DNA from: Acidithiobacillus sulfuriphilus
GTDB lineage: Bacteria; Pseudomonadota; Gammaproteobacteria; Acidithiobacillales; Acidithiobacillaceae
Length of the DNA: 64,000 bases
Assembly: GCF_003721225.1 (NCBI RefSeq)
Contig: NZ_RIZI01000193.1
Span: 1 to 64,000 of the forward strand
Reading direction: 5' to 3'
Position 1 is the stretch's first letter. Each line of letters begins with the position of its first letter. Below are positions 1 through 64,000 of the stretch, piece after piece. The notes below the pieces were generated by a model. It saw only the letters and a list, made by a program, of their open reading frames with translations. It was not told the origin of the DNA and did not search any database. The position numbers were made by a program, and so were the translations under genes.

Positions 1-1971
1 GGCGGTGTGCTTAGGTTCGGTAGCCTGAGCGGCGCTGGCTGCCGCGCCTATTTGGCAGTGGCGGGCGGCTTCGACACGCCGCTCTATCTGGGCAGTCGCG
101 CCACCTTCACGCTCGGCCAGTTCGGCGGTCACGCCGGGCGTACCCTGCGCACCGGCGATGTACTGCATTTAGGTGCCAATCCGCAGTCCCAGCCTGGGCA
201 ACGCGTGGCACCACAGGCTCTGCCGGCTTATACCGAGCATTGGGAAATTGCTGTGCGCTACGGGCCGCACGGCGCGCCGGATTTTTTTACCGACGCTGAT
301 GTGGAGATGTTCTTCGCCACCGACTGGGAGGTGCACTACAACTCCAACCGGACCGGCGTGCGACTCATCGGCCCGCGGCCCCAATGGGCGCGCAGTGACG
401 GCGGCGAGGCCGGTTTGCACCCCTCGAACATTCACGACAACGCCTACGCCATTGGCGCGGTGGACTTCACCGGTGATATGCCGATCCTGCTCGGTCCAGA
501 TGGCCCGAGCTTGGGTGGCTTTGTCTGTCCTGCGGTGATTATCGCCGCTGACCTATGGAAACTGGGCCAATTGCGGCCGGGCAACGCGGTACGCTTCAAA
601 CCCGTTAGCCTGGAAGAAGCCACCCGACTCGAACGTGCGCAAGACGCCGCGCTCGAAAGCCTGTCCACTTTTCTGGACCCGCCGCTGAACGCAGCACCGG
701 CATTGGAATCCCCCATCGTCGGCCGGTACGACACGCCACGACACCCAGTGGGGGTGACCTATCGCGTAGCCGGCGATAAATACCTGCTGGTTGAATACGG
801 GCCGCTGGTACTGGATCTGGAACTGCGCTTTCGCGTCCATGTGCTGATGGAAAACCTGCGTATGCGCAACTTGCCCGGTATCATCGATCTTACTCCAGGC
901 ATCAGATCGCTACAAATCCATTATGACAACCGCATCTTGCCGCTGGTGGAACTGCTCGATGCACTGCACCGCGCCGAAGATGAATTGCCCGCCGCGGATT
1001 TACTGGAAGTGCCCACGCGCATCGTGCATTTGCCGCTGTCCTGGGACGATCCCGCCACCCGGCTGGCCATCGAGAAATATATGGCCGGGGTACGCAAGGA
1101 TGCCCCCTGGTGCCCGTCCAACATCGAGTTCATCCGCCGTATCAACGGCCTGGACAGCATGGAGGATGTGCGCCGTATCGTGTTCGACGCCAGCTATCTG
1201 GTGCTGGGGCTGGGCGATGTGTACCTTGGCGCGCCGGTGGCTACGCCACTGGACCCGCGTCACCGCCTAGTCACCACCAAGTACAATCCAGCGCGCACCT
1301 GGACCCCGGAAAACGCCGTGGGCATCGGCGGCGCTTATCTGTGTGTTTATGGTATGGAGGGGCCTGGCGGCTACCAGTTCGTTGGCCGCACCCTGCAGAT
1401 GTGGAACCGCTGGCGGCAGACCGAGGAATTTACCGATGGCAAACCCTGGCTGCTGCGTTTTTTCGACCAGATCCGATTCTTCCCGGTCAGTACAGCAGAA
1501 CTGGAAGCCATCCGCACCGACTTCGTGCACGGCCGCTACCGCCTGGATATCCGCGAAGACACCTTTCGCCTGGCCGACTATCGCCGCTTTCTGGCCGATG
1601 AGGCTGACGATATTGCCGTATTCCGCGATCGCCAACGTCAGGCCTTCGCCGAGGAGCGCGAGCGCTGGGCCCAATCGGGCCAGGCCAACTGGATCAGCGA
1701 CGCAACCGTGGCCGAGGCCGCAAGCGACACCGAGGTGGATCTGCCCGCTGGCGCACGCCCGGTGGCTAGCCCTATCGCCGGCAGCGTATGGAAGATTCTG
1801 GTCAAAACTGGTGAACGGGTAGAGGCCAAAGATCCGCTGATTATTTTAGAGTCCATGAAAATGGAGATGACCGTCGAGGCGCCTGCCTCTGGTGTCATTG
1901 ATCGTCTGCTCTGCCGCGAAGGCGAAGCGGTTAGTGCTGGACAGAACGTGCTGATACTAAAGGAGAGCTGA
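1..1971 (+). CDS. uca: Urea carboxylase, C-terminal part (5' end outside window)
   Basis: ATP- and biotin-dependent carboxylation of urea to allophanate, the first step of the urea amidolyase route. The frame is open from base 1, so the biotin carboxylase domain lies upstream of the window. What is visible is, in order, a KipA/AHS2-like carboxyltransferase region ([21 protein letters not shown]), a KipI/AHS1-like region ([20 protein letters not shown]) and a C-terminal biotinyl domain with ESMKMEM; the biotinylated Lys codon is at 1858-1860. The family is about 1200 residues, and 656 are seen here. The stop is followed directly by the allophanate hydrolase ATG, so the two are one operon. A guanidine-specific carboxylase is an alternative that the missing half would have to exclude. 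Confidence 0.93.
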
Positions 1972-3768
1972 ATGTCTAGTAGCCTATATATACACAACTT
2001 GCTGTCAGCCTACCGCTCCGGACAACTCACCCCAACGATTTTGATGGAGCAACTGCTTGAGCGTTCCGCCAGCTATACCGATCACGCGATCTGGATTACC
2101 CCGCCGCAGCGTGAACATCTGCTCGAACGTGCGCGGGAGTTGGAAGGCCGAGGCATGGAGGAATTGCCGCTGTACGGTGTGCCTTTCGCCATCAAGGACA
2201 ACATGGATCTAGCCGACGTGCCTACCACCTGTGCCTGTCCGGACTTCGCCTATACGCCCAAGCGCTCCGCTATGGTGGTGCAGAAGCTGCTAGACGCCGG
2301 CGCCATCGCCATGGGCAAGACCAATCTCGACCAGTTTGCCACCGGCTTGAATGGCACTCGCTCGCCTTATGGCGCCTGCCGCAACGCCTTCGCTCCGGAC
2401 TATATCTCCGGTGGATCAAGCGCCGGATCGGCAGTGGCTGTAGCGCTGGGCCTGGCGAGTTTTTCATTGGGCACCGATACTGCCGGTTCCGGCCGCGTAC
2501 CGGCGGCTTTCCATAATCTTGTTGGACTCAAACCGACCTGCGGCCTGCTGTCTACCTCCGGCGTAGTGCCAGCCTGCCGTTCCCTGGACAGCGTATCGAT
2601 CTTCGCTCTGAGTGCGCAGGACGCCCAGCGGGTCTTTGCGGCTGCACTGGGGGAAGATCCTTCTGATCCTTATTCACGCACGATCCAGCCCCACGGCTTT
2701 GACTTTGGCCGTGCGCCGCGCTTTCGCTTCGGCGTGCCAGCGGCCAAGGACCTGAACTTCTTTGGGGACGACCAATACGGGCATCTGTTCGACGCAGCAG
2801 TGGCACGGCTCGAATCGCTGGGTGGCGAGCGCATCGAACTGGACTTCGCACCCTTCCTGGAAACCGCTCGTCTGCTTTACGGCGGCCCCTGGGTGGCCGA
2901 ACGTTACCAGGCCATCCGCAGCTTTATTGACGCCAATCCCGATGCACTGTTCCCAGTCACCCGCGACATCACCCTGGGGGGAGCCAAACCGCTGGCTGCA
3001 GACGCATTCGCCGCGCTCTACCGGCTACGGGAACTCAGGCGCAACTGCGACTGCATCTGGCCGCAGGTGGATTGCGTCATTACGCCTACAGCCGGCACCA
3101 TCTTTACCCGCGCCCAACTGCTGGCCGAACCCGTGGCCAGGAATACCGACCTGGGCTATTACACCAATTTCATGAATCTGCTGGATTACGCGGCGGTAGC
3201 GGTGCCGGCCGGATTCCGCCCTGACGGCCTGCCATTCGGCGTCACCCTGTTTGCCCCGGCGCATCAGGATGTGCCACTGCTACATCTGGCCGAGCGCTGG
3301 CAGTTGGCAGACTCCATGCCCAACGGCGCTGTGGAAACCATGCCGCCACCAGTGGAAACCGTACCCGCCGCAGTGCCCAGCGGCCAGGTACGGGTCGCGG
3401 TGGTCGGTGCCCACCTCAGCGGGCTACCGCTCAATCAGCAACTCACTTCACGCGGTGGCCGGCTGCTAAGCGAGACCCGCACCGCTCCCTGCTACCGGTT
3501 TTACGCCCTGCCAGATGGCAAGCGTCCCGGGCTGATTCGCGTCGCCAATGGAGGCGAGGCGATCGACTGTGAGGTGTGGGAGATGCCCACCGCAGTCTTT
3601 GGATCCTTGGTCGCCGGCATCCCCGCGCCACTGGGGATCGGTACCGTCGAACTGGCCGATGGCAGCGCGGTCAGTGGTTTCCTATGCGAAGGGATAGGTA
3701 TTACCAACGCCAGCGATATCACCAGATTCGGCGGCTGGCGTGCTTATTTGCGCTCGCTGCAGGTCTGA
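1972..3768 (+). CDS. atzF: Allophanate hydrolase
   Basis: Splits allophanate into ammonia and CO2, completing urea breakdown begun by the upstream carboxylase; cytoplasmic. 598 residues, the usual length. The N-terminal amidase-signature domain carries Lys75 (in PFAIKDNMD), the cis-Ser in GGSSAGS (Ser149/150) and the nucleophile Ser173 in GTDTAGSGR. A C-terminal domain from about residue 465 (VRVAVVGAHLSGLPLN onward) is the part specific to AtzF-type enzymes. The ATG abuts the carboxylase TGA and a purine-rich AGGAGAG lies just upstream. The last 25 bp overlap the convergent gene on the other strand. Confidence 0.95.
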   Translation: MSSSLYIHNLLSAYRSGQLTPTILMEQLLERSASYTDHAIWITPPQREHLLERARELEGRGMEELPLYGVPFAIKDNMDLADVPTTCACPDFAYTPKRSAMVVQKLLDAGAIAMGKTNLDQFATGLNGTRSPYGACRNAFAPDYISGGSSAGSAVAVALGLASFSLGTDTAGSGRVPAAFHNLVGLKPTCGLLSTSGVVPACRSLDSVSIFALSAQDAQRVFAAALGEDPSDPYSRTIQPHGFDFGRAPRFRFGVPAAKDLNFFGDDQYGHLFDAAVARLESLGGERIELDFAPFLETARLLYGGPWVAERYQAIRSFIDANPDALFPVTRDITLGGAKPLAADAFAALYRLRELRRNCDCIWPQVDCVITPTAGTIFTRAQLLAEPVARNTDLGYYTNFMNLLDYAAVAVPAGFRPDGLPFGVTLFAPAHQDVPLLHLAERWQLADSMPNGAVETMPPPVETVPAAVPSGQVRVAVVGAHLSGLPLNQQLTSRGGRLLSETRTAPCYRFYALPDGKRPGLIRVANGGEAIDCEVWEMPTAVFGSLVAGIPAPLGIGTVELADGSAVSGFLCEGIGITNASDITRFGGWRAYLRSLQV

Positions 3769-4454
3769 AGGGCCAGCATCTCGATCGGCAGTGTCAGACT
3801 CTGGCCTTCCAGCCAAGGTAGGGTGGAATGCAGGATATAGCCGGCCTGTCCGGCAATTTCGCCAAAGGAAATCTCGCAATCGGCCAGCCGGCGCAAATCG
3901 TCATCGCTAGCCATGCCCGCATGCAGTCGGTACCAGTATTTGCGGCTCTCTGCATCGGCTAGAGGACGGTCGCGCACCCGCATGAAACGCCGCCCCGCTC
4001 TCAACCACAGGATCTGCGCCCGAGCATCCGTCGACCAGCAAACATCAACCGAACCTTCCCCTTCCTCCACACGCTCCCAGCGCTCGGTGTACTCAGCCTC
4101 AACGCCGTATTCTTCGATGGCATCGGCTGTGGAGGAAAACACCATACGCCCGAGATCGCGCAGACCTATGGGGCGGTAGTCTACACAGCGTTGCCACTCG
4201 CAGGTATCGCCGTCGATCAACGTCACGCCCGCAAATCCCTCTTGGCCCAGCAGCGCTAGCAATTGCGCACGACTACAATCACTCAGCGTGACGCAGCCTG
4301 AAAAATCGGGCCGGTCCGCGGGTATGCGCAGGTCGGCATGCCAGGCGGCGGTCTGCAGCCAGAACACCAGAGTGGTGTCGTCACGGAGAATCGGCGTAGT
4401 GAGCAGTCTGCGCCGCCACAACCCCTGGTAGACAGCAGGCACGGTGTTGTTCAT
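3744..4454 (-). CDS. Conserved protein of unknown function (possible beta-barrel/HRI1-like fold)
   Basis: 236 residues from the ATG at 4454, whose A is the last base of the upstream hydrolase stop (TGATG); a longer frame upstream is unlikely because of this coupling. The N-terminus VYQGLWRRRLLTTPILRDDTTLVFWLQT and the phrase ADLRIPADRP recur in a widespread proteobacterial family that I associate only loosely with HRI1-like two-barrel proteins. No signal peptide, membrane segment or catalytic motif is evident; Trp and acidic residues are frequent. It is last in the SBP-desaturase-hydrolase run and converges on atzF. The function is unknown; a ligand-binding role is only a guess. Confidence 0.75.
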   Translation of the reverse strand: MNNTVPAVYQGLWRRRLLTTPILRDDTTLVFWLQTAAWHADLRIPADRPDFSGCVTLSDCSRAQLLALLGQEGFAGVTLIDGDTCEWQRCVDYRPIGLRDLGRMVFSSTADAIEEYGVEAEYTERWERVEEGEGSVDVCWSTDARAQILWLRAGRRFMRVRDRPLADAESRKYWYRLHAGMASDDDLRRLADCEISFGEIAGQAGYILHSTLPWLEGQSLTLPIEMLALQTCSERK

Positions 4455-5236
4455 CAGTCGTGGAACTCTGGAAATCGGCGCAGGGCCCGCCAAAAGGCCA
4501 GATCATGGTTGGGCCAGAGCCGGGCCTTTTCCTGCGCAGCCAGGTGCTTCAGCTTGCGGATACTGGCTAAGGCCTGTTCTTCGCGGTCCTGCCAGCAGAT
4601 CCCCGGCGCGATCTCGTCGCGCAGGTTTTCCTCGAGATCAGCGGCGTCGCCACAAAGGATGACCGGCGCCCCGTGAGGCAGTTCAACCCACAGCGACATG
4701 TGCCCAGCGGTATGGCCGGGGCTGGACACCGCGCGCACCCCGGGTACCAGTTCATATTCCCCGCTCATCACCTTCCAGCGATGGTCGCCGGAAAAGTCAT
4801 CGGGAAAGTACGCCGGGTCTAATCCGCTGCGCGCGGCTTCGAGTTCGTCGCCCTGGACATGGACCTCGGCGCCGCACACCTCGCACAATCCGCCGGCATG
4901 GTCGAAATGCAGATGGCCGAGAAACACCAGGTCCACGTCGGCCAAGGTCAGACCCAAGCGCGCCAGGTGATGCGGCAGGCGCTGGCCTTCACGCATATCG
5001 GGGGCCCCGAAGGCGAAGGTTTTGGGGTCGTAGTAGTGGTCCCGCTGCCGCTGGTCGGCAATCTTGCCGTAGTCGCAGCCGACATCGTAGAGGATACGCC
5101 CGTGCGCAGTCTCAATCAGATACGCGATGATCGGCGCCTCGATGACCTGGCCCTGACCGCGATGGCGGGTAGAGAGGGATTTGTCGTAACGGTGGGTGGC
5201 GGTAAGCAGCGGCCACATCCTGAGGACCTGGGTCAT
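4454..5236 (-). CDS. Metallo-beta-lactamase-fold hydrolase, AHL-lactonase (AiiA/AttM) type
   Basis: 260 residues from the ATG at 5236, chosen because AGGAG lies 5 nt upstream; an open extension to 5296 has no such site. The dinuclear metal motif HLHFDHAGG (HxHxDH) is present, followed by SSPGHTAGHMSLWV for the third metal His and CGDAADL for the bridging Asp. The length and the LYDVGCDYGKI beginning match the N-acyl-homoserine lactonase branch of the fold, which also includes other lactone and cyclic-ester hydrolases. Given its neighbours (a periplasmic binding protein and a membrane desaturase), ring opening of an imported compound is as plausible as quorum quenching. Confidence 0.85.
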   Translation of the reverse strand: MTQVLRMWPLLTATHRYDKSLSTRHRGQGQVIEAPIIAYLIETAHGRILYDVGCDYGKIADQRQRDHYYDPKTFAFGAPDMREGQRLPHHLARLGLTLADVDLVFLGHLHFDHAGGLCEVCGAEVHVQGDELEAARSGLDPAYFPDDFSGDHRWKVMSGEYELVPGVRAVSSPGHTAGHMSLWVELPHGAPVILCGDAADLEENLRDEIAPGICWQDREEQALASIRKLKHLAAQEKARLWPNHDLAFWRALRRFPEFHD

Positions 5237-5384
5237 GCGGTCTCCTGCGGCAACGCGTTGATCGCCACAGCGGCTCCGGCGAATGCCGTTTCCCAAGCAA
5301 TTGTACGGCCAATGTTACTGGCCGCTCCGGCCACCCGTGCAGTTTTCCCGGCAGGCTTGATTCGCATGGTTATTTTTATTCCAG

Positions 5385-6395
5385 CTATACCGCAGTCAAA
5401 AAGGAAACCCCAACCGCACCGTAGAAGCCATCGGCCTTGTTTGGCCCCGAGGTCACCACGCCATAGTCATCGCTAAGGATGCGCTTCACTCGGTGTGTAT
5501 GGAATCCGGAAAGCAAGCATGACATCGGAATGACCTGCTCGCCATCGTCGCCATATAGTGCATGATGCAAAGATGGCAGGCGGTACCAAGGCACTGTGGG
5601 CTTTTCATGATGGGCGTTGTGGTATGAAAAGTTGAGTAGCAGCAGATTGAGCAGTGGGTGACGCACCGAAACCAGATTAGAATAGGTATTGTTCTGCTCG
5701 TAGGCACGGTCACGTATTTTGTTGTCAGGAATACCGCCTGCCGCCAAAATGGCGAAGGCGTCGTAGGTGTGCTGGTAAGCGTCGGCGAAGCGCAGTGCAG
5801 TGATGAAAATCACATAGGCGACGAAATACAGCACTAGCGCCTTCCACGACACCCAAGCCAGCATGGCAAAAAACAACAGGCGCAATACCAGCACCGCAAT
5901 GATGCGCTTTCTGGCCGTCGCGTACTCCAGATCAATGAAGGGCAGCAGCAGCACATAAATCCGCATGATAAATTCTACTGCAGGGATGTAGGCCCACTCG
6001 AGCACCAGCACCAGGTTACGCAGCCACGAGGGACCGGCGCGCAGAAAGGACTTATAGTCGAAAGTGATCACATCGGCGCGATCACGGTGGTGCCGCATAT
6101 GCTTGCGGCGCAGATCGGCGAACGACGCATAGCAGCTTCCGTTTAGCCATCCCATGATCACACCGCAACGATGATTGGCTGCGTTGCTCCCGAATATCGT
6201 TCCATGAGCGACTTCATGGATGAAATAAGCGGAATAGATCAGGGCGTGGGCAAGCAACAGCACCCCCAAGACGTTCAGCCACCAAGGTGCGACCGTTAGC
6301 AAACCGGTCCCTACACCATAACCAGTGAATGTATAGCCGAGAGCCAGAGCATTGGGTATGGCGCCATCTATATGGCGAAATAACTGATTAGCCAT
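5385..6395 (-). CDS. Membrane fatty-acid-desaturase-family di-iron oxygenase
   Basis: 336 residues with several hydrophobic segments (for example LLTVAPWWLNVLGVLLLAHAL and LVLRLLFFAMLAWVSWKALVLYFVAYVIFI) and three histidine boxes: HEVAH, HMRHH and HNAHH, in desaturase order and spacing. Such proteins use a membrane di-iron centre with O2 to desaturate or hydroxylate. The ATG is preceded by GGAG 9 nt upstream. It sits 76 bp after a substrate-binding protein whose promoter is sigma-54 and NtrC type, so membrane-lipid adaptation is only one option; hydroxylation or oxidative cleavage of a small nitrogen compound should be considered. No electron-donor gene is adjacent. Confidence 0.88.
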   Translation of the reverse strand: MANQLFRHIDGAIPNALALGYTFTGYGVGTGLLTVAPWWLNVLGVLLLAHALIYSAYFIHEVAHGTIFGSNAANHRCGVIMGWLNGSCYASFADLRRKHMRHHRDRADVITFDYKSFLRAGPSWLRNLVLVLEWAYIPAVEFIMRIYVLLLPFIDLEYATARKRIIAVLVLRLLFFAMLAWVSWKALVLYFVAYVIFITALRFADAYQHTYDAFAILAAGGIPDNKIRDRAYEQNNTYSNLVSVRHPLLNLLLLNFSYHNAHHEKPTVPWYRLPSLHHALYGDDGEQVIPMSCLLSGFHTHRVKRILSDDYGVVTSGPNKADGFYGAVGVSFLTAV

Positions 6396-6471
6396 CTTTA
6401 TCTACTCCGAAACATTATTCGCGAGTTCGGCGGCTTTGCTACCGGTAAAATTGGCAACGGCAGTCAATTGC

Positions 6472-7473
6472 TCATTTGGCCAAACCCTTAACGAACCCAT
6501 CATCAAAGGTCAATGGCGTCGCCGGAATATGGCTAATATCTTTATCCTTGAGTTGGATTTTGCTTATGATATTTCCACTAGTATAATACGAAAGAGTAGA
6601 TTTGCTATTCGTAAATACGGCTTCCATATTCCTCAGGGGAATATTTTTAACCCCGGCGTATTGAGCTGCGGCTGATGCTGGGCTTACATGTATAGCTTTC
6701 GCAATAATTGCTATCGCTTCATTATAGTGGTTTTGCATGTAGCGCATCCCGGCGATATATCCTTCTATTACACCGCGAACCTGTTGCGGATTCGATTGTA
6801 TAAAATTAGTATTGAATGCCAACGTATCGGATATCAACCCAGGTGCATCTTTTGAGGAATAAACTACATGGAATTTTTTTCCGCCATCGAGTGAAAGGAT
6901 TTGGGATACGTGTGGCTGCCATGTAACCCCGATAGGTGTTGCGCCAGATGCAAGAACCGACGGCACCTCTCCCGCTGGAATGTTGACTTTAGTTATATCA
7001 TGAAATCCCAAATGCGATTGTTTGAGCGCGTAAGCCAGCAAGAACTCTGACGGCGTACCAAAATTATATGCCACTTTATTGCCCTTAAAATCTGAAACAT
7101 TTTTTATTGAATCAGTTGCGACGATTGCATCTGCTCCATCTGAGTAGTCAATCGGCATCACTACTTTGATTGGGAGACCCGTGGCAACGGCTGGAATGAC
7201 TTGATCATAAGTAAGAGTGCTTGCGTTAACAGCATTAGATGCTGTAGCGCCAGCCAGTAAAGCGCCATCGCTAAAATTAACCAACTTAACCTTGACACCA
7301 TATTTATCAAACAAATCAAGCTTTTCCGCAACGTAAAGCGGGCCATAACCAATCCAGTTGACGACCCCTATTTTTACGATGGGGCTTGCGTTAGCGGTCG
7401 CAGAAAAACCAACTATTGCAAGTGGTAACGCGACCAATGCACGGAGAATGTGTGTTCTGACAATGATGCCCAT
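6472..7473 (-). CDS. Periplasmic substrate-binding protein, NMT1/SsuA/TauA type
   Basis: 333 residues with an N-terminal signal peptide (hydrophobic core LRALVALPLAIVGFSATANA, cleavage predicted near residue 29). The mature start IVKIGVVNWIGYGPLYVAEK and the phrases SDGADAIVATDS and KVAYNFGTPSEFLLAYALK are typical of the nitrate/sulfonate/taurine/thiamine-precursor binding-protein superfamily. No ABC permease or ATPase gene lies beside it, so it is an orphan receptor borrowing other components, or these lie elsewhere. Purine-rich AGAGAGGGGG precedes the ATG. The ligand is unknown; the nitrogen-type promoter upstream suggests a nitrogen compound. Confidence 0.88.
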   Translation of the reverse strand: MGIIVRTHILRALVALPLAIVGFSATANASPIVKIGVVNWIGYGPLYVAEKLDLFDKYGVKVKLVNFSDGALLAGATASNAVNASTLTYDQVIPAVATGLPIKVVMPIDYSDGADAIVATDSIKNVSDFKGNKVAYNFGTPSEFLLAYALKQSHLGFHDITKVNIPAGEVPSVLASGATPIGVTWQPHVSQILSLDGGKKFHVVYSSKDAPGLISDTLAFNTNFIQSNPQQVRGVIEGYIAGMRYMQNHYNEAIAIIAKAIHVSPASAAAQYAGVKNIPLRNMEAVFTNSKSTLSYYTSGNIISKIQLKDKDISHIPATPLTFDDGFVKGLAK

Positions 7474-7512
7474 AGCAATACCCCCTCTCTTTAAGTTAAG
7501 CTAATTATATTA

Positions 7513-7528
7513 AGCAATAATCAGGCCA
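7513..7528 (-). promoter_or_regulatory. Sigma-54 promoter for SBP-desaturase unit
   Basis: Minus-strand TGGCCTGATTATTGCT: GG and GC are separated by exactly 10 bases, with TGGC and TTGCT elements, close to the RpoN consensus. The predicted start of transcription is near 7501, giving a short leader to the ATG at 7473. Confidence 0.75.
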
Positions 7529-7589
7529 TGTCGCATACAAATCTAACTTATTGATAGATTGTGATATTGTTTCGGTCGGATCTGTAGTA

Positions 7590-7639
7590 CGCACTATTAT
7601 AGGGCAATCATCGGCCATGTAGAGCACCACAATAGGGCT
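7590..7639 (-). promoter_or_regulatory. Two degenerate NtrC-type boxes
   Basis: Plus-strand CGCACTATTATAGGGCA (7590-7606) and AGCACCACAATAGGGCT (7623-7639) each match TGCACC-N5-GGTGCA imperfectly, better in the left half. They lie 62-111 bp upstream of the sigma-54 element, the normal enhancer distance. These are the weakest of the boxes in the window. Confidence 0.45.
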
Positions 7640-8149
7640 AGGAACATTCAGTGACTGATTCCATGGTGATTCAACCACCATGAGGGTCTCGGGATGTTGG
7701 AAGCTATGCCGCAGCGATCTTCGTCATCCGCTCCCACGTCACGTCATGCCGTCTTTCTGACTATGCCGCCGAAGCGTGTGCTGCCACTCATACACACCGG
7801 TAGCACGCCCCCCCTTGCCAAACCCCCTCGAATGGCTTGAGGCGATAGTGGTTATCGCCCATGTCCATACCTGCCATTACGCAACGTAGCGACACTGCTA
7901 CCGGTTGGGGGTGGCGGTCAGATGAATGGTAAAGGGCCGCAGCGCACCCCTTAGCCCATCGATGCGCAAGTGGAATCGGTAACCGCGGACCATTGCTTGC
8001 CAGCCGCCCCCACTCCCGGGACTACAAACCGTAACAGGCTTGAGAGAGTGCTCGGCCCAAGTATTGTAGCCAGTAACAGCACAGGACAGCCGCAGCAATC
8101 AGACCTATCCACCCTGTCCAAACCCTTTCATTGCCACCGCTGAACGGAT
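7640..8149. other. Intergenic stretch without a supported gene
   Basis: About 500 bp between the binding-protein control region and the DsbD-like gene. Short open frames occur on both strands but none has a start context or recognisable product. Around 7720-7790 minus-strand frames end in short peptide-like tails broken by stops and frame changes, which may be old transposase debris, but no family could be assigned. Confidence 0.4.
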
Positions 8150-8845
8150 CTAGAATATCCAGAACACATGGGTCAAGTTCAGAACGCCGAGACCGATCAC
8201 CACCACTCCCGCAGCCGCTCTTAGGCATGGGTGCTGGAGGGATGCAGCCAAGCCGCCCCCCACCAGCCCCATAAGGGCGAGGTTCGGCAGAGTGCCAAGA
8301 CCGAAAGCCATCATCAGGGCCGCGCCGCGGTCAGCGCCACCGGCGGCCATGGCCCAGATGAGAACACTGTAGACCAACCCGCAGGGCATCCACCCCCAAA
8401 GGGTTCCCAAAGCTATGGCCTGGGGAAAGGAATGCACCGGTATGAAGCGGCGCCCCAAAGGCGCGAGTCGCTTCCAGAAACCTTCCCCGAGCCGTTCCAC
8501 CACCGCCAGCCCCCGCCACCAACCGGCCAGATAAAGGCCTAAGACCAGCATGAAAAGGGCAGCCAGCACCGCCAGGGCGAGTTGGGCGTAGCGGACATTC
8601 ACCAGGTTGGCGGCGAAACTACCCACCCCTCCGGCTAGTGCCCCGGCGAAGCTGTAGCTGCCGATCCGGCCTAGGTTGTAGCCGAGCACCAAGGACCAAG
8701 CCGTAGACGGCCTGCGGCGGACCGGGCTCTGGCTGAGGCTAAAGGCTCCGACCAGACCACCACACATACCGACGCAGTGGACTCCACCCAGCAGTCCCAC
8801 CAGGAAGGCTGCAGAAAGACTCGGTCCGGTTATGCTCAGGTTCAC
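8150..8845 (-). CDS. DsbD-transmembrane-like / TauE-SafE-type membrane protein
   Basis: 231 residues with about six hydrophobic segments. The first one contains GGVHCVGMCGG, the Cys-containing signature of the DsbD_2 (urease accessory UreH-like/CcdA-like) family often annotated sulfite exporter TauE/SafE. In many proteobacteria this protein is encoded beside cbb3-oxidase copper-delivery genes, and here the preceding gene encodes a FixI-type metal-binding domain. The expected role is thiol or copper handling during metalloprotein maturation. A helping role for the nearby copper amine oxidase is attractive but only inferred from position. Confidence 0.8.
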   Translation of the reverse strand: MNLSITGPSLSAAFLVGLLGGVHCVGMCGGLVGAFSLSQSPVRRRPSTAWSLVLGYNLGRIGSYSFAGALAGGVGSFAANLVNVRYAQLALAVLAALFMLVLGLYLAGWWRGLAVVERLGEGFWKRLAPLGRRFIPVHSFPQAIALGTLWGWMPCGLVYSVLIWAMAAGGADRGAALMMAFGLGTLPNLALMGLVGGGLAASLQHPCLRAAAGVVVIGLGVLNLTHVFWIF

Positions 8846-8933
8846 TCTCTATCGCCCCTGCGGTAAGTCGCTTCAAAAGCCAACGATCCTGTTTGAGAAT
8901 CCCGCGAGATCACGCCCCACCGTACCGGCTCGG

Positions 8934-9152
8934 CTAATCTCGCGCCTTGCCCGCGTTGCCGAGCGGTTGCCCCCGTTCCGTCAATAACTGAATCAAGTAA
9001 TACGTACTTGCACATCCCAAACAGCAGAATCTGTTCTCCACACCGCCAATGCTACGGATAACCGGCCGCTTTCCCAGGGGCAACCGGCAGACCCCACAAT
9101 GAGCGGTGGCCGTGCCCATGGAGGAGTCCACCGCACCGCCGCTGCTGTCCAC
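8934..9152 (-). CDS. Small FixI/CcoI-type metal-binding domain protein, possibly a truncated copper ATPase
   Basis: 72 residues from a GTG directly after the amine oxidase stop, or 61 from an internal ATG (MGTATAHCGVC). It has HCGVCRLPL and FCCLGCAS, the cysteine pattern of the putative metal-binding domain that begins FixI/CcoI copper P-type ATPases. The ATPase body (membrane segments, DKTG) is absent, so this is either a stand-alone metallo-domain or a deletion remnant. It sits between a copper enzyme and a DsbD-like membrane protein, which fits copper handling. The start is uncertain because neither candidate has a good ribosome site. Confidence 0.55.
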   Translation of the reverse strand: MDSSGGAVDSSMGTATAHCGVCRLPLGKRPVIRSIGGVENRFCCLGCASTYYLIQLLTERGQPLGNAGKARD

Positions 9153-11111
9153 TCACTGCACCTCGCAACTCGCCCTCAGTTCGGGCGGCGGCGTATCCAT
9201 CGCAGGGTTGGCGTCGAAGAATCCGACCGGCCTCAGGATGAAGCCTATGTAGGCCACAGGCATAACCGGCCAGTCCTCCGGTCGTGGTATATGGTGATGG
9301 CCGCATGTGTACCAGACCACGACATCGCTGTTCTCCAGCGGCCTATCCTTAGCCACGTAGGCAGGGAGCCCATCGCCACCCGGGTGCTGATTGATATAAT
9401 CGCCAGAAGCGTACATTTCGGACGGGTCATAGGCCGTCACCCACAGGTGGCTACGCATGAACCCGGCGCGCTTCATCACGCTGGAATCCGGGCTAGCAAA
9501 CGGGAGTACGTTCTCACCATGCACGATTTTATAGCCGACCGGCTGTCCCACATTGTTGCGCACATTGGGATTGATCACCTTCCAGTAACGCCCCGCCAGG
9601 GGATTGATTACCCGCTGTGCCTCGGCCTCGCTACGCAACAGTGTCGTCTGAGGATAGCAGCCATTGCCGAGCGGATTGTGCGGTCCCTGGGTTTCGGGCA
9701 CAGTATCCACCTCGTAAACCGAGTTGCCTTCGCCGTCGATCATGAAATGCAGACGGAAGTTGAAGAAATGCTGGTGAATCGGCGCGTAGAGCTGTGGCGA
9801 CACCATAACACCGTATTTCGGCTGGACATCCGGCGGCAGCGCACCGACCGACAGACACCCCGTCAACTTGACTTCAAGCTGGATATCTCCGCTCTGATAG
9901 AAGTACCAGAAAAACCCGTAATCGTAGTTACCAACAGTGGCGAAGGATGACACCACGAGGCGCCTCGAACGCCTTACCTCGGTGTGATTGGTACGCCAAT
10001 CGGTATGCTTCCACAACGTGCCATGGTCTTCCTCGTGCATGCACACTGCCTTGGGGATGACCACCACGCCACCCCGACTGTCCGTCATGATCCCATCAAA
10101 ATACTTGATGTTACCGAGACAGTCACAGCCCAGTTCTAAGCTGTTCACGAGCCGGCCAATGCCGTATTCGCCCACGTCAAAGGCGTTCTTCTTGCTGTGA
10201 ATGGGCCCAGGGTCACCGTATGGGACCACCATCTCCGAGAGCGACGCGCGGTACAGGATCGGGCGCTCACGACCCCGGTCCGCGTAACCGATGCAATACA
10301 GCACCAGGCCCTCGCGTGGCGTGAAACCAATTCTGAACTTCCATTTCTGCCAGCTAACGGCATACCCGTCGACCGAAAAGCTTGGCCCGTCCAACTGCAC
10401 GATATCCAGAGGCTTCAAGTCATCGCGGATAGACCCCACCGCCGTCGCCGTATAATTTCCGGAGGGCGGCGGGAGGGGGACGACACCATTGTCCTCCACC
10501 TTCAGCACCGTCATGGTGTTGAGGTCCACGATGGCCACCACGCCATCCACCGGTCGTCCGTATCCCACGTCATCGTGACTGGTACGCATCCATGTGTAGC
10601 CCCTGGCAAGGCGATGGCCCGGGAACTGCTCGTCTCCGAAATTGCCAGCCGACCAAGGATCCACAATCGCATTCTCAAAGTCCGTGATGCCACGCTTGCG
10701 CAATGCCGCTTGCCATTCCGGGTTGGCTTTGACCGTATTTTCGCACTCGACGAATTCATCGACATGAATCGGTGGCTGAACTCCCGACATGTGGGACCAG
10801 GACTTGACGCACCGCTCCGTCAGGGACACCACCGCCTCGTAGGTCTGACCGTCCCCATTGTCGAGCAGGATAAAATGGGCCTCTCTCGCCTGGGGCTGGC
10901 CGGATTCGTAAGCGATCACCTCCGCTTTGGTCGGTTCCCGGAGGGCGGCGGACATAAAACGGACCCTGCCGGAAAGCTGCCGTCCATCTCGCAGTATCTG
11001 CACCGCTTCCCGCATCTCCTCAACGCTCAGCGGATCGAGAGGATGCACACCGCCCATTTCGTCATTGACGAACGCCATATTGTCATCCGCATTTTTAACT
11101 GAAATATTCAT
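9153..11111 (-). CDS. Primary-amine oxidase, copper/topaquinone
   Basis: Oxidises primary amines with O2 to aldehyde, ammonia and H2O2. The topaquinone precursor Tyr lies in VGNYDYGFFWYF (Tyr396 counting from the ATG at 11111; codon 9926-9924). Copper ligands include the two His of HQHFFNF and a later His in GFMRSHLWVTAYD. The length of 652 residues and the absence of a signal peptide match the cytosolic Arthrobacter-type branch rather than periplasmic TynA. The start at 11111 has GGAG 9 nt upstream; a longer frame to 11198 lacks support. A sigma-54/NtrC control region lies about 680 bp upstream, so nitrogen scavenging from amines is likely. Confidence 0.94.
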   Translation of the reverse strand: MNISVKNADDNMAFVNDEMGGVHPLDPLSVEEMREAVQILRDGRQLSGRVRFMSAALREPTKAEVIAYESGQPQAREAHFILLDNGDGQTYEAVVSLTERCVKSWSHMSGVQPPIHVDEFVECENTVKANPEWQAALRKRGITDFENAIVDPWSAGNFGDEQFPGHRLARGYTWMRTSHDDVGYGRPVDGVVAIVDLNTMTVLKVEDNGVVPLPPPSGNYTATAVGSIRDDLKPLDIVQLDGPSFSVDGYAVSWQKWKFRIGFTPREGLVLYCIGYADRGRERPILYRASLSEMVVPYGDPGPIHSKKNAFDVGEYGIGRLVNSLELGCDCLGNIKYFDGIMTDSRGGVVVIPKAVCMHEEDHGTLWKHTDWRTNHTEVRRSRRLVVSSFATVGNYDYGFFWYFYQSGDIQLEVKLTGCLSVGALPPDVQPKYGVMVSPQLYAPIHQHFFNFRLHFMIDGEGNSVYEVDTVPETQGPHNPLGNGCYPQTTLLRSEAEAQRVINPLAGRYWKVINPNVRNNVGQPVGYKIVHGENVLPFASPDSSVMKRAGFMRSHLWVTAYDPSEMYASGDYINQHPGGDGLPAYVAKDRPLENSDVVVWYTCGHHHIPRPEDWPVMPVAYIGFILRPVGFFDANPAMDTPPPELRASCEVQ

Positions 11112-11553
11112 ATTCGCAAACTCCGTTTGCCACTTGCCAAGAGGATCTTTGCACGATTTTGCCATGCCGCAAACGCATAATTTCTTCGAGATACCCAAGA
11201 GCCTAATTTGCCCGTTAACACGGGATGGTAAGTAAGCAGTTTGCGCGGTAACGACTGATCTCTTCGTAATCGGTCAATTCCTGTGGTATGTCTTTGATTA
11301 TCCTGTGCATATGCTTGGCCCATCTGAGAGGTGGCCAGTTCATTCATTCTGATCAGATGATGGGTGGATGCTAAACAGGATACGGTTACCACGCGGCAAT
11401 CGCACAAACTGATATTTTTTGCGTACTCTTGCAGGATTCTAGCCGTCGAGCGATTCGGTACTGATTCGGCGAGAGCTGCTAGCGCATCCTAAAATGAGGC
11501 AAAAATTGGATCCATAGAACAGCTCTTGTATGCAGAGGGCCGGCACCCATTTC
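11112..11553. other. Amine oxidase upstream region, no supported gene
   Basis: No convincing gene. A weaker GG-N10-GC match (minus-strand GGGCCAAGCATATGCA, 11306-11321) occurs about 195 bp before the oxidase start and could be a second promoter. Otherwise nothing recognisable. Confidence 0.3.
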
Positions 11554-11682
11554 TCAGCAGCGGCAGTGATATGCTGCAAACGTCTTGCCAGTATTTTGCG
11601 CATGATCTTTCCTCGGGGTGCATGTGCTCAGCCCCATCGGACTATGGAACCGGATTAACGTGCTGCGAAACAATTTGGTCAT
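11554..11682 (-). CDS. Possible 42-residue peptide in the amine oxidase leader
   Basis: ATG at 11682 with AAGGAA about 6 nt upstream. It encodes a Cys- and basic-rich peptide beginning MTKLFRST and ending AAYHCRC. It is the first reading frame after the predicted sigma-54 start near 11780 and ends about 440 bp before the amine oxidase. No family is recognised, and a chance frame is quite possible. Confidence 0.25.
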   Translation of the reverse strand: MTKLFRSTLIRFHSPMGLSTCTPRKDHAQNTGKTFAAYHCRC

Positions 11683-11790
11683 CAGAATTTCCTTATTTAT
11701 GGTCAAGGCGGTGAAAACGAGTGGCAACACCTGCCTCATAAAAATTAGCTCACAAGGGATAATGTACACGTCGATATGTGTGGCATATAA

Positions 11791-11806
11791 AGCAAACTTT
11801 ATGCCA
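11791..11806 (-). promoter_or_regulatory. Sigma-54 promoter upstream of amine oxidase
   Basis: Minus-strand TGGCATAAAGTTTGCT has GG-N10-GC spacing and both conserved blocks TGGCA and TTTGCT. It points toward the amine oxidase gene with a long leader (about 670 nt). Confidence 0.75.
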
Positions 11807-11948
11807 ATCATCATGCACCATAAGGGCGGGCGCGCAAGAGATGTCTATAAGGAGATGAATTTACTGCCAATAATTATGTTTCATGAGAAGAAAGAGCTAC
11901 TATCTGCCATGAGAATGGCAACATAACCATCTAACTTTACAAAAATAT

Positions 11949-11965
11949 CGCACCAATTAGGTGCG
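11949..11965 (-). promoter_or_regulatory. NtrC box, perfect palindrome
   Basis: CGCACC-AATTA-GGTGCG is a perfect 6-5-6 inverted repeat, almost the NtrC consensus TGCACC-N5-GGTGCA, 143 bp upstream of the sigma-54 element. A further TGCGCAC half-site occurs at 11993. Confidence 0.7.
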
Positions 11966-12084
11966 CAAATGGTCAGGATTGCGCAAAAACAATGCGCACG
12001 GGAAGTGTATTCCATAACAATTTTTGAGCGACTACCCAGGTAGTTACTAATTAGTCTGCAGTTTCTACTGGCGCACCGAGCCCC

Positions 12085-12177
12085 CGGTTTCGGACGTCCT
12101 ACCCACATCAACCTATTTGTGGCAAGGCTGGCCCGCTCGCCTGCGTTGTTGGATAAAGGCAAGCGCTTATCTTCCAA
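12085..12177 (-). pseudogene. Fragment resembling IS66 transposase C-terminal part
   Basis: The minus strand encodes LLEDKRLPLSNNAGERASL, which matches the (F)LEDGRLPLDNNAAERA motif near the end of IS66-family transposases; similarity stops within a few residues. It is too short to be functional and has no visible ends. Confidence 0.4.
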
Positions 12178-12255
12178 GAAGCGTGGTAGGCCTCGCTACT
12201 GCTTCAGGGTAACTGGCACGCCTTGGCCAGGGGGGTTCTGAGGGAGGGGTGTGAT

Positions 12256-13773
12256 TTACACCGCGCCGACACCGGCATGGAGATCTATCCAAATGGTTTT
12301 AAGGTCCGTGTACTTGTCCAGGGCATGAAGCGATTTGTCGCGCCCGAAACCGGATTGTTTGAAACCCCCGAAAGGAACAGTGGCATCACCTTCCTCGAAG
12401 CAGTTCACCCAAACCGTGCCGGCCCGTAGTTGCCTGGACAGACGATGGGCCCGGCCAACATCTCTGGTCCAAACGGCGGCGGCCAGCCCGTACAAACTGT
12501 CATTGGCTATGGCAACCGCTTCTTTCTCCGTCTGGAAGTCCAGAACCGCTAGCACAGGACCGAATATCTCTTCCTGGGCGATGGTCATGCGGGAATCCAC
12601 CTGGTCGAAAATGGTGGGGGCAAGGTAGTAACCTCCCGTTTCCGAGCGGACACGCTCCCCACCCAAACGCAGGCGCGCGCCTTCGGCCTTGCCCTGGTCG
12701 ATGTAGCCTAGCACACGCCTCAATTGTTCGTCGCTGACGATGGCCCCCATGCGTGTGGCGGGGTCCAAAGGATCGCCGGGCTGGAGATGTCGGCCTTCCT
12801 GAATCACCCGAACGACGAAATCTTCGCGTATTTCGCCCTCCACCAATAGACGGGATCCGGCGCTACACATCTCCCCCTGATTAAAGAAAATAGCGAGAGC
12901 AGCGGCGCGGGCGGCGCCGTCGAGATCGGGACAATCGGCGAAGACGATATTCGGGGTCTTGCCTCCGCATTCCAGCCAGACGCGCTTCATATTGGACTGG
13001 CCAGAATACTGTAGAAAGAGCTTTCCGACCTCTGTGGACCCTGTGAAAGCCAGACAGTCCACATCGGGGTGAAGCCCTAGAGCGCGGCCCGCAGTGGGTC
13101 CGAAACCGGGCAGGACATTTAGTACGCCAGGAGGAATATCCGCCTCGAGAGCGAGTTCCCCCAGACGCAAGGCCGTAAGGGGGGACTGCTCCGCTGGCTT
13201 GAGGACCACGCTATTCCCCGCGGCAAGAGCTGGCGCCACCTTCCATGCGGCCATTTCCAAGGGAAAATTCCAGGGAACCACTGCGGCTACTACACCTAGA
13301 GCCTCCCGGGTGATAAGACCAAGGGCATTTGGGCCGGTAGGAGCCACTTCATCGTAGATCTTGTCCACCGCTTCGCCATACCAGGCGAAGGTGCGTATGG
13401 CCGCTGGGAGGTCAATGCCATAACTATCCCGAATGGGCTTACCGACATCTAGTGTCTCCATGAGGGCTAGGTTCTCATGATCGCGCTCGAGCAAATCGGC
13501 CAGCCGGATCAGGCGGCGCCCCCGCTCTCGGGGGGGAAGCGAGGCCCAATGACCCTCCTCGAACGCCCGGCGGGACGCGGCGACGGCCAAATCCACATCC
13601 ACCGCGTCGGCCTCCGCGACCTCCGTAAGGAGCGCGCCGGTAGCGGGATTGTAGGTGCCGAAACGCCGTCCAGAAATGGCCTCCTGCCATTTTCCGTCAA
13701 TCAGAAGCCGCCGCGGAAAAACGAGTTTTCTGGACAAGTCTTGCCAATGTTCCTTACTTGGTAATTCGCTCAT
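12256..13773 (-). CDS. puuC: Aldehyde dehydrogenase, gamma-glutamyl-gamma-aminobutyraldehyde type
   Basis: 505 residues, NAD(P)-dependent ALDH. The coenzyme loop FTGSTEVGKLFLQYSG, the general base Glu in WLECGGKTPN and the nucleophile Cys in FFNQGEMCSAGSR are all present. In the Puu pathway this enzyme oxidises gamma-glutamyl-aminobutyraldehyde to gamma-glutamyl-GABA. The neighbours (PuuR-like regulator, PuuB, PuuA, PuuD) favour that role, though 3-aminopropanal and the aldehyde product of the nearby amine oxidase are also candidate substrates. GGAGG precedes the ATG by 6 nt. It is last gene of the aminotransferase-ald-puuR-puuC run. Confidence 0.9.
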   Translation of the reverse strand: MSELPSKEHWQDLSRKLVFPRRLLIDGKWQEAISGRRFGTYNPATGALLTEVAEADAVDVDLAVAASRRAFEEGHWASLPPRERGRRLIRLADLLERDHENLALMETLDVGKPIRDSYGIDLPAAIRTFAWYGEAVDKIYDEVAPTGPNALGLITREALGVVAAVVPWNFPLEMAAWKVAPALAAGNSVVLKPAEQSPLTALRLGELALEADIPPGVLNVLPGFGPTAGRALGLHPDVDCLAFTGSTEVGKLFLQYSGQSNMKRVWLECGGKTPNIVFADCPDLDGAARAAALAIFFNQGEMCSAGSRLLVEGEIREDFVVRVIQEGRHLQPGDPLDPATRMGAIVSDEQLRRVLGYIDQGKAEGARLRLGGERVRSETGGYYLAPTIFDQVDSRMTIAQEEIFGPVLAVLDFQTEKEAVAIANDSLYGLAAAVWTRDVGRAHRLSRQLRAGTVWVNCFEEGDATVPFGGFKQSGFGRDKSLHALDKYTDLKTIWIDLHAGVGAV

Positions 13774-13825
13774 GGTATTCCTCCGGGCGTACTGTATTCC
13801 CTACTAGTAATCCAAATCGCCAAAC

Positions 13826-14446
13826 TCAGAAACTCGGTGGCGAATTGGCGCTGATAATTTCGCAGATGTCATCGCCCGCATTGCGGAAACGATGGGGCAA
13901 CTGGCTCTCGAAGTAATAGGCGTCACCGGGACCCAGTTCTTGCTCCTGATGGCCGACGGTGAGCAGGATGCGACCGCGAACCACCACCCCCCCCTCCTCG
14001 CCGTTGTGGCGGAGCATGGCCTCGCCCGTATCGGCGCCCGGCTGGTAAACCTCTCGCAGGATCTGCATGGCGCGGCCGTTGGCTTTGCGGCCCACCAGTC
14101 GCAGGCTGATCTCGGGTCCGATGGCGATCTCCGGCAACTCCGCCGCGCGAAAAAACACCTGCTGGGTGGGCGTGAGGTCCAGGGTGAAGAAGTCGGCGAT
14201 GGACATGGGAATGCCGTCCAATAGCTTTTTCAGGGAACTGATGGACGGGCTCACCCGGTTCTGTTCGATGAGCGAGATGGCGCCATTGGTGACACCGGCA
14301 CGACGCGCCAGTTCCCGCTGTGTCAGGCCGTAGATTTGCCGAACCAGGCGTAGGCGACTACCAACCCCGTCGATAGTGCTTGCCGCAACGGGCTCCTGCA
14401 TGCTTTCGACCTGCTGCGCCATCTCCTTTTCCTCGTTGGGCACCAT
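13826..14446 (-). CDS. puuR: PuuR-like transcriptional regulator (XRE HTH plus cupin)
   Basis: 206 residues from the ATG at 14446 (GGGAGG upstream), which follows the alanine dehydrogenase stop by 4 bp. The N-terminal helix-turn-helix (LRLVRQIYGLTQRELARRAGVTNGAISLIEQN) is followed by a C-terminal cupin (EEGGVVVRGRILLTVG, PHRFRNAGDD). This architecture is that of PuuR, the putrescine-responsive repressor of the puu genes. A likely operator is the pair of palindromes at 22478-22508. A longer frame into ald is an artefact of the upstream overlap. Confidence 0.88.
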   Translation of the reverse strand: MVPNEEKEMAQQVESMQEPVAASTIDGVGSRLRLVRQIYGLTQRELARRAGVTNGAISLIEQNRVSPSISSLKKLLDGIPMSIADFFTLDLTPTQQVFFRAAELPEIAIGPEISLRLVGRKANGRAMQILREVYQPGADTGEAMLRHNGEEGGVVVRGRILLTVGHQEQELGPGDAYYFESQLPHRFRNAGDDICEIISANSPPSF

Positions 14447-14450
14447 TCTC

Positions 14451-15572
14451 TCAACCTCCCTGCAAAAGCCGCTCCACAGCCAAGGGTATTTCCCCCATAG
14501 CCTCCGCCACCGCCGGGTGAACAATATGCCCATCCGCAATATTGAGGCCATTTCGCAAATGGGGATCGTCGCGCAACGCCTGCTGCCAGTCCAGATCGGC
14601 TAGGCGTAGCACATACGGAAGCGTGGCGTTGGTCAGGGCGAAGGTGGAAGTGCGCGGCACGGCGCCGGGCATGTTGGCCACGCAATAATGGACGATACCA
14701 TCCACCAAGTAGGTGGGTTCCGTGTGCGTGGTGGAATAGCTGGTCTCGAAACAGCCGCCCTGGTCGATGGCGACATCCACCAGCACACTACCCGGCCGCA
14801 TATGCCCCAGCATGGGTCTGGTCACCAGTTTCGGGGCAGTGGCGCCGGGAATCAGGACCGCGCCAATCACCAGATCGGCAGCATAAACCGCCTCCTCCAC
14901 CGCTTCCGCTGTGGCGTAGAGGGTCCTCAGGTGGGGACCGTAGTGGGCATCGATTTCCGCCAGACGGGGCAGGGATTTGTCCAGCAGGACTACTTCCGCC
15001 CCCAGGCCCATGGCCATCCGCGCGGCATTGGCGCCCACCACGCCACCACCGATAACCACCACCTTGCCGGGGGATACGCCAGGGACACCAGCGAGGAGTA
15101 CGCCCGCTCCGCCGGAGGCTTTTTCCAGACCATGGGCGCCCACCTGGATGGCCATACGTCCAGCCACCTCGCTCATGGGGGCGAGCAGGGGCAAGCGCCC
15201 CTGGGAATCGGTGACGGTTTCATAGGCGATCGCCACTGCACCGGAAGCCTTGAGCAACTGGGTCTGCTCTGGGTCTGGCGCGAGATGGAGATAGGTAAAG
15301 AGGATTTGACCTGGCCGTAGCCGTTGGCACTCCTGCGGCTGGGGCTCCTTGACCTTCACGATCATTTCGGCACGGGCGAAGACTTCCTCGGCAGCCATGA
15401 CGATCTCCGCCCCGGCCCGCCCATAATCGTCGTCGCTCATGCCGATACCCGCGCCTGCCCGGCTTTCCACCAGGATGTGGTGTCCATGAGCCACTAATTC
15501 GCGAACGGCGGCGGGCGTCAGTCCGACGCGATACTCATGGTTCTTGATCTCTTTCGGAACTCCGATCCACAT
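14451..15572 (-). CDS. ald: Alanine dehydrogenase
   Basis: NAD-dependent L-alanine to pyruvate plus ammonia. 373 residues. The N-terminus MWIGVPKEIKNHEYRVGLTP with Arg15 and the Rossmann motif VVVIGGGVVGANAARMA are diagnostic, as is MSEVAGRMA. The ATG has GAGGTG upstream, 8 bp after the preceding aminotransferase. The pairing with a pyruvate-dependent aminotransferase makes sense: the aminotransferase converts pyruvate to alanine and Ald regenerates pyruvate while releasing ammonia, so the pair deaminates omega-amines. Confidence 0.95.
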   Translation of the reverse strand: MWIGVPKEIKNHEYRVGLTPAAVRELVAHGHHILVESRAGAGIGMSDDDYGRAGAEIVMAAEEVFARAEMIVKVKEPQPQECQRLRPGQILFTYLHLAPDPEQTQLLKASGAVAIAYETVTDSQGRLPLLAPMSEVAGRMAIQVGAHGLEKASGGAGVLLAGVPGVSPGKVVVIGGGVVGANAARMAMGLGAEVVLLDKSLPRLAEIDAHYGPHLRTLYATAEAVEEAVYAADLVIGAVLIPGATAPKLVTRPMLGHMRPGSVLVDVAIDQGGCFETSYSTTHTEPTYLVDGIVHYCVANMPGAVPRTSTFALTNATLPYVLRLADLDWQQALRDDPHLRNGLNIADGHIVHPAVAEAMGEIPLAVERLLQGG

Positions 15573-15580
15573 GGGTCACC

Positions 15581-16891
15581 TCATGCCAAATGGCGCAACA
15601 CATCGCGCAGGGTTTGAATTATCCTATCCAGATGGGTCCCCTCGACAATGAGGGGAGGAGAAAGGGCAATGGTGTCACCGGCGGCCCGAACCAACAATCC
15701 GCGTTGCAGGGCCTGCACCTGCGCGTCATAGCCACGGGCACCGACGGCATTGGGACGGGGTTCCAGCTCGATGGCCGCCATAAGCCCCAGGTTACGGATA
15801 TCGCGCACGAGGGGTAGTCCACGCAGACTGTGCACGGCATCTTCAAAAAGAGGGGCGACATGCGCGCCCCGCGTGAGCAAGCTTTCCCGCTCATAGATGT
15901 CCAGGGTTGCCATGCCGGCAGCGCAGGCCAGCGGATGGCCGGAATAGGTATAGCCGTGGAAGAGTTCGATACGTTCTTCCGGCCCCTTCATGAAGGCTTG
16001 GAAAATCTGGTCGCCGACGAATACCGCCCCCATGGGCACTGCGCCGTTGGTCAGGCCCTTGGCGGTCGTCAGCATGTCCGGAATGACGCCAAAGTAATCG
16101 GCGGCGAAAGGAGTTCCCAGGCGCCCGAATCCGGTGATGACCTCGTCGAAAATGAGCAAAAGGCCATGCCGATCGCAGATGTTCCGCAAGCGCTGCAAAT
16201 AACCCACCGGGGGAACGATGACCCCCGCGGAGCCGGCAACGGGCTCGATGATGACGGCGGCGATGCGCTCGGCACCAAGGGTGGCGATCAGGGCTTCCAG
16301 GGCATCGGCGCGCTCGGCGCCGAAGGCCGGAAGGCCGCGGGCAAAGGAATTGCGCTCCTGGTCGAGGGTATGCGGCAAGTGTTCCGCTTCCAGCAGGGGA
16401 CCGAACGCCTCCCGATTATTCGGCAGGCCACCCACCGACAGGCCGCCAAACCCGACCCCGTGATAGGCCCGCTCCCGACCAATAAAAATGGTGTGCTGCG
16501 CTTCGCCGCGCACGAAATGATAGGCCCGGGCGATCTTGAGAGCCGTGTCCACGGCTTCTGAACCGGAGTTGGTGAAAAACACCCGCTTGAGGGGCGCGGG
16601 AAGCATCCTTACCAAGCGTTCCGCATAGGCGAAGGCGAGCGGATGCCCCATTTGGAAGGTTGGCGCGAAATCCAGCCGTCGGGTCTGTTCGGCGATGGCG
16701 GTCGTGATCTCCGTCCGGCCATGCCCGGCATTCACGCACCAGAGGCCAGCGGTGGCGTCCAGAATTTCACGACCATCGTCGCCCCAGTAGTACATGCCCT
16801 CCGCCCGGCTCAAGAGACGCGGCGCCGCCTGGAACTGGCGGTTCGCGGTGAAGGGCATCCAAAAGGCTGCCAGCGCATCATTCTGCGGCAT
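15581..16891 (-). CDS. Class III (omega) aminotransferase, amine/beta-alanine:pyruvate type
   Basis: 436 residues from the ATG at 16891 with GGAG 8 nt upstream. This is a PLP fold-type I class III enzyme: the lysine lies in LTTAKGLTNGAVPMGAVF, the PLP Asp in LLIFDEVITGFGR, and the early motif GLWCVNAGHGR is typical of the omega-amino acid:pyruvate group. It probably transfers the amino group of putrescine, other diamines or beta-alanine to pyruvate. It heads the run with ald, puuR and puuC, which gives a complete amine to aldehyde to acid route with ammonia release. The exact amine cannot be read from sequence. Confidence 0.9.
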   Translation of the reverse strand: MPQNDALAAFWMPFTANRQFQAAPRLLSRAEGMYYWGDDGREILDATAGLWCVNAGHGRTEITTAIAEQTRRLDFAPTFQMGHPLAFAYAERLVRMLPAPLKRVFFTNSGSEAVDTALKIARAYHFVRGEAQHTIFIGRERAYHGVGFGGLSVGGLPNNREAFGPLLEAEHLPHTLDQERNSFARGLPAFGAERADALEALIATLGAERIAAVIIEPVAGSAGVIVPPVGYLQRLRNICDRHGLLLIFDEVITGFGRLGTPFAADYFGVIPDMLTTAKGLTNGAVPMGAVFVGDQIFQAFMKGPEERIELFHGYTYSGHPLACAAGMATLDIYERESLLTRGAHVAPLFEDAVHSLRGLPLVRDIRNLGLMAAIELEPRPNAVGARGYDAQVQALQRGLLVRAAGDTIALSPPLIVEGTHLDRIIQTLRDVLRHLA

Positions 16892-16909
16892 GCTTTTCTC
16901 TCCAGACAA

Positions 16910-17039
16910 TCCATCTTATGTTTAATATACTAATCATTTCCATCCGGGTCAACGGCCGGTTCATTTGACGTACAACCTACTAACAACGTATCCATATAGG
17001 ACAGAAAATATATAAACTTTAAGCAGGAACCGGTCTCTC
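16910..17039 (-). promoter_or_regulatory. Control region between puuB and the aminotransferase-ald-puuR-puuC run
   Basis: AT-rich 130 bp after the puuB stop, with TAATCATT and TTAATATAC segments near 16921-16938 that resemble half of the palindromic operator at 22478. No GG-N10-GC element was found. A vegetative promoter under PuuR control is plausible but not proved. Confidence 0.35.
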
Positions 17040-18302
17040 TCAAAGCAGGTCCCGCAAACGGTAGTAGGTCGTACCGAGCAATAACGCCGCCAGGCGCAAG
17101 GCCCGTCCGCCGGGGAAAGGCCGATGGGGAATGCGGGCGAAGACATCGAAACGTTCCGCCTGCCCTGCCACCAGCTCCGCGAGTAGTTTTCCGGCCAGGC
17201 CCGTGAGGGCGACCCCGTGACCGGAGTAGCCGTGGGCAAAATAGATGTTCGGCGCCAGGCGGCCAAAATGGGGAGCGCGGTTGCGGGTAATGCCCACATT
17301 GCCGCCCCAGACAAAATCGGCCCGCGCCTCATACAACTGCGGGAAAACGCGGCGCAAGCGGGCGAGCAAGGTGTCGCTGAGCCGTGGCGGCGGCACGGTG
17401 GAGTAGCTCACCCGGCCGCCGAAAAGCAAGCGGTGATCGGACGACAGGCGAAAATAGTCGAGGACGAAGTTCAGGTCGGAGACGGCATAATCGTGAGGGA
17501 TGATCTGCCGCGCCAGCGCTTCTGGCAAGGGCTGGCTGGCGAGGATATAGGTGCCGACCGGCATCACGTAGGAGCGGATGGGGGGCATCAGGTCGCCCAG
17601 GTAGGCATTGCCGCACAGCAGCAAATAGCGGGCGCGCAGATGCCCCTGCGGGGTCTCGATGAGGAGGGGGTCACCTGTCCGGACCCGTGTGACCGGGCTG
17701 CCGCTGAACAGCCGCGCCCCCGCGTCCTGAGCGGCATTGGCCAACCCCAAGGTATAATTCAAGGGGTGCAGGTGCCCGCCCGCAGGGTCGAAGAGGGCAG
17801 CCAGATAACCGGGGCTATTCAGTTCTGCCCGTAGAGCCTCACCTTGCAAGAGTTGAGTAACATGGCCGACCTGTGCAAGTTCGCTCTGCCACTCCCTTAG
17901 TTCATTGACTTGACGGGGTTTGATTGCAGCGTGCAGGTATCCCCAGCGTAAATCGCAGGGGATACAGTGGCGTTCCACTCGCGCCTTGAGCAGGGCGACG
18001 GCCTCCAGCGAAAAATCCCAGATTCGGCGGGCATCCTGCTCGCCGACCAGTTGCCGCAGACGGTGCTGGGGGATGGCTAGGCCTGGCAGGATCTGTCCAC
18101 CGTTGCGGCCAGACGCCCCCCAGGCAATGTCGCGGGCCTCCAGGAGCGCCACCCCATATCCTTGTTCGGCCAGGTGGAGGGCTGCCGAAGCACCTGTCAG
18201 CCCGCCCCCGACAATGGCCACGTCCGTTTGCAGGCTGCCTTGAAACACCTCGGTCGGGACGTGGACCTTTTGGGTGCTGTAGTAATAATTGGTGGCGCTC
18301 AT
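17040..18302 (-). CDS. puuB: Gamma-glutamylputrescine oxidoreductase
   Basis: 420-residue FAD-dependent amine oxidase of the DAO/GlcD-like family. The FAD-binding motif DVAIVGGGLTGASAALHLAEQGYGV begins near residue 27, and IAWGASGRNGGQI and YFAHGYSGHGVALTGLAGK are PuuB signatures. It oxidises gamma-glutamylputrescine to the aldehyde with H2O2 release. The start at 18302 has GGGAGA upstream; a long open extension runs backwards into puuA but is only a shadow. It lies 20 bp after puuA. Confidence 0.93.
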   Translation of the reverse strand: MSATNYYYSTQKVHVPTEVFQGSLQTDVAIVGGGLTGASAALHLAEQGYGVALLEARDIAWGASGRNGGQILPGLAIPQHRLRQLVGEQDARRIWDFSLEAVALLKARVERHCIPCDLRWGYLHAAIKPRQVNELREWQSELAQVGHVTQLLQGEALRAELNSPGYLAALFDPAGGHLHPLNYTLGLANAAQDAGARLFSGSPVTRVRTGDPLLIETPQGHLRARYLLLCGNAYLGDLMPPIRSYVMPVGTYILASQPLPEALARQIIPHDYAVSDLNFVLDYFRLSSDHRLLFGGRVSYSTVPPPRLSDTLLARLRRVFPQLYEARADFVWGGNVGITRNRAPHFGRLAPNIYFAHGYSGHGVALTGLAGKLLAELVAGQAERFDVFARIPHRPFPGGRALRLAALLLGTTYYRLRDLL

Positions 18303-18322
18303 AGCGCGGATCTCCCGCAAGC

Positions 18323-19657
18323 TCAGGCCCGGTCCAGATACCAGCCGTATTCTAGAGGATGATAGGCGGCAGCCAGACGGGCCATTTCCTGCTGCTTGAC
18401 GGCGCAATAGACATCCACAAAATCCATCCCCAGGCGGGGGCGCAGCCGTTCTCCCACCGCCAGTGCCGCCAGGGCCTCCTCCCAGCGGCCGGGCAAGGCC
18501 GCCGGCCCGCCCTCCGCGCTGGCGTAGGCATTGCCGCTGATGGGTGGCGGCGGCTCCATTGCCGCCTCGATACCAAAGGCGATGCCTTCCAGGATAGCAG
18601 CAAGGACCAAATAGGGATTGGCGTCGGCACCCGCGAAACGGTGCTCTATCCGCAAGGCATCTGGCTCTGAGCTCGGGATGCGCAGGGCAGCAGTGCGATT
18701 GTTTTCTCCCCAGCATGGCATGGTGGGGGCATAGGATGCTGTCTGGAAGCGGCGATAGGAATTAGCATGGGGGGCGAAGAGCGCCACGCCTTCCGGCAGG
18801 GTGTTGAGGAGGCCGCCCAGGGCATGGCGCAGTACGGCAGGTTGCCGGGCGAAGACGTTGTTGCCCTGCCCGTCGGCCAAGCTGACGTGGACGTGCATGC
18901 CAGAACCCGCCAGGGCCGGGTAGGGTTTGGCCATAAAGGTAGCGCAGCAACCCTGAGCCTGCGCCACCCCCTTGACCAGGCGCTTGAGAAACCAGGCATC
19001 ATCAGCGGCGCGTAGAGCGTCGTGTCGATAATGAAGGTTCACCTCGAATTGACCCGGCGCGTATTCCGCTACCGTGCCTTCCAGCGGCAACCCCTGGGAG
19101 GCGCAGGCGCTGTGCAGCGCATCGAAGAACGCTTGCTGCCGATCCAGGCTATCCAGGTCATAGACCTGGGTATCCTCGTCCGGAAACCCTCCGGGCGCCA
19201 GCGGCCGGGGGCGGCCATCCTCCAGGCCATAGAGATAAAATTCCAGCTCGAAGGCCACTTGCGGACGCATTCCCATTGCCTTCATCCGTGCCACTGCGCG
19301 CTGCGCAATGGCACGCGGATCGGCAAAAAAACCGCTCCCATGATCATCCATGGTCAAGAGAATCTGGGCGGATGGCACGCTCCGCCACGGCATCGGTTGG
19401 AGAGTTTCTGGCACGCACCGGCACAGGTGATCGGCATCGCCGGTCTCCCATACCAGCCCCGTCGCGTCCACGGTAGCACCCGTGATATCAAGGGCGAAGA
19501 TAGATGCCGGAAGATTCACTCCAGCGCCGAATGCCTTCGCCAGCATGTCCACGGGTATCCGCTTGCCCCTGGCGATACCGTTGAGATCGGGCAAGACCAG
19601 ATCCACAAAAGCCGCCCGCGGGTGTTTTTCCAAAAACTGATGCAAGACCTCGTTCAT
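18323..19657 (-). CDS. puuA: Gamma-glutamylputrescine synthetase-like glutamine synthetase homologue, copy 1
   Basis: ATP-dependent ligation of glutamate to an amine. 444 residues from the ATG at 19657 (AAAGGA upstream); an earlier ATG at 19681 overlaps the aminotransferase stop as ATGA and is an alternative. GS-catalytic landmarks include MHVHVSLAD, NSYRRF and ENRTAALRIPSSEPDALRIEHRFAGADANPYL. The N-terminal domain is of the GSIII/PuuA type lacking the adenylylation loop of GlnA. It is followed by puuB, giving steps one and two of the Puu pathway. A second homologue lies two genes upstream, so the two may use different amines. Confidence 0.88.
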   Translation of the reverse strand: MNEVLHQFLEKHPRAAFVDLVLPDLNGIARGKRIPVDMLAKAFGAGVNLPASIFALDITGATVDATGLVWETGDADHLCRCVPETLQPMPWRSVPSAQILLTMDDHGSGFFADPRAIAQRAVARMKAMGMRPQVAFELEFYLYGLEDGRPRPLAPGGFPDEDTQVYDLDSLDRQQAFFDALHSACASQGLPLEGTVAEYAPGQFEVNLHYRHDALRAADDAWFLKRLVKGVAQAQGCCATFMAKPYPALAGSGMHVHVSLADGQGNNVFARQPAVLRHALGGLLNTLPEGVALFAPHANSYRRFQTASYAPTMPCWGENNRTAALRIPSSEPDALRIEHRFAGADANPYLVLAAILEGIAFGIEAAMEPPPPISGNAYASAEGGPAALPGRWEEALAALAVGERLRPRLGMDFVDVYCAVKQQEMARLAAAYHPLEYGWYLDRA

Positions 19658-19677
19658 ATCGTCCTTTCTCGCCATAT

Positions 19678-21072
<1,395 letters not shown>

Positions 21073-21110
21073 AACTGCACTCCTTTTCCAGCATGGGCAC
21101 GAAGCGCCCA

Positions 21111-22454
21111 TCAGACATTCAACAACAGGTGCTCGCGCTCCCAGGAGCTGATTACCTGTAGGTAGGTTTCGTATTCAAGCTTTTTCACCGCAATGAAGAC
21201 CTGCACGAAACGATCGCCGAGCAGATCCCGCACCGGCTTGCTCTCCTCCATCAGTTCTAAGGCGTGAGACAATTCCCGGGGCAGGGTATAGGGTAGTTCA
21301 TGGGCCGAACCCCGGTAGGGTGGCGTCGGTTGCAGGTTCTCGATCATGCCCAAGTAGCCACATGCTAGAGAAGCTGCAAAGGCTAAATAAGGATTGGCAT
21401 CAGCTCCTGGTACTCGGTTTTCCACCCGCACCGATTCTACCTCAGCATGGGGCAACCGTAGACCGCAAGTGCGGTTGTCATAACCCCACTGCAGATTGAT
21501 GGGAGCATTTGAATGGCGAGCGAGACGCCGATAGGAATTAACATTAGGTGCGAAGATGGGCATGACCGCTGGCAGATATTTCTGCAATCCGGCGATAAAC
21601 GAGAGAAAAAGCGGGTTGGCCTGACCATCAGCGGTGGCGAAGAGATTGCACCCCGTCCCCAGGTCCACCACGTTCTGATGCAAATGCATGGAGCTACCAG
21701 GCTCCGAACCAATTGGTTTTGCCATAAAGGTGGCGTAAATATCGTGGCGCAGGGCAACCTCGCGTACGGTTCGTTTAAACAGAAAGACTTGGTCGGCTAG
21801 GTGGAGCGGATCACCATGCAAAAAGTTGATCTCTACCTGCCCCGCACCTTCTTCGTGAATAAGAGTATCGATATCGAGCTTCTGCACCTCGCAAAAGTCA
21901 TACATCTCCTCGAAGAGCGGGTCGAACTCGTTGACGGCATCAATGCTATACGACTGTCGACCGGACTCTTGGCGGCCCGAACGTCCTACGGGAGAGGCCA
22001 GCGGATAGTCCGGATCGGTGTTGCGGGCGACAAGAAAGAACTCCAGCTCCGGCGCGAGGACCGGTCGCCAACCTTGGCTTTCGTAAAGTTCGAGTACGCG
22101 GCGCAAGACCTGGCGGGGGGCGATGGGCACCATCTTGCCGTTCATGTACTGGCAGTCATGGATTACTTGCGCCGTGGCTTCGCGCGCCCAGGGTACCAGG
22201 CGCAGGGTATTGGCATCGGGTGCCAGCCGCATGTCGATGATGGCTGGGTCCGACCCCGTTTCCTCGTCTTCGGGATACTCTCCGGTAACGGTCTGGGTAA
22301 AAATGCACTCTGGCAAGCGCGGTTGGCCGCCGTTGAGGTACTTTTGAGCCGGCATGATCTTGCCCCGCGGGATACCGGTGATGTCCGGGACCAGGCACTC
22401 CACCTCGGTGATGCCGTGCTCCGCAAACCACACGCTGAAATCGTTCATATTCAT
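21111..22454 (-). CDS. puuA: Gamma-glutamylpolyamine synthetase-like glutamine synthetase homologue, copy 2
   Basis: 447 residues. Catalytic GS features: SSMHLHQNVVD, NSYRRLARHSNAPINLQWGYDNRTCGLRLP and ENRVPGADANPYLAFA. It is about the same length as copy 1 but clearly divergent from it, with the N-terminus GITEVECLVPDITGIPRGKIMP typical of the PuuA/GlnA3 group. It heads the run aminotransferase-puuA-puuB and lies behind the palindromic operator. AAGGTG precedes the ATG. It may act on spermidine or another polyamine rather than putrescine; sequence alone does not decide. Confidence 0.88.
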   Translation of the reverse strand: MNMNDFSVWFAEHGITEVECLVPDITGIPRGKIMPAQKYLNGGQPRLPECIFTQTVTGEYPEDEETGSDPAIIDMRLAPDANTLRLVPWAREATAQVIHDCQYMNGKMVPIAPRQVLRRVLELYESQGWRPVLAPELEFFLVARNTDPDYPLASPVGRSGRQESGRQSYSIDAVNEFDPLFEEMYDFCEVQKLDIDTLIHEEGAGQVEINFLHGDPLHLADQVFLFKRTVREVALRHDIYATFMAKPIGSEPGSSMHLHQNVVDLGTGCNLFATADGQANPLFLSFIAGLQKYLPAVMPIFAPNVNSYRRLARHSNAPINLQWGYDNRTCGLRLPHAEVESVRVENRVPGADANPYLAFAASLACGYLGMIENLQPTPPYRGSAHELPYTLPRELSHALELMEESKPVRDLLGDRFVQVFIAVKKLEYETYLQVISSWEREHLLLNV

Positions 22455-22477
22455 CGTTTCACACCTTAGGTGAATAT

Positions 22478-22508
22478 TATAATGATCATTATATAGAAAT
22501 TTCTATAT
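22478..22508 (-). promoter_or_regulatory. Pair of overlapping palindromes, probable PuuR operator
   Basis: TATAATGATCATTATA (22478-22493) and ATATAGAAATTTCTATAT (22491-22508) are both perfect palindromes, overlapping by 3 bp, in the 94-bp AT-rich gap before puuA copy 2. Their AT-rich character with an ATAATGA core is reminiscent of the PuuR box of E. coli. They also overlap plausible -10/-35 sequences. Confidence 0.6.
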
Positions 22509-22548
22509 TAATCCAAGAAGTATTATATATAATGTTTATTTTTTTAAT

Positions 22549-23268
22549 CTACCCGCGCCAATCTGCGGCAGCAAGCACAAAAGCGTCGATCAGCGCCTGA
22601 TGGCGCGAATGATCCTCGCCCCCCAGTTCGGGATGCCATTGAACCCCCAGCAGCCACGGATGTGCGGGCAACTCCATCGCCTCCACCACCCCGTCGGCGG
22701 CCTCTGCGACCACCGTCAGGCCCTTTCCCAAGCACCGTATGGCCTGATGGTGCCAGGACGCCGTTTCCAAAGGCGCGGGGCCGACGGCCTCGGCAAGCCG
22801 GCTTAATGCGCGCAGGCGAACAGGATGGAAAATCGGCCCACTGGGATCGGCGCGGTGCGCCACCTCGGCTCCGGCGACATCCGGTAGATGCTCGTGCAAG
22901 TCACCGCCCAGGGCCACGTTGATGACCTGCATACCACGACAAATCCCCAAAATTGGCAAACCGATGGCGATGGCGTCGCAGGCCAACGCCAGTTCAAATT
23001 CGTCGCGCTCCCTGTCTATGCCATATAGGGCCTCGTGCTGACGGCCGCGGTAAAGGCCTGGGTCCAGATCACCGCCACCACACAGGATTAGCCCATCCAA
23101 CCGCCCCAGGAGGGGCGCTACCGGCAGCGGCATGGGTGGCAGCAGCACCGGCCAAGCCCCGGCGCGAATCACAACGTCGGCATACTCACGAGGCAACCCG
23201 AAGCGGCCGCCCCCGTCCGATCCATACGTGCTCAAGCCAATCAGCGGTATCTTTCTGTCCATATCCAC
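22549..23268 (-). CDS. puuD: Gamma-glutamyl-GABA hydrolase
   Basis: Class I glutamine amidotransferase-like hydrolase that releases GABA and glutamate from gamma-glutamyl-GABA. 239 residues; nucleophile Cys in ILGICRGMQVINVALGG, LILCGGGDLDPGLY near residue 55 and the His-Glu end in GVQWHPELG. The length equals that of PuuD. It is the last gene of the potABCF-SDR-puuD run, so transport and the final hydrolysis share a nitrogen-controlled transcript while the oxidation genes have their own operator. Confidence 0.93.
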   Translation of the reverse strand: MDMDRKIPLIGLSTYGSDGGGRFGLPREYADVVIRAGAWPVLLPPMPLPVAPLLGRLDGLILCGGGDLDPGLYRGRQHEALYGIDRERDEFELALACDAIAIGLPILGICRGMQVINVALGGDLHEHLPDVAGAEVAHRADPSGPIFHPVRLRALSRLAEAVGPAPLETASWHHQAIRCLGKGLTVVAEAADGVVEAMELPAHPWLLGVQWHPELGGEDHSRHQALIDAFVLAAADWRG

Positions 23269-23292
23269 CTCTTAATCACGCCACCGTGGCGA

Positions 23293-24036
23293 TCAGTTCC
23301 TCCGGTACACCTTGTCCACCCTGGCCTGATCCAGCGGGCGAACCACCATCAGGTCGATATTCACATGGGCCGGTCGGGTAACCGTCCAGCAAATGACATC
23401 GGCGATGTCCGCGGCCGTGAGCGGCGCCATGCCAGCGTAAACACCGGCCGCCCGCTCGACGTCGCCGGAAAAGCGGACTAGGCTGAACTCCGTTTCCACA
23501 AAACCAGGATCGATTTCCGTAACCCGGATGGGCTGGCCCAGCCATTCCAGGCGCATAGTGTCACTCAGCGCTCGCACCGCGTGCTTGCAGGCGGTATATC
23601 CAGCGCCCCCCGGATAGGTCTCGAAGCCGGCTATACTGCCCAGGTTCACCACATGCCCCACCCCGCCGGGTGCGGCCAGCAGGCGTGGATATAGCGCCTT
23701 GGTCACCCGCGCCAGACCGATCACGTTGGACTGGTACATGGCGAGCCAATCCGCCTCCCTGAATTCTGCGATGCGTTCCAGCCCCAGGGCGCCGCCCGCG
23801 TTATTGATGAGGATGTCGACGCCGTCAGGCAGGGCACTGACGAAGGCCTCCACCGATTCAGCATCGGTGACATCGAGGTGCAGGGCGGTAGCGCCACAGG
23901 CGGCGGCAACCTCTTGCAGTCGGTCCAGCCGCCTGGCCCCGATATACAGGCGATAACCCAACTTCGACAACGCCTTGGCGGTCGCCTCGCCGATACCCGA
24001 CGACGCGCCCGTCACCACAGCGATTTTGTCATGCAT
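23293..24036 (-). CDS. SDR-family oxidoreductase, YdfG/serine-dehydrogenase-like
   Basis: 247 residues from the ATG at 24036 (AAGGAG upstream with workable spacing; an ATG nine bases earlier is too close). The NAD(P) motif is TGASSGIGEATAKAL, with NNAGG, a catalytic Ser in VVNLGSIAGFETYPGGAGYTACK and the YxxxK pair Tyr-Lys. The closest flavour is YdfG, a 3-hydroxy acid/malonic semialdehyde reductase. In a polyamine operon, the reduction of 3-aminopropanal-derived malonic semialdehyde would make sense, but this is inferred. Confidence 0.85.
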   Translation of the reverse strand: MHDKIAVVTGASSGIGEATAKALSKLGYRLYIGARRLDRLQEVAAACGATALHLDVTDAESVEAFVSALPDGVDILINNAGGALGLERIAEFREADWLAMYQSNVIGLARVTKALYPRLLAAPGGVGHVVNLGSIAGFETYPGGAGYTACKHAVRALSDTMRLEWLGQPIRVTEIDPGFVETEFSLVRFSGDVERAAGVYAGMAPLTAADIADVICWTVTRPAHVNIDLMVVRPLDQARVDKVYRRN

Positions 24037-24114
24037 GATCTTCATGCTCCTTCTTTGGGCGCTTCGAAGCGTCCTTTATGAAAGGGGGCCGTGCGGCCCC
24101 AGGACAAGCCATAA

Positions 24115-25188
24115 TTACTGCGCCCGCACCGCAGTCCAGATCTGGTCGTAGGTCTGCAAGTCCTTACCCATGATGGCCGGCAGATAATGCAACCGCTTCC
24201 ACTCTGCTGCCGTCGGCGTGATGAGGGGTGATTTCAACACCGGGTCCAGATAGGGCTTGGAAGCGGCGTTGGGGCTGGCGTAGTGGTTATAGTTCGAGAG
24301 TTCCGCACCAACCTTCGGGTCCAGAATAAAATTGATGAACTCCATGGCCAGCTTGGGATGAGGGGCGTGGGCAGGGATGGCCATGTTGTCCACCCAAACG
24401 TGGGCGCCCTCCTTGGGCAGGATGAATTTTAGATGCGCGAAGGCCTTGGGGTCCTTGGCCATGCCATAGGCAAAATCGCCGTTGTACACCATCGCGGCAG
24501 ATAGAATACCGCTTTCCAGTTGGTGCAGGGCTGGGGTTCCGTTCTGGAAACCTGTGAAATTCTTGCGCTTCTCTGTCTTGGTAAGCAGTTTGGCAGCCGC
24601 CACCCAATCCTTTTCTCCCTTGCAGCTAAAGCCGTCACCCAAATAAGCGCAGGCGGCACCCACAGTCTCCATGCCGCTGCCGCCCATCATGCTGAAGGGA
24701 TAGTCCGGATTGACCTTGGGATCGAAAAGGATGCCCCAACTCGCGGGCGGGCTCTTGATTTTCAGATCATTATAAGCGATCCCCGTGGTGCCCCACTGAT
24801 AAGGGACGGAATAGGCGTTATTGGGATCATAGGAAGGGCTCTTGAATTGCGGCAGCAGATTTTTGAGATTGGGAATATCGGCCGGGTCGAGTTTCATCAG
24901 CAGACCCTCGTGGACTAGCCGCGGAATAAAGTAATCCGAAGGTACCACCACATCGTACTGGGAATCTCCGCCAGCCTTGAGCTTGGCCAGCATTCCACCG
25001 AGAGAATTGTAATAGCTTTGCACTACCTTACAGTGATATTTGGCCTCGAACTGCTTGATGATCTCCGGGGACATGTACTCCGTCCAGTTGAACAGGTAAA
25101 GTGTGTCTTCTGCCTGAGCGGCAGGAATAGTAAAGGCTGTACCCCAAGCCAGGATACCGGCCGCAATAAGTGTACGCAGACTTTTCAT
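24115..25188 (-). CDS. potF: Polyamine-binding periplasmic protein (PotD/PotF/SpuD family)
   Basis: 357 residues from the ATG at 25188 (GGAGGA 9 nt upstream) with signal peptide MKSLRTLIAAGILAWGTAFTIPAAQA. The mature start EDTLYLFNWTEYMSPEIIKQFEAKY is the hallmark of spermidine/putrescine-binding proteins; YDVVVPSDYFIPRL and YSVPYQWGTTGIAYN are further family motifs. It delivers polyamines to the PotB/C permeases encoded just upstream. Whether it prefers putrescine (PotF-like) or spermidine cannot be settled here. Confidence 0.93.
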   Translation of the reverse strand: MKSLRTLIAAGILAWGTAFTIPAAQAEDTLYLFNWTEYMSPEIIKQFEAKYHCKVVQSYYNSLGGMLAKLKAGGDSQYDVVVPSDYFIPRLVHEGLLMKLDPADIPNLKNLLPQFKSPSYDPNNAYSVPYQWGTTGIAYNDLKIKSPPASWGILFDPKVNPDYPFSMMGGSGMETVGAACAYLGDGFSCKGEKDWVAAAKLLTKTEKRKNFTGFQNGTPALHQLESGILSAAMVYNGDFAYGMAKDPKAFAHLKFILPKEGAHVWVDNMAIPAHAPHPKLAMEFINFILDPKVGAELSNYNHYASPNAASKPYLDPVLKSPLITPTAAEWKRLHYLPAIMGKDLQTYDQIWTAVRAQ

Positions 25189-25243
25189 TGCTCGACTTCC
25201 TCCATTATCGATGGACAATATTAGGACACTTCGAAAAATGTCC

Positions 25244-26083
25244 TCAATGTGAGCGGAGCCAGGGTCTGGAAGGGCGCTGTGCTTGCTCTTTACTACGACT
25301 TACCAACAGATTGGTTATTGCCGCAACCAACACCATTCCGATCATAAGGGATGCCACCGCGTTGATTTCCGGCGACACTCCCTTCTTGGCAACCGCCCCA
25401 TAGATGTACAGGGGTAGGGTCATGCTGTCCGGCCCGCTGGTAAAGAAGCTGATCACGAAATCATCGAACGACAGGGTGAAGGCGAGCAGAAAACCTGCCA
25501 CCACCGCTGGCCGGGTCACGGGCAGAACCAGGTGGAAAAAGATCTTCCAGGGATTGGCATAGAGGTCCTGGGCAGCGTCGAAGAGATGCCGGTCCAGTCC
25601 CACCAGACGCGAATACACCACCAGCGCGACATAAGGAATCTGAAAGGTCACGTGGGCAACACCCATGGTCAACAGACCGGCGGACAGGAAACCGGTGAAT
25701 TGATGAACATAGGTAAAAAAAATCATCTCCGAAATGCCGAAGACGATACTTGGCATGATGATGGGGAGATAAACCAATAGCCCCAACCACGCCAGACCGG
25801 CGGCGCGGTACCGGTAGACGCCATATCCCAACAGCGTACCCAGGACGGTCCCAAGGGAAGCGGAGCCGATACCTAGTTCCAGGGAGCGCCCGAGGGCGGC
25901 GAGGATGTCCTGATTGTGAAATAGGCTGGTGTACCAAGCCGTGCTGAATCCGGTGAATTGCACGGAGACCGGCGAGCGGTTGAAAGAGAAAAGGACAATT
26001 ATGGCCAGGGGCGCATAAAGAAACAGAAATACTGGCCAGGAATGGAGTGCTAGATAGGTGCGCAGGGAACGGGAGAAATTCAT
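25244..26083 (-). CDS. potC: Polyamine ABC transporter permease, PotC/PotI type
   Basis: 279 residues from the ATG at 26083, which overlaps the potB stop as ATGA; the longer frame to 26158 is not credible. Six hydrophobic segments including FLFLYAPLAIIVLFSFN, and the EAA-type loop DAAQDLYANPWKIFFHLVLPVTRPAV that contacts the ATPase. Polyamine permeases of this group carry the same FSFNRSPVSVQFTGFSTAWY stretch. Confidence 0.93.
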   Translation of the reverse strand: MNFSRSLRTYLALHSWPVFLFLYAPLAIIVLFSFNRSPVSVQFTGFSTAWYTSLFHNQDILAALGRSLELGIGSASLGTVLGTLLGYGVYRYRAAGLAWLGLLVYLPIIMPSIVFGISEMIFFTYVHQFTGFLSAGLLTMGVAHVTFQIPYVALVVYSRLVGLDRHLFDAAQDLYANPWKIFFHLVLPVTRPAVVAGFLLAFTLSFDDFVISFFTSGPDSMTLPLYIYGAVAKKGVSPEINAVASLMIGMVLVAAITNLLVSRSKEQAQRPSRPWLRSH

Positions 26084-27009
26084 AAGATCTGCCCCTCCCC
26101 ACGTCCCAGCCGCCGTGCCACACGGCGAAAGACGAAGAGCCCCGCGAAGGTGAAGCACAACATCACCAGCGCCAAAGCAGCGCCATAGGGCCAGTCAGGC
26201 GTGGAGGTAAACTGATTGGCGATGAGGTTGCCGAGCATCAAAAACTTGTTGCCTCCCAGCAACTGTGGCACCACGAAATCCCCGAAAGCCGGTATCGCCA
26301 CCAGAATGATCCCGGCCAAGAGCCCCGGCAGGGTCTGGGGAAACACCGTATGCCAAAAGAGCCGGTAGCCGCTGGCATAAAGGTCGCGCCCCACCTCCAC
26401 GATCGTCCAGTCCAGCTTCTCCACGGCCGCGTAGAGGGGCAGGACCATGTACGGCAAATAGTTATAGATCAAGCCCAGAAAGATCGCGAAATCACTGGGG
26501 AAAAGTCCCATGTGTGGGGCGATCAGCCCGCTCTCTTGGGCGAGATGGGAGAGGGACGTGTCGGGCGCGAGGAGTTCCATCCACGCGTAGGTGCGGATCA
26601 CCTGGTTGGTCCACGAAGGCAGAATGACCATGAGCAGCAGCAAGGGGCGCAGATAAGATCGCCGCGACACGATGAAGAATGCTAGCGGATAGGCCACCAG
26701 GATAGTCGCGACGGCTGCCGTGGCGGACTGGACGAGGGAACGCCAGAGCGTTTTCAGATTACCGTTACTCCAACCGAGAACGCTGAACCCGAGGACTCGC
26801 CGAAAGGCGTCCAGGGTCATGGGGAGGTGAGGCGAGCCATAGTCCCCGTTGCTGAGGAAGGCCATGGCGATGACGAGGATACTGGGGGCGAGGAGAAAAA
26901 GAATGATCCACAGGGCGCCCGGTGCGACCGTCAACACAAAACCCAGGGCAAAGCGTTCGCTCCGTCTGCCGGAATGAGCACGCTCCGTAGTACCGAGGGA
27001 GGAGGCCAT
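26080..27009 (-). CDS. potB: Polyamine ABC transporter permease, PotB/PotH type
   Basis: 309 residues with six hydrophobic segments; the ATPase-contact loop EVGRDLYASGYRLFWHTVFPQTLPGL is visible near residue 205. The basic N-terminus before the first membrane segment (APGALWIILFLLAPSILVIAMAF) is usual for PotH. The start at 27009 lies three bases beyond the potA stop, so it is translated from the same message. Confidence 0.93.
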   Translation of the reverse strand: MASSLGTTERAHSGRRSERFALGFVLTVAPGALWIILFLLAPSILVIAMAFLSNGDYGSPHLPMTLDAFRRVLGFSVLGWSNGNLKTLWRSLVQSATAAVATILVAYPLAFFIVSRRSYLRPLLLLMVILPSWTNQVIRTYAWMELLAPDTSLSHLAQESGLIAPHMGLFPSDFAIFLGLIYNYLPYMVLPLYAAVEKLDWTIVEVGRDLYASGYRLFWHTVFPQTLPGLLAGIILVAIPAFGDFVVPQLLGGNKFLMLGNLIANQFTSTPDWPYGAALALVMLCFTFAGLFVFRRVARRLGRGEGQIL

Positions 27010-27012
27010 GCC

Positions 27013-28152
27013 CTACCCTCCCATACCGACAATGCTGGCCGGCTCGATGTGCACCCGTAGCCGCTCGCCCACCCGATAGCGGGTTCGCCCGTTTTGCGTA
27101 TTGCTGATGGTCGCGACCAGTGGATAGCCGTCAATCTCCAGCCCATACTGGCTGGTCGCGCCCATATAAAGCACCTCCCGCACCAAGCCATGAAAGTCGT
27201 TGATCCCCCGTCCCTTTTCCTCAAGGGACGACAGTAGCACCTTTTCCGGGCGGACCATCACATGCTGAAGAGTTTCTGGGGTATGGGACAATCGGAGCAT
27301 GCCCAGGGAAGTGGAAACGTCTGCCCCCTGCTTAGACTGCACGCGAAAGATGTTGGACAGGCCCAGGAATTCCGCCACAAAGACATCGCGCGGGCGTTCG
27401 TAAACATCGTCCACCCTACCCATTTGCCGTACCAGCCCCTTATCCATGACGGCGATGCGATCACTCATGACCAGGGCCTCATGCTGATCATGGGTTACGA
27501 AAATGAAGGTCATCCCCAAGCGCTTTTGCATGCGCAGCAATTCCACCTGGAGTTCCTGCCGCAGCTTCGCATCCAGAGCTGAGAGTGGTTCGTCCAGCAG
27601 CACCACCTCCGGTTCGTTGATTAACGCCCGCGCCAAGGCCACCCGTTGCCTTTGGCCGCCGGAGAGCTGGTGTGGCATCCGCTTGGCAAAAACGTCGATC
27701 TGCATGGACACCATCATGTCCTGGCAGCGTCGCCGGCGTTCCACGGTTTTGACCCCTCGCATACGCAGGCCGAAGGCGATGTTTTCCGCGACATTCAACT
27801 GGGGAAACAGGGCATAGGATTGAAAGACCGTGTTGACATTTCGAGCATGGGGCGGCACCCCCAGCATGGAGCGCCCACTTATAAAAATGGCGCCACCGTT
27901 GAGATCTTCGAAACCAGCGATGATGCGCAGCAAGGTGGTTTTTCCACAACCAGAGGGACCGAGAAGAGTGAAAAATTCCCCTGGCTCTACCTCCAAATTC
28001 ACCCTGTCCACAGCGACGGTACCATCTGCAAACACTTTGGATACGTCTTGCAAATGGACCTTTCCATGCTGCGCATCATGGATCTCGGCGGCAGGCTTGG
28101 CAAAATCCTTTCCATCACCAATCGCTTGCGCCAGGCGTGGAATTGCGTTCAT
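27013..28152 (-). CDS. potA: Polyamine ABC transporter ATPase, PotA/PotG type
   Basis: 379 residues. Walker A LGPSGCGKTTLLRI, Q-loop, signature LSGGQRQRVALARAL, Walker B VVLLDEPLSALD, then a C-terminal TOBE-like region (LREVLYMGATSQYGLEIDG). The start at 28152 is chosen because GGAGAG is 6 nt upstream and because the predicted sigma-54 transcript begins near 28183; an open extension to 28284 would begin upstream of the promoter. It heads the operon potA-potB-potC-potF-SDR-puuD. Confidence 0.94.
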   Translation of the reverse strand: MNAIPRLAQAIGDGKDFAKPAAEIHDAQHGKVHLQDVSKVFADGTVAVDRVNLEVEPGEFFTLLGPSGCGKTTLLRIIAGFEDLNGGAIFISGRSMLGVPPHARNVNTVFQSYALFPQLNVAENIAFGLRMRGVKTVERRRRCQDMMVSMQIDVFAKRMPHQLSGGQRQRVALARALINEPEVVLLDEPLSALDAKLRQELQVELLRMQKRLGMTFIFVTHDQHEALVMSDRIAVMDKGLVRQMGRVDDVYERPRDVFVAEFLGLSNIFRVQSKQGADVSTSLGMLRLSHTPETLQHVMVRPEKVLLSSLEEKGRGINDFHGLVREVLYMGATSQYGLEIDGYPLVATISNTQNGRTRYRVGERLRVHIEPASIVGMGG

Positions 28153-28193
28153 ATGGCTCTCCATATCGACGGCCGCATCTGTTAATAATATTA

Positions 28194-28209
28194 AGCAGAT
28201 TTTGTGCCT
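28194..28209 (-). promoter_or_regulatory. Sigma-54 promoter of potABCF operon
   Basis: Minus-strand AGGCACAAAATCTGCT: GG-N10-GC, with GGCAC and TGCT blocks. The predicted start is near 28183, about 31 nt before the potA ATG. Confidence 0.8.
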
Positions 28210-28263
28210 GGGTGCCAACAGCCCAGGATATGCCGCGATGGAGTCAGCGTCGACCCTGGAATG

Positions 28264-28321
28264 CGTACCATTTTGGTGCGCCACAGTGATTTTATTGGAC
28301 TAATCGCACCATTTAAGTGCA
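28264..28321 (-). promoter_or_regulatory. Two strong NtrC boxes
   Basis: Plus-strand CGTACCATTTTGGTGCG (28264-28280) and CGCACCATTTAAGTGCA (28305-28321), each a 6-5-6 inverted repeat matching the NtrC consensus. Their starts are 41 bp apart, about four helical turns, so two dimers would lie on one face, 55-127 bp upstream of the sigma-54 element. Confidence 0.75.
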
Positions 28322-29088
28322 CCACAGGGTAACCGTTGCGAGGTTATGACCTGGGGAACTGGATATCCCGAATCACACGCATAGGTCGTCGATTTTTCTC
28401 GACAAGGACTGGACCAGGGAGGCAAAACGCGGACGGGGCGTGAAAAGCCAGGAACGGCCCTCCACCTTGTACAACCGCCGAACCTTCGTTCTGGCCTCCA
28501 TGATCGGCATCTCCTGTCCTCCTGTCTTAATACCAGGAGTAAGACCTACACCCAGGGTGGAGCAGTTTTCTACGCTGCTCAACACAATGTCCCGATCCGA
28601 GTCCCCCTGGGCGCATCCGCACCAGGATTTGACGATAGATAAGCAGCATCTCGACCCCCCGACTGGCCATGGCTATCTCACCAAAGGGCCAGAGGCTAGG
28701 TAGCCGATCCAAGGAAAGTCGAGACACCAGGGGTACGGTAGGTGGCGCCATATTGGCGATCCGTGACAACCGCCGCAAGGCTACGGCCAAGGGGACCTGG
28801 GCCAAATCCAGGGCACCGGCCAAAGAACGGCCCCCCGCAATAAGTCGCGATGGCGACGAAGTCGGAATGCCTATAGTACAAGAGTCCTCCTACCATCGCC
28901 TTCGCAAAGGTACTGCTGGGAATGATATTGCGCCGCGCACGGGGGGCAAACGGCCAATAACCGCATCCGCTGCGCCAGTCTCCAGTAATGGCCGACCGAA
29001 GCCAAACTCGCGTTAAAAAGGAGATCGTAGGGCAATCGCCAGATTTCGAAATGATCGACCATCCCTTATCGCAACAAGGACACCATTT
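28322..29088. other. Intergenic stretch without a supported gene
   Basis: About 770 bp between the polyamine control region and the phospho-lyase gene. GC-rich with several short open frames on both strands, none with a ribosome site or recognisable product. A minus-strand peptide near 28376-28510 (PIMEARTKVRRLYKVEGRSWLF) looks protein-like but is unassigned; decayed coding DNA is possible. Confidence 0.4.
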
Positions 29089-30408
29089 TCATCTGCCATT
29101 TCTAAGCTCCTGTTCCAATGCGTCGAGCAACAACTGCGCATGCTCGGGTTTAAACACCAGCGGTGGCCGAATCTTAAGTATATTCGCGTGTGGCCCTATT
29201 ACTCCGATAAGCACCCCTTTACTTCTAAGTCTATTGACTAAATGCAGAGCATACTCCGGATCGGGTAGATTATCCTCTCCGACTATATCGACGCCTATCG
29301 ATAGGCCAGCCCCACGAACATCGCCAAAAGCCATAAACTGTTTTGCGAGTGCCTCCATGCCTTGGAATATGGCTAACCCAGAGCACCTTGCATTCTCAAT
29401 CAGATTTTCCTTCTCAATCACTTCCAAAACGGCCAAGCCCACCGCAGCGGAAACGGGATTCCCACCAAACGTGTTGAAATAACTAGTATTTGCACCAAAT
29501 TGCTGAAGGATCTGCGAATCAGCGGCGACTGCAGCAAGAGGATGCCCATCACCCATCGGCTTACCGAGGGTGACAATATCTGGTTTCACGCCATGCCGCT
29601 GGAAACCCCACATAAACTCACCGGAACGGCCATAACCAGGCTGCACCTCATCGGCGATCAACAGTCCACCCGCGTCGTGTATAACATCTGTCGCTTCCTG
29701 TAGAAATCCGGCCGGGTCATAAAATCCACCGTCGCTGGTAAAAAATGTGTCCACCAGTAATGCAGAAGGTTTGATACCGTGAAGACGCATATCTCCTATG
29801 GATTTGCGAATATTATCGGCGAATATACGACCAACCTGGCTGGAGTTATCTTTACAATGCATCGGAGCAGGAATAACACGCGCATGTGTATTAATTGGCA
29901 TATTTTGTCGCATAGACGCCGACAGCGCTGCGGTCGCCATGGTCATTCCATGGTATGAATATGCTGTGACAATAACCCCAGTACCGCCCGTGTACTCGTT
30001 CGCAACGCGAAGGGCCAGATCATTGGCTTCGCTACCAGTACACGTAAACATCACGTGACCGATATTAGTGGGCATTGTGGACAATAATTTCTCTGCTAGA
30101 TTAAGTATATTTTCGTGGAGATAACGCGTATGCGTGTTGAGCATCGAAGCCTGACGATACAATGCTTCGACAACCAGGGGATGACAATGACCAACAGATG
30201 GTACATTGTTATACGCATCGAGATAACGTTTTCCATCAGCGTCATAAAGCCAAACACCGTCCCCCTTAACGAGGTGTAAAGGATCTTGGTAAAATAATTC
30301 GTACGCCGGACCTAGCAATCTTTGCCGCCGCGCTATCATTTCCTTGGTCTTTTGGGCCAAGGCAGTAGACTTACCATGCCCTGACGAAAATGCGTTAATT
30401 TTCAGCAC
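29089..30408 (-). CDS. Class III PLP enzyme, probable amino-alcohol-phosphate phospho-lyase
   Basis: 439 residues from a GTG with GAGG 9 nt upstream. PLP lysine in VTLGKPMGDGHPLAAVAAD; PLP Asp in LLIADEVQPGYGRSGEFMWGF. The start region LLGPAYELFYQDPLHLVKGDGVWLYDADG and YNNVPSVGHCHPLVVEA are characteristic of the AGXT2L1/AGXT2L2 group, which act as phospho-lyases on phosphoethanolamine or 5-phosphohydroxylysine instead of as transaminases. The upstream gene encodes a kinase of the hydroxylysine-kinase type, so the two would phosphorylate an amino alcohol and then eliminate phosphate and ammonia. True aminotransferase activity is the alternative. Confidence 0.85.
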   Translation of the reverse strand: MLKINAFSSGHGKSTALAQKTKEMIARRQRLLGPAYELFYQDPLHLVKGDGVWLYDADGKRYLDAYNNVPSVGHCHPLVVEALYRQASMLNTHTRYLHENILNLAEKLLSTMPTNIGHVMFTCTGSEANDLALRVANEYTGGTGVIVTAYSYHGMTMATAALSASMRQNMPINTHARVIPAPMHCKDNSSQVGRIFADNIRKSIGDMRLHGIKPSALLVDTFFTSDGGFYDPAGFLQEATDVIHDAGGLLIADEVQPGYGRSGEFMWGFQRHGVKPDIVTLGKPMGDGHPLAAVAADSQILQQFGANTSYFNTFGGNPVSAAVGLAVLEVIEKENLIENARCSGLAIFQGMEALAKQFMAFGDVRGAGLSIGVDIVGEDNLPDPEYALHLVNRLRSKGVLIGVIGPHANILKIRPPLVFKPEHAQLLLDALEQELRNGR

Positions 30409-30685
30409 CGAGATTTACCTCATAAAATTGATACAATGTATTCCTAAAAAAACATAGCCCACCATATTGTGGTTAACACACAATATTTAAGTTGATTCAA
30501 TGCGGTTATGGAACCACCTTCTGACAGCCGCAATGTCATAATGACAGGCAGCATATCATGCCTATCATCATGCCGCTGATTAACGCGATTGCATGCAGAT
30601 TCCCCAAATATTGGCGATTTATTGCCTCGACTAAGTCGCTATGCAGTTTTGCCACATGTGTTTTCATCGAACATCGCTCACGGGC
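30409..30685. other. Gap between kinase and phospho-lyase genes
   Basis: 277 bp without a gene. Only weak GG-N10-GC matches (near 30500 and 30589) are present, lacking the TTGC block. I see no clear promoter or terminator, so co-transcription from the kinase gene is possible. Confidence 0.35.
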
Positions 30686-31699
30686 CTATAAACTAAGCAT
30701 CTTATCGTCAAGATAGCGCTCACATAAGGCGGCACTCTGCGCCACCCATTCCACACCCAATTCTTGCGCCTGCTTAGTCCCGGCATGTGATCCTGCCCAA
30801 GCAAGCAATTGAATTCTGCGCTGAATAATAAAGGTTGGAATCATAGCGATGTCACGATCATCTAAATGCCCACCCACTTCATAACCCTTCAACCAGTTCT
30901 CTATCCAGTTATTGATGCACTGATGATGCTCAATAAAACTAAGAGCTGCTGCTAAATCATGCATATACCAGCCATAACCGCAATCATCGAAATCTATTAC
31001 TCGGGTCGTTCCCCCTAAAATGAGCAGGTTGGTGAGGCGCAGGTCGGCGTGAATCAGCCCATAACGTTGTTCGCCTTTGCCATAACCCAGCAATTCTTCC
31101 CGAAGACGACAAAGTGCCTCGTTAATTAGCCTGGAATGCAAGCCATTAAGGCCCGCAGTGTTGCGCCAATCTCCCCAATGCCCTTGGGCACCGACCATTG
31201 TTTCATGATCCCAGACAAGCCTTTTAAACCACACTGGCTTCGCCCATCTGCGACTATGGTTATGGAGGTTGGCAGTGATAGCGCCCAATTGCTGAAACGC
31301 TGTCATGTCGACGTCAATCGACGGCATCACACCATCGATCCATTTAAATAACACTATATTACGCTTTATGTCATGGCCATTTTGCACGGATTGCACATAA
31401 TGACCGTCATTACCAGCAATCGCCTGTGGAACCTCGAAGCCAGCAGATCGCAGGGCATCTAACCAAGCAAGCTCACTCTCTATATTCGTTCGATCGTGGT
31501 AATTAGTACGATGAACCCGCATAGCGAATCGGTTGCCATCCGGCGTGTCCACACGATACGTTGCATTTTCCGAGTGACATAGTTCTGTTACCATGCCATG
31601 GGCATTTTCCGGATAGCACGTTACTGCTGATTCAGCCAAGGTATAAAGTTGATCATGACGATAGAGAGTGTCGTGTAGAGCGCTCATGGTTGAAACCAT
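30686..31699 (-). CDS. Aminoglycoside-phosphotransferase-fold kinase, probable amino-alcohol (hydroxylysine/ethanolamine-type) kinase
   Basis: 337 residues. The kinase fold is shown by RFAMRVHR (ATP Lys/Arg region), the catalytic loop GLIHADLRLTNLLI (HxDxxxxN) and VIDFDDCGYGWYMHDLA (DFD metal site). This arrangement is that of the homoserine kinase type II/SrkA/hydroxylysine-kinase group. Its downstream partner is an AGXT2L-like phospho-lyase, an association known from hydroxylysine and amino-alcohol metabolism. The start at 31699 or the ATG at 31687 are both possible; neither has a strong ribosome site. Confidence 0.82.
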   Translation of the reverse strand: MVSTMSALHDTLYRHDQLYTLAESAVTCYPENAHGMVTELCHSENATYRVDTPDGNRFAMRVHRTNYHDRTNIESELAWLDALRSAGFEVPQAIAGNDGHYVQSVQNGHDIKRNIVLFKWIDGVMPSIDVDMTAFQQLGAITANLHNHSRRWAKPVWFKRLVWDHETMVGAQGHWGDWRNTAGLNGLHSRLINEALCRLREELLGYGKGEQRYGLIHADLRLTNLLILGGTTRVIDFDDCGYGWYMHDLAAALSFIEHHQCINNWIENWLKGYEVGGHLDDRDIAMIPTFIIQRRIQLLAWAGSHAGTKQAQELGVEWVAQSAALCERYLDDKMLSL

Positions 31700-31768
31700 T
31701 TTTTAATGCCGTTCACTATTCCAGTTGAAATAGAACCACCATGAAGAGATGCATGGATACGCAGCGAC

Positions 31769-31784
31769 TGCACACCTATAGCCA
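31769..31784 (-). promoter_or_regulatory. Possible sigma-54 promoter before the kinase gene
   Basis: Minus-strand TGGCTATAGGTGTGCA has GG-N10-GC and TGGC/TGCA ends but lacks the TT before GC. It is weaker than the six main candidates, with no convincing NtrC box upstream. Confidence 0.35.
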
Positions 31785-31885
31785 ACCAACCTCCTGAGAC
31801 CGCACAAAGATAATCAGTCTCCATCATATAATCTCCCAATTTTTTCAAGCATTGACCACTGGCATGGTATTATTTATAGCTAAAG

Positions 31886-31911
31886 GTTACCATTAAGCAC
31901 GTTACCATTAA
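31886..31911. repeat. Tandem direct repeat GTTACCATTAA
   Basis: GTTACCATTAA occurs at 31886-31896 and again at 31901-31911 (15 bp apart) in the kinase upstream region. A regulator-binding pair is likely, but it does not match the NtrC consensus. Confidence 0.5.
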
Positions 31912-31941
31912 ACGATCACCTCACATATCTACGCCCCAGAC

Positions 31942-31973
31942 AATTCCTGCCTCTACCCTAAGAGGCAGGAATT
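31942..31973 (-). terminator. Strong hairpin after the outer-membrane barrel gene
   Basis: Perfect 13-bp arms AATTCCTGCCTCT and AGAGGCAGGAATT enclose a 6-base loop, starting 16 bp beyond the barrel stop. There is no long T-run, but its position and stem make it a likely terminator separating the barrel from the kinase gene. Confidence 0.75.
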
Positions 31974-31988
31974 ACAAATAACCCGGCA

Positions 31989-33173
31989 CTAGAACATAAA
32001 TCCAGTTTCAACGAGTCCACGAACTTGCGATGGATTAGTTCCATTAACGCCAAATACACCACCAGATTTATAGCAGGACGCCCTTATATATGATAGCTCG
32101 GCACGAGTGAAAAATCCACCATCCTGATATGTTGGAGTAATACTAACAGCCCACGCGTGAGCGCCATTTCCATAACCCAAGATGCTACCCGAGACACCTC
32201 CATCACCAATCACACCGTCTGCTGCGTAATATTCCACTCTACCGGCAATAGAATAATCCTTGCTGATTGAGTAATCAACATGAATTGACGCCCCATAGTT
32301 GTCAGAACCGCGGGTAACGCCATATTGCAAATTGGCTGGTGTATACATATATTGTATGTAAGGCTTAACTATCCACGGCCCCGAACTATATTCATAATAT
32401 AACCCATATATTTCGCTATTATCCGCAGTCAAACTGGCATTTACTGAACTGTTCGTTGAATAGGATCCGTTAATGCTTCCCGTATGACCCAAGTTCCCCC
32501 CTCCATAAAAGCTTATACTATTTGAGCCATTAATCGCGTATGTCAATAACCCGTCTACCCAATTATACCTATTTGAGTAATATCCATCATTCCAAGAAAC
32601 AGATAGGCTCACGGGCCCATTCTCATAATTTACTTGGACGCCTCTATTGACAACATTCTCTACATCCCAGAGTAACCCACCCTCTATCTCATTTCTCTGA
32701 TAACTAAAACTACCGGTAGGGCCAATAAGAGTTGGCAACTTTCCTATTTCAATAGAAAAATTACTGGTCGGTGCAATTTTTAAATACGCTATAGGAAGCG
32801 CTCCATAACTATTAAGTGTAGAAGAAGTAGATGCAAACGGTAGCCCTATTCCTGGGAAATTATAGGCTCCAGCTTGCAGATAGAATTGGACTAACCCACT
32901 ATTTTTCTTTAATATTAAAAAAGCATTAGAGATATCCATCCCGACGCTCTTTCCGCCCAACGGCCCAACATTAGCTGCAGACGGTGCGTTATCTTGCCAA
33001 AAACCAAAACCAGATAAAACACCTTGGGCTTTGATCTTCCCAAGCGGTCCTGCACTAAACGATAGCGACGATGGCATAGTCAATGGATCAGCATATGCAT
33101 TACCTGCGATGAGTAGCGTGCCAGAAAATAGAACCTCTGCGAGAATGGTCCTATACTTTACATCTATTTTCAT
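31989..33173 (-). CDS. Outer-membrane beta-barrel protein (porin-like)
   Basis: 394 residues from the ATG at 33173 (GGAG 6 nt upstream) with a signal peptide ending GNAYA. The mature part is rich in alternating hydrophobic/polar strands with many Tyr, Gly, Ser and Asn, and ends in Phe (ETGFMF), as outer-membrane barrels do. The repeated pattern and the N-terminus resemble the BBP2/OmpL-like proteins. It would be a diffusion channel. Its sigma-54 promoter and NtrC box imply production under nitrogen shortage, so an amine or amino-alcohol channel is a reasonable guess. The base composition is much more AT-rich than that of the polyamine block. Confidence 0.85.
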   Translation of the reverse strand: MKIDVKYRTILAEVLFSGTLLIAGNAYADPLTMPSSLSFSAGPLGKIKAQGVLSGFGFWQDNAPSAANVGPLGGKSVGMDISNAFLILKKNSGLVQFYLQAGAYNFPGIGLPFASTSSTLNSYGALPIAYLKIAPTSNFSIEIGKLPTLIGPTGSFSYQRNEIEGGLLWDVENVVNRGVQVNYENGPVSLSVSWNDGYYSNRYNWVDGLLTYAINGSNSISFYGGGNLGHTGSINGSYSTNSSVNASLTADNSEIYGLYYEYSSGPWIVKPYIQYMYTPANLQYGVTRGSDNYGASIHVDYSISKDYSIAGRVEYYAADGVIGDGGVSGSILGYGNGAHAWAVSITPTYQDGGFFTRAELSYIRASCYKSGGVFGVNGTNPSQVRGLVETGFMF

Positions 33174-33211
33174 ATAAATCTCCATCAATAATGAGTTTGA
33201 TAGTTAAATTA

Positions 33212-33227
33212 AGCAAATATGATGCCA
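33212..33227 (-). promoter_or_regulatory. Sigma-54 promoter of the outer-membrane barrel gene
   Basis: Minus-strand TGGCATCATATTTGCT: GG-N10-GC with ideal TGGCA and TTTGCT blocks. It lies 39 bp upstream of the ATG at 33173. Confidence 0.8.
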
Positions 33228-33379
33228 CACATTGTTTCTCACGCAAATTAATTCGCACATGATATTATAACACGTTGTAATATAATAAATATTTTTAATA
33301 TGGAAGAAGTTTTTTGCCAACCATAATGTGCCCCACAAGCGTAAATAATGCACCACAATAAAGCATTATTCGTTAATCA

Positions 33380-33396
33380 TGCACCGCTATTGTGCA
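33380..33396 (-). promoter_or_regulatory. NtrC box
   Basis: TGCACC-GCTAT-TGTGCA matches the consensus in 11 of 12 arm positions, 153 bp upstream of the sigma-54 element. A half-match, TGCACCACAATAAAGCA, lies at 33349-33365. Confidence 0.7.
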
Positions 33397-34253
33397 GAAG
33401 ATGCGTTGTAGATCTACACCACCACAACGTAGCTTCACCTGGTGGGCAATAAAACCACCCCGCCGGCGGCTCCGCAAGCAGAGACGGCGCAGCTGTTTTA
33501 CCTTTTTCCCCTGCACACATTCTATCAGCAGTTGCGAAGCGTGCAGCAGGAAGGTACCGTGTGGCTGAAATTGTTGGCCTCGAATTTCTATTCCATGAAA
33601 GGCGGGCAAGCTCGCACATATTCGGAAAACGCGCTACGATGGGCCTTAGCGCAAAAAGGCCGGTCTCTAGGATGCAGTGCTCAGTAACCCCCGTCTTCCT
33701 GGGGGGATGTAAGAAGAATGTGCCATGAGTTAGGCGACAAGCATTTTGCGCGGGCTTGCCAAATACATCGCAGCATATATGGCAAGGGGTGGATCACCAG
33801 GTGATCAAGATGCGCTACCTGGCTGAGGGGGTTCCCCTTATAACCTTTCTAACCCACTTCTGAAGCAAGTTCAGCAGCTTTACACCAGAGTTTGGGAGCA
33901 GGAGACTTTCTCGGTCCATCGGAAGATGGTGGCTTGCGGTAGTTGTGAGTCCTCCATCAAGATGGGCCGCCAGATCGATTGTGCTTCCGTAGGGAATGAA
34001 TCTGCTCTTGAAGCAACCGCACTCCATCCTGAAGACCCCAGATTTGTATCCAGGGCGTCCGAACCGGACTCTCTCGGTTCGCTAAGATTCGGCAGATCCA
34101 TGCTTCTCCTCGGGAAAACTCACGCTGCCATTCTACTGGCAGCGGGGAGCGATGAGTAGTTACGATGAATTTGCTGCATCACGCTGCAGAACCCGAACAC
34201 CATTAATCCATTTTCCCCAAGCAACTTTAATCGAATTAATAAAATATTAATTA
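33397..34253. other. Intergenic stretch without a supported gene
   Basis: About 860 bp between the barrel control region and the 3' end of the kinase-phosphatase gene. Several GC-rich short frames occur on both strands without start signals or recognisable products; this may be degraded coding or mobile DNA. No terminal repeats were identified. Confidence 0.4.
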
Positions 34254-35969
34254 TTACTTAGCCAGATATAAAAGCAATGTAACCAACAAAATAATGCTAA
34301 TACTGCGCCACAAAAATAGCTGGCTTATTTCGAAATAGGGCTTGCGTGACGAGCAACTGATTGCAAATATTTTTTCTGAATGGTCAAGATCATAGGCAAT
34401 TTCCAGAATATCCTGATACCGGTTTTTAGGATCTTCGTCAAGCGCTTTGCCTATAATCGGATCAAGCCATTCAGGAAGATCAGAGCGGTACTGTTTTAGC
34501 AGTTTTCTTTTGCGTAACCCGTAAGGCATTTCTCCTCCAGAGAAGATTTGGAAAAGGGTGATTCCGTAAGCAAAAACCTCTGATCGTTCGTCACCAGTCT
34601 CCCCGCGAACGAGCTCCGGCGCCATATATGACGGTGTCCCTGGTGTGAAAGGAGGTGCCGGATCAAGAACACCGGGAATGTATGCAAAACCCAAATCAAG
34701 CAACTTCAATCCTCCGCCATTTAAAAGGAGTACATTTTCTGGCTTAATATCACGATGATAGATCTTGTTGCGATTTAAAGAGTAAATGGCTTTTGCCAAG
34801 TTCGAGGCAATTTCTAAACCCTCAGCTAGGTAGATCGGCTTTCTCTTGATACGCTTTTCAAGAGTTTCTCCTTCATAGAATGGCATCACCATGTAAACCT
34901 GGCTTTGCCTTTCACGAGCCACATGAATTGCCTCTACTATCCAAGGGCTTTTTATCCTGCTTGAAATCCAACCCTCACGCACAAAAGCCCTTCGGATATT
35001 TTCGTCTCTAACTACTCGTGGTTTCGGGAATTTCATTATTAGTTTTCGCCCAGAAGAAGTGCCATCTTCTGCTAAGAAGAGACGACTATAATGTCCATCA
35101 TAAATAACTGACTTTATAATATATCCATCAACAATACTGCCAATTTTCGGTAAATTTAAAATTGGCAATTCGCCGATAATGCGTTCAAGATACATCATAT
35201 CAAGAGCCGGTAGCCGAACAATATCCACGACTGCGGCAGTAATGTTATCCTGCGATCCAAACTTTAGCCCTTCTTCTATCAGTGCGCGCGCAGTTGTTAA
35301 TGCATCTACTTTAATTGCCATAAGTTCCTGTAAACGAGATTTTTCCAGGAAACGATAAAGTCCATCACTACATAATAGCAAACGGTCACCATCACTGATG
35401 TCTATGGGATGAAAGTCTGCGAGTAAATTCTCGTCCAAACCTGGAGCACGTGCAATAAGTTCACCGAAACCAACATTAAACACGTGGTCTTCACTGACCT
35501 GAACCAGTCGCCCGGAACGCCAGAGATAAAGCCGAACATCACCTGCAGAAACCAGATATGCTTCTCTCCCGCGCAATATTAGGGCAGCAAATGAAGCCGC
35601 CATATTTTTCAGGTAGGGATCGTTTCTCCCCAATATATACAACCAACGGTTGATGGATTCCAGCGCTTTCCCCGCAGCCAACTCCGGGCTCAATGTATCT
35701 GCAACCCCATAATATGATTCTATAAACGATCGTGCAGCGAGTTCCGCCGCAACACGCCCCCCTTGCCCCCCGCTCATACCATCGGTGACAACCAATGTGC
35801 TACCTCTGGTTGCCTGCTGTTCCCGACTACCCAACATTAGCCCAACATAATCTTCATTGTATGGCCGACGCCCTGAGACAGAAACGAAAGCGATAATCGC
35901 CTCCGGGCAATCCCTGTTATCTAATCCGATATGAATATTTTCATAGGTTTCTCTGGGAATATTTTTCAC
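34254..35969 (-). CDS. PP2C phosphatase-Ser/Thr kinase fusion, membrane-anchored
   Basis: 571 residues from a GTG. The N-terminal PP2C domain (about 20-245) has RPYNEDYVG, VVTDGMSGGQGG, LLCSDGLYRFLE and GSQDNITAAVVD, the metal-binding Asp set. The Hanks-type kinase (about 270-530) has KLIMKFPKPR, HRDIKPENVLLL, LDLGFAY and APELVRGE, so it is predicted active. A single C-terminal membrane segment (SIILLVTLLLYLAK) anchors it. Such bifunctional proteins accompany nitrate/nitrite uptake genes in other proteobacteria, which suits a nitrogen-sensing or transporter-control role here next to an APC permease operon. The last gene in the run; its link to the upstream operon is uncertain because of a 450-bp gap. 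Confidence 0.9.
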   Translation of the reverse strand: MKNIPRETYENIHIGLDNRDCPEAIIAFVSVSGRRPYNEDYVGLMLGSREQQATRGSTLVVTDGMSGGQGGRVAAELAARSFIESYYGVADTLSPELAAGKALESINRWLYILGRNDPYLKNMAASFAALILRGREAYLVSAGDVRLYLWRSGRLVQVSEDHVFNVGFGELIARAPGLDENLLADFHPIDISDGDRLLLCSDGLYRFLEKSRLQELMAIKVDALTTARALIEEGLKFGSQDNITAAVVDIVRLPALDMMYLERIIGELPILNLPKIGSIVDGYIIKSVIYDGHYSRLFLAEDGTSSGRKLIMKFPKPRVVRDENIRRAFVREGWISSRIKSPWIVEAIHVARERQSQVYMVMPFYEGETLEKRIKRKPIYLAEGLEIASNLAKAIYSLNRNKIYHRDIKPENVLLLNGGGLKLLDLGFAYIPGVLDPAPPFTPGTPSYMAPELVRGETGDERSEVFAYGITLFQIFSGGEMPYGLRKRKLLKQYRSDLPEWLDPIIGKALDEDPKNRYQDILEIAYDLDHSEKIFAISCSSRKPYFEISQLFLWRSISIILLVTLLLYLAK

Positions 35970-36421
35970 GATTATTTACGGCTCCTAGCTGTCCTGTGTG
36001 GGCAATGGAATAGAATCACGAGCTTGAGAGAATTCATCTAGGGGGTTGCTGAAAAAATTTTTCTTCAAACATTCATTCTCCCCCTTTTGAAACTCCGTTT
36101 TTAGGAGAGAGATGAGGCTCGCTCGAAAATACCCGGACCCCACAGCTATACTATAAGCCCGCTGGGGCAGGCCTGGTGCCAGTATATTTAAAGGCCATAT
36201 ATCATAATGCACCATTCCCGCACAGCGCGACGATCCACTCAGATTGCGGTTCCTCGCGGGATAGATGCCGCCATTAAAATGAATATCGACAGCCGGTGAC
36301 ACCCATCTCCTATCTACTACCCCCGACGGCCGCTGGCGAAATCCGCGCCAAACGCCTGCAACGCGCTGGCCTTGTCCGAACTCCAATCGTTGGCTGAATA
36401 TTCAATAATAGACCTCTTGGT
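35970..36421. other. Gap before the kinase-phosphatase gene
   Basis: 450 bp with no supported gene; a minus-strand frame from a TTG at 36386 has no ribosome site or homology I recognise. A small hairpin TAGACC-TCTT-GGTCTA (36409-36424) spans the stop of the cysteine hydrolase gene and could weaken read-through. Confidence 0.4.
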
Positions 36422-37138
36422 CTAGTTTCTGGCTGGGCATACAGCCCCCTCTTCAAGAATACTGATGACATCATTGCTCTCCATTACCTGACAGTAGATG
36501 TTGTTGAGGATCTCCAGTTCCTTGCCATGCAGATCATCCGTCGCGGACGCACAACCATCGTCCAGCACCACCACGTTGAAGCTTTCGTCCGCTAGACTAC
36601 GAACCGTGGAGGACACGCACTGATCAGTGAAAATACCTACGACCACCACGTTTTTGATCCCCATATTATGCATGACTAAACGGAGATTAGTGCCCGTTAA
36701 TGCACTATCCGTAGTTTTCGTCACAACGATCTCGTCCGGTAAAGGTTTAAGCGCATCTACGATCTGGCTGGCCGAATCGTCTTTTGGCAGCAGAATATTG
36801 TTGAACCCAGGTCTCTTCTGGCTAAGGGAGCGATCCCTACCATCATGCTTCAACGTGGCGATCCTTGCGAAGAAAACCTCCATAGCATGGCTACGAAAAT
36901 AATCTAACATTCTCGATGCAGTCGGTATGACAACTTTTGCCATACGTTCACGGAATGGTGCCCACCGCATCCAATCCATCCTTTCCTCGACAGTATTCTC
37001 TATATCAGCGGTATTTGAAAAATAAATATTCTGAACATCTATCACCAGCAATGCGGTTTCTATTCGAGATAAATGAATATCTGGAATATCGACCAGACCT
37101 TGATAGTAAAATGAGCGGTATCTATCCTTCCAATTCAT
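36422..37138 (-). CDS. Isochorismatase-fold cysteine hydrolase
   Basis: 238 residues. The catalytic triad is visible: Asp in LLVIDVQN (near residue 34), Lys in IVVTKTTDSALTGTNL and Cys in VGIFTDQCVSSTVRSLAD. The family includes nicotinamidase, N-carbamoylsarcosine amidase, biuret hydrolase, ureidoacrylate hydrolase and isochorismatase, most of which release ammonia from amides or carbamoyl compounds. AAGGA precedes the ATG. It follows an APC permease and an SDR in an operon with an Ntr-type promoter, so an amidase role in nitrogen recovery is likelier than siderophore synthesis. Substrate unknown. Confidence 0.86.
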   Translation of the reverse strand: MNWKDRYRSFYYQGLVDIPDIHLSRIETALLVIDVQNIYFSNTADIENTVEERMDWMRWAPFRERMAKVVIPTASRMLDYFRSHAMEVFFARIATLKHDGRDRSLSQKRPGFNNILLPKDDSASQIVDALKPLPDEIVVTKTTDSALTGTNLRLVMHNMGIKNVVVVGIFTDQCVSSTVRSLADESFNVVVLDDGCASATDDLHGKELEILNNIYCQVMESNDVISILEEGAVCPARN

Positions 37139-37150
37139 GTTTATGTTCCT

Positions 37151-37921
37151 TCATTTTGCCAACGCCATCATAGACTCTGGCAAAATCTGCCCGCCGTCCA
37201 CTACCAGGGTCTGCCCGGTAATATAACCTGCTTCCCCAGTGGCGAGAAAGTAGACGGCATGGCCAATATCTTCAACGGTACCTAACCGGCCCAAAGGTAC
37301 CGCTGTGGCCATCCGCTTAAGATATTCGTCACCCATAACCTTGAGGCCGGGGGTGAGTATATTCCCTGGGAGAACCGCGTTGATGGTTATACCATGCTCA
37401 GCCAGCTCTAGAGCCGCAGTACGCATAAAACCCAGCATACCTGCCTTTGAAGCACCATAATGGGACCAACCAGGATCACCCGTGATTGGCCCCGTGATCG
37501 AGGAGGTGAGAATGACGCGACCCGCTCCACTTTTTTTCAGATGGGGCAAACAAGCCTGCAAAGCAAGGAAGACCCCCTTGAGATTGACATTCATTACCAT
37601 ATCCCAGGATTTTTCCGTCATCTTTTCAATAGTTACCGACGGAAAAATACCAGCGTTAGCGCACAAAACATCAATTCCGCCAAAATGCTGCACTGCGGTG
37701 CTGGCTGCCTGTAACATGTCAGTCTGACTTTCTACATTTCCGCAAACGAATTCAACGGCCGCGTCAGGATATTCACTTTTGATTTTATCAACCGCTGCAG
37801 TCCCTTCACTTCTATCGCGCCCAACGAGAAAAACCCTTGCTCCATTCCGGGCAAAGACCGCGCCAATTCCAAAGCCGATGCCCTTCGTACCGCCAGTGAC
37901 CAGAACGGTTTGACCACTCAT
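37151..37921 (-). CDS. SDR-family dehydrogenase
   Basis: 256 residues. NAD(P) motif TGGTKGIGFGIGAVFA, NAG in LCANAGIFPS, catalytic Ser in VILTSSITGPITGDPGWSHYGASK with the YxxxK Tyr-Lys, and the C-terminal GYITGQTLVVDGGQILPES typical of FabG-like classical SDRs. GAGGA precedes the ATG. It is cotranscribed with the permease (48-bp gap) and the cysteine hydrolase (12-bp gap). It probably oxidises an alcohol group of the imported compound; the exact substrate is not readable. Confidence 0.87.
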   Translation of the reverse strand: MSGQTVLVTGGTKGIGFGIGAVFARNGARVFLVGRDRSEGTAAVDKIKSEYPDAAVEFVCGNVESQTDMLQAASTAVQHFGGIDVLCANAGIFPSVTIEKMTEKSWDMVMNVNLKGVFLALQACLPHLKKSGAGRVILTSSITGPITGDPGWSHYGASKAGMLGFMRTAALELAEHGITINAVLPGNILTPGLKVMGDEYLKRMATAVPLGRLGTVEDIGHAVYFLATGEAGYITGQTLVVDGGQILPESMMALAK

Positions 37922-37969
37922 TTAAGTTTCCTCAATACCACAAAATGTAGATGCCCCAACCTAAATCGC

Positions 37970-39385
37970 TTATTTCCGCCCAAAAACTTCGCTTTCCTGA
38001 GATTCCAAATCCTGCCCCATCTTGATCAGAACCTGAGGCGCTCTGATTTTAAGCATATAAAGCCACGCTACACCAATACCCAAGTAAGCCACGAACAGAT
38101 AAGGTAGAACATTGTATGGGTAGGATGGCACTGGGTATACACTACCAAAAAATGCACCCACCATAAATATTCCGCCAAGGGACCCAAATACAATATTTCT
38201 CGCCTTCAATGCCTTGTTTTTATGTAAATATATAGGCGCTGCCAAGCTGATAAGAAAGTAGGCAAATATAAAACCAAAAGTTGCGAACGTTCCAGTAATT
38301 CCGAACGTGTTTAGCGGTCCCTCACTCAGCATGGATAAGGGAACAATGAGCGCTATTACTGAACTAATCAATATGGCAACATGCGGGGTCTGATGATTAG
38401 CATGAACCATTCCCATCGATCTATGCACGAATTGATATCTTCCCATGGAAAAAAGGAGTCTAGACGCTGCATTGAGGCTCGCGAGGACACAAGCAAAGGC
38501 ACTCATCGAGGCAATCACATAAATAAATACCACCAGCTCCGACTGACCAACAACATGAAGAAGCGTATCCAAAGGGGCTGAGTCATTACCAAGTTTTGAT
38601 GCATCTCCTCCAAACGCAATCACCATCGCATAAGCCACGAACATGAAAAATATACCAGCAAATATCATACTGGAAAGTATCGCCATAGGAATAGTTTTTA
38701 ACGGATTCTTGGATTCCTTTCCCAGGGTTGCTGCACTTTCAAAACCGACAAATGAAAATATTCCCAAAACTATCGCCTCGGCAAATCCTTTGGTAGTTAC
38801 GCCATGCAAAGTGAGTTGCGTAGTATCGACAATAAGTTGATGGTGTTTTACCAGAGCAATTACCAGCACAATAGAAATTATAGCAACAGATATGATTTCT
38901 ATCGCGACACTAATGCGTGATGATAATTTTATATCTCGATAAGATAGGTAACCTACCAATGCTATTGTTACTACATATATGATATATGAGTGAACAGTTA
39001 AACCTAAAGGAGTGAGCGCATTCTGTACAAAAATTGCTTCACCGGCAAGCACGGCCATTGCTGTGCCAATATAGGCTGCCACCAGACCGAATCCGGCCAG
39101 GCCTCCACTCAATGGCCCCAGCGATCTGGAAATAAACACGAAAAATGACCCGGCAGCAGCGAAACGGCCGGCTAGCGCGGCAATGTTAAGCCCGACAAAC
39201 AACAACGCAAATGAAGCCACTCCATAAACAAGCCAGCTACCCTGTCCGGCCAATGCCGCGACCGCCACAACATTTAATGCCGGGGTGAATGTGGGGGATA
39301 TGTTTGCCAACGACTGGCCGATTGTTTCAATGAAACCAAGGCTAGAACCTCTTAATGTTGTAGCAGGTTTTATGACCGCACTCAT
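37970..39385 (-). CDS. APC-family amino acid/amine permease, copy 1
   Basis: 471 residues from the ATG at 39385 with GGGAGG 8 nt upstream; a longer frame to 39475 would begin at the sigma-54 promoter and is rejected. About 12 hydrophobic segments; the start GFIETIGQSLANISPTFTPALN is typical of one branch of APC permeases. Closely related to the permease at 42262-43695, which lies with the dimethylamine genes. It heads an operon with an SDR and a cysteine hydrolase under nitrogen control; the substrate is probably an amine, amide or amino alcohol. Confidence 0.9.
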   Translation of the reverse strand: MSAVIKPATTLRGSSLGFIETIGQSLANISPTFTPALNVVAVAALAGQGSWLVYGVASFALLFVGLNIAALAGRFAAAGSFFVFISRSLGPLSGGLAGFGLVAAYIGTAMAVLAGEAIFVQNALTPLGLTVHSYIIYVVTIALVGYLSYRDIKLSSRISVAIEIISVAIISIVLVIALVKHHQLIVDTTQLTLHGVTTKGFAEAIVLGIFSFVGFESAATLGKESKNPLKTIPMAILSSMIFAGIFFMFVAYAMVIAFGGDASKLGNDSAPLDTLLHVVGQSELVVFIYVIASMSAFACVLASLNAASRLLFSMGRYQFVHRSMGMVHANHQTPHVAILISSVIALIVPLSMLSEGPLNTFGITGTFATFGFIFAYFLISLAAPIYLHKNKALKARNIVFGSLGGIFMVGAFFGSVYPVPSYPYNVLPYLFVAYLGIGVAWLYMLKIRAPQVLIKMGQDLESQESEVFGRK

Positions 39386-39470
39386 CGGTAAGACCTCCCA
39401 ATTGAAACTAGATAAATGGTTCGACATGATACTCGGTACATGGCTGATTATTCGCCTACATTCCATATTA

Positions 39471-39486
39471 AGCAATTAATGTGCCG
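39471..39486 (-). promoter_or_regulatory. Sigma-54 promoter of the APC-SDR-hydrolase operon
   Basis: Minus-strand CGGCACATTAATTGCT: GG-N10-GC with GGCAC and TTGCT blocks, close to the textbook sequence. Confidence 0.8.
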
Positions 39487-39577
39487 GCCATATTAAATAT
39501 AATTTCCATGGGAAACATAGGGATACTATATTTCCTTATATGAAATTTAGTCTATTATGGTGCATCGCTGATAATCA

Positions 39578-39594
39578 TGCACTTAGATGGTGCA
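39578..39594 (-). promoter_or_regulatory. NtrC box
   Basis: TGCACT-TAGAT-GGTGCA matches the consensus in 11 of 12 arm positions, 92 bp upstream of the sigma-54 element. An extra half-site TGGTGCA lies at 39558-39564. Confidence 0.72.
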
Positions 39595-39689
39595 ATTTTT
39601 CGTGAAAGGGAAAACGACGCTGGGGAAAGTTGACCCTGATTCCAGCGCGGTGGCACTCGTCGTCTGGTTACAGGAAGCCGCTGATGCGG

Positions 39690-39945
39690 CGCCCGCAAAA
39701 CGCAGGCCTGCGCGGAAGCCGGTTTATCACTACGCACGGTAGAACACTGGATAGAGGAGCAAGGGATAGTGAAAACAGATACCCGCACAACGATAAAACA
39801 ACAAGTTCCTGTTAATCAAATTATTCATTCTAAGGTTTTTTCCACCATTATCCAATTTGTTCCTGCTAGCGGTATGTGGGCCATAGTGGTTCATCAACCT
39901 ACTTTGGTTTCGGCAGGCGAGTTCTTCGTCAATACGGTGTAGCAG
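39690..39945 (+). pseudogene. Possible IS3-family OrfB N-terminal fragment
   Basis: The plus strand encodes RKTQACAEAGLSLRTVEHWIEEQ, resembling the helix-turn-helix opening of IS3-group OrfB proteins, preceded by a stop and followed by a sequence that does not continue the family. Low confidence; probably debris at the edge of the mobile-element zone. Confidence 0.3.
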
Positions 39946-40091
39946 CTGAAAGATTTTGAGATCGTGCAGGAGGTTGTGACACACTGGAGGGGTTCTTTTC
40001 TTTGCCGGAAATTGACACTCCCCCCAACAGGCGCGTTTGTTCGTAAGCGTCTGTTTGTTCAAGTCCCTTGAGGGAGACTCACCCCTCCCCC

Positions 40092-40833
40092 TCACGCTAC
40101 GTGATCACTAGGGCATCCACAAAGCCCATCATTATCTCTGGCCGTACTCAGCCAGATTGAGGATGACCTTGTGCTTGCGGTAGACGCTGATGGAGAGTTT
40201 GAAACCGTAAGTGCTTTTACTATGTTTTTTGATCCAGATGGTCCAGGCGACATCCAGATCTTTCTGCCGCCGCTTGGCAGGGCTCCAGTCTGCAGGCATG
40301 GCACCCTGTCGGAACTGCTCGTTGTCGTCCTTGCTGAAATGTTGTTTCTGGTCGGGTACCAGGGTGGCATCAATAATTTGCCTACCCCGGACCATATAGC
40401 CGTGCTGCAGGAGTTGCCGCTCGACCGCCGTGAACAGGGCTTCGGCGCCCGCGGCACCGATCCGGTTCTCATAGGTCCAGATCGTGGTCCGGCCCGGCAG
40501 GTTGACGGCATCGAGCAGACTACAGCAGCGTTGATAGCTACGCCGATCCGGGAGTTGATACTCCATTTGCTCATCGGAAAGGTTGTAGAGATGTTTTAGC
40601 ACCAGTATCCGCATCAAGGTCTCTGTCGGATACTGTGGACGGCCACCTTGCGGACTAACAGGAGGCGGTGTGATCCAATTCACTCTCGGCGGCAAGACGT
40701 AGTAAAGTCGATATGGCTACCGATCCGCACCAGGGGATCACTCAACTGGTCGATCTTTTATTGATGCAATTCCGCTGCGAGCAGATCCGTCTTGATCGCG
40801 CTCTTCCGTGGTTTCATATCCTGGCCTCATCTC
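40092..40833 (-). pseudogene. IS5-family transposase, broken
   Basis: The longest piece (40132-40695) encodes GGRPQYPTETLMRILVLKHLYNLSDEQMEYQL and GRQIIDATLVPDQKQHFSKDDN, clear IS5-group transposase. The upstream N-terminal part (start near 40820, with KIDQLSDPLVRIGSHIDF near 40758-40705) is cut by in-frame stops, and the C-terminal end stops at AEYGQR before the catalytic Glu region. Non-functional remnant. Confidence 0.82.
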
Positions 40834-41128
40834 CATCCGCTTGTCCCAATTTTATCACGACAAGACCTCAACAGCAGGTTTTTCGAGGTCCCTTCTATCT
40901 AGTACCTGCGCGATCCGGCGGTCCCGCCATGGCTTTCGCCCGGAGCAATCTCTTCGACGAAATGCACCTTTCCTAGCTCTCGGTGGTTGGTGAAGTGCAG
41001 GATATCTCTGCTTTGTTCTTCCCGATGTCTGGTCGAGCGTCGCACGCGCAGATAAGCGACCCTTTTGCACGTTGTGGGATGCCCGTTTGTCACCATTTTT
41101 ACTCCATTCGATGAATACCAAAATTTCC

Positions 41129-41197
41129 CGTTTATCCGATAATGAATATTATACGGAAATGTTTGGTTTTCCTATAATATTCATTATCGGATAAACG
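41129..41197. repeat. 25-bp perfect inverted repeat with 19-bp loop
   Basis: Arms 41129-41153 and 41173-41197 are exact reverse complements, and part of the loop edges also pairs. The AT-rich arms contain ATAATGAATATTATA. It lies between IS5 and IS1595 remnants. It could be a miniature element, facing IS ends or a DNA-structure/regulatory site; no T-run follows. Confidence 0.75.
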
Positions 41198-41214
41198 ATC
41201 ATTTAATATGCCTC

Positions 41215-41757
41215 TTAACCTTTTTCAGCCATGAATCGGATGGGCATATGGTCCATGCAGGCATGGACCAGGCGCAACGGGAGTTCCGGCTCCCAGAATC
41301 GCCGGTTGAAGCGATAGACGAACTCGTCCAGATACTTCCCTGACACCCCATGGAACGTGCCCAGGAAGAAGGCCTTGAGGTTGCCAATGGCGATGTGCAC
41401 CCAGGGCAACCACTCATCCACCTGGTCCGCTTTGGTGACGCGCCCCTCATGTTCCTAGCTCTCTCCCAGAACCCGCAGCGTCACCAGACCGTCTCGGCGG
41501 CTTGGCTATCCCGGACGCCGGTGGCGTCTTGCAAATTGGCGGACGTTGTCTGCGGATATCGATGGCGTGGCTTCCATGGCTATGAAGCCGGCCTTTTTGC
41601 CACGATTTCCCACGGCGACCAGGATCGGGGTCTTGCCCTCGGCGCCCCGACCGCTTTTACCGCCGGACCTTCGCCCACCGACGAAAGCATCATCCAGCTC
41701 CATGAGCCCATTCAGCCGATAGATGCTGCCATCTCCGGCTCTCCTACTCCCTTGCAT
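41215..41757 (-). pseudogene. IS1595-family (ISXO2-like) transposase, broken
   Basis: Two pieces in different frames: 41506-41757 has LMELDDAFVGGRRSGGKSGRGAEGKTPILVAV, and 41215-41421 has WVHIAIGNLKAFFLGTFHGV and YLDEFVYRFNRRFWEPEL, the beginning and end of the ISXO2-like DDE domain. The N-terminal zinc-ribbon part is missing and the middle is frameshifted. Confidence 0.8.
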
Positions 41758-41854
41758 ACAATGAGTTAAAGCATGGATGCTGAGAACGGTTCAGAGGCAT
41801 GTTATTTAAAGTATAAGCGATTCCTGCGCATTTTCCATCTAGTGAGGGCTTCCC

Positions 41855-42240
41855 ATGGCAAGAATAAGAATCTTCAACACGTTGGAGGAAGAGGCATTCG
41901 ACCCCCCGCTGGTGTTCAACAGCGCCGACCGTAAGCGGTTCTTCTCCTTGCCGCCAATACTCAAAGACTCGATGGTGAATCTGCACACCCCCACCAAGAA
42001 AGTCTGCTTCCTGGTGGCAGCGGGGTATTTCAAGGCGCGGCGCAAATTCTTTGACTGGCAATTTCGCCCAGGGGATATCGAGTAAGTCGCTGGTCAGATC
42101 AGCGTGAACCCGTCCGAGGTTCGCGTCGAGCCCTACGACAAGAAAATCTATCCCCCACCATCAACGAGTCATCCTGAGCTACTTTGACGGCGCCCGCTCG
42201 GCGAAGCCACGAACACCGCCACCGAGTTTCTGGCGGAGAC
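41855..42240 (+). pseudogene. Tn3-family transposase N-terminal fragment
   Basis: MARIRIFNTLEEEAFDPPLVFNSADRKRFF and TPTKKVCFLVAAGYFKARRKFF are the opening of Tn3-type transposases (DUF4158 region). A stop interrupts at 42085, after which related sequence continues to about 42240 with further damage. The rest (over 800 residues) is missing; it abuts the 3' end of the permease gene. Confidence 0.82.
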
Positions 42241-42261
42241 CAGATATAGTTACATTTCCTT

Positions 42262-43695
42262 CTACTTCTTCCCGATTATGAGCTTAGCATGCTCCTCCAG
42301 ATCCTGCTCAATCAGTTTAACCATCTGAGGTGATTTACTTTTTGCATAAATAAACCACCCAATACCAACAATAATATATGCTAAATATAAATACGGTATT
42401 ACATTGTATGGAAAAGGAGGAACCGGATACACACTGCCGGTAAAGGCGGCGACCATAAATAACGCTCCTAAAACTCCGGTAAGGACAACACCAAAGGTGA
42501 GCTTTCTATTCTTAACAAGATAAACTGGCGCGCCTACGCTGACCAGAAAATAGGCCGTCATAAATCCGAACGACGCGAATGTTCCTGTTAGATCAAAAGC
42601 GTTCATCGCGTTTCCATCAAAAGAGAACCACAACACAACAGCCAAAACAAATATTGACATTACCAAAAGAGCCACGTGCGGTGTTCCGTATTTTTTATGG
42701 ACCAGCCCCATAGATCTATGGACGATTTGAAACCTGGCCATAGAATAAAAAATACGAGAGGCTGCATTTATTGATGCCATAGTGCATGCAAAAGCGCTGA
42801 TAGCCGCAATAAAATACATAACTGGCCCAATGTAAGGCACACCCAACTCATTTGTAATATACATTAATGGCGTATTACTGGCACCAAAAATAGTAGAATT
42901 TCCCTTAAATGCTATCATCATTACATACGCAACAAACAATCCAAATATACCAGATACTACCTCTGTAGCTATTACAACCTTATGCACGGTACTCAAAGGT
43001 TTTTTTGCTTCGCCACTTAATGTTGCACCGCTATCAAATGCAGCCAGAGAGAATATGGCGATGAAAACACCCTCAGCCATACCTTTGAAAGATGTCCCAC
43101 GGAGTGATAACTGGTCCATATCAATAATCTTGTAAGTTCCGCTGACCAGAATCGCACACAAAAGAACGAAAACAATGGTGATTGTAGTAAATTCTATAAT
43201 TATACTCACCTTTGATGAAACACTGATATCCCTATACGTTAAATAAACAATTAATACTATACTTAACAAATAGATTAAGCTAGATGATACACCAAATCCA
43301 AAATACTGTGTGGCAGCATCGATAAACATGTACTCACCTGCAAGAACGGCAATTGCTGTGCTGATATATGCCGCGGCAAGCCCCCATCCGGCAATAACCC
43401 CAGCAGCAGAACCTAACCCCTTTGAAATATATAGGAATAATGATCCTGTGCCAGATATACGTTTAGCGAATATACCGATATTCATGGCCACCAGCGTAAG
43501 ACCAAGAGAAGCAAGGCCAAAAACTAACCATGTACCATTCCCAGCCAACGCAACTACTGCAGCCACGTTAAGTGCCGGCATGAATGTAGGGGAAAGATTT
43601 GCTAGGGATTGCCCGAATAATTCCCAAAATCCAAGATTAGCATTTTTTAATTCCATACCTTTATTCGTGCTCGCTGCATCCACTTGAATCGACAT
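42262..43695 (-). CDS. APC-family permease, copy 2, linked to methylated-amine genes
   Basis: 477 residues from the ATG at 43695 (GGGGG upstream). About 12 hydrophobic segments; GFWELFGQSLANLSPTFMPALNVAAVVALAG parallels copy 1. It is the last gene after the haem monooxygenase, across a 284-bp gap with no sigma-54 element, so it is probably read from the cupin promoter. A role in uptake of dimethylamine, methylamine or a related amine is inferred from context. Confidence 0.88.
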   Translation of the reverse strand: MSIQVDAASTNKGMELKNANLGFWELFGQSLANLSPTFMPALNVAAVVALAGNGTWLVFGLASLGLTLVAMNIGIFAKRISGTGSLFLYISKGLGSAAGVIAGWGLAAAYISTAIAVLAGEYMFIDAATQYFGFGVSSSLIYLLSIVLIVYLTYRDISVSSKVSIIIEFTTITIVFVLLCAILVSGTYKIIDMDQLSLRGTSFKGMAEGVFIAIFSLAAFDSGATLSGEAKKPLSTVHKVVIATEVVSGIFGLFVAYVMMIAFKGNSTIFGASNTPLMYITNELGVPYIGPVMYFIAAISAFACTMASINAASRIFYSMARFQIVHRSMGLVHKKYGTPHVALLVMSIFVLAVVLWFSFDGNAMNAFDLTGTFASFGFMTAYFLVSVGAPVYLVKNRKLTFGVVLTGVLGALFMVAAFTGSVYPVPPFPYNVIPYLYLAYIIVGIGWFIYAKSKSPQMVKLIEQDLEEHAKLIIGKK

Positions 43696-43979
43696 AATAT
43701 GACCCCCAAAGTAAAGTACCGCCACAGATTAAACCTAAGATACTTCTATTCAATCCCACATTGTAACTAATGACGCATCAAGACCCATTCAAGTTACTAT
43801 ATCTCTTTGCTTTTTATTATTTTCCTTATGCTGCCGATAACGGTAAATATTACGAAGCAACAATCTTTCATTAGAGTAACCTATATCACATATGCGCCCA
43901 ATCAACTGAACTGACCATCAGAAGCTCTCCCAACGGATTTACCACTACGATCCAGAATAAACCAATCCTGATTATTGGG

Positions 43980-44987
43980 CTATTGGTTGAGACGTCTCTC
44001 AGACCATACAATAATATCATTACGATATTTTGCGAATCCTTTATACTCAGAGATCTTGTCATTTAACGAGCGCATAATTGAATAAAAATTTGATAACCAC
44101 TCATGATTGCTAGCTAAATCATTCAAACTGAGCAGGTAAGTCCTTGTTGTTAACATCAAAGAATTACTTCTTGGTAAACGTGTGAATGTCTGCAACTCGA
44201 CGCGAAGGAACACAATTTCACCGGCATTGTCACATGTAACAAATGATCTATTTATTCCCCATTGATGATATTGTTCCGTAGATGTGTCAAGCATTGGAAA
44301 TATTGTAAGGGTCCAATTTAGGCGTTGCAGAGGCTCCTCTATGCGAAGATTTAAAAGAACACTCAATACGCGATCGTAAACACCCATCTCATGGGCTAGC
44401 GGCACTGGACCATGAATTTCGTGAAAAGACATACCAAAATCAAACTGTGCAGAAAAATCAGCTGCAAAAGTTATCATTCCAGCATCTAAATATAAGTTAT
44501 TATCACGTTGGTCAAGAATAAAGAAATCACCTTGACATTGCCTTGTAATATATTCTAACGGCCCCATAGTGAGTGTAGCACAATCACCGAATTTAAACTT
44601 ATTTGAAATATTTAGAAGGTTATTTCTCCAAATCCACTCTGGGCCACACGTTTCAAGGCTAAAATATCCAGGATAATCACGAGATAAATTAATCATGATA
44701 TATTCGAGAGCATCCCATTGTGCAGTTTCCATATGAGATAAAGCACCATATCTTGAACGATCCTGTTCCAGAATACGCCTGCGCTCGTAGACTTCTGATA
44801 TATAATGCTCATCAACATCTATAAGATGCTCATATGGGGAACCAATCGGGCCTTTTATGTAGGGTTTGACATCCACGTAATACATATATTCGTTACTCTT
44901 AAATGGAAACGGAAAGCGCGCAATCGCTTCATCGCTATTCTTGAATGTAAATGGACATGCATAGCTTTCCAGTTTCATCTTTATCAT
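43980..44987 (-). CDS. Haem-dependent oxidative N-demethylase (DUF3445), dimethylamine monooxygenase haem subunit
   Basis: 335 residues. It matches the DUF3445/HODM family: the opening NSDEAIARFPFPFKSNEYMYYVD, the middle LETCGPEWIWRNNLL, then SFHEIHGPVPLAHEMGVYDRV and PLQRLNWTLTIFP followed by LRVELQTFTRLPRSNSLMLTTRTYLLSL are typical. Known members oxidise dimethylamine to methylamine plus formaldehyde with O2 and a reductase. Here it follows a PDR-type reductase and the small zinc-ribbon subunit, matching the three polypeptides described for secondary-amine monooxygenase. GGAG lies 8 nt before the ATG. Symbols vary (dmm genes), so none is assigned. Markedly AT-rich. Confidence 0.9.
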   Translation of the reverse strand: MIKMKLESYACPFTFKNSDEAIARFPFPFKSNEYMYYVDVKPYIKGPIGSPYEHLIDVDEHYISEVYERRRILEQDRSRYGALSHMETAQWDALEYIMINLSRDYPGYFSLETCGPEWIWRNNLLNISNKFKFGDCATLTMGPLEYITRQCQGDFFILDQRDNNLYLDAGMITFAADFSAQFDFGMSFHEIHGPVPLAHEMGVYDRVLSVLLNLRIEEPLQRLNWTLTIFPMLDTSTEQYHQWGINRSFVTCDNAGEIVFLRVELQTFTRLPRSNSLMLTTRTYLLSLNDLASNHEWLSNFYSIMRSLNDKISEYKGFAKYRNDIIVWSERRLNQ

Positions 44988-45018
44988 GTTTTATGCTCCA
45001 CTATATCCGCAGTAATAA

Positions 45019-45960
45019 TCATAAATCCAAGATAATCTTATCGTGCCCACGCGAAACACATGGCAAGATAAGATTTCCTTCTTTTTTTTCATCATCACTC
45101 AAGTAACAATCTCGGTGCTCGATATCTCCAGATATTACTCTTGTAGCACATAGTCCACATGCTCCAGATCTACACCCATATGGAATGTCCACGCCTAGAT
45201 TCTCTAATGCTTCTAAAAGAGTAAGGTCTTTAGGCACATTTCCAGACATATTCGAGTTTTTTAATTCAAAGATGAAAGGATTTCCACTTTGCCCAGAATC
45301 AAATAATTCATAGTGCAGATGAGATCTAGGCCAATTTAAATATTCTGCGACGCTTATGACGTTCTCGATAAGCGATTTAGGACCGCAAACATAAGCATGA
45401 GCACCAACTGGTTGGTCTTTCAATATATCTTCTACCCTCACTCGCTTTCCATCGTTCGAGCAATAATAATAATATTTTTTTACAATATCTATCAATTGGT
45501 TATGAAATACAGTCTTATTCATGCACTTAAACGCATAATGCATCTCAAAATCAAGTTGATAACGCATTAAATATTTTATATATGTTACAAATGGGGTAAC
45601 ACCGATTCCTCCAGCGATTAATATATGTTTTCGTGCTAATTTATTGATAGGAAAATTATTCCTGGGGTATGTGATCTCTAAAACAGATCCTGTCTGAATT
45701 AGATTGTGCATAAATGATGATCCACCATGCGAATCATCTCTTCTAAGTACTGCTATTTCATAAGCCTCGGTATCCCACGGGTCATTAATTAATGAGTAGG
45801 CGTTATAATGGGTATATCCATATAAATTTAGCTTTACAAGAATATTACTACCAGGAGAAAATCCAGGTAAAGCAGCCAGATCTTGGGCAATAAACCTAAA
45901 TATCTTAACATTATCAACTGGTTGTTTAATTCCTGCAACACAAACAGTTATCGTTTTCAT
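45019..45960 (-). CDS. PDR/VanB-type flavin-ferredoxin reductase of the dimethylamine monooxygenase
   Basis: 313 residues. Ferredoxin-NADP-reductase module first: KLNLYGYTHYNAYSLIND (FMN-binding RxYSL-like), then GGIGVTPFVTYIKYLM for NAD. The C-terminal plant-type [2Fe-2S] domain has YGCRSGACGLCATRVISGD and a final Cys in LILPCVSRG. This order (reductase then ferredoxin at the C-terminus) is that of the phthalate dioxygenase reductase group, as in the 36-kDa subunit of secondary-amine monooxygenase. It passes electrons from NAD(P)H to the haem subunit encoded 31 bp downstream. AGGAG precedes the ATG. Confidence 0.9.
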   Translation of the reverse strand: MKTITVCVAGIKQPVDNVKIFRFIAQDLAALPGFSPGSNILVKLNLYGYTHYNAYSLINDPWDTEAYEIAVLRRDDSHGGSSFMHNLIQTGSVLEITYPRNNFPINKLARKHILIAGGIGVTPFVTYIKYLMRYQLDFEMHYAFKCMNKTVFHNQLIDIVKKYYYYCSNDGKRVRVEDILKDQPVGAHAYVCGPKSLIENVISVAEYLNWPRSHLHYELFDSGQSGNPFIFELKNSNMSGNVPKDLTLLEALENLGVDIPYGCRSGACGLCATRVISGDIEHRDCYLSDDEKKEGNLILPCVSRGHDKIILDL

Positions 45961-46004
45961 GCTTACTCCTGGATAATAATTAAGCTTTTATGCTCCTTGA
46001 TATC

Positions 46005-46550
46005 TTAGTCATCTACTCGCACCCCTAGATAAGCACCCATTCGTCGCGAAAAATGATTACGCACGAACAATGAGGTCCCGCACCTGTTGCATTGTATTAT
46101 GCTAGAATTATCGGCAATATTGATTGTACTGCAATGCGCGCAGTATACATTTCTTTTGGAACCACACTTATTTAAAATAATGTTGCCATCTGTAATTCCT
46201 ACTTTTTTTGCTAGTTTCACCATAGACCAAATAAATATCTCATCGCCAGAGAAATAAACCACCGTTCCCATGCTCGATTTATTTAGCGTATCCAGCATTG
46301 CATGGGTTATCCCGCACTGTGGTTTATGCGTAATTACCTGGAATCTTTCATCAGTACGTAGACCATCTAACACCATGATATCATCGCTATCTATTTCAAG
46401 ATGGACAATAAGCGATGTCAATGGCGGTAATTTTTTTGTAAACTCCATTAACGAAGTAATATTATTGCAATTGCTTGCTATTATATGCTGGTTAGCCGCT
46501 TCAGTCGGGACTAATTCGGTGTAAAGAGGTGTGCTACGCCTTAAAAACAT
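46005..46550 (-). CDS. dmmA: Small dimethylamine monooxygenase subunit, DmmA-like with C-terminal zinc ribbon
   Basis: 181 residues. It has a C-terminal four-Cys ribbon VYCAHCSTINIADNSSIIQCNRCGTSLFVR, and a preceding Rossmann-like part (GTVVYFSGDEIFIWSMVKLAKKVG) that resembles a ferredoxin-reductase NAD region. The size fits the roughly 20-24 kDa subunit of secondary-amine monooxygenase. It sits 44 bp before the reductase. The ribbon may bind zinc or iron. The symbol follows common usage for this small family but is my recollection, not a search result. Confidence 0.72.
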   Translation of the reverse strand: MFLRRSTPLYTELVPTEAANQHIIASNCNNITSLMEFTKKLPPLTSLIVHLEIDSDDIMVLDGLRTDERFQVITHKPQCGITHAMLDTLNKSSMGTVVYFSGDEIFIWSMVKLAKKVGITDGNIILNKCGSKRNVYCAHCSTINIADNSSIIQCNRCGTSLFVRNHFSRRMGAYLGVRVDD

Positions 46551-46636
46551 GTTGGCTCCTATTTACTATTCACTTGACCACCATAAGGCATCGCATTACT
46601 TTTCCAGGATACCATTAACTCTCACGAGCGATTCCG

Positions 46637-46688
46637 GGCTAGATCGGCAGGGATCAATGAGCCGAACACGATCTAGCCATTAGTTAAC
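46637..46688 (-). repeat. 10-bp inverted repeat between cupin and DmmA-like genes
   Basis: GGCTAGATCG and CGATCTAGCC, perfect, with a 32-base loop, in a 205-bp gap within the operon. It may act as an attenuator or processing site that lowers downstream expression, or be a factor-binding site. Confidence 0.5.
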
Positions 46689-46755
46689 AATCTTATAACC
46701 ACATACCTACGTCTTCTTACGAGACTTAGACATATGAACAATAATGCTCTATAAT

Positions 46756-47109
46756 TCACACAGAACTTATCATTTCTCGCAGGGCGCAATAAAATATTGT
46801 GGCACATGAGGCAGAAGAAAATGTTATTTCACTTCCACTTGAAAAATAAAAAATATCGCCTGGTATCCCTTTCCTAGATTGCCCACTTTCGTCAGTGACT
46901 ATTACTTCCCCTTCCACCACCAACTTCATTTCGTCAAAGCCATATTTATAAGTTAATGGGTCACCCTTCTCCATTCGAAAAAATCCGCATGTCAAAGGCG
47001 TTGACTTATCATTTGAGCCGAGAAAATCCTTCATGAAACCATTATCGTTCGGCAATCCCATCGATTGTAGAGTTGCCCGCTGAGCACCAGATATATACTC
47101 CATTGTCAT
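46756..47109 (-). CDS. Small cupin protein, EutQ-like
   Basis: 117 residues: one cupin barrel (GFFRMEKGDPLTYKYGFDEMKLVVEGEVIVTDESGQ and GIPGDIFYFSSGSEITF). Similar to the ethanolamine-utilisation EutQ cupin group; the usual metal-binding His residues are mostly absent, so catalysis is doubtful. It is the first gene after the sigma-54 promoter and heads the run leading to the dimethylamine monooxygenase. AGGAG lies 9 nt before the ATG. It could be an accessory factor or an amine sensor; function unproven. Confidence 0.8.
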   Translation of the reverse strand: MTMEYISGAQRATLQSMGLPNDNGFMKDFLGSNDKSTPLTCGFFRMEKGDPLTYKYGFDEMKLVVEGEVIVTDESGQSRKGIPGDIFYFSSGSEITFSSASCATIFYCALREMISSV

Positions 47110-47152
47110 TGCTACATTCTCCTATGTGTGAACTTATCGCCATGCAAGAACA

Positions 47153-47168
47153 TGCATGATGTATGCCA
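47153..47168 (-). promoter_or_regulatory. Sigma-54 promoter of the dimethylamine monooxygenase operon
   Basis: Minus-strand TGGCATACATCATGCA: GG-N10-GC with TGGCA and ATGCA blocks; the predicted leader to the cupin ATG is about 33 nt. Confidence 0.72.
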
Positions 47169-47231
47169 ACGTGCATGGAGCAGCAATACATTTATAAACA
47201 TACAGTTAAAAAAAGTTACCAATATGAAACA

Positions 47232-47277
47232 TGCTCCATCCTGGTGCGGATTGTGCTTGATGCACATAAATGGTGCG
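47232..47277 (-). promoter_or_regulatory. Two NtrC boxes
   Basis: TGCTCC-ATCCT-GGTGCG (47232-47248) and TGCACA-TAAAT-GGTGCG (47261-47277), with starts 29 bp apart, 64-109 bp upstream of the sigma-54 element. Confidence 0.72.
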
Positions 47278-47291
47278 TCACCAACATGATT

Positions 47292-48143
47292 TTATAATTT
47301 TTTACGTTCTGCAGCATGCACCGTATTTTCAATCAACATCGTCACCGTCATTGGACCAACCCCACCTGGTACTGGGGTGATCCAGGATGCTTTTTTCCTT
47401 ACTCCATCAAAATCGACATCTCCTACAATGCTACCATCTGGCATCCGGTTGATACCTACGTCGATGACCACTACGCCGCGCTTCACCATCTGCGGCACTA
47501 TCAGTTTTGGTTGACCAGCGGCAACGATCAGGATATCGGCTAGAATCGTGTGCTGCGCCAAGTCACGTGTTTTGATATGGCAGATCGTTATAGTTGCCTC
47601 TTTTTGTAGCAGCATAAGTGCCATTGGTTTTCCCACTATATTGCTGGCTCCAACCACTACGACGTTCTTCCCGGACACGTCTATCCCTGCCGTTTCCAGC
47701 AGTAGCTGTACACCATAAGGGGTACACGGTGGGAAAATACTATTACCCACAACCAGACCCCCTATATTGTAGAGATGAAAGCCATCTACATCTTTATCTA
47801 TGGAAATACTTTCTAATATTCGCCGCATGTTGATATGCGATGGAAGTGGAGTTTGTACTAAAATGCCGTGGATTTCAGGGTCCGCATTCAGTGCGGCGAT
47901 AGTGGATAGCACGCTCTTCTCTGTTGTGTTGGGCGGCAGGGCATGCCTAAAGGATTTGACGCCACACTCCTCGCATGCCCTGACCTTGTTATTTACATAA
48001 ACCTTTGAAGCCGGATCGTCTCCCAGTAACACCACCGCCAATCCCGGCTGAATGCCGCCTTCCAGCAAAATTGCAGCGCGTTCGCGGAGCTTCTGGCGCA
48101 GGCTTTTGGAGAGCCACTTGCCGTCCAATATTTTCGCTGTCAT
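47292..48143 (-). CDS. folD: Methylenetetrahydrofolate dehydrogenase/cyclohydrolase
   Basis: Oxidises methylene-THF to methenyl- then formyl-THF. 283 residues from the ATG at 48143 (GGAAGG 6 nt upstream); the open extension to 48263 overlaps mgsC and is rejected. LGDDPASKVYVNNKVRACEECGV with the catalytic Lys, GILVQTPLPSHI, KDVDGFH and TPVPGGVGPMTVTMLIENT are all diagnostic. In this operon it takes the C1 unit released by N-methylglutamate dehydrogenase towards PurU and formate, rather than serving only purine synthesis. Confidence 0.95.
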   Translation of the reverse strand: MTAKILDGKWLSKSLRQKLRERAAILLEGGIQPGLAVVLLGDDPASKVYVNNKVRACEECGVKSFRHALPPNTTEKSVLSTIAALNADPEIHGILVQTPLPSHINMRRILESISIDKDVDGFHLYNIGGLVVGNSIFPPCTPYGVQLLLETAGIDVSGKNVVVVGASNIVGKPMALMLLQKEATITICHIKTRDLAQHTILADILIVAAGQPKLIVPQMVKRGVVVIDVGINRMPDGSIVGDVDFDGVRKKASWITPVPGGVGPMTVTMLIENTVHAAERKKL

Positions 48144-48259
48144 TGATGACCTTCCATAAGTCGATAATTGATCATTCAGATCCCGCGCTAACCAGAGTAC
48201 TGAGAGATGGGGCGGGCCCCAGCCATCACGGTCATTCATAAGCCCTGTCATCGGCCAAT

Positions 48260-49627
48260 TCACAGGGCGTTCATTGCCCCCGGTATCCAGTTCGTACCCG
48301 CCAGGGGTATGTGGGCCATGGCGGCTGCTTCGATAGTGAGCGCCACCAGGTCCTCACGCTCCAAATGATGCACATTTTGCTTGCCGCAGGCACGGGCAAT
48401 GGTGGTAAGTTCCATATTGAGGGTTTTTAAGTAGTTTTTTACACGCCGGGCACCCACTTCTGGTTGTAGTCGCTGCTCCAGAACAGCGTCCTGGGTGGTG
48501 ATGCCTACCGGACATTGCCCGGTATGACAGTGATGGCAGAAGCCTGGTGCAGCGCCGATGGTTTCGTAGCCCTCTACGGCGGAGATATGTTCTCCATCGT
48601 GTATCCAGCTTTCACTATTGCAACCCAGGGCTACCAGCACCCCTTGACCAATGGATACCGCATCCGCGCCCATCGCCAATGCTTTGGCGACGTCTGCTCC
48701 CGTGCGGATGCCTCCGGAGACGATGAGCTGCACGGTTCCCTTCATGTTCATGTCTTCCAGAGCATCCACCGCCTGTCTCAGGGCCGCCAAAGTAGGAATG
48801 CCCACATGTTCGATAAAGCAGGTCTGAGTGGCTGCGGTACCTCCCTGCATGCCATCAACGACGACCACATCGGCACCGGAGTGGATAGCCAATTTCACGT
48901 CGTTGAAGGTGCGGGTCGCCCCTACCTTCACGTAAATGGGTTTTTCCCAGTCGGTAATCTCGCGCAACTCACGAATCTTGATGGCAAGATCGTCCGGGCC
49001 CGTCCAGTCAGGATGGCGGCAGGCCGAGCGCTGGTCCACGCCCTCGGGCAGCGTCCGCATTTTGGCTACCCTGGGGTTCACTTTTTGACCAAGCAGCATC
49101 CCGCCACCCCCAGGCTTCGCCCCTTGGCCGATCACCACCTCGATGGCATTGGCCTTACGCAGGTCATCTGGATTGAAGCCATACCGGGATGGTAGGCATT
49201 GGTATACTAAAATTTTGGAGGATGCGCGTTCCTCCAACGTCATCCCTCCGTCGCCAGTGGTAGTGGAGGTTCCCATCTCCGTAGCCGCACGGCCGAGGGC
49301 ATCCTTCACATGAGCCGACAACGCCCCAAAACTCATCCCGGCAATGGTGATGGGGATCTCCAGCGCGATGGGTTTTTTGGCGAAGCGGGTGCCGAGCATG
49401 GTTTTGGTGGTGCATTTTTCGCGGTAACCTTCCAATGGGTAGCGGGACATGGACGCGCCCAGGAAGACGAGATCGTCAAAGTGGGGGAGCCTACGCTTGG
49501 CCCCCAATCCGCGAATTTCGTATAAGCCGTGGGCAGCTGCGCGCTGGATATAATCAATAATGCTGCGATCGTAACCCCATGACTCCTCGTGGGAGAGCTT
49601 TTTCGTCGGTCTGAGCTTGTTGTCCAT
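48260..49627 (-). CDS. mgsC: N-methylglutamate synthase FMN subunit, glutamate-synthase-like
   Basis: 455 residues from the ATG at 49627 (AAGGA upstream). It matches the FMN-binding central part of glutamate synthase large subunit: GAKPGGGGMLLGQKVNPRVAKMR, VDGMQGGTAATQTCFIEHVGIPT, VSGGIRTGADVAKALAMGADAVSIGQ and a C-terminal Cys-rich stretch GFCHHCHTGQCPVGI that binds an iron-sulfur cluster. It makes N-methylglutamate from gamma-glutamylmethylamide (or glutamate plus methylamine) with MgsA and MgsB, encoded just upstream. The longer frame to 49768 is not needed. Confidence 0.93.
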   Translation of the reverse strand: MDNKLRPTKKLSHEESWGYDRSIIDYIQRAAAHGLYEIRGLGAKRRLPHFDDLVFLGASMSRYPLEGYREKCTTKTMLGTRFAKKPIALEIPITIAGMSFGALSAHVKDALGRAATEMGTSTTTGDGGMTLEERASSKILVYQCLPSRYGFNPDDLRKANAIEVVIGQGAKPGGGGMLLGQKVNPRVAKMRTLPEGVDQRSACRHPDWTGPDDLAIKIRELREITDWEKPIYVKVGATRTFNDVKLAIHSGADVVVVDGMQGGTAATQTCFIEHVGIPTLAALRQAVDALEDMNMKGTVQLIVSGGIRTGADVAKALAMGADAVSIGQGVLVALGCNSESWIHDGEHISAVEGYETIGAAPGFCHHCHTGQCPVGITTQDAVLEQRLQPEVGARRVKNYLKTLNMELTTIARACGKQNVHHLEREDLVALTIEAAAMAHIPLAGTNWIPGAMNAL

Positions 49628-49637
49628 GGCTAATTCC

Positions 49638-50336
49638 TTAATATTCCTGATCGGCGTCGACATTCCAGTGGTAGAGCGCGCGCGCCGAGGCAATGCGCTT
49701 GAATTCCTCGGGCTTATGGATGCTGAAAGTGGGGCCGCCCTGTACCAAGAGTTCGCCAATTGCGGCAAGATCGGTATCGGTCATGGCCTCTTCACGGGCA
49801 TCCGCTCCCAGAGACTTGATGCGGCCTTTGACATAAATCACCGCTTCATAAAGAGAGTCACCCAGGGCATCCCCGGCATCGCCGCAGATCACCATACGGC
49901 CCGCTTGCGCCATGAAGGCGGAGAAGCTACCTACCGAACCGCCGACCACGATGTCGCCGCCCTTCAGGGAGATGCCACAGCGCAGGCCGGCGTCGCCGTC
50001 GATCACTAACAGGCCACCATGAGCGGAGGCCCCTGCGCCATTGGAAGCGAAACCCTGCACATGGACGCGACCGCTCATCATGTTTTCCGCTACGCCGGTC
50101 CCGACGCTCCCCATGATCGTCACCGATGCCAATTGGTTCATCCCCGCTGCGTAGTAGCCCGCATGGCCAGCGATCTCCACTTCCACCGGCAGATTTAATC
50201 CTACGGCAATATTGTGCGCCCCATTCGGGTTACTAATGGTGACTTTCCTCACTCCTTTGCTGGCCGATTTCTGGTGGAGGAAAGTATTTACCTCCGTCAA
50301 GGAGGTGGTAGCAAGATCAAAATTCAGGCATTCCAT
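49638..50336 (-). CDS. mgsB: N-methylglutamate synthase GXGXG subunit
   Basis: 232 residues of the GltB C-terminal right-handed beta-helix (GXGXG domain): repeated GSVGTGVAENMMSGRVHVQGFASNGAGASAHGGLLVIDGDAG and GRMVICGDAGDALGDSLY. A structural scaffold that joins the amidotransferase and FMN subunits. It overlaps the mgsA 3' end by 13 bp, and the next gene starts 10 bp after its stop. Confidence 0.92.
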   Translation of the reverse strand: MECLNFDLATTSLTEVNTFLHQKSASKGVRKVTISNPNGAHNIAVGLNLPVEVEIAGHAGYYAAGMNQLASVTIMGSVGTGVAENMMSGRVHVQGFASNGAGASAHGGLLVIDGDAGLRCGISLKGGDIVVGGSVGSFSAFMAQAGRMVICGDAGDALGDSLYEAVIYVKGRIKSLGADAREEAMTDTDLAAIGELLVQGGPTFSIHKPEEFKRIASARALYHWNVDADQEY

Positions 50337-51232
50337 ACGTACATCTCCTCTGGGACAGGCTCGAAGATCCGGGCATGTTGAATATCTGGGAGGTGGGCCA
50401 GCGATCGGAACTCAGAGGCAATGGCGACATAGTCGTCAGTCTCCGCGACGATGGCCGGCTTGCAGGCAAAAGGGTCGCGGATCAGTGCCAGTTGGTTTGC
50501 GGTTCCTATCAGAAAGGTAAAAAATCCATCGAGCTCCTCGAAGCTTTTTTGCAGCGCCATCTCCAGACTGTCACCCTCACGCAGACGCCACTCGAGGAAT
50601 CGGCAAGCGGCCTCGGTGTCATTATCCGTCTCAAAGTGAATGCCATGGGGCTCCAGCATCCGACGAATACCATAGGGATTGGAAAGCGATCCGTTATGCA
50701 CCAGACAGAAATCTTCACCGGCGGTAAAGGGATGGGCGCGATCAGGGGTTACCGCCGATTCCGTGGCCATGCGCGTATGGCCCACCAGGTGACTCCCCTT
50801 CAGGTTGCCAAAGTGATAATGTTCCGCTACCTCGGCGGGGGTACCGACATCCTTGTAGAGATCAATACTCCGCCCAGTGGACAGGATGTGCAGCTTGGGG
50901 TGCCGCTCCTTGAGCCAGTGCTTTACCGGCTCCGGGGGGCCTGCTACCGTGATTACGGCATGGTTATTCCGCGCCTCCAGAGTGGCCTCAATACCGAGGT
51001 GCTCGCGAATTCCATGCGTCAGCCCGGCCCAGTTGAAGTCCGCCCCATCTGGCGTAGATCCGGAATAGAGGCTGATTTTACGCAGACAATCTGGCAGCAA
51101 GTCCGTAAAAACGGCGAGCCCGGCAGAATCTGGGCCACGCTCCGTCATGCCAATGAGCATGGGTACCATCCACGCGCCTAAATGCTCCCGCAAATTCGGT
51201 TTTTTGACCAATAATCCAACAATCCCACACAT
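50324..51232 (-). CDS. mgsA: N-methylglutamate synthase amidotransferase subunit
   Basis: 302 residues; the class II glutamine amidotransferase starts MCGIVGLL, so Cys2 becomes the N-terminal nucleophile after Met removal. GMTERGPDSAGLAVF and FCLVHNGSLSNPYGIRRML are diagnostic. It hydrolyses the gamma-glutamyl amide (here the methylamide) and channels the amine. Position mgsA-mgsB-mgsC, with gmaS upstream, matches N-methylglutamate operons. Confidence 0.93.
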   Translation of the reverse strand: MCGIVGLLVKKPNLREHLGAWMVPMLIGMTERGPDSAGLAVFTDLLPDCLRKISLYSGSTPDGADFNWAGLTHGIREHLGIEATLEARNNHAVITVAGPPEPVKHWLKERHPKLHILSTGRSIDLYKDVGTPAEVAEHYHFGNLKGSHLVGHTRMATESAVTPDRAHPFTAGEDFCLVHNGSLSNPYGIRRMLEPHGIHFETDNDTEAACRFLEWRLREGDSLEMALQKSFEELDGFFTFLIGTANQLALIRDPFACKPAIVAETDDYVAIASEFRSLAHLPDIQHARIFEPVPEEMYVWNA

Positions 51233-51286
51233 GGTAGGTCTCCCTCAATCGTGCTATTCCGCGCCGTGATGTGGAAAAGCGGTTTA

Positions 51287-52615
51287 TCAAAAAAATTCCA
51301 GGTAACTGGACATCTCCCAATCGGAAACATGACGCATGTACTCCACCCATTCCATGTGCTTGAGGCGCAGGAACTCATCGACCACCGGGCCGAGTGCGGC
51401 TAGCAGGGTTTCATCGGCTTCCAGGGCCAGCAATGCCTCATGCAGGTTCTGCGGCAATATGCCAATACCTTCCTTTTTCAGGTCTGCCATCGAAAGTTCA
51501 TAGAGGTTTACATTGCGGGGAGCGCCGGGATCCATGCCGCGGTCAATGCCATCCAGGCCCGCAGCAATTACCGCTGCAGTGGCGAGGTAAGGGTTACAGG
51601 CGCCATCCGGCAGGCGCAACTCCAGCCTTCCCCCCGGGATGCGGACCATGGAGGAGCGATTATTGTCGCCATAGCTGATATAAGCAGGGGCCCAGGTGGC
51701 GCCCGTGAGCGAGCGTCCGACGACAAGCCGCTTGTACGAATTGACGGTGGGGGCACAGAGGGCCGCCAATGCCGGGGCATGGGCCAAAATACCGGCTAGG
51801 AATTGGTAGGCCAATGGGGACAGCCGCAATCCCTGCGGGTCGCATTGATCCTCAAAGAGGTTTTTTTCGCCATCCCCCAGCGACATGTGGATGTGCATGC
51901 CGTTACCCGGCCGGTTAGCAAAGGGTTTGGGCATAAAAGAACAAATCAGGCCCATTTCATGCGCTATTTCGGCAGCCGCCATCTTAAAAAAAATGAACTG
52001 GTCGCAGGAGGCCAAACAATCCATAAAGGTGTAGTTGACCTCGAACTGGCCGTTGGCGTCTTCATGGTCGATCTGATACACATCAATACCAGTAGTGATC
52101 ATGCTGTCCACGAGTTGCTCCAGAAAAGCGCGGGATCTGGACAGCCCTTTATAGTCATAACAGGGCTTGGGTAGGGCATCGCTCGGGTCGCAAGGGGCGA
52201 TCTTGCCCGCAACATCTCGACGCAGCAGGGAGAACTCGGGTTCCAGGCCGGTATAGAAGATCAGACCCCGCTCACTCACACGGCTGATCTGTTTCTTGAG
52301 GGTGACTCTGGCATCGCATGCCCAGGGTTTACCCTCCACATGACCATCACAGACGATGCGAGCATATCCGGGCTGCCAAGGCACCAGAGACAGGGTGGAC
52401 AAATCCCCTACGGCCATGAAATCGGGTCCGTGAGGATCTATGCCCAAGCCCCACACCGCGAATCCCGCAAAGCCGGCGCCATTGGTGAGAATGGTCTCGA
52501 AGTGCTTCACCGGAACAGCCTTGGTTTTGGCGGTTCCGTGGACATCGACGAACTGGGCCAACACATATTTTATCTGGTTATCGGCCAGGAAATTTTTGGC
52601 TGTTTCAATATTCAT
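51287..52615 (-). CDS. gmaS: Gamma-glutamylmethylamide synthetase
   Basis: 442-residue glutamine-synthetase homologue that joins methylamine to glutamate with [56 protein letters not shown] and [16 protein letters not shown] are the GS catalytic elements. Assignment as GmaS rather than PuuA or GlnA rests on its place inside the mgd-mgs operon and on the opening [30 protein letters not shown]. It shows clear differences from the two PuuA-like enzymes elsewhere in the window. Confidence 0.92.
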
Positions 52616-52630
52616 CGAGTTTCTCCGTGC

Positions 52631-53257
52631 TTAGGGTTGCGATTCATGAGCCAGTGCCTGGGCACCGGGTATTTCTGCCAGGACACGGCCTCCGCCCAAT
52701 TCTTTTGCGATGCCCAGCAGGGTTTTCCACAGATAGGGCCCATAGGTGCAGTCGGCCCACAGCAGGAAGCGGGGTACACCCTGGATCTGCTCGGGAATCA
52801 CGACCACACCCACGCCTACCATCGACGTCAGGACTACCGGATGGGCAGCGGGGCCCATGGCCGCAAAATTTACACTGCAGGTTTGCGCAAACAGATTGCG
52901 TACTGCTTGCCCGCCCAGCGCTAAAGCGAGGTCCTGGCGCAGAACGGGGTATACCCCGTCTGCGCGGGGACTGGATTTCAGCCTCGAAACGATCGTTTCT
53001 GACCCCTCTATCAAAAATTCTGAGCGGCCAAGACGGGCTATCCGGCCGTTGTGGATTTCGACCCAACTATTGGCCGGTGCCGGAACTGGTAACCCCTGGG
53101 CAGCGAGCCATTCGCCCGCACTCGGTCCCTTGCAGCCGAATCGGGGCGTAAGAGAACGATCCACCATCCACAGGGTAGCCGTTCCTTGCTGATCCTGGAC
53201 AAGCTGGTCGGGAGTTTTCCAGCCCGCCAGAGGGCTTTGGCGCAGCATAGTAGTCAT
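52631..53257 (-). CDS. mgdD: N-methylglutamate dehydrogenase gamma-like subunit (SoxG-like)
   Basis: 208 residues, the small sarcosine-oxidase-gamma-type subunit: GRSEFLIEGSETIVSRL and YPVLRQDLALALGGQAVRNLFAQTCSVNF. It partners the large MgdC subunit in N-methylglutamate oxidation. The ATG overlaps the mgdC stop as ATGA, so translation is coupled, and gmaS follows 15 bp after its stop. Confidence 0.88.
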   Translation of the reverse strand: MTTMLRQSPLAGWKTPDQLVQDQQGTATLWMVDRSLTPRFGCKGPSAGEWLAAQGLPVPAPANSWVEIHNGRIARLGRSEFLIEGSETIVSRLKSSPRADGVYPVLRQDLALALGGQAVRNLFAQTCSVNFAAMGPAAHPVVLTSMVGVGVVVIPEQIQGVPRFLLWADCTYGPYLWKTLLGIAKELGGGRVLAEIPGAQALAHESQP

Positions 53258-56163
53258 GCCTCCTCCTTTTGCTGGCGCTGCTCGGGGTCATAAAACGGGG
53301 TAGGCGTAACGCGCGCCACGACCAGACTGCCATCCGTGATGCGGATTTCGAAGGTCTGATCGGGCTTGGCCAGTTCCGGGGTGACCATAGCTAGGCCAAT
53401 ATAGGCGCAAAGGATATGGCTCCAGCCGATACTGGTAATCCGGCCGGAAATGGCCCCGTCATGGATGACGAGATGGCATTCCTGTGGGGCAGGACCGCCA
53501 TGCGCCTGATCCAGTCGAAAGCCGACCAGTCGTTGCCGCTGCGGCTGCTTGTCGACGATCTGCAGACTCCGTTGACCGATAAAGAAGGGCTTATCCATCT
53601 TGACCGCCCATCCCAAACCCGCTTCAAAGGGAGTGGTCAATCCATCGGTGTCTTGGCCAATAATCACATGCCCCTTTTCCAGACGGAGCAATCGCTGCGC
53701 CTCGACACCAAAAGGCCGAATGCCGAAGGGAGATCCGGCCGCCACCAGCGCATCCCAAAGTGCCACGCCATCTTCGGCCGGGACGTGAATCTCATAGCCC
53801 CATTCCCCAACAAAGCCAACCCGCATCAGACGGGCAGGAATGCCCGCCACCTTGCCCTCACGAATAGCGAGATAGGGGAATGCAGCAGCAGAAAGATCGA
53901 GGGTGGTCACGCGCGCCAGAACCTTACGTGACTGAGGTCCGGCGAGATTGATGGCGGCAAAGGCACCGGTATGGTTGATAATGCCGCAGGCCATCTGCCA
54001 CTGGGTGTTCAGGCGGGATAATTCCCGATAAATGGCGGTGGCACCCGAAGTGGTCGTGGTAAAATAAAAATGGTCCTCGGCCAGACGTGCCACAACCCCG
54101 TCATCGACCACCACGCCCGTCTCGTCGCACATGACCGCATAGCGGGTCATACCGATCTTCAAGTTGGCATAGCGCGAGACATACACACGTTCCAGGAATT
54201 CTGCGGCCTGAGGCCCGATGATCTCCAATTTCCCCAAAGTGCCGACATCGATGATACCGACACCATGTCGCACCATATCGACTTCTTCCCGGATGCATTC
54301 GAGACGATCCTTGTGTTGGCGAGCGTAGTACTCCGGCCGTTGCCAATCGCCGGCGCTCATAAAATACGCACCCATTGCGGCATGACGAAGATGCATGGGT
54401 GTCCGCCGCACTGGATGAAAACCACGTCCCGCTAGCAAAGCCATAGGTACCGGATGAAAAAAGGGCCGGGCAGTCGTCGTCCCCACTTCGCGCGGATGTT
54501 TGTCGACCAGTCGCGCCAAAATGCGTAGCGCATTCATATTGGAATGCTTGCCTTGGCTCGGACCCATCCCATTGGTGGTAAAGCGCTTAAGCAGTTCGAT
54601 ATTATCAAAGCCCTCCTGCACGGCATTCTCAAAGTCCTTGAGCTGCAGGTCCTCGTCGAAATCCACAAAATTCTTGCCCTGAGGATGCGCAACGATAGGC
54701 CATGGGAAACTGGAAGATTCCAATTCTACAGGGACGCTCACCGACCGCTTTTCCCCAAAACCGACATGAGCAGCGGCCGCACTGCCTGCTCGCTCGCCAT
54801 CCAGTAGACGAGCTTTGAAATCGTAGACACCATTCACGCGACCGCACGCGAACACGCCAGGAGGTAACGCATCCGGGACGAACTGTTCAACCAAATCGTC
54901 GTATCGCATGTGTGTTCCGGCCTGATAGAGGAGGTTCGCGGCGGGTGCCCAGCCGACACTCATGACTATGCCATCGCAGGGGATATCCCTTGCCGTCGCA
55001 GCATCTGCCACTCCATTGGCAAAAGCGGCGATTCTGGCACCTGCCACCCCACTGCAGCCAGGGGTCGGAAGTGCCTCGACAATGCAGGTGCCAGTATGCA
55101 TTTCCACACCTTTGGCCGCCAATTCGACCTCTGCGTCGCACGGCTGATGATGGGCACGCAAATCCACAATGGCCGCTACCATAACCCCATGGACAATAAG
55201 GTCCAGGGCCACGCGATAACCATCTGCATTGGCGCAGAGTACGACGGCCCGCTGCATAGGCCGCACCGCGTACCGGTAAATCAGCCGTTGCGCCGCAGAG
55301 CCCAGTACCACGCCCGGGAGATCGTTATTGCGAAACACGGCAGGCTGCTCAAATGAACCGGCTGCGATGACCACAGCTTCGGCACGCAGCTTAGTCATTT
55401 TTTTGTCATCGACTAGGGCTATCCAGTGATCGGTATAATAACCTGCGGCGTAAATGCCGGTGAGTAGGCGAATACGGGGGTGAGCTATTACTCGTACCAG
55501 TAGAGCCTCCGTCGCTTCCCGCTTCGCCAATTCGCCGCCGATCTGGTAGCCGCCGCTCCCTCCGGCTTGCGCATTCTCATCGACGATAACCACGTCAGCA
55601 CCCTGGTCCGCCGCAGCCAGCGCGGCGGCCAAGCCGGAAGGACCCGCGCCCACGATCAGCACCGCACAGAAAGCGTAATCCTTAGGAGTAAGCAAACGCG
55701 GTGTCGATAAATTCACTTTGCCCAGGCCGGCAAGCGTGCGGAATACACGCTCCCAACGGGGAAAAAGACGTTTACCATGAAATGCTTTGTAATAGAAACC
55801 AACGGGCAGAAATCGCGATAAATGATTCAACACCTTGGCCGGATCTTTGTTGAGCCCACCGAAGGTATTCACCGCACTGAGTTGCATCCCCATTTCCAAC
55901 AAGGTGACGTCAGCCCGAACATTGAGTTTTTGTCCCCACTGCATCATGCCATTTACGTCATGGTTGGCGAGGGAGAAGATTCCCCGGGGGCGGTGGTACT
56001 TGAAGCTGCGACCCAGCACCCTTTGACCAGAGGCCCAGAGTGCGCTGCTGATCGTGTCTCCGGCGAAACCTTGGAAATGCTTCCCCTCGAATTCAAATTC
56101 GATGGAATGCGCGCGGTCAATCCACTCGCCAGGAAGCCGCGGCAGGCGATGATTGTTCGACAT
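53254..56163 (-). CDS. mgdC: N-methylglutamate dehydrogenase large subunit (SoxA-like)
   Basis: 969 residues from the ATG at 56163 (an ATG 3 bp earlier is equally possible; GGAGG upstream). N-terminal BFD-like [2Fe-2S]/FAD part (FAGDTISSALWASGQRVLGRSFKYHRPRG), nucleotide-binding LIVGAGPSGLAAALAAADQGADVVIVDE, then C-terminal GcvT-like folate-binding domains (GVEAQRLLRLEKGHVIIGQDTDGLTTP). Oxidises N-methylglutamate and transfers the methyl carbon to THF as methylene-THF. The start overlaps the mgdB stop. Confidence 0.92.
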   Translation of the reverse strand: MSNNHRLPRLPGEWIDRAHSIEFEFEGKHFQGFAGDTISSALWASGQRVLGRSFKYHRPRGIFSLANHDVNGMMQWGQKLNVRADVTLLEMGMQLSAVNTFGGLNKDPAKVLNHLSRFLPVGFYYKAFHGKRLFPRWERVFRTLAGLGKVNLSTPRLLTPKDYAFCAVLIVGAGPSGLAAALAAADQGADVVIVDENAQAGGSGGYQIGGELAKREATEALLVRVIAHPRIRLLTGIYAAGYYTDHWIALVDDKKMTKLRAEAVVIAAGSFEQPAVFRNNDLPGVVLGSAAQRLIYRYAVRPMQRAVVLCANADGYRVALDLIVHGVMVAAIVDLRAHHQPCDAEVELAAKGVEMHTGTCIVEALPTPGCSGVAGARIAAFANGVADAATARDIPCDGIVMSVGWAPAANLLYQAGTHMRYDDLVEQFVPDALPPGVFACGRVNGVYDFKARLLDGERAGSAAAAHVGFGEKRSVSVPVELESSSFPWPIVAHPQGKNFVDFDEDLQLKDFENAVQEGFDNIELLKRFTTNGMGPSQGKHSNMNALRILARLVDKHPREVGTTTARPFFHPVPMALLAGRGFHPVRRTPMHLRHAAMGAYFMSAGDWQRPEYYARQHKDRLECIREEVDMVRHGVGIIDVGTLGKLEIIGPQAAEFLERVYVSRYANLKIGMTRYAVMCDETGVVVDDGVVARLAEDHFYFTTTTSGATAIYRELSRLNTQWQMACGIINHTGAFAAINLAGPQSRKVLARVTTLDLSAAAFPYLAIREGKVAGIPARLMRVGFVGEWGYEIHVPAEDGVALWDALVAAGSPFGIRPFGVEAQRLLRLEKGHVIIGQDTDGLTTPFEAGLGWAVKMDKPFFIGQRSLQIVDKQPQRQRLVGFRLDQAHGGPAPQECHLVIHDGAISGRITSIGWSHILCAYIGLAMVTPELAKPDQTFEIRITDGSLVVARVTPTPFYDPEQRQQKEEA

Positions 56164-56420
56164 CATTCCTCCTCCCCATATAAATAGGTGCGCACAATCT
56201 GGTCTTTTTCGGTATCGCGTTCGATAATGAACCAGGTGTTGCTTGGGGTATGGCACCACCACTCGCGCTTTACACCTGGAGCCCCATTGCAGTTGAAGAC
56301 GTAATCAGCCCACTCATCATCAGAACTGGCCACCGGGTCCGGCATGACGCGCATCTGTCCCCAGTAAAAGAATTCCGATACCGGGCGTGGACCATTGATG
56401 GGACAGTTTATGATTTTCAT
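56163..56420 (-). CDS. mgdB: N-methylglutamate dehydrogenase delta-like subunit (SoxD-like)
   Basis: 85 residues; small Cys-containing subunit like sarcosine oxidase delta: MKIINCPINGPRPVSEFFYWGQMR and NGAPGVKREWWCHTPSNTWFI. It probably binds zinc and stabilises the complex. It overlaps the mgdC start and follows mgdA by 22 bp. Confidence 0.9.
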   Translation of the reverse strand: MKIINCPINGPRPVSEFFYWGQMRVMPDPVASSDDEWADYVFNCNGAPGVKREWWCHTPSNTWFIIERDTEKDQIVRTYLYGEEE

Positions 56421-56442
56421 AAGGAATCCTCCCTAGCCCCGA

Positions 56443-57684
56443 TCAATGGCCGACCGAAGCGGCGCCCTTTTCGCCGGTGAGTGCGTAATTGCGAAAGCGA
56501 TCGAGAGAAAAGCCGGTAATCAATGGATGAGGGGTATCGGTGACCATTGTATGCGCCATGGTTTTTCCTGACACAGGCGTCGCCTTGAAACCCCATGTCC
56601 CCCAACCTGCATCCAGGTAAAAGCCTTCTATAGGAGTCTTGCCCATAATGGGTGCAAAATCGGGCGTCATGTCCGCCATCCCCGCCCATTGACGAACAAT
56701 CTTTACATGGGAGAGGAAAGGGAACAGTTCCAACATATGGGCAGCGAGCCCCTCCGTGAAATCCAGGGTGGACCGCGTAGAATGCAGCTCATAAGGATCC
56801 AGGGACGCGCCCAACACCAGCTCTCCCCGAGCAGACTGACTGATATAAACATGCAAGCTCCCGGAAACCAGAATCGGATCGAGCCATGGCTTCATCGGTT
56901 CACTCACCATCGCCTGCAGGGGGTGAATATAAATAGGGCTACGTACTCCAATCATGTCCAGGATGCGTGGCGTTGATCCCGCTACGGCACAGAGGACCTT
57001 GCTGGTGGCGATGAACCCCCGCGAGGTACGCACGCCGCTCACCCTCCCCGCCGTTACCTCTATGCCCAGCACCTCGGTCTGTTGATGGATTTGCACTCCC
57101 CGTTGATCCGCTCCACGGCCGTACCCCCAGGCCACTGCATCGTGCCGGGCGATGGCACCGGGAGCATGATAAAGAGCCCCAATGATGGGCGCATGACCAC
57201 CGCAGGACATATCCATCATGGGTATCTCGCGGCGCAACTCTTCCGGTCCCACCACTTCCGATTCTACCCCACAATGCTTATTGACTTCCGCCCGCCAGCG
57301 CATGGTGCGTAATGCTGCATCGGTATGCGCCAGGGTATAGTGACCGCGCGTTGCATAGAACAAGTTCAAATCAAAATCCTGAGACAGATCCTGCCAAAGT
57401 TTTACAGAGGTATCGTAAAACTGCACGCCTTCTGGTGTAATATAATTGGATCGAATAATGGTGGTGTTCCGCCCTGTGTTACCTCCGCCAATATAGCCCT
57501 TTTCCAGCACACAAACGTTGGTCATCCCATGATCACGCGCCAGATAATAGGCAGCAGCCAAACCATGCCCACCGGCACCAATAATCACCGCATCATAAAC
57601 CTTTTTTAACCCATCATGATGAGTAAACATTTGTGGTTCTGGGTGTTTCCCGGATGTAACAAAACGTAAGAGACGCCAAGGCAT
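56443..57684 (-). CDS. mgdA: N-methylglutamate dehydrogenase beta-like FAD subunit (SoxB-like)
   Basis: 413 residues, a DAO-family FAD protein: VYDAVIIGAGGHGLAAAYYLARDHGMTNVCVLEK near residue 29, GGGNTGRNTTIIRSNY for FAD contacts, and a C-terminal DAGWGTWGFKATPVSG. This is the dehydrogenase site that oxidises N-methylglutamate. It begins the mgdABCD-gmaS-mgsABC run, 21 bp after purU. Confidence 0.93.
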   Translation of the reverse strand: MPWRLLRFVTSGKHPEPQMFTHHDGLKKVYDAVIIGAGGHGLAAAYYLARDHGMTNVCVLEKGYIGGGNTGRNTTIIRSNYITPEGVQFYDTSVKLWQDLSQDFDLNLFYATRGHYTLAHTDAALRTMRWRAEVNKHCGVESEVVGPEELRREIPMMDMSCGGHAPIIGALYHAPGAIARHDAVAWGYGRGADQRGVQIHQQTEVLGIEVTAGRVSGVRTSRGFIATSKVLCAVAGSTPRILDMIGVRSPIYIHPLQAMVSEPMKPWLDPILVSGSLHVYISQSARGELVLGASLDPYELHSTRSTLDFTEGLAAHMLELFPFLSHVKIVRQWAGMADMTPDFAPIMGKTPIEGFYLDAGWGTWGFKATPVSGKTMAHTMVTDTPHPLITGFSLDRFRNYALTGEKGAASVGH

Positions 57685-57705
57685 CGTGACTCTCCTCGCA
57701 AGTAA

Positions 57706-58566
57706 TTAGCGGAATATGATGGTTTTATTGCCATGCAGCAGGACACGGTCTTCCAGATGATAACGGAGACCACGCGCCAGCACCGTTTTTTCGACATCTT
57801 TTCCAGAACGAATCAATGCATCCGGCGTATCGGAGTGATCCACACGGACCACGTCCTGCTCAATAATGGGCCCCTGATCCAGATCAGGTGTGACATAGTG
57901 GCAAGTGGCGCCAATCAATTTCACGCCACGCCCGTAGGCTTGATGATAGGGTTTTGCGCCGACAAAGCTGGGCAGAAAGCTATGGTGAATATTGATGATC
58001 CTGCCGGGATAGCGTACACATACCTCGTGAGTAAGAATCTGCATGTAACGTGCCAGCACCATGACATCGCCTCGAACTTCTTCAAACAAGTCCACTATCT
58101 TGGTATAGGCTGACGTTTTTCCCTGATGGGTGACCGGTATATGGTGAAAAGCAATGCCATGCCATTCCACGAACGATCTGAACGTATCGTGATTGGAAAT
58201 GACACAAGGAATGTCGATATCCATTTCCTTTGCCTGCCAACGCCCCAATAGATCATAAAGACAATGGCCTGATTTCGAAACCAGGATCACGACTCGTTTC
58301 TTGCGCGTAGTATCCGCGATGTGCCAGTCCATACCAAATTCGGTGGCAATCCTGGAGAACTTTTCCCGAAAAGATTCGATACCGAAAGGCAGGGAATCCA
58401 CAAGAATTTGCTGCCGCATGAAGAACCTCTGAGCATCGGGATCCGCATGATGGCTTGCCTCCGTGATCCAACCCCCGTGGGCGGCAATGAATGTACTAAT
58501 AGCGGCGACGATGCCAACCCGGTCGGGGCAGGAGAGAGTGAGTGTGTAGTAGTCGGCAATGGGCAT
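57706..58566 (-). CDS. purU: Formyltetrahydrofolate deformylase
   Basis: 286 residues: N-terminal ACT domain (YTLTLSCPDRVGIVAAISTFIAAHGG) and a formyl-transferase-like domain with NIHHSFLPSFVGAKPYHQAYGRGVKLIGATCHYVT, where His and Asp (PDLDQGPI) are catalytic. It releases formate and THF from 10-formyl-THF, a safety valve or energy step for the C1 units from methylamine. First gene of the operon, divergent from a regulator. Confidence 0.93.
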   Translation of the reverse strand: MPIADYYTLTLSCPDRVGIVAAISTFIAAHGGWITEASHHADPDAQRFFMRQQILVDSLPFGIESFREKFSRIATEFGMDWHIADTTRKKRVVILVSKSGHCLYDLLGRWQAKEMDIDIPCVISNHDTFRSFVEWHGIAFHHIPVTHQGKTSAYTKIVDLFEEVRGDVMVLARYMQILTHEVCVRYPGRIINIHHSFLPSFVGAKPYHQAYGRGVKLIGATCHYVTPDLDQGPIIEQDVVRVDHSDTPDALIRSGKDVEKTVLARGLRYHLEDRVLLHGNKTIIFR

Positions 58567-58711
58567 GGCACTCCTACTCGACAGTGCGTTTTAAAAGGAC
58601 TTACGATAGGTCTATGATATCCGCAGGTTCACCTTTGGTCAACTATATTTCATATTAAGAAACATCAGCCGCCAGGAATTCTCTGTATCTCATTGTTTAT
58701 AAAGGATTATA
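58567..58711. promoter_or_regulatory. Divergent control region purU / XRE-cupin regulator
   Basis: 145 bp shared by both genes, AT-rich in the middle (ACTATATTTCATATTAAG near 58641-58658). No GG-N10-GC element in either direction, so the main methylamine operon seems not directly sigma-54 dependent, unlike the monooxygenase unit. An operator for the neighbouring regulator is expected here. Confidence 0.5.
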
Positions 58712-59308
58712 ATGATTGAACCTGACTTGAGCGGTGGCTTGGAGCGTTATATTGGCACTACCGTCCGCGGGCTTCGGCTCAAACAGGAACTGACCATTGC
58801 CGATGTGTCAGAGCTCACAGGCATCAGTCGCGGCATGCTCTCGAAAATTGAGAACGCGCAAACCGCGACCAGCCTGGATACCCTCTCCCGCTTGGCGCGC
58901 GCCCTCGGGGTCTCTCTCACCACCTTATTTCGCAACTATGATGTTCCAGACGGCGGCGCCCAGATGGTGAAGCGCGGCGAGGGCATGGAGGTCGTGCGTC
59001 GTGGGACCAAGCGGGGACACACCTACCATCTGCTGGCTTATGATCAGGGGCCGACCAAGCTTTTCGAGCCATTTCTGATCACCATGACCGATGAATCAGA
59101 AGTGTTTCCCACATTTGAGCATCCTGGCACCGAATTTATTTACATGCTGGAAGGAAAAATTGAATATCGGCATGGTCAGAATACTTATATCCTGGGACCC
59201 GGAGACTCCCTGACTTTCCGCGGAGACGTGCCGCATGGCCCGGAGAAACTGATCAAATGCCCGATCCACTTTCTTTCTATAATTATTTATCCTACCCCTG
59301 ATAAATAA
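58712..59308 (+). CDS. XRE-family regulator with cupin domain, probable methylamine-cluster regulator
   Basis: 198 residues; AAGGA lies 5 nt before the ATG. Helix-turn-helix LRLKQELTIADVSELTGISRGMLSKIENAQTATSLDTL near residues 22-60, and cupin EVFPTFEHPGTEFIYMLEGKIEYRHGQNTYILGPGDSLTFRGDVPHG. Similar architecture to PuuR-like regulators that bind small ligands. It is transcribed away from purU, so it very likely controls the methylamine operon and itself. Ligand unknown; an amine or gamma-glutamyl-amide is a reasonable guess. Confidence 0.88.
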   Translation: MIEPDLSGGLERYIGTTVRGLRLKQELTIADVSELTGISRGMLSKIENAQTATSLDTLSRLARALGVSLTTLFRNYDVPDGGAQMVKRGEGMEVVRRGTKRGHTYHLLAYDQGPTKLFEPFLITMTDESEVFPTFEHPGTEFIYMLEGKIEYRHGQNTYILGPGDSLTFRGDVPHGPEKLIKCPIHFLSIIIYPTPDK

Positions 59309-59410
59309 CGCTCCATGCCCATCAAATTAGACGCCGCTACTACCACAATGGTAGATATATTTATAACAGAACAAGGAAATGTGCTACTTCGCTGGTCAAT
59401 ACTTAGACAG

Positions 59411-59693
59411 TTAGCGTCGCCGCGCTACAGCGTTCCGTATGCCTCGGGCCGCCAGCGTGTCATGCACCTGAGGATAGTCATAGCCCCGGTCAGCGAGGAT
59501 CACCGACTCCTCTCCAGTAAGGAGCCCATCCAGCATCTGATGATCCGGTACCTTGGCCGCCGTGAAGTCCACCGCCTGGACGATGCCCTGGAGATCCGTT
59601 GCCACCTGAGCCTTCATCCCGAAATACCATTGATTCCCTTTCTTCGTGGAGCTCATCTCCGGATCCCGCTTGCGGTCTCGGTTCTTGGGACCC
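59411..59693 (-). pseudogene. IS5-family transposase C-terminal fragment
   Basis: Minus-strand DPEMSSTKKGNQWYFGMKAQ, DHQMLDGLLTGEESVILADRGYDY: the catalytic middle of an IS5-group transposase. It is cut by an IS630-type fragment at about 59694-59704 and ends at 59411. No ends visible. Confidence 0.82.
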
Positions 59694-59703
59694 TGCAGGC
59701 GAT

Positions 59704-60168
59704 GCGCATCCGCGCAGTGAGTGCGGTGCGCAAGGGCCAACCGGTGGAGCAGGTCGCGGAAGTCTTTGGTCTCAATAAAAGAACGGTCTTCCGTTGGGTG
59801 GCCCTGTTTCTCACCGGTGGGCAGAAAGCCCTGCAGGCCAAGCCCATTCCCGGGCGTCCGCCCAAACTGAACGCGCAACAACTGGCCTGGCTGGCACAGG
59901 CCCTGCGCAAGCATCCAGAACAATACGAATTTCCTTTCGCCTTGTGGACACTGGCCATGGTGCGGGACCTGATCGCCCGCCGCTTCGCGCAAGAGGTGTC
60001 CTTATGTCTTGGAACCAGTCCCTGCGGATTGGTACCCTTCGGCTGATCCCCCAGAGCCAGGACGACCTCAAGTTCTTGGTCCTATCCGCGCTCCGCCGCC
60101 TGCAAAAGCTCCCCCACATCGTTGCCGGGTTCTTCCGTCATCCCCGGTGTCGCTACGCTATCAGTTAA
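59704..60168 (+). pseudogene. IS630-family transposase with internal deletion
   Basis: The 5' part encodes RAVSAVRKGQPVEQVAEVFGLNKRTVFRWV and GRPPKLNAQQLAWLAQALRKHP (winged-helix part). In another frame near 60050-60168 the C-terminus follows: DDLKFLVLSALRRLQKLPHIVAGFFRHP then stop. The catalytic DDE core between them is missing, so the copy is dead. It is fused to the IS5 piece on its left. Confidence 0.8.
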
Positions 60169-60274
60169 TGGTTTTACTTTCTTTAAAATTAGTAACCATG
60201 GTTCCGGATGGCCGAATGCCGAGGCCGCGCCATCTTCATGATTATTGTCCCTACTGTAGCGAATCCAGGAAGTT

Positions 60275-61010
60275 TTAAACTTTTTCATGGCTACCACACA
60301 GTCGGTAACCAATACCCTTCTCAGTACGGATGTAGGCCGGTTTGGTCGGATCATCCTCCAGTTTTTCTCGCAGGCGCTTGATATATAAGCGCACATAATG
60401 AGATTGCTCGTTATTGCTCTCCCCCCCAGATGATGGAAAGGATTCTGCGATGGGATAAGACGCTGCCATAATGCTCGGCGAGGAGGCGTAAAAGGCGAAA
60501 CTCGGTAGGTGTCAGCGCGACTTTTTCCCCTCTTTTTTTGACAGTGTGCGCATTATCGTCGATCTCCAAGTCTTCAAAGCGCCAACAGTGCCCCTCCTCC
60601 ATTGATGCGGATTCCCGCCGACGTAAATGCGCACGCATCCGGGCCAGGAGTTCACCGATAGTAAAAGGTTTTGTTAAATAATCATCAGCTCCCGCATCCA
60701 GCGCCTTGATTTTATCGGTTTCGTTGTTACGGGCGGAGATGACGATGATGAATGGGCCATCGGCATATTGTGCCCGCACCTTGGTTATGAAATCTTGGCC
60801 ATCTCCATCCGGTATGCCTAGATCCAAAAGAAGCACGGAAAAAGGCTCATTACAGAAAACCAGGCGTTTTTCCATTTCCCGCCAAGCATCCCGAAGAGTT
60901 CCTACGCGCCGGACTTGGTAGTATGGTTCGTGACCCAAGGCTGTCTGGAGGAAGTCTGCAATACTTTGGTCGTCTTCGATAATCAGAACTTCTACCGGTG
61001 ATGTCGTCAC
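60275..61010 (-). pseudogene. kdpE: KdpE response regulator, split by a one-base shift in a G7 run
   Basis: GTG start at 61010. The receiver domain (LLLDLGIPDGDGQDFI with the phospho-Asp, and VISARNNETDKIKALDAGADDYLTKPF) and most of the winged helix are in one frame, which stops after IIWGGEQ at 60411. The rest, HYVRLYIKRLREKLEDDPTKPAYIRTEKGIGYRL, follows in the next frame to 60275. The shift falls in a run of seven C at 60421-60427 (G on the minus strand); six would restore a complete KdpE reading IIWGESNNEQSHYV. It may be a sequencing error, a true mutation or a reversible slippage site. Confidence 0.85.
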
Positions 61011-61027
61011 TCGTCAGTCCTCCGCCG

Positions 61028-61351
61028 CTAGTGCCGGCGCTCGAGGGCGGCATCCAGGTCGAAATCTTGCAGAATAATGTTGTTGTACGGGATCCGCCGC
61101 TGGGCCAGGAACGGGAGGCTATCGGCCAAGGCCTGCGTTTCGCTGCGTTGATGAGTCTCCACGATACCCACCACCGCATCAGTTCCCTTGGCCATTTCCT
61201 GTTGGCCGTAACGGAGCATGGCATAGGTTTTTCCCACTCCCGGGGCGGAGCCGAAAAAGATCTTCAGACGGCCCCGCTCCTGGCTGCGCTCCTCCGCCTG
61301 CACTTGCGCCAGCAGCGCGTCCGGGTCGGGTCTTCCTTCTTCCCTACTCAT
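61028..61351 (-). pseudogene. kdpD: KdpD, N-terminal domain only
   Basis: 107 residues: the start of KdpD with Walker A GSAPGVGKTYAML, VVGIVETHQRSET and FDLDAALERR, then a stop. The family usually continues with Walker B, a USP-like domain, membrane segments and a histidine kinase of about 900 residues; all are missing, and kdpE begins 18 bp later. Short KdpD-like proteins are known in some bacteria, so it could be functional as a partial sensor, but it looks truncated at a boundary within the KdpD domain. Confidence 0.75.
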
Positions 61352-61519
61352 AGGTGATGGGCTACCTCATGGTCAACTCAAATCGCCCTATTCATCAATG
61401 GCCTGATCGCGAGACGTGCTTCCTGGCCGGCCATCCATGATGAACCTGCGAAACGAGACTTAGCATAAGCGATGCCGGCCCTGACGACAAGAAATTCATT
61501 TCCGATCCCTTCCGGGACG

Positions 61520-61558
61520 ATTATACAAAATTTATACGCCATTTATATGGATTTTATA
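61520..61558 (+). promoter_or_regulatory. Array of TTTATA repeats at 11-bp spacing, probable KdpE operator
   Basis: ATTATA at 61520, then TTTATA at 61531, 61542 and 61553: four half-sites each exactly 11 bp apart, one helical turn. KdpE sites in enterobacteria are TTTATA-like direct repeats with this spacing. It lies about 120 bp before the first kdp reading frame in the gap shared with kdpD. Confidence 0.7.
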
Positions 61559-61674
61559 TATGTGTTATCAGTACATTCGCGAGGTATAAGATACGGCGAG
61601 CGCGTTTGCTATCGCCCACGGGATTCTATGGGGCGGGCGGAAACAGGTACAGAAAGGGCAACATGGAGGATATG

Positions 61675-61767
61675 ATGGAATTAATTTACCTGATCATCAT
61701 CATCGGATTTTTCATGGCATCTATAGGGGTCGTATGGATGTTGGGACGATTGGAGGGGAAGCGATGA
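61675..61767 (+). CDS. 30-residue membrane peptide upstream of kdpF
   Basis: MELIYLIIIIGFFMASIGVVWMLGRLEGKR, with GGAGG 5 nt before the ATG and one hydrophobic segment. Its stop overlaps the next ATG (ATGA). It could be an extra KdpF-like stabiliser of the Kdp complex; no family is recognised with certainty. Confidence 0.6.
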   Translation: MELIYLIIIIGFFMASIGVVWMLGRLEGKR

Positions 61768-61856
61768 ATGCATTCGTCTGGATCGGCTTGTTGGTTGGTG
61801 CTGCCCTGTTCATCTATCTCTTGGCGTTTTTGATTTATCCGGAGCGATTCCTATGA
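61764..61856 (+). CDS. kdpF: KdpF small subunit
   Basis: 30 residues, a single membrane helix (WIGLLVGAALFIYLLAFLIYPERF), directly before kdpA with a 4-bp ATGA overlap. KdpF is a lipid-like stabiliser of KdpABC. Size, position and coupling identify it more than sequence does. Confidence 0.85.
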   Translation: MNAFVWIGLLVGAALFIYLLAFLIYPERFL

Positions 61857-63610
61857 ATCTGGCCATTGCACTCACTGCTGCGGTATTGCTGGTTGCTATT
61901 TTCTTGGCCGTCCCTATCGGCCGCTATATGTACATGGTTTACTCCGGAGAGCGTTTCTGGGCGTCGCGGATTCTTGCTCCCGTAGAAAATGTGCTCTACA
62001 GAATTTCCGGTATCCGCCCGAACGAGGAGATGGACTGGAAGCGCTATGCCATCGCTCTGCTGATATTCAACTTATTCGGTGGGTTGTTTCTGTATGGGTT
62101 ATTGCTGGTGCAAGGCGCCTTGCCGCTCAACCCGGAGCATTTCCCCGGCGTGCCCGGCGGTTCGGCATTCAACACGGCCGTCAGCTTCACCACCAACACC
62201 AACTGGCAGGATTATGCCGGCGAATCCACCATGAGCTATCTCTCGCAGATGCTGGGATTGACTGTGCAGAATTTTCTGTCGGCGGCGACGGGAATCACCA
62301 TCGTCCTCGCTATCATTCGTGGCATAACCCGTCAGAAAACGGTCGATCTGGGGAATTTCTGGGTGGACATGACCCGCACCGTCCTCTACGCGCTCCTGCC
62401 CCTATCGTTCATCTTTGCCCTCGTGCTCATGGAGCAGGGCGTCATACAGACTCTATCCTCTTATATCCAGGCCCATCTGATCGCCCCGTTTTCTTCCGGC
62501 GGTAAGCAAGTCGCGCATCAGGTGCTCGCGGTTGGACCGGTGGCTTCGCAAGAGGCCATCATGATGCTGGGCAATAACGGCGGTGGATTCTTCAATGCCA
62601 ATGATGCCCACCCCTTCGAGAATCCGACGGCCCTGACCAACTTTCTGGAGATGGTCGCCATGATCCTGATCCCCACGGCCCTGGTGTTTTTGTTCGGGCA
62701 CATGGCCAAGGCGCGGCGCACGGCGTGGGCCATCCTCGCAGCGATGCTCGTGCTGTTCATTCCCCTGGCGCTGGCGAGCGAGCATTTTGATTTGTCAGGA
62801 AACCCGCTGTTTGCCCATCTGGGGGTCACGCAGGCCAACCTTTTGAGCCTGACGGGTGGCGGCAACATGGAGGGGGTGGAGGACCGGATTGGCGCAGCAG
62901 CATCCGCTTTGTTTGGCAGTCTGGCGACGGCCACTTCGACGGGAGCGGCGAATAGCGCCTACGACTCCTTGATGCCCTTGTCGGGCGGAGTGAACCTTTT
63001 TTTCATGCAGATGGGTGAGACGGTCTTTGGCGGAGTGGGGACCGGCCTTGCGACCATGCTGGCTTTTGCCATCTTCGCGGTCTTCCTGGGTGGCCTGATG
63101 GTCGGGCGTACCCCGGAGTTCCTTGGCAAGAAGATCGGGGCCTTCGAGATCAAGATGGCCTCGCTGTCCATCCTGGTCATGCCCCTGCTCGTGCTGATCG
63201 GCACGGCCATTGCCGTCAGTACGTCGGCGGGCCGCGCGGGCGTCTTCAATCCGGGACCCCATGGTTTCAGCGAGATGCTCTACGCCATTACCAGTCCCGC
63301 CAACAACAACGGCAGCGCCTTTGGCGGGCTGAGTTCCGATACCCGTTTTTACAATCTCATCACCGGGCTTTGCATTCTATTTGGGCGCTACTGGGCTTAT
63401 TTGCCCCTGCTCGCGATGGCTGGTTCCCTGGCAGGCAAACAGAAGGTCCCGGCGGGCGCGGGGACCCTCGCCACCCATACGCCCATTTTTATCAGTTTGC
63501 TGGTGGGTGTGGTCCTGCTGGTCGGGGCGCTCAATTTCTTCCCCGCTTTGGCGCTGGGGCCCATTGCCGAGCAGTTGGCGCCCTTCGCCACGACTTTGAC
63601 GACTCATTGA
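61853..63610 (+). CDS. kdpA: K+-transporting ATPase potassium-binding subunit
   Basis: 585 residues, about 10 membrane segments. The four selectivity-filter loops are recognisable, including AVSFTTNTNWQDYAGE, MLGNNGGGFFNANDAHPFENPT, and AITSPANNNGSAFGGLS. KdpA conducts K+ in the high-affinity KdpFABC pump used under potassium limitation. It is translationally coupled to kdpF and followed by kdpB after 9 bp. Confidence 0.97.
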   Translation: MNLAIALTAAVLLVAIFLAVPIGRYMYMVYSGERFWASRILAPVENVLYRISGIRPNEEMDWKRYAIALLIFNLFGGLFLYGLLLVQGALPLNPEHFPGVPGGSAFNTAVSFTTNTNWQDYAGESTMSYLSQMLGLTVQNFLSAATGITIVLAIIRGITRQKTVDLGNFWVDMTRTVLYALLPLSFIFALVLMEQGVIQTLSSYIQAHLIAPFSSGGKQVAHQVLAVGPVASQEAIMMLGNNGGGFFNANDAHPFENPTALTNFLEMVAMILIPTALVFLFGHMAKARRTAWAILAAMLVLFIPLALASEHFDLSGNPLFAHLGVTQANLLSLTGGGNMEGVEDRIGAAASALFGSLATATSTGAANSAYDSLMPLSGGVNLFFMQMGETVFGGVGTGLATMLAFAIFAVFLGGLMVGRTPEFLGKKIGAFEIKMASLSILVMPLLVLIGTAIAVSTSAGRAGVFNPGPHGFSEMLYAITSPANNNGSAFGGLSSDTRFYNLITGLCILFGRYWAYLPLLAMAGSLAGKQKVPAGAGTLATHTPIFISLLVGVVLLVGALNFFPALALGPIAEQLAPFATTLTTH

Positions 63611-63619
63611 GGAACGATC

Positions 63620-64000
63620 ATGGATGATCTTCACGCACATAAGGTTCCGGGAATCGACTGGAAGCAACAGGCGAAAGGCGCCCTATGGGATAGTCTTCGT
63701 ATGCTGACCCCCCAAAGGCAATGGCACAATCCGGTGATGTTCGTCGTGTATATCGGTTCCTGGCTGGTACTGGCGCTCTTCTTTCGGGATCTCGCCGGCC
63801 GTTCCGAAGAAGCGATATTCACCGGCGTCATTGACTTGTGGCTGTGGCTGACCCTGCTGTTCGCCAACTTCGCCGAAGCCCTGGCGGAGCGGCAGGGGCA
63901 AGCGCAGGCCAACAGTCTGCGGCAGACCCGTCAAGAGGTGAAGGCCAAAAAACTCCACAAGCCACTTCGGGAGGCCCCTTACCACGAAGTCCTGGGCGCC
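63620..64000 (+). CDS. kdpB: K+-transporting ATPase ATP-binding subunit, 5' part
   Basis: 127 residues seen before the window ends: MDDLHAHKVPGIDW, then the first membrane segments NPVMFVVYIGSWLVLALFF and TGVIDLWLWLTLLFANFAEALAERQG, then QANSLRQTRQEVKAKKL, as in KdpB. The phosphorylation site lies outside the window. Confidence 0.96.
   Translation, partial: MDDLHAHKVPGIDWKQQAKGALWDSLRMLTPQRQWHNPVMFVVYIGSWLVLALFFRDLAGRSEEAIFTGVIDLWLWLTLLFANFAEALAERQGQAQANSLRQTRQEVKAKKLHKPLREAPYHEVLGA

What the first reader, a model, noticed from the sequence alone, without database searches (positions are those of the whole stretch)
7513..47277. Six sigma-54 promoters with NtrC boxes link unrelated amine modules into one nitrogen regulon
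Seen directly: minus-strand GG-N10-GC elements at 7513, 11791, 28194, 33212, 39471 and 47153, each with one or two 17-bp TGCACC-N5-GGTGCA-like boxes 55-170 bp upstream (11949, 28264 and 28305, 33380, 39578, 47232 and 47261; weaker at 7590 and 7623). Established: this pairing is the signature of NtrC-activated RpoN promoters. Inference: the genes behind them form a nitrogen-starvation regulon including modules with no known nitrogen role (desaturase/lactonase, outer-membrane barrel, SDR/cysteine hydrolase). No NtrC-type activator is encoded in the window.
Basis: partly seen in the sequence, partly recalled or inferred. Interest (0 to 1): 0.85.

Follow-up and report, generated by a model that had tools for sequence, protein, structure and literature searches.

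The report
Nitrogen-starvation promoters over amine-scavenging genes
A bacterium related to sulfur-oxidising acid-lovers appears to switch on a cluster of genes for scavenging nitrogen from amines with one nitrogen-starvation switch, and in related bacteria that same kind of switch usually sits right in front of guanidine-sensing RNA switches.

Summary
All six GG-N10-GC elements and the named boxes are where stated. An unbiased scan of the window finds five sigma54+NtrC-box pairs, exactly P2-P6; shuffles average 0.07. P1 (7513) has a good sigma54 site but no NtrC box. The genome encodes RpoN and one NtrC with a Salmonella-type DNA-binding domain, and has like boxes at ntrB, glnA, amtB and prkA. 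Most modules and promoters recur, rearranged, in two other genera.

Two of the modules without a nitrogen role gain one. P1's module is, in relatives, a Guanidine-I riboswitch operon: 53 of 58 loci with usable upstream DNA have a sigma54 site before the riboswitch. The window copy lacks the riboswitch. BBP2 porins carry sigma54+NtrC sites in 19 of 29 usable upstreams. P5's substrate stays unknown.

Unexpected generalisation: of 30 Guanidine-I riboswitches taken without regard to gene, 27 lie just behind a sigma54 site, 22 with an NtrC-like box (random windows 4.6% and 3.3%). Guanidine use looks two-gated: started by NtrC, continued by the riboswitch. All of this is sequence inference; no expression data.

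The parts
7513..7528 (-). P1, sigma54 -24/-12 element (7 of 8 flanking positions), about 40 bp before the ATG at 7473; no NtrC box
   Evidence: the same element precedes a relict of the gene in G008
6472..7473 (-). NMT1/SsuA-like periplasmic binding protein, first gene of P1 module
   Evidence: (PF09084); homologues
5385..6395 (-). membrane FA_desaturase-family oxygenase of P1 module
   Evidence: PF00487; 80 loci
4454..5296 (-). metallo-beta-lactamase-fold hydrolase, lactonase-like, of P1 module
   Evidence: below all NCBIfam cut-offs
3744..4493 (-). conserved protein without Pfam family (orf249); predicted double-barrel fold like yeast YLR301w
   Evidence: mean pLDDT 90.5; 3rby_A, E 3e-5, TM about 0.53
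7..3768 (+). C-terminal part of a biotin carboxylase of the urea/guanidine type (7-1971) and allophanate hydrolase (1972-3768); the operon starts on contig C190 behind an NtrC box, a sigma54 site and a Guanidine-I riboswitch
11791..11806 (-). P2, sigma54 element (8 of 8)
   Evidence: conserved in G008
11949..11965 (-). NtrC box of P2 (10 of 12)
11087..11675 (-). about 589 bp between P2 (with a downstream ATG) and the amine oxidase body, absent in G008; single copy in the genome
9153..11198 (-). copper amine oxidase (primary-amine oxidase)
   Evidence: PF01179, E 1e-161; NF008559 over cut-off
28194..28209 (-). P3, sigma54 element (6 of 8), 42 bp before ATG 28152
   Evidence: counterpart in G008, weaker in G015
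28264..28321 (-). two NtrC boxes of P3 (28264-28280 and 28305-28321)
12256..28152 (-). polyamine-type ABC transporter and gamma-glutamylation genes (two glutamine-synthetase-like ligases, two aminotransferases, FAD oxidase, C26 peptidase, SDR, alanine dehydrogenase, HTH-cupin regulator, PuuC-like aldehyde dehydrogenase)
33212..33227 (-). P4, sigma54 element (7 of 8), about 39 bp before ATG 33173
33349..33396 (-). NtrC boxes of P4: 33380-33396 (11 of 12) and 33349-33365 (9 of 12)
31989..33173 (-). BBP2 outer-membrane porin
   Evidence: PF07642, E 2.4e-59
29089..31699 (-). APH-family kinase (30686-31699) and class-III PLP enzyme (29089-30408), the two halves of PRK06148-type proteins; proposed amino-alcohol kinase and phospho-lyase
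   Evidence: in G015 the pair has a sigma54/NtrC site of its own
39471..39486 (-). P5, sigma54 element (7 of 8)
   Evidence: counterparts before SDR-hydrolase in G008 and G015
39578..39594 (-). NtrC box of P5 (11 of 12)
36422..39475 (-). amino-acid permease (37970-39475 as ORF), SDR (37151-37921), isochorismatase-type cysteine hydrolase (36422-37138)
34254..35969 (-). PP2C phosphatase-protein kinase fusion, possibly the end of the P5 unit (co-transcription inferred)
   Evidence: near the SDR-hydrolase genes in G008
47153..47168 (-). P6, sigma54 element (7 of 8), about 44 bp before ATG 47109
47232..47277 (-). two NtrC boxes of P6 (47232-47248 and 47261-47277, 10 of 12 each)
42262..47109 (-). 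EutQ-like cupin, dimethylamine-monooxygenase-like subunits including haem-dependent N-demethylase alpha subunit, amino-acid permease

Best explanation
P2-P6 are NtrC-activated sigma54 promoters. Under ammonium shortage NtrB phosphorylates NtrC (encoded on another contig), NtrC binds the one or two boxes about 55-160 bp upstream, and drives open-complex formation by RpoN polymerase at the GG-N10-GC element. The genes behind take up and strip nitrogen from primary amines (copper amine oxidase), polyamines (ABC uptake, gamma-glutamylation, transamination, alanine dehydrogenase), an amino alcohol (kinase plus phospho-lyase, inferred), dimethylamine (monooxygenase), and an unidentified amide or amino alcohol (P5); the BBP2 porin is the outer-membrane entry (inferred). 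P1 is a sigma54 promoter of the same kind that has no recognisable NtrC box and has lost the Guanidine-I riboswitch which in most relatives lies between promoter and gene; its module serves guanidine-linked nitrogen acquisition together with the guanidine carboxylase-allophanate hydrolase genes at the left end of the window. Shown: motifs, positions, enrichment over shuffles, presence of RpoN and NtrC, conservation, riboswitch linkage. Inferred: binding, ammonium response, transcript starts, substrates.
For: Unbiased pair scan: 5 in the window, shuffle mean 0.07, background 1.0 per 64 kb. NtrC over its cut-off (744.6 bits against 558.6) and DNA-binding domain aligned to Salmonella NtrC 1ntc (E 8e-21). 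RpoN. Like boxes at ntrB, glnA, amtB, prkA and a second BBP2 porin, all but glnA also with a sigma54 element. Related islands in G008 and G015 with pairs at CuAO, SDR-hydrolase and polyamine ABC (G008) and at porin, kinase-lyase and SDR-hydrolase (G015). BBP2 porins 19 of 29 usable upstreams with a pair against 5.5% of random windows. P1-type modules: sigma54 site in 67 of 76 usable upstreams, pair in 48 of 76 (recount), random windows 6.7% and 1.9%. A BBP2 porin gene of Kuenenia is reported as highly upregulated under ammonium limitation (PMC7438415, passage seen).
Against: No transcript, binding or growth data. P1 has no NtrC box. The glnA boxes have no sigma54 site by my rule within 450 bp. 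P2 is followed by about 589 bp absent in G008, so its tie to the amine oxidase in this genome is uncertain. The porin at G008 4216 has a sigma54 site but no good box; the polyamine ABC of G015 has only 9-of-12 boxes. P6 rests mainly on the window: the demethylase gene occurs in 1 of 29 family genomes, and only 2 of 7 class relatives have a sigma54 site before the genes, with 9-of-12 boxes. Relatives are not independent samples. Thirteen other NtrC-family proteins with the ATPase region exist in the genome and could act at some sites.
Confidence: 0.87

Rival explanations
1. The sigma54 elements are real, but some are driven by an activator other than NtrC (for example NtrX or another of the NtrC-family proteins), above all P1.
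For: 14 NtrC-model matches spanning the ATPase region in the genome; P1 has no NtrC box; box strength varies.
Against: Boxes of P2-P6 follow the same palindrome as those at ntrB, amtB, glnA and prkA, and the genome's NtrC keeps the enteric DNA-binding domain.
Confidence: 0.12
2. The modules are controlled chiefly by their own substrate regulators (HTH-cupin 13826-14551, HTH-cupin 58712-59308) from other promoters; the sigma54/NtrC sites are minor or relict.
For: Two HTH-cupin regulators lie in the window; no sigma54+box pair before the monomethylamine genes; P2 is separated from its gene by about 589 bp.
Against: Sites recur in front of rearranged homologous modules in other genera and before porins, which relics would not.
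Confidence: 0.08
3. Chance motifs, over-read by eye.
For: Each motif alone is at chance level in the window.
Against: Pairing 5 against 0.07 in shuffles, constant geometry before genes, conservation.
Confidence: 0.02

Closest known systems
Enteric Ntr regulon (NtrC-activated sigma54 promoters such as glnAp2, glnK-amtB, yeaGH; recalled)
   Same: same two elements, same order and spacing; amtB, glnA, ntrB and the prkA homologue carry like boxes in this genome
   Different: the targets here are an island of amine, polyamine, dimethylamine and guanidine genes and BBP2 porins
Predicted NtrC regulon of Acidithiobacillia (PMC12194929; passages seen)
   Same: RpoN and NtrC binding sites predicted by matrices in the same class of bacteria
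   Different: the held main text has no occurrence of porin, amine, urea, glnA, amtB or guanidine; its figures and supplements were not seen
Guanidine-I riboswitch operons: guanidine carboxylase pathway and MgdH/MgdL methylguanidine demethylation (PMC12508155, PMC12186494, PMC11410670; passages seen)
   Same: riboswitch, NMT1-type transporter, carboxyguanidine deiminases (DUF1989), carboxylase, allophanate hydrolase; an oxygenase gene added to the operon
   Different: the oxygenase here is a membrane FA_desaturase-type protein with a metallo-beta-lactamase-fold hydrolase and orf249, and a sigma54/NtrC promoter lies before the riboswitch, which the seen passages do not mention
Dimethylamine monooxygenase dmmABC and gamma-glutamylmethylamide pathway (PMC5520151; search listing only)
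   Same: demethylase and DmmA-like Pfam families
   Different: a EutQ-like cupin leads the unit and an NtrC/sigma54 pair stands before it
BBP2 porin KSMBR1_3177 of Kuenenia (PMC7438415; passage seen)
   Same: same Pfam family, reported as highly upregulated under ammonium limitation
   Different: anammox bacterium; the passage names no regulator

Membership tests
NtrC-activated sigma54 promoter | -24/-12 element GG-N10-GC with flanking consensus | tested here: met
   6 of 6 sites, 6-8 of 8 flanking positions
NtrC-activated sigma54 promoter | NtrC box(es) upstream | tested here: met
   P2-P6: 10 or 11 of 12 positions
NtrC-activated sigma54 promoter (P1) | NtrC box(es) upstream | tested here: not met
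   no box with 3 or fewer mismatches starts between 5907 and 8432
NtrC-activated sigma54 promoter | genome encodes RpoN and NtrC with matching DNA-binding domain | tested here: met
NtrC-activated sigma54 promoter | pairing beyond chance | tested here: met
   Poisson
NtrC-activated sigma54 promoter | conserved before homologous genes elsewhere | tested here: met
   P2, P3, P4, P5; P1 sigma54 only:
NtrC-activated sigma54 promoter (P6) | conserved before homologous genes elsewhere | tested here: inconclusive
   2 of 7 class relatives, weak boxes
NtrC-activated sigma54 promoter | transcript start and dependence on ammonium, NtrC and RpoN | not testable with these tools
   no expression data
Guanidine-I riboswitch operon (P1 module) | Guanidine-I aptamer in the leader, in the window | tested here: not met
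Guanidine-I riboswitch operon (P1 module in relatives) | Guanidine-I aptamer between promoter and binding-protein gene | tested here: met
   Rfam 15 of 15 loci chosen as positives; core pattern 53 of 58; Rfam 0 of 4 in L064, L067, L068, L077
Guanidine-I riboswitch operon (carboxylase operon of this genome, contig C190 into window 7-3768) | aptamer, NMT1-type transporter, DUF1989 pair, carboxylase | tested here: met
   the carboxylase is split between contigs and the join was not made
Dimethylamine monooxygenase | demethylase alpha subunit, DmmA-like protein, reductase | tested here: met
   (PF11927, PF22289, PF22290, Fer2); enzyme activity not testable

The most novel reading that the evidence does not exclude
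In Gammaproteobacteria-type genomes guanidine assimilation is controlled by two gates in series on one transcript: NtrC/sigma54 starts it only under nitrogen shortage and a Guanidine-I riboswitch lets it continue only when guanidine is present. The P1 module (binding protein, desaturase-type membrane oxygenase, metallo-hydrolase, HRI1-like orf249; in Stutzerimonas also two SDRs, an EamA exporter and a biuret-hydrolase-like enzyme) is an uncharacterised pathway for guanidine-containing compounds under this control, and the window's genome has cut it loose from guanidine sensing by losing the riboswitch. BBP2 porins are nitrogen-starvation entry channels.
Probability: 0.6. Interest if true: 0.75.

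Novelty: new variant of a known kind. Interest (0 to 1): 0.62.

Why it matters
If true, an acid-living, probably autotrophic lineage treats amines as nitrogen sources under one global switch. It gives a testable physiological context (nitrogen starvation) for the much-discussed guanidine riboswitches, a first functional frame for a widespread unnamed oxygenase operon, and a role for a large porin family that is annotated only as putative.

Tried and rejected
Chance rejected. Rfam on the window gave nothing at gathering scores, and a permissive scan of 6300-9200 found no riboswitch remnant. That P5's SDR and hydrolase are the missing half of the guanidine operon of pseudomonads was tested: 31% identity only, family-level likeness, not claimed. 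The 589-bp difference at P2 is not a repeated element (single copy) and no clear terminal repeats were seen; whether it is an insertion here or a deletion in G008 stays open. A sigma54 promoter for the monomethylamine genes was sought before five of them (PurU, SoxB, FolD, GMAS and the permease 42262) without finding a pair. The insert of the monomethylamine pathway into the regulon is therefore not claimed.

Counting faults and mends: locus L065 was miscounted because its gene start lay off the contig; the recount drops L009, L065, L078 and L086 and gives 67 of 76 with sigma54, 55 with a box of 9 or more, 48 with a pair. In one search locus L135 was miscounted for the same reason; without it 21 of 29 have sigma54 and 19 of 29 a pair. 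One search scanned the porin loci without turning minus-strand matches and is replaced. and 100 examined 30 of the 38 riboswitches that one search listed (29 of 369 genomes). Porin upstreams: 30 loci of the matches.

Literature: full-text searches found no paper joining these themes in the held open-access library: guanidine+riboswitch+NtrC, 2 papers, both on c-di-GMP by title; guanidine-I riboswitch+desaturase, 2 papers, whose passages concern the arginine desaturase NapI; guanidine+riboswitch+isochorismatase, 0; broader term sets gave 248 and 181 papers with only 10 and 15 listed, none of the listed ones holding a guanidine-riboswitch term together with sigma54 terms. Subscription papers are not held, so absence from print is not claimed.
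Full report
Setting. The window is G000:C105:1-64000 of a 2.81 Mb genome in 194 contigs, G+C 0.54. No tRNA and no Rfam match were found in the window.

Observation. Five sigma54+NtrC pairs are in the window, and they are exactly P2-P6; 30 shuffles average 0.07; 376 kb of other stretches give 6, half of them in the stretch with ntrBC. Each motif alone is near chance. Genome-wide, 220 places match the box with up to 2 mismatches against 58 for the reversed pattern; 10 of them are in the window, about twice the share expected from its length. P1 has a 7-of-8 sigma54 element and no box.

Machinery. RpoN is encoded on C86. Of 32 matches of the NtrC model, one exceeds the cut-off (C89); its C-terminal domain aligns to Salmonella NtrC 1ntc, including HTQGHKQ.AA..LGWG..TLT.KLKELGM (the mismatched positions inside this stretch are engineered alanines in that entry, as I recall). 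Boxes of 11 or 12 of 12 stand before ntrB, amtB, prkA, glnA and a second BBP2 porin (identities); all but glnA also have a sigma54 element of 7 of 8. So the motif definition is validated on textbook targets of the same genome, with glnA as an exception on the sigma54 side.

What the promoters drive. P1: NMT1-type binding protein, FA_desaturase-family oxygenase, metallo-beta-lactamase-fold hydrolase, orf249. P2: copper amine oxidase. P3: polyamine-type ABC transporter followed by gamma-glutamylation, transamination, alanine dehydrogenase, PuuC-like dehydrogenase. P4: BBP2 porin, then an APH-family kinase and a class-III PLP enzyme that match the two ends of the PRK06148 fusion; by analogy with ethanolamine-phosphate or phosphohydroxylysine lyases (recalled) they would phosphorylate an amino alcohol and release ammonia. 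P5: amino-acid permease, SDR, isochorismatase-type cysteine hydrolase, perhaps a PP2C-kinase fusion. P6: cupin, dimethylamine-monooxygenase-like subunits, permease. The adjoining monomethylamine genes (FolD, N-methylglutamate synthase-like, GMAS-like, N-methylglutamate dehydrogenase-like, PurU) show no sigma54+box pair.

Conservation. Two genomes of other genera in the same family, G008 and G015, carry rearranged versions of the island. In G008, pairs stand before CuAO, SDR-hydrolase and the polyamine ABC genes; in G015 before porin, kinase-lyase, SDR-hydrolase and a further glutamine-synthetase-like gene. Against: the porin at 4216 of the G008 stretch has no good box, and the polyamine genes of G015 have only 9-of-12 boxes. 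The amine oxidase segment is 95% identical in DNA between the window and G008 while neighbouring proteins are 50-80% identical, which suggests transfer between the lineages. In that comparison about 589 bp between P2 and the amine oxidase are present only in the window, so the tie of P2 to its gene here is less certain than in G008.

Porins. BBP2 genes occur in 26 of 29 family genomes and in none of the 28 more distant genomes searched. Of 30 loci returned, 29 have a usable start; 21 have a sigma54 site and 19 a pair, against 13.5% and 5.5% of random windows from the same loci. A BBP2 porin gene of Kuenenia is reported highly upregulated under ammonium limitation (PMC7438415, passage). This makes the outer-membrane barrel a likely nitrogen-starvation porin.

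The P1 module. One search brought 80 loci from named genomes, with the binding protein, oxygenase, hydrolase and orf249 in conserved order and often near the carboxylase-allophanate hydrolase pair. Of 76 usable upstreams 67 have a sigma54 site and 48 a pair (random windows 6.7% and 1.9%). In most, the sigma54 site lies about 175-280 bp before the gene, and the leader is a Guanidine-I riboswitch: Rfam finds it in 15 of 15 loci tested as positives (7, 8), and its core is present in 53 of the 58 loci with a recognised binding protein and more than 300 bp upstream, always behind a sigma54 site. Four of the other five have no riboswitch and a sigma54 site 33-59 bp before the gene, like the window (40 bp); Rfam confirms the absence in those four. 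The fifth (L076) has neither. Where no such binding protein precedes the oxygenase, 2 of 14 usable loci have riboswitch and sigma54, 7 sigma54 only, 5 neither. The window and the relict in G008 lack the riboswitch. In Stutzerimonas the operon also holds two SDRs, an EamA transporter, a biuret-hydrolase-like enzyme, and the ABC permease and ATPase. Orf249 is predicted with high confidence as a barrel protein whose one significant structural match is yeast YLR301w. The chemistry is unknown; a hydroxylation-and-cleavage route for a guanidino compound is my inference, by analogy with MgdH/MgdL (PMC12508155, passages).

The carboxylase operon. The window opens inside a biotin carboxylase gene. Contig C190 of the same genome carries, in order, a 12-of-12 NtrC box, an 8-of-8 sigma54 element, a Guanidine-I riboswitch (83.1 bits), an NMT1-type binding protein, permease, ATPase, two DUF1989 proteins, and at its end the start of the window's carboxylase fragment (19 identical residues). 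The leader also holds a stable hairpin that uses the 3' part of the aptamer and is followed by a U-rich stretch (-22.1 kcal/mol, z -2.8), as expected for control of termination. A. ferrianus has the same arrangement at its divergent carboxylase and oxygenase operons (L010).

Generalisation. To remove the bias of starting from the P1 module I searched 369 genomes of the class for Guanidine-I: 29 have it, 38 riboswitches were listed, 30 loci were returned. Of these 30, 27 have a sigma54 site within 200 bp upstream and 22 also an NtrC-like box of 9 or more of 12; random windows of the same loci give 4.6% and 3.3%. Within 150 bp it is 26 of 30, against 0 of 30 on the opposite strand and 0 or 1 of 29-30 at five shifted positions. 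Three have no sigma54 site by this rule. So, in this sample, the riboswitch is nearly always the leader of a sigma54 transcript.

Mechanism. Shown by sequence: promoter elements, boxes, activator and sigma factor genes, riboswitch and hairpin, conservation. Inferred: low ammonium leads to NtrC phosphorylation, activation of RpoN polymerase and expression of amine and guanidine scavenging; for guanidine operons the riboswitch then decides whether the transcript is completed. The window's P1 would answer to the first gate only, if to NtrC at all.

Verdict. NtrC regulons are well known and one has been predicted for this class (PMC12194929, passages); the tandem with Guanidine-I and the BBP2 porins as targets are, as far as the searches made here could show, not described.

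Noticed in passing
L195-L224: Guanidine-I riboswitches of the class lie just behind sigma54 sites in 27 of 30 loci examined, independent of the window's module.
   Followed up: yes
L089 (G000:C89) 6777-6928: An 8-of-8 sigma54 element and NtrC boxes of 12 and 11 of 12 stand before a circularly permuted ATP-grasp gene, next to a DUF2126/transglutaminase gene: another possible NtrC target of unknown role.
   Followed up: partly
window 8015-11086: The segment with the DsbD-like gene and the amine oxidase is 95% identical in DNA to genome G008 of another genus, far above its neighbours: likely recent transfer.
   Followed up: partly
window 11087-11675: About 589 bp of single-copy DNA between P2 and the amine oxidase, absent in G008; insertion or deletion undecided.
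   Followed up: partly
window 3744-4493: Orf249, no Pfam family, 22 aligned homologues, predicted fold like yeast YLR301w.
   Followed up: partly
G000:C150:5-307 and G000:C105:66875-67165: Two further partial BBP2 porin genes at contig ends; the first has its own sigma54/NtrC pair.
   Followed up: partly
window 31940-31975: A long inverted repeat between porin and kinase genes, seen by eye in the sequence; it might separate or attenuate the P4 transcript.
   Followed up: no
window 40092-42060: Stretch that looks like insertion-sequence remnants by eye; the ORFs tested there have no Pfam match.
   Followed up: no
window 11575-11590 and 58040-58055: Two sigma54-like sites with one mismatch to the consensus and no NtrC box pair.
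   Followed up: no
L009 8230-8275: Guanidine-II riboswitch on the minus strand inside the carboxylase operon of the sister MAG.
   Followed up: no
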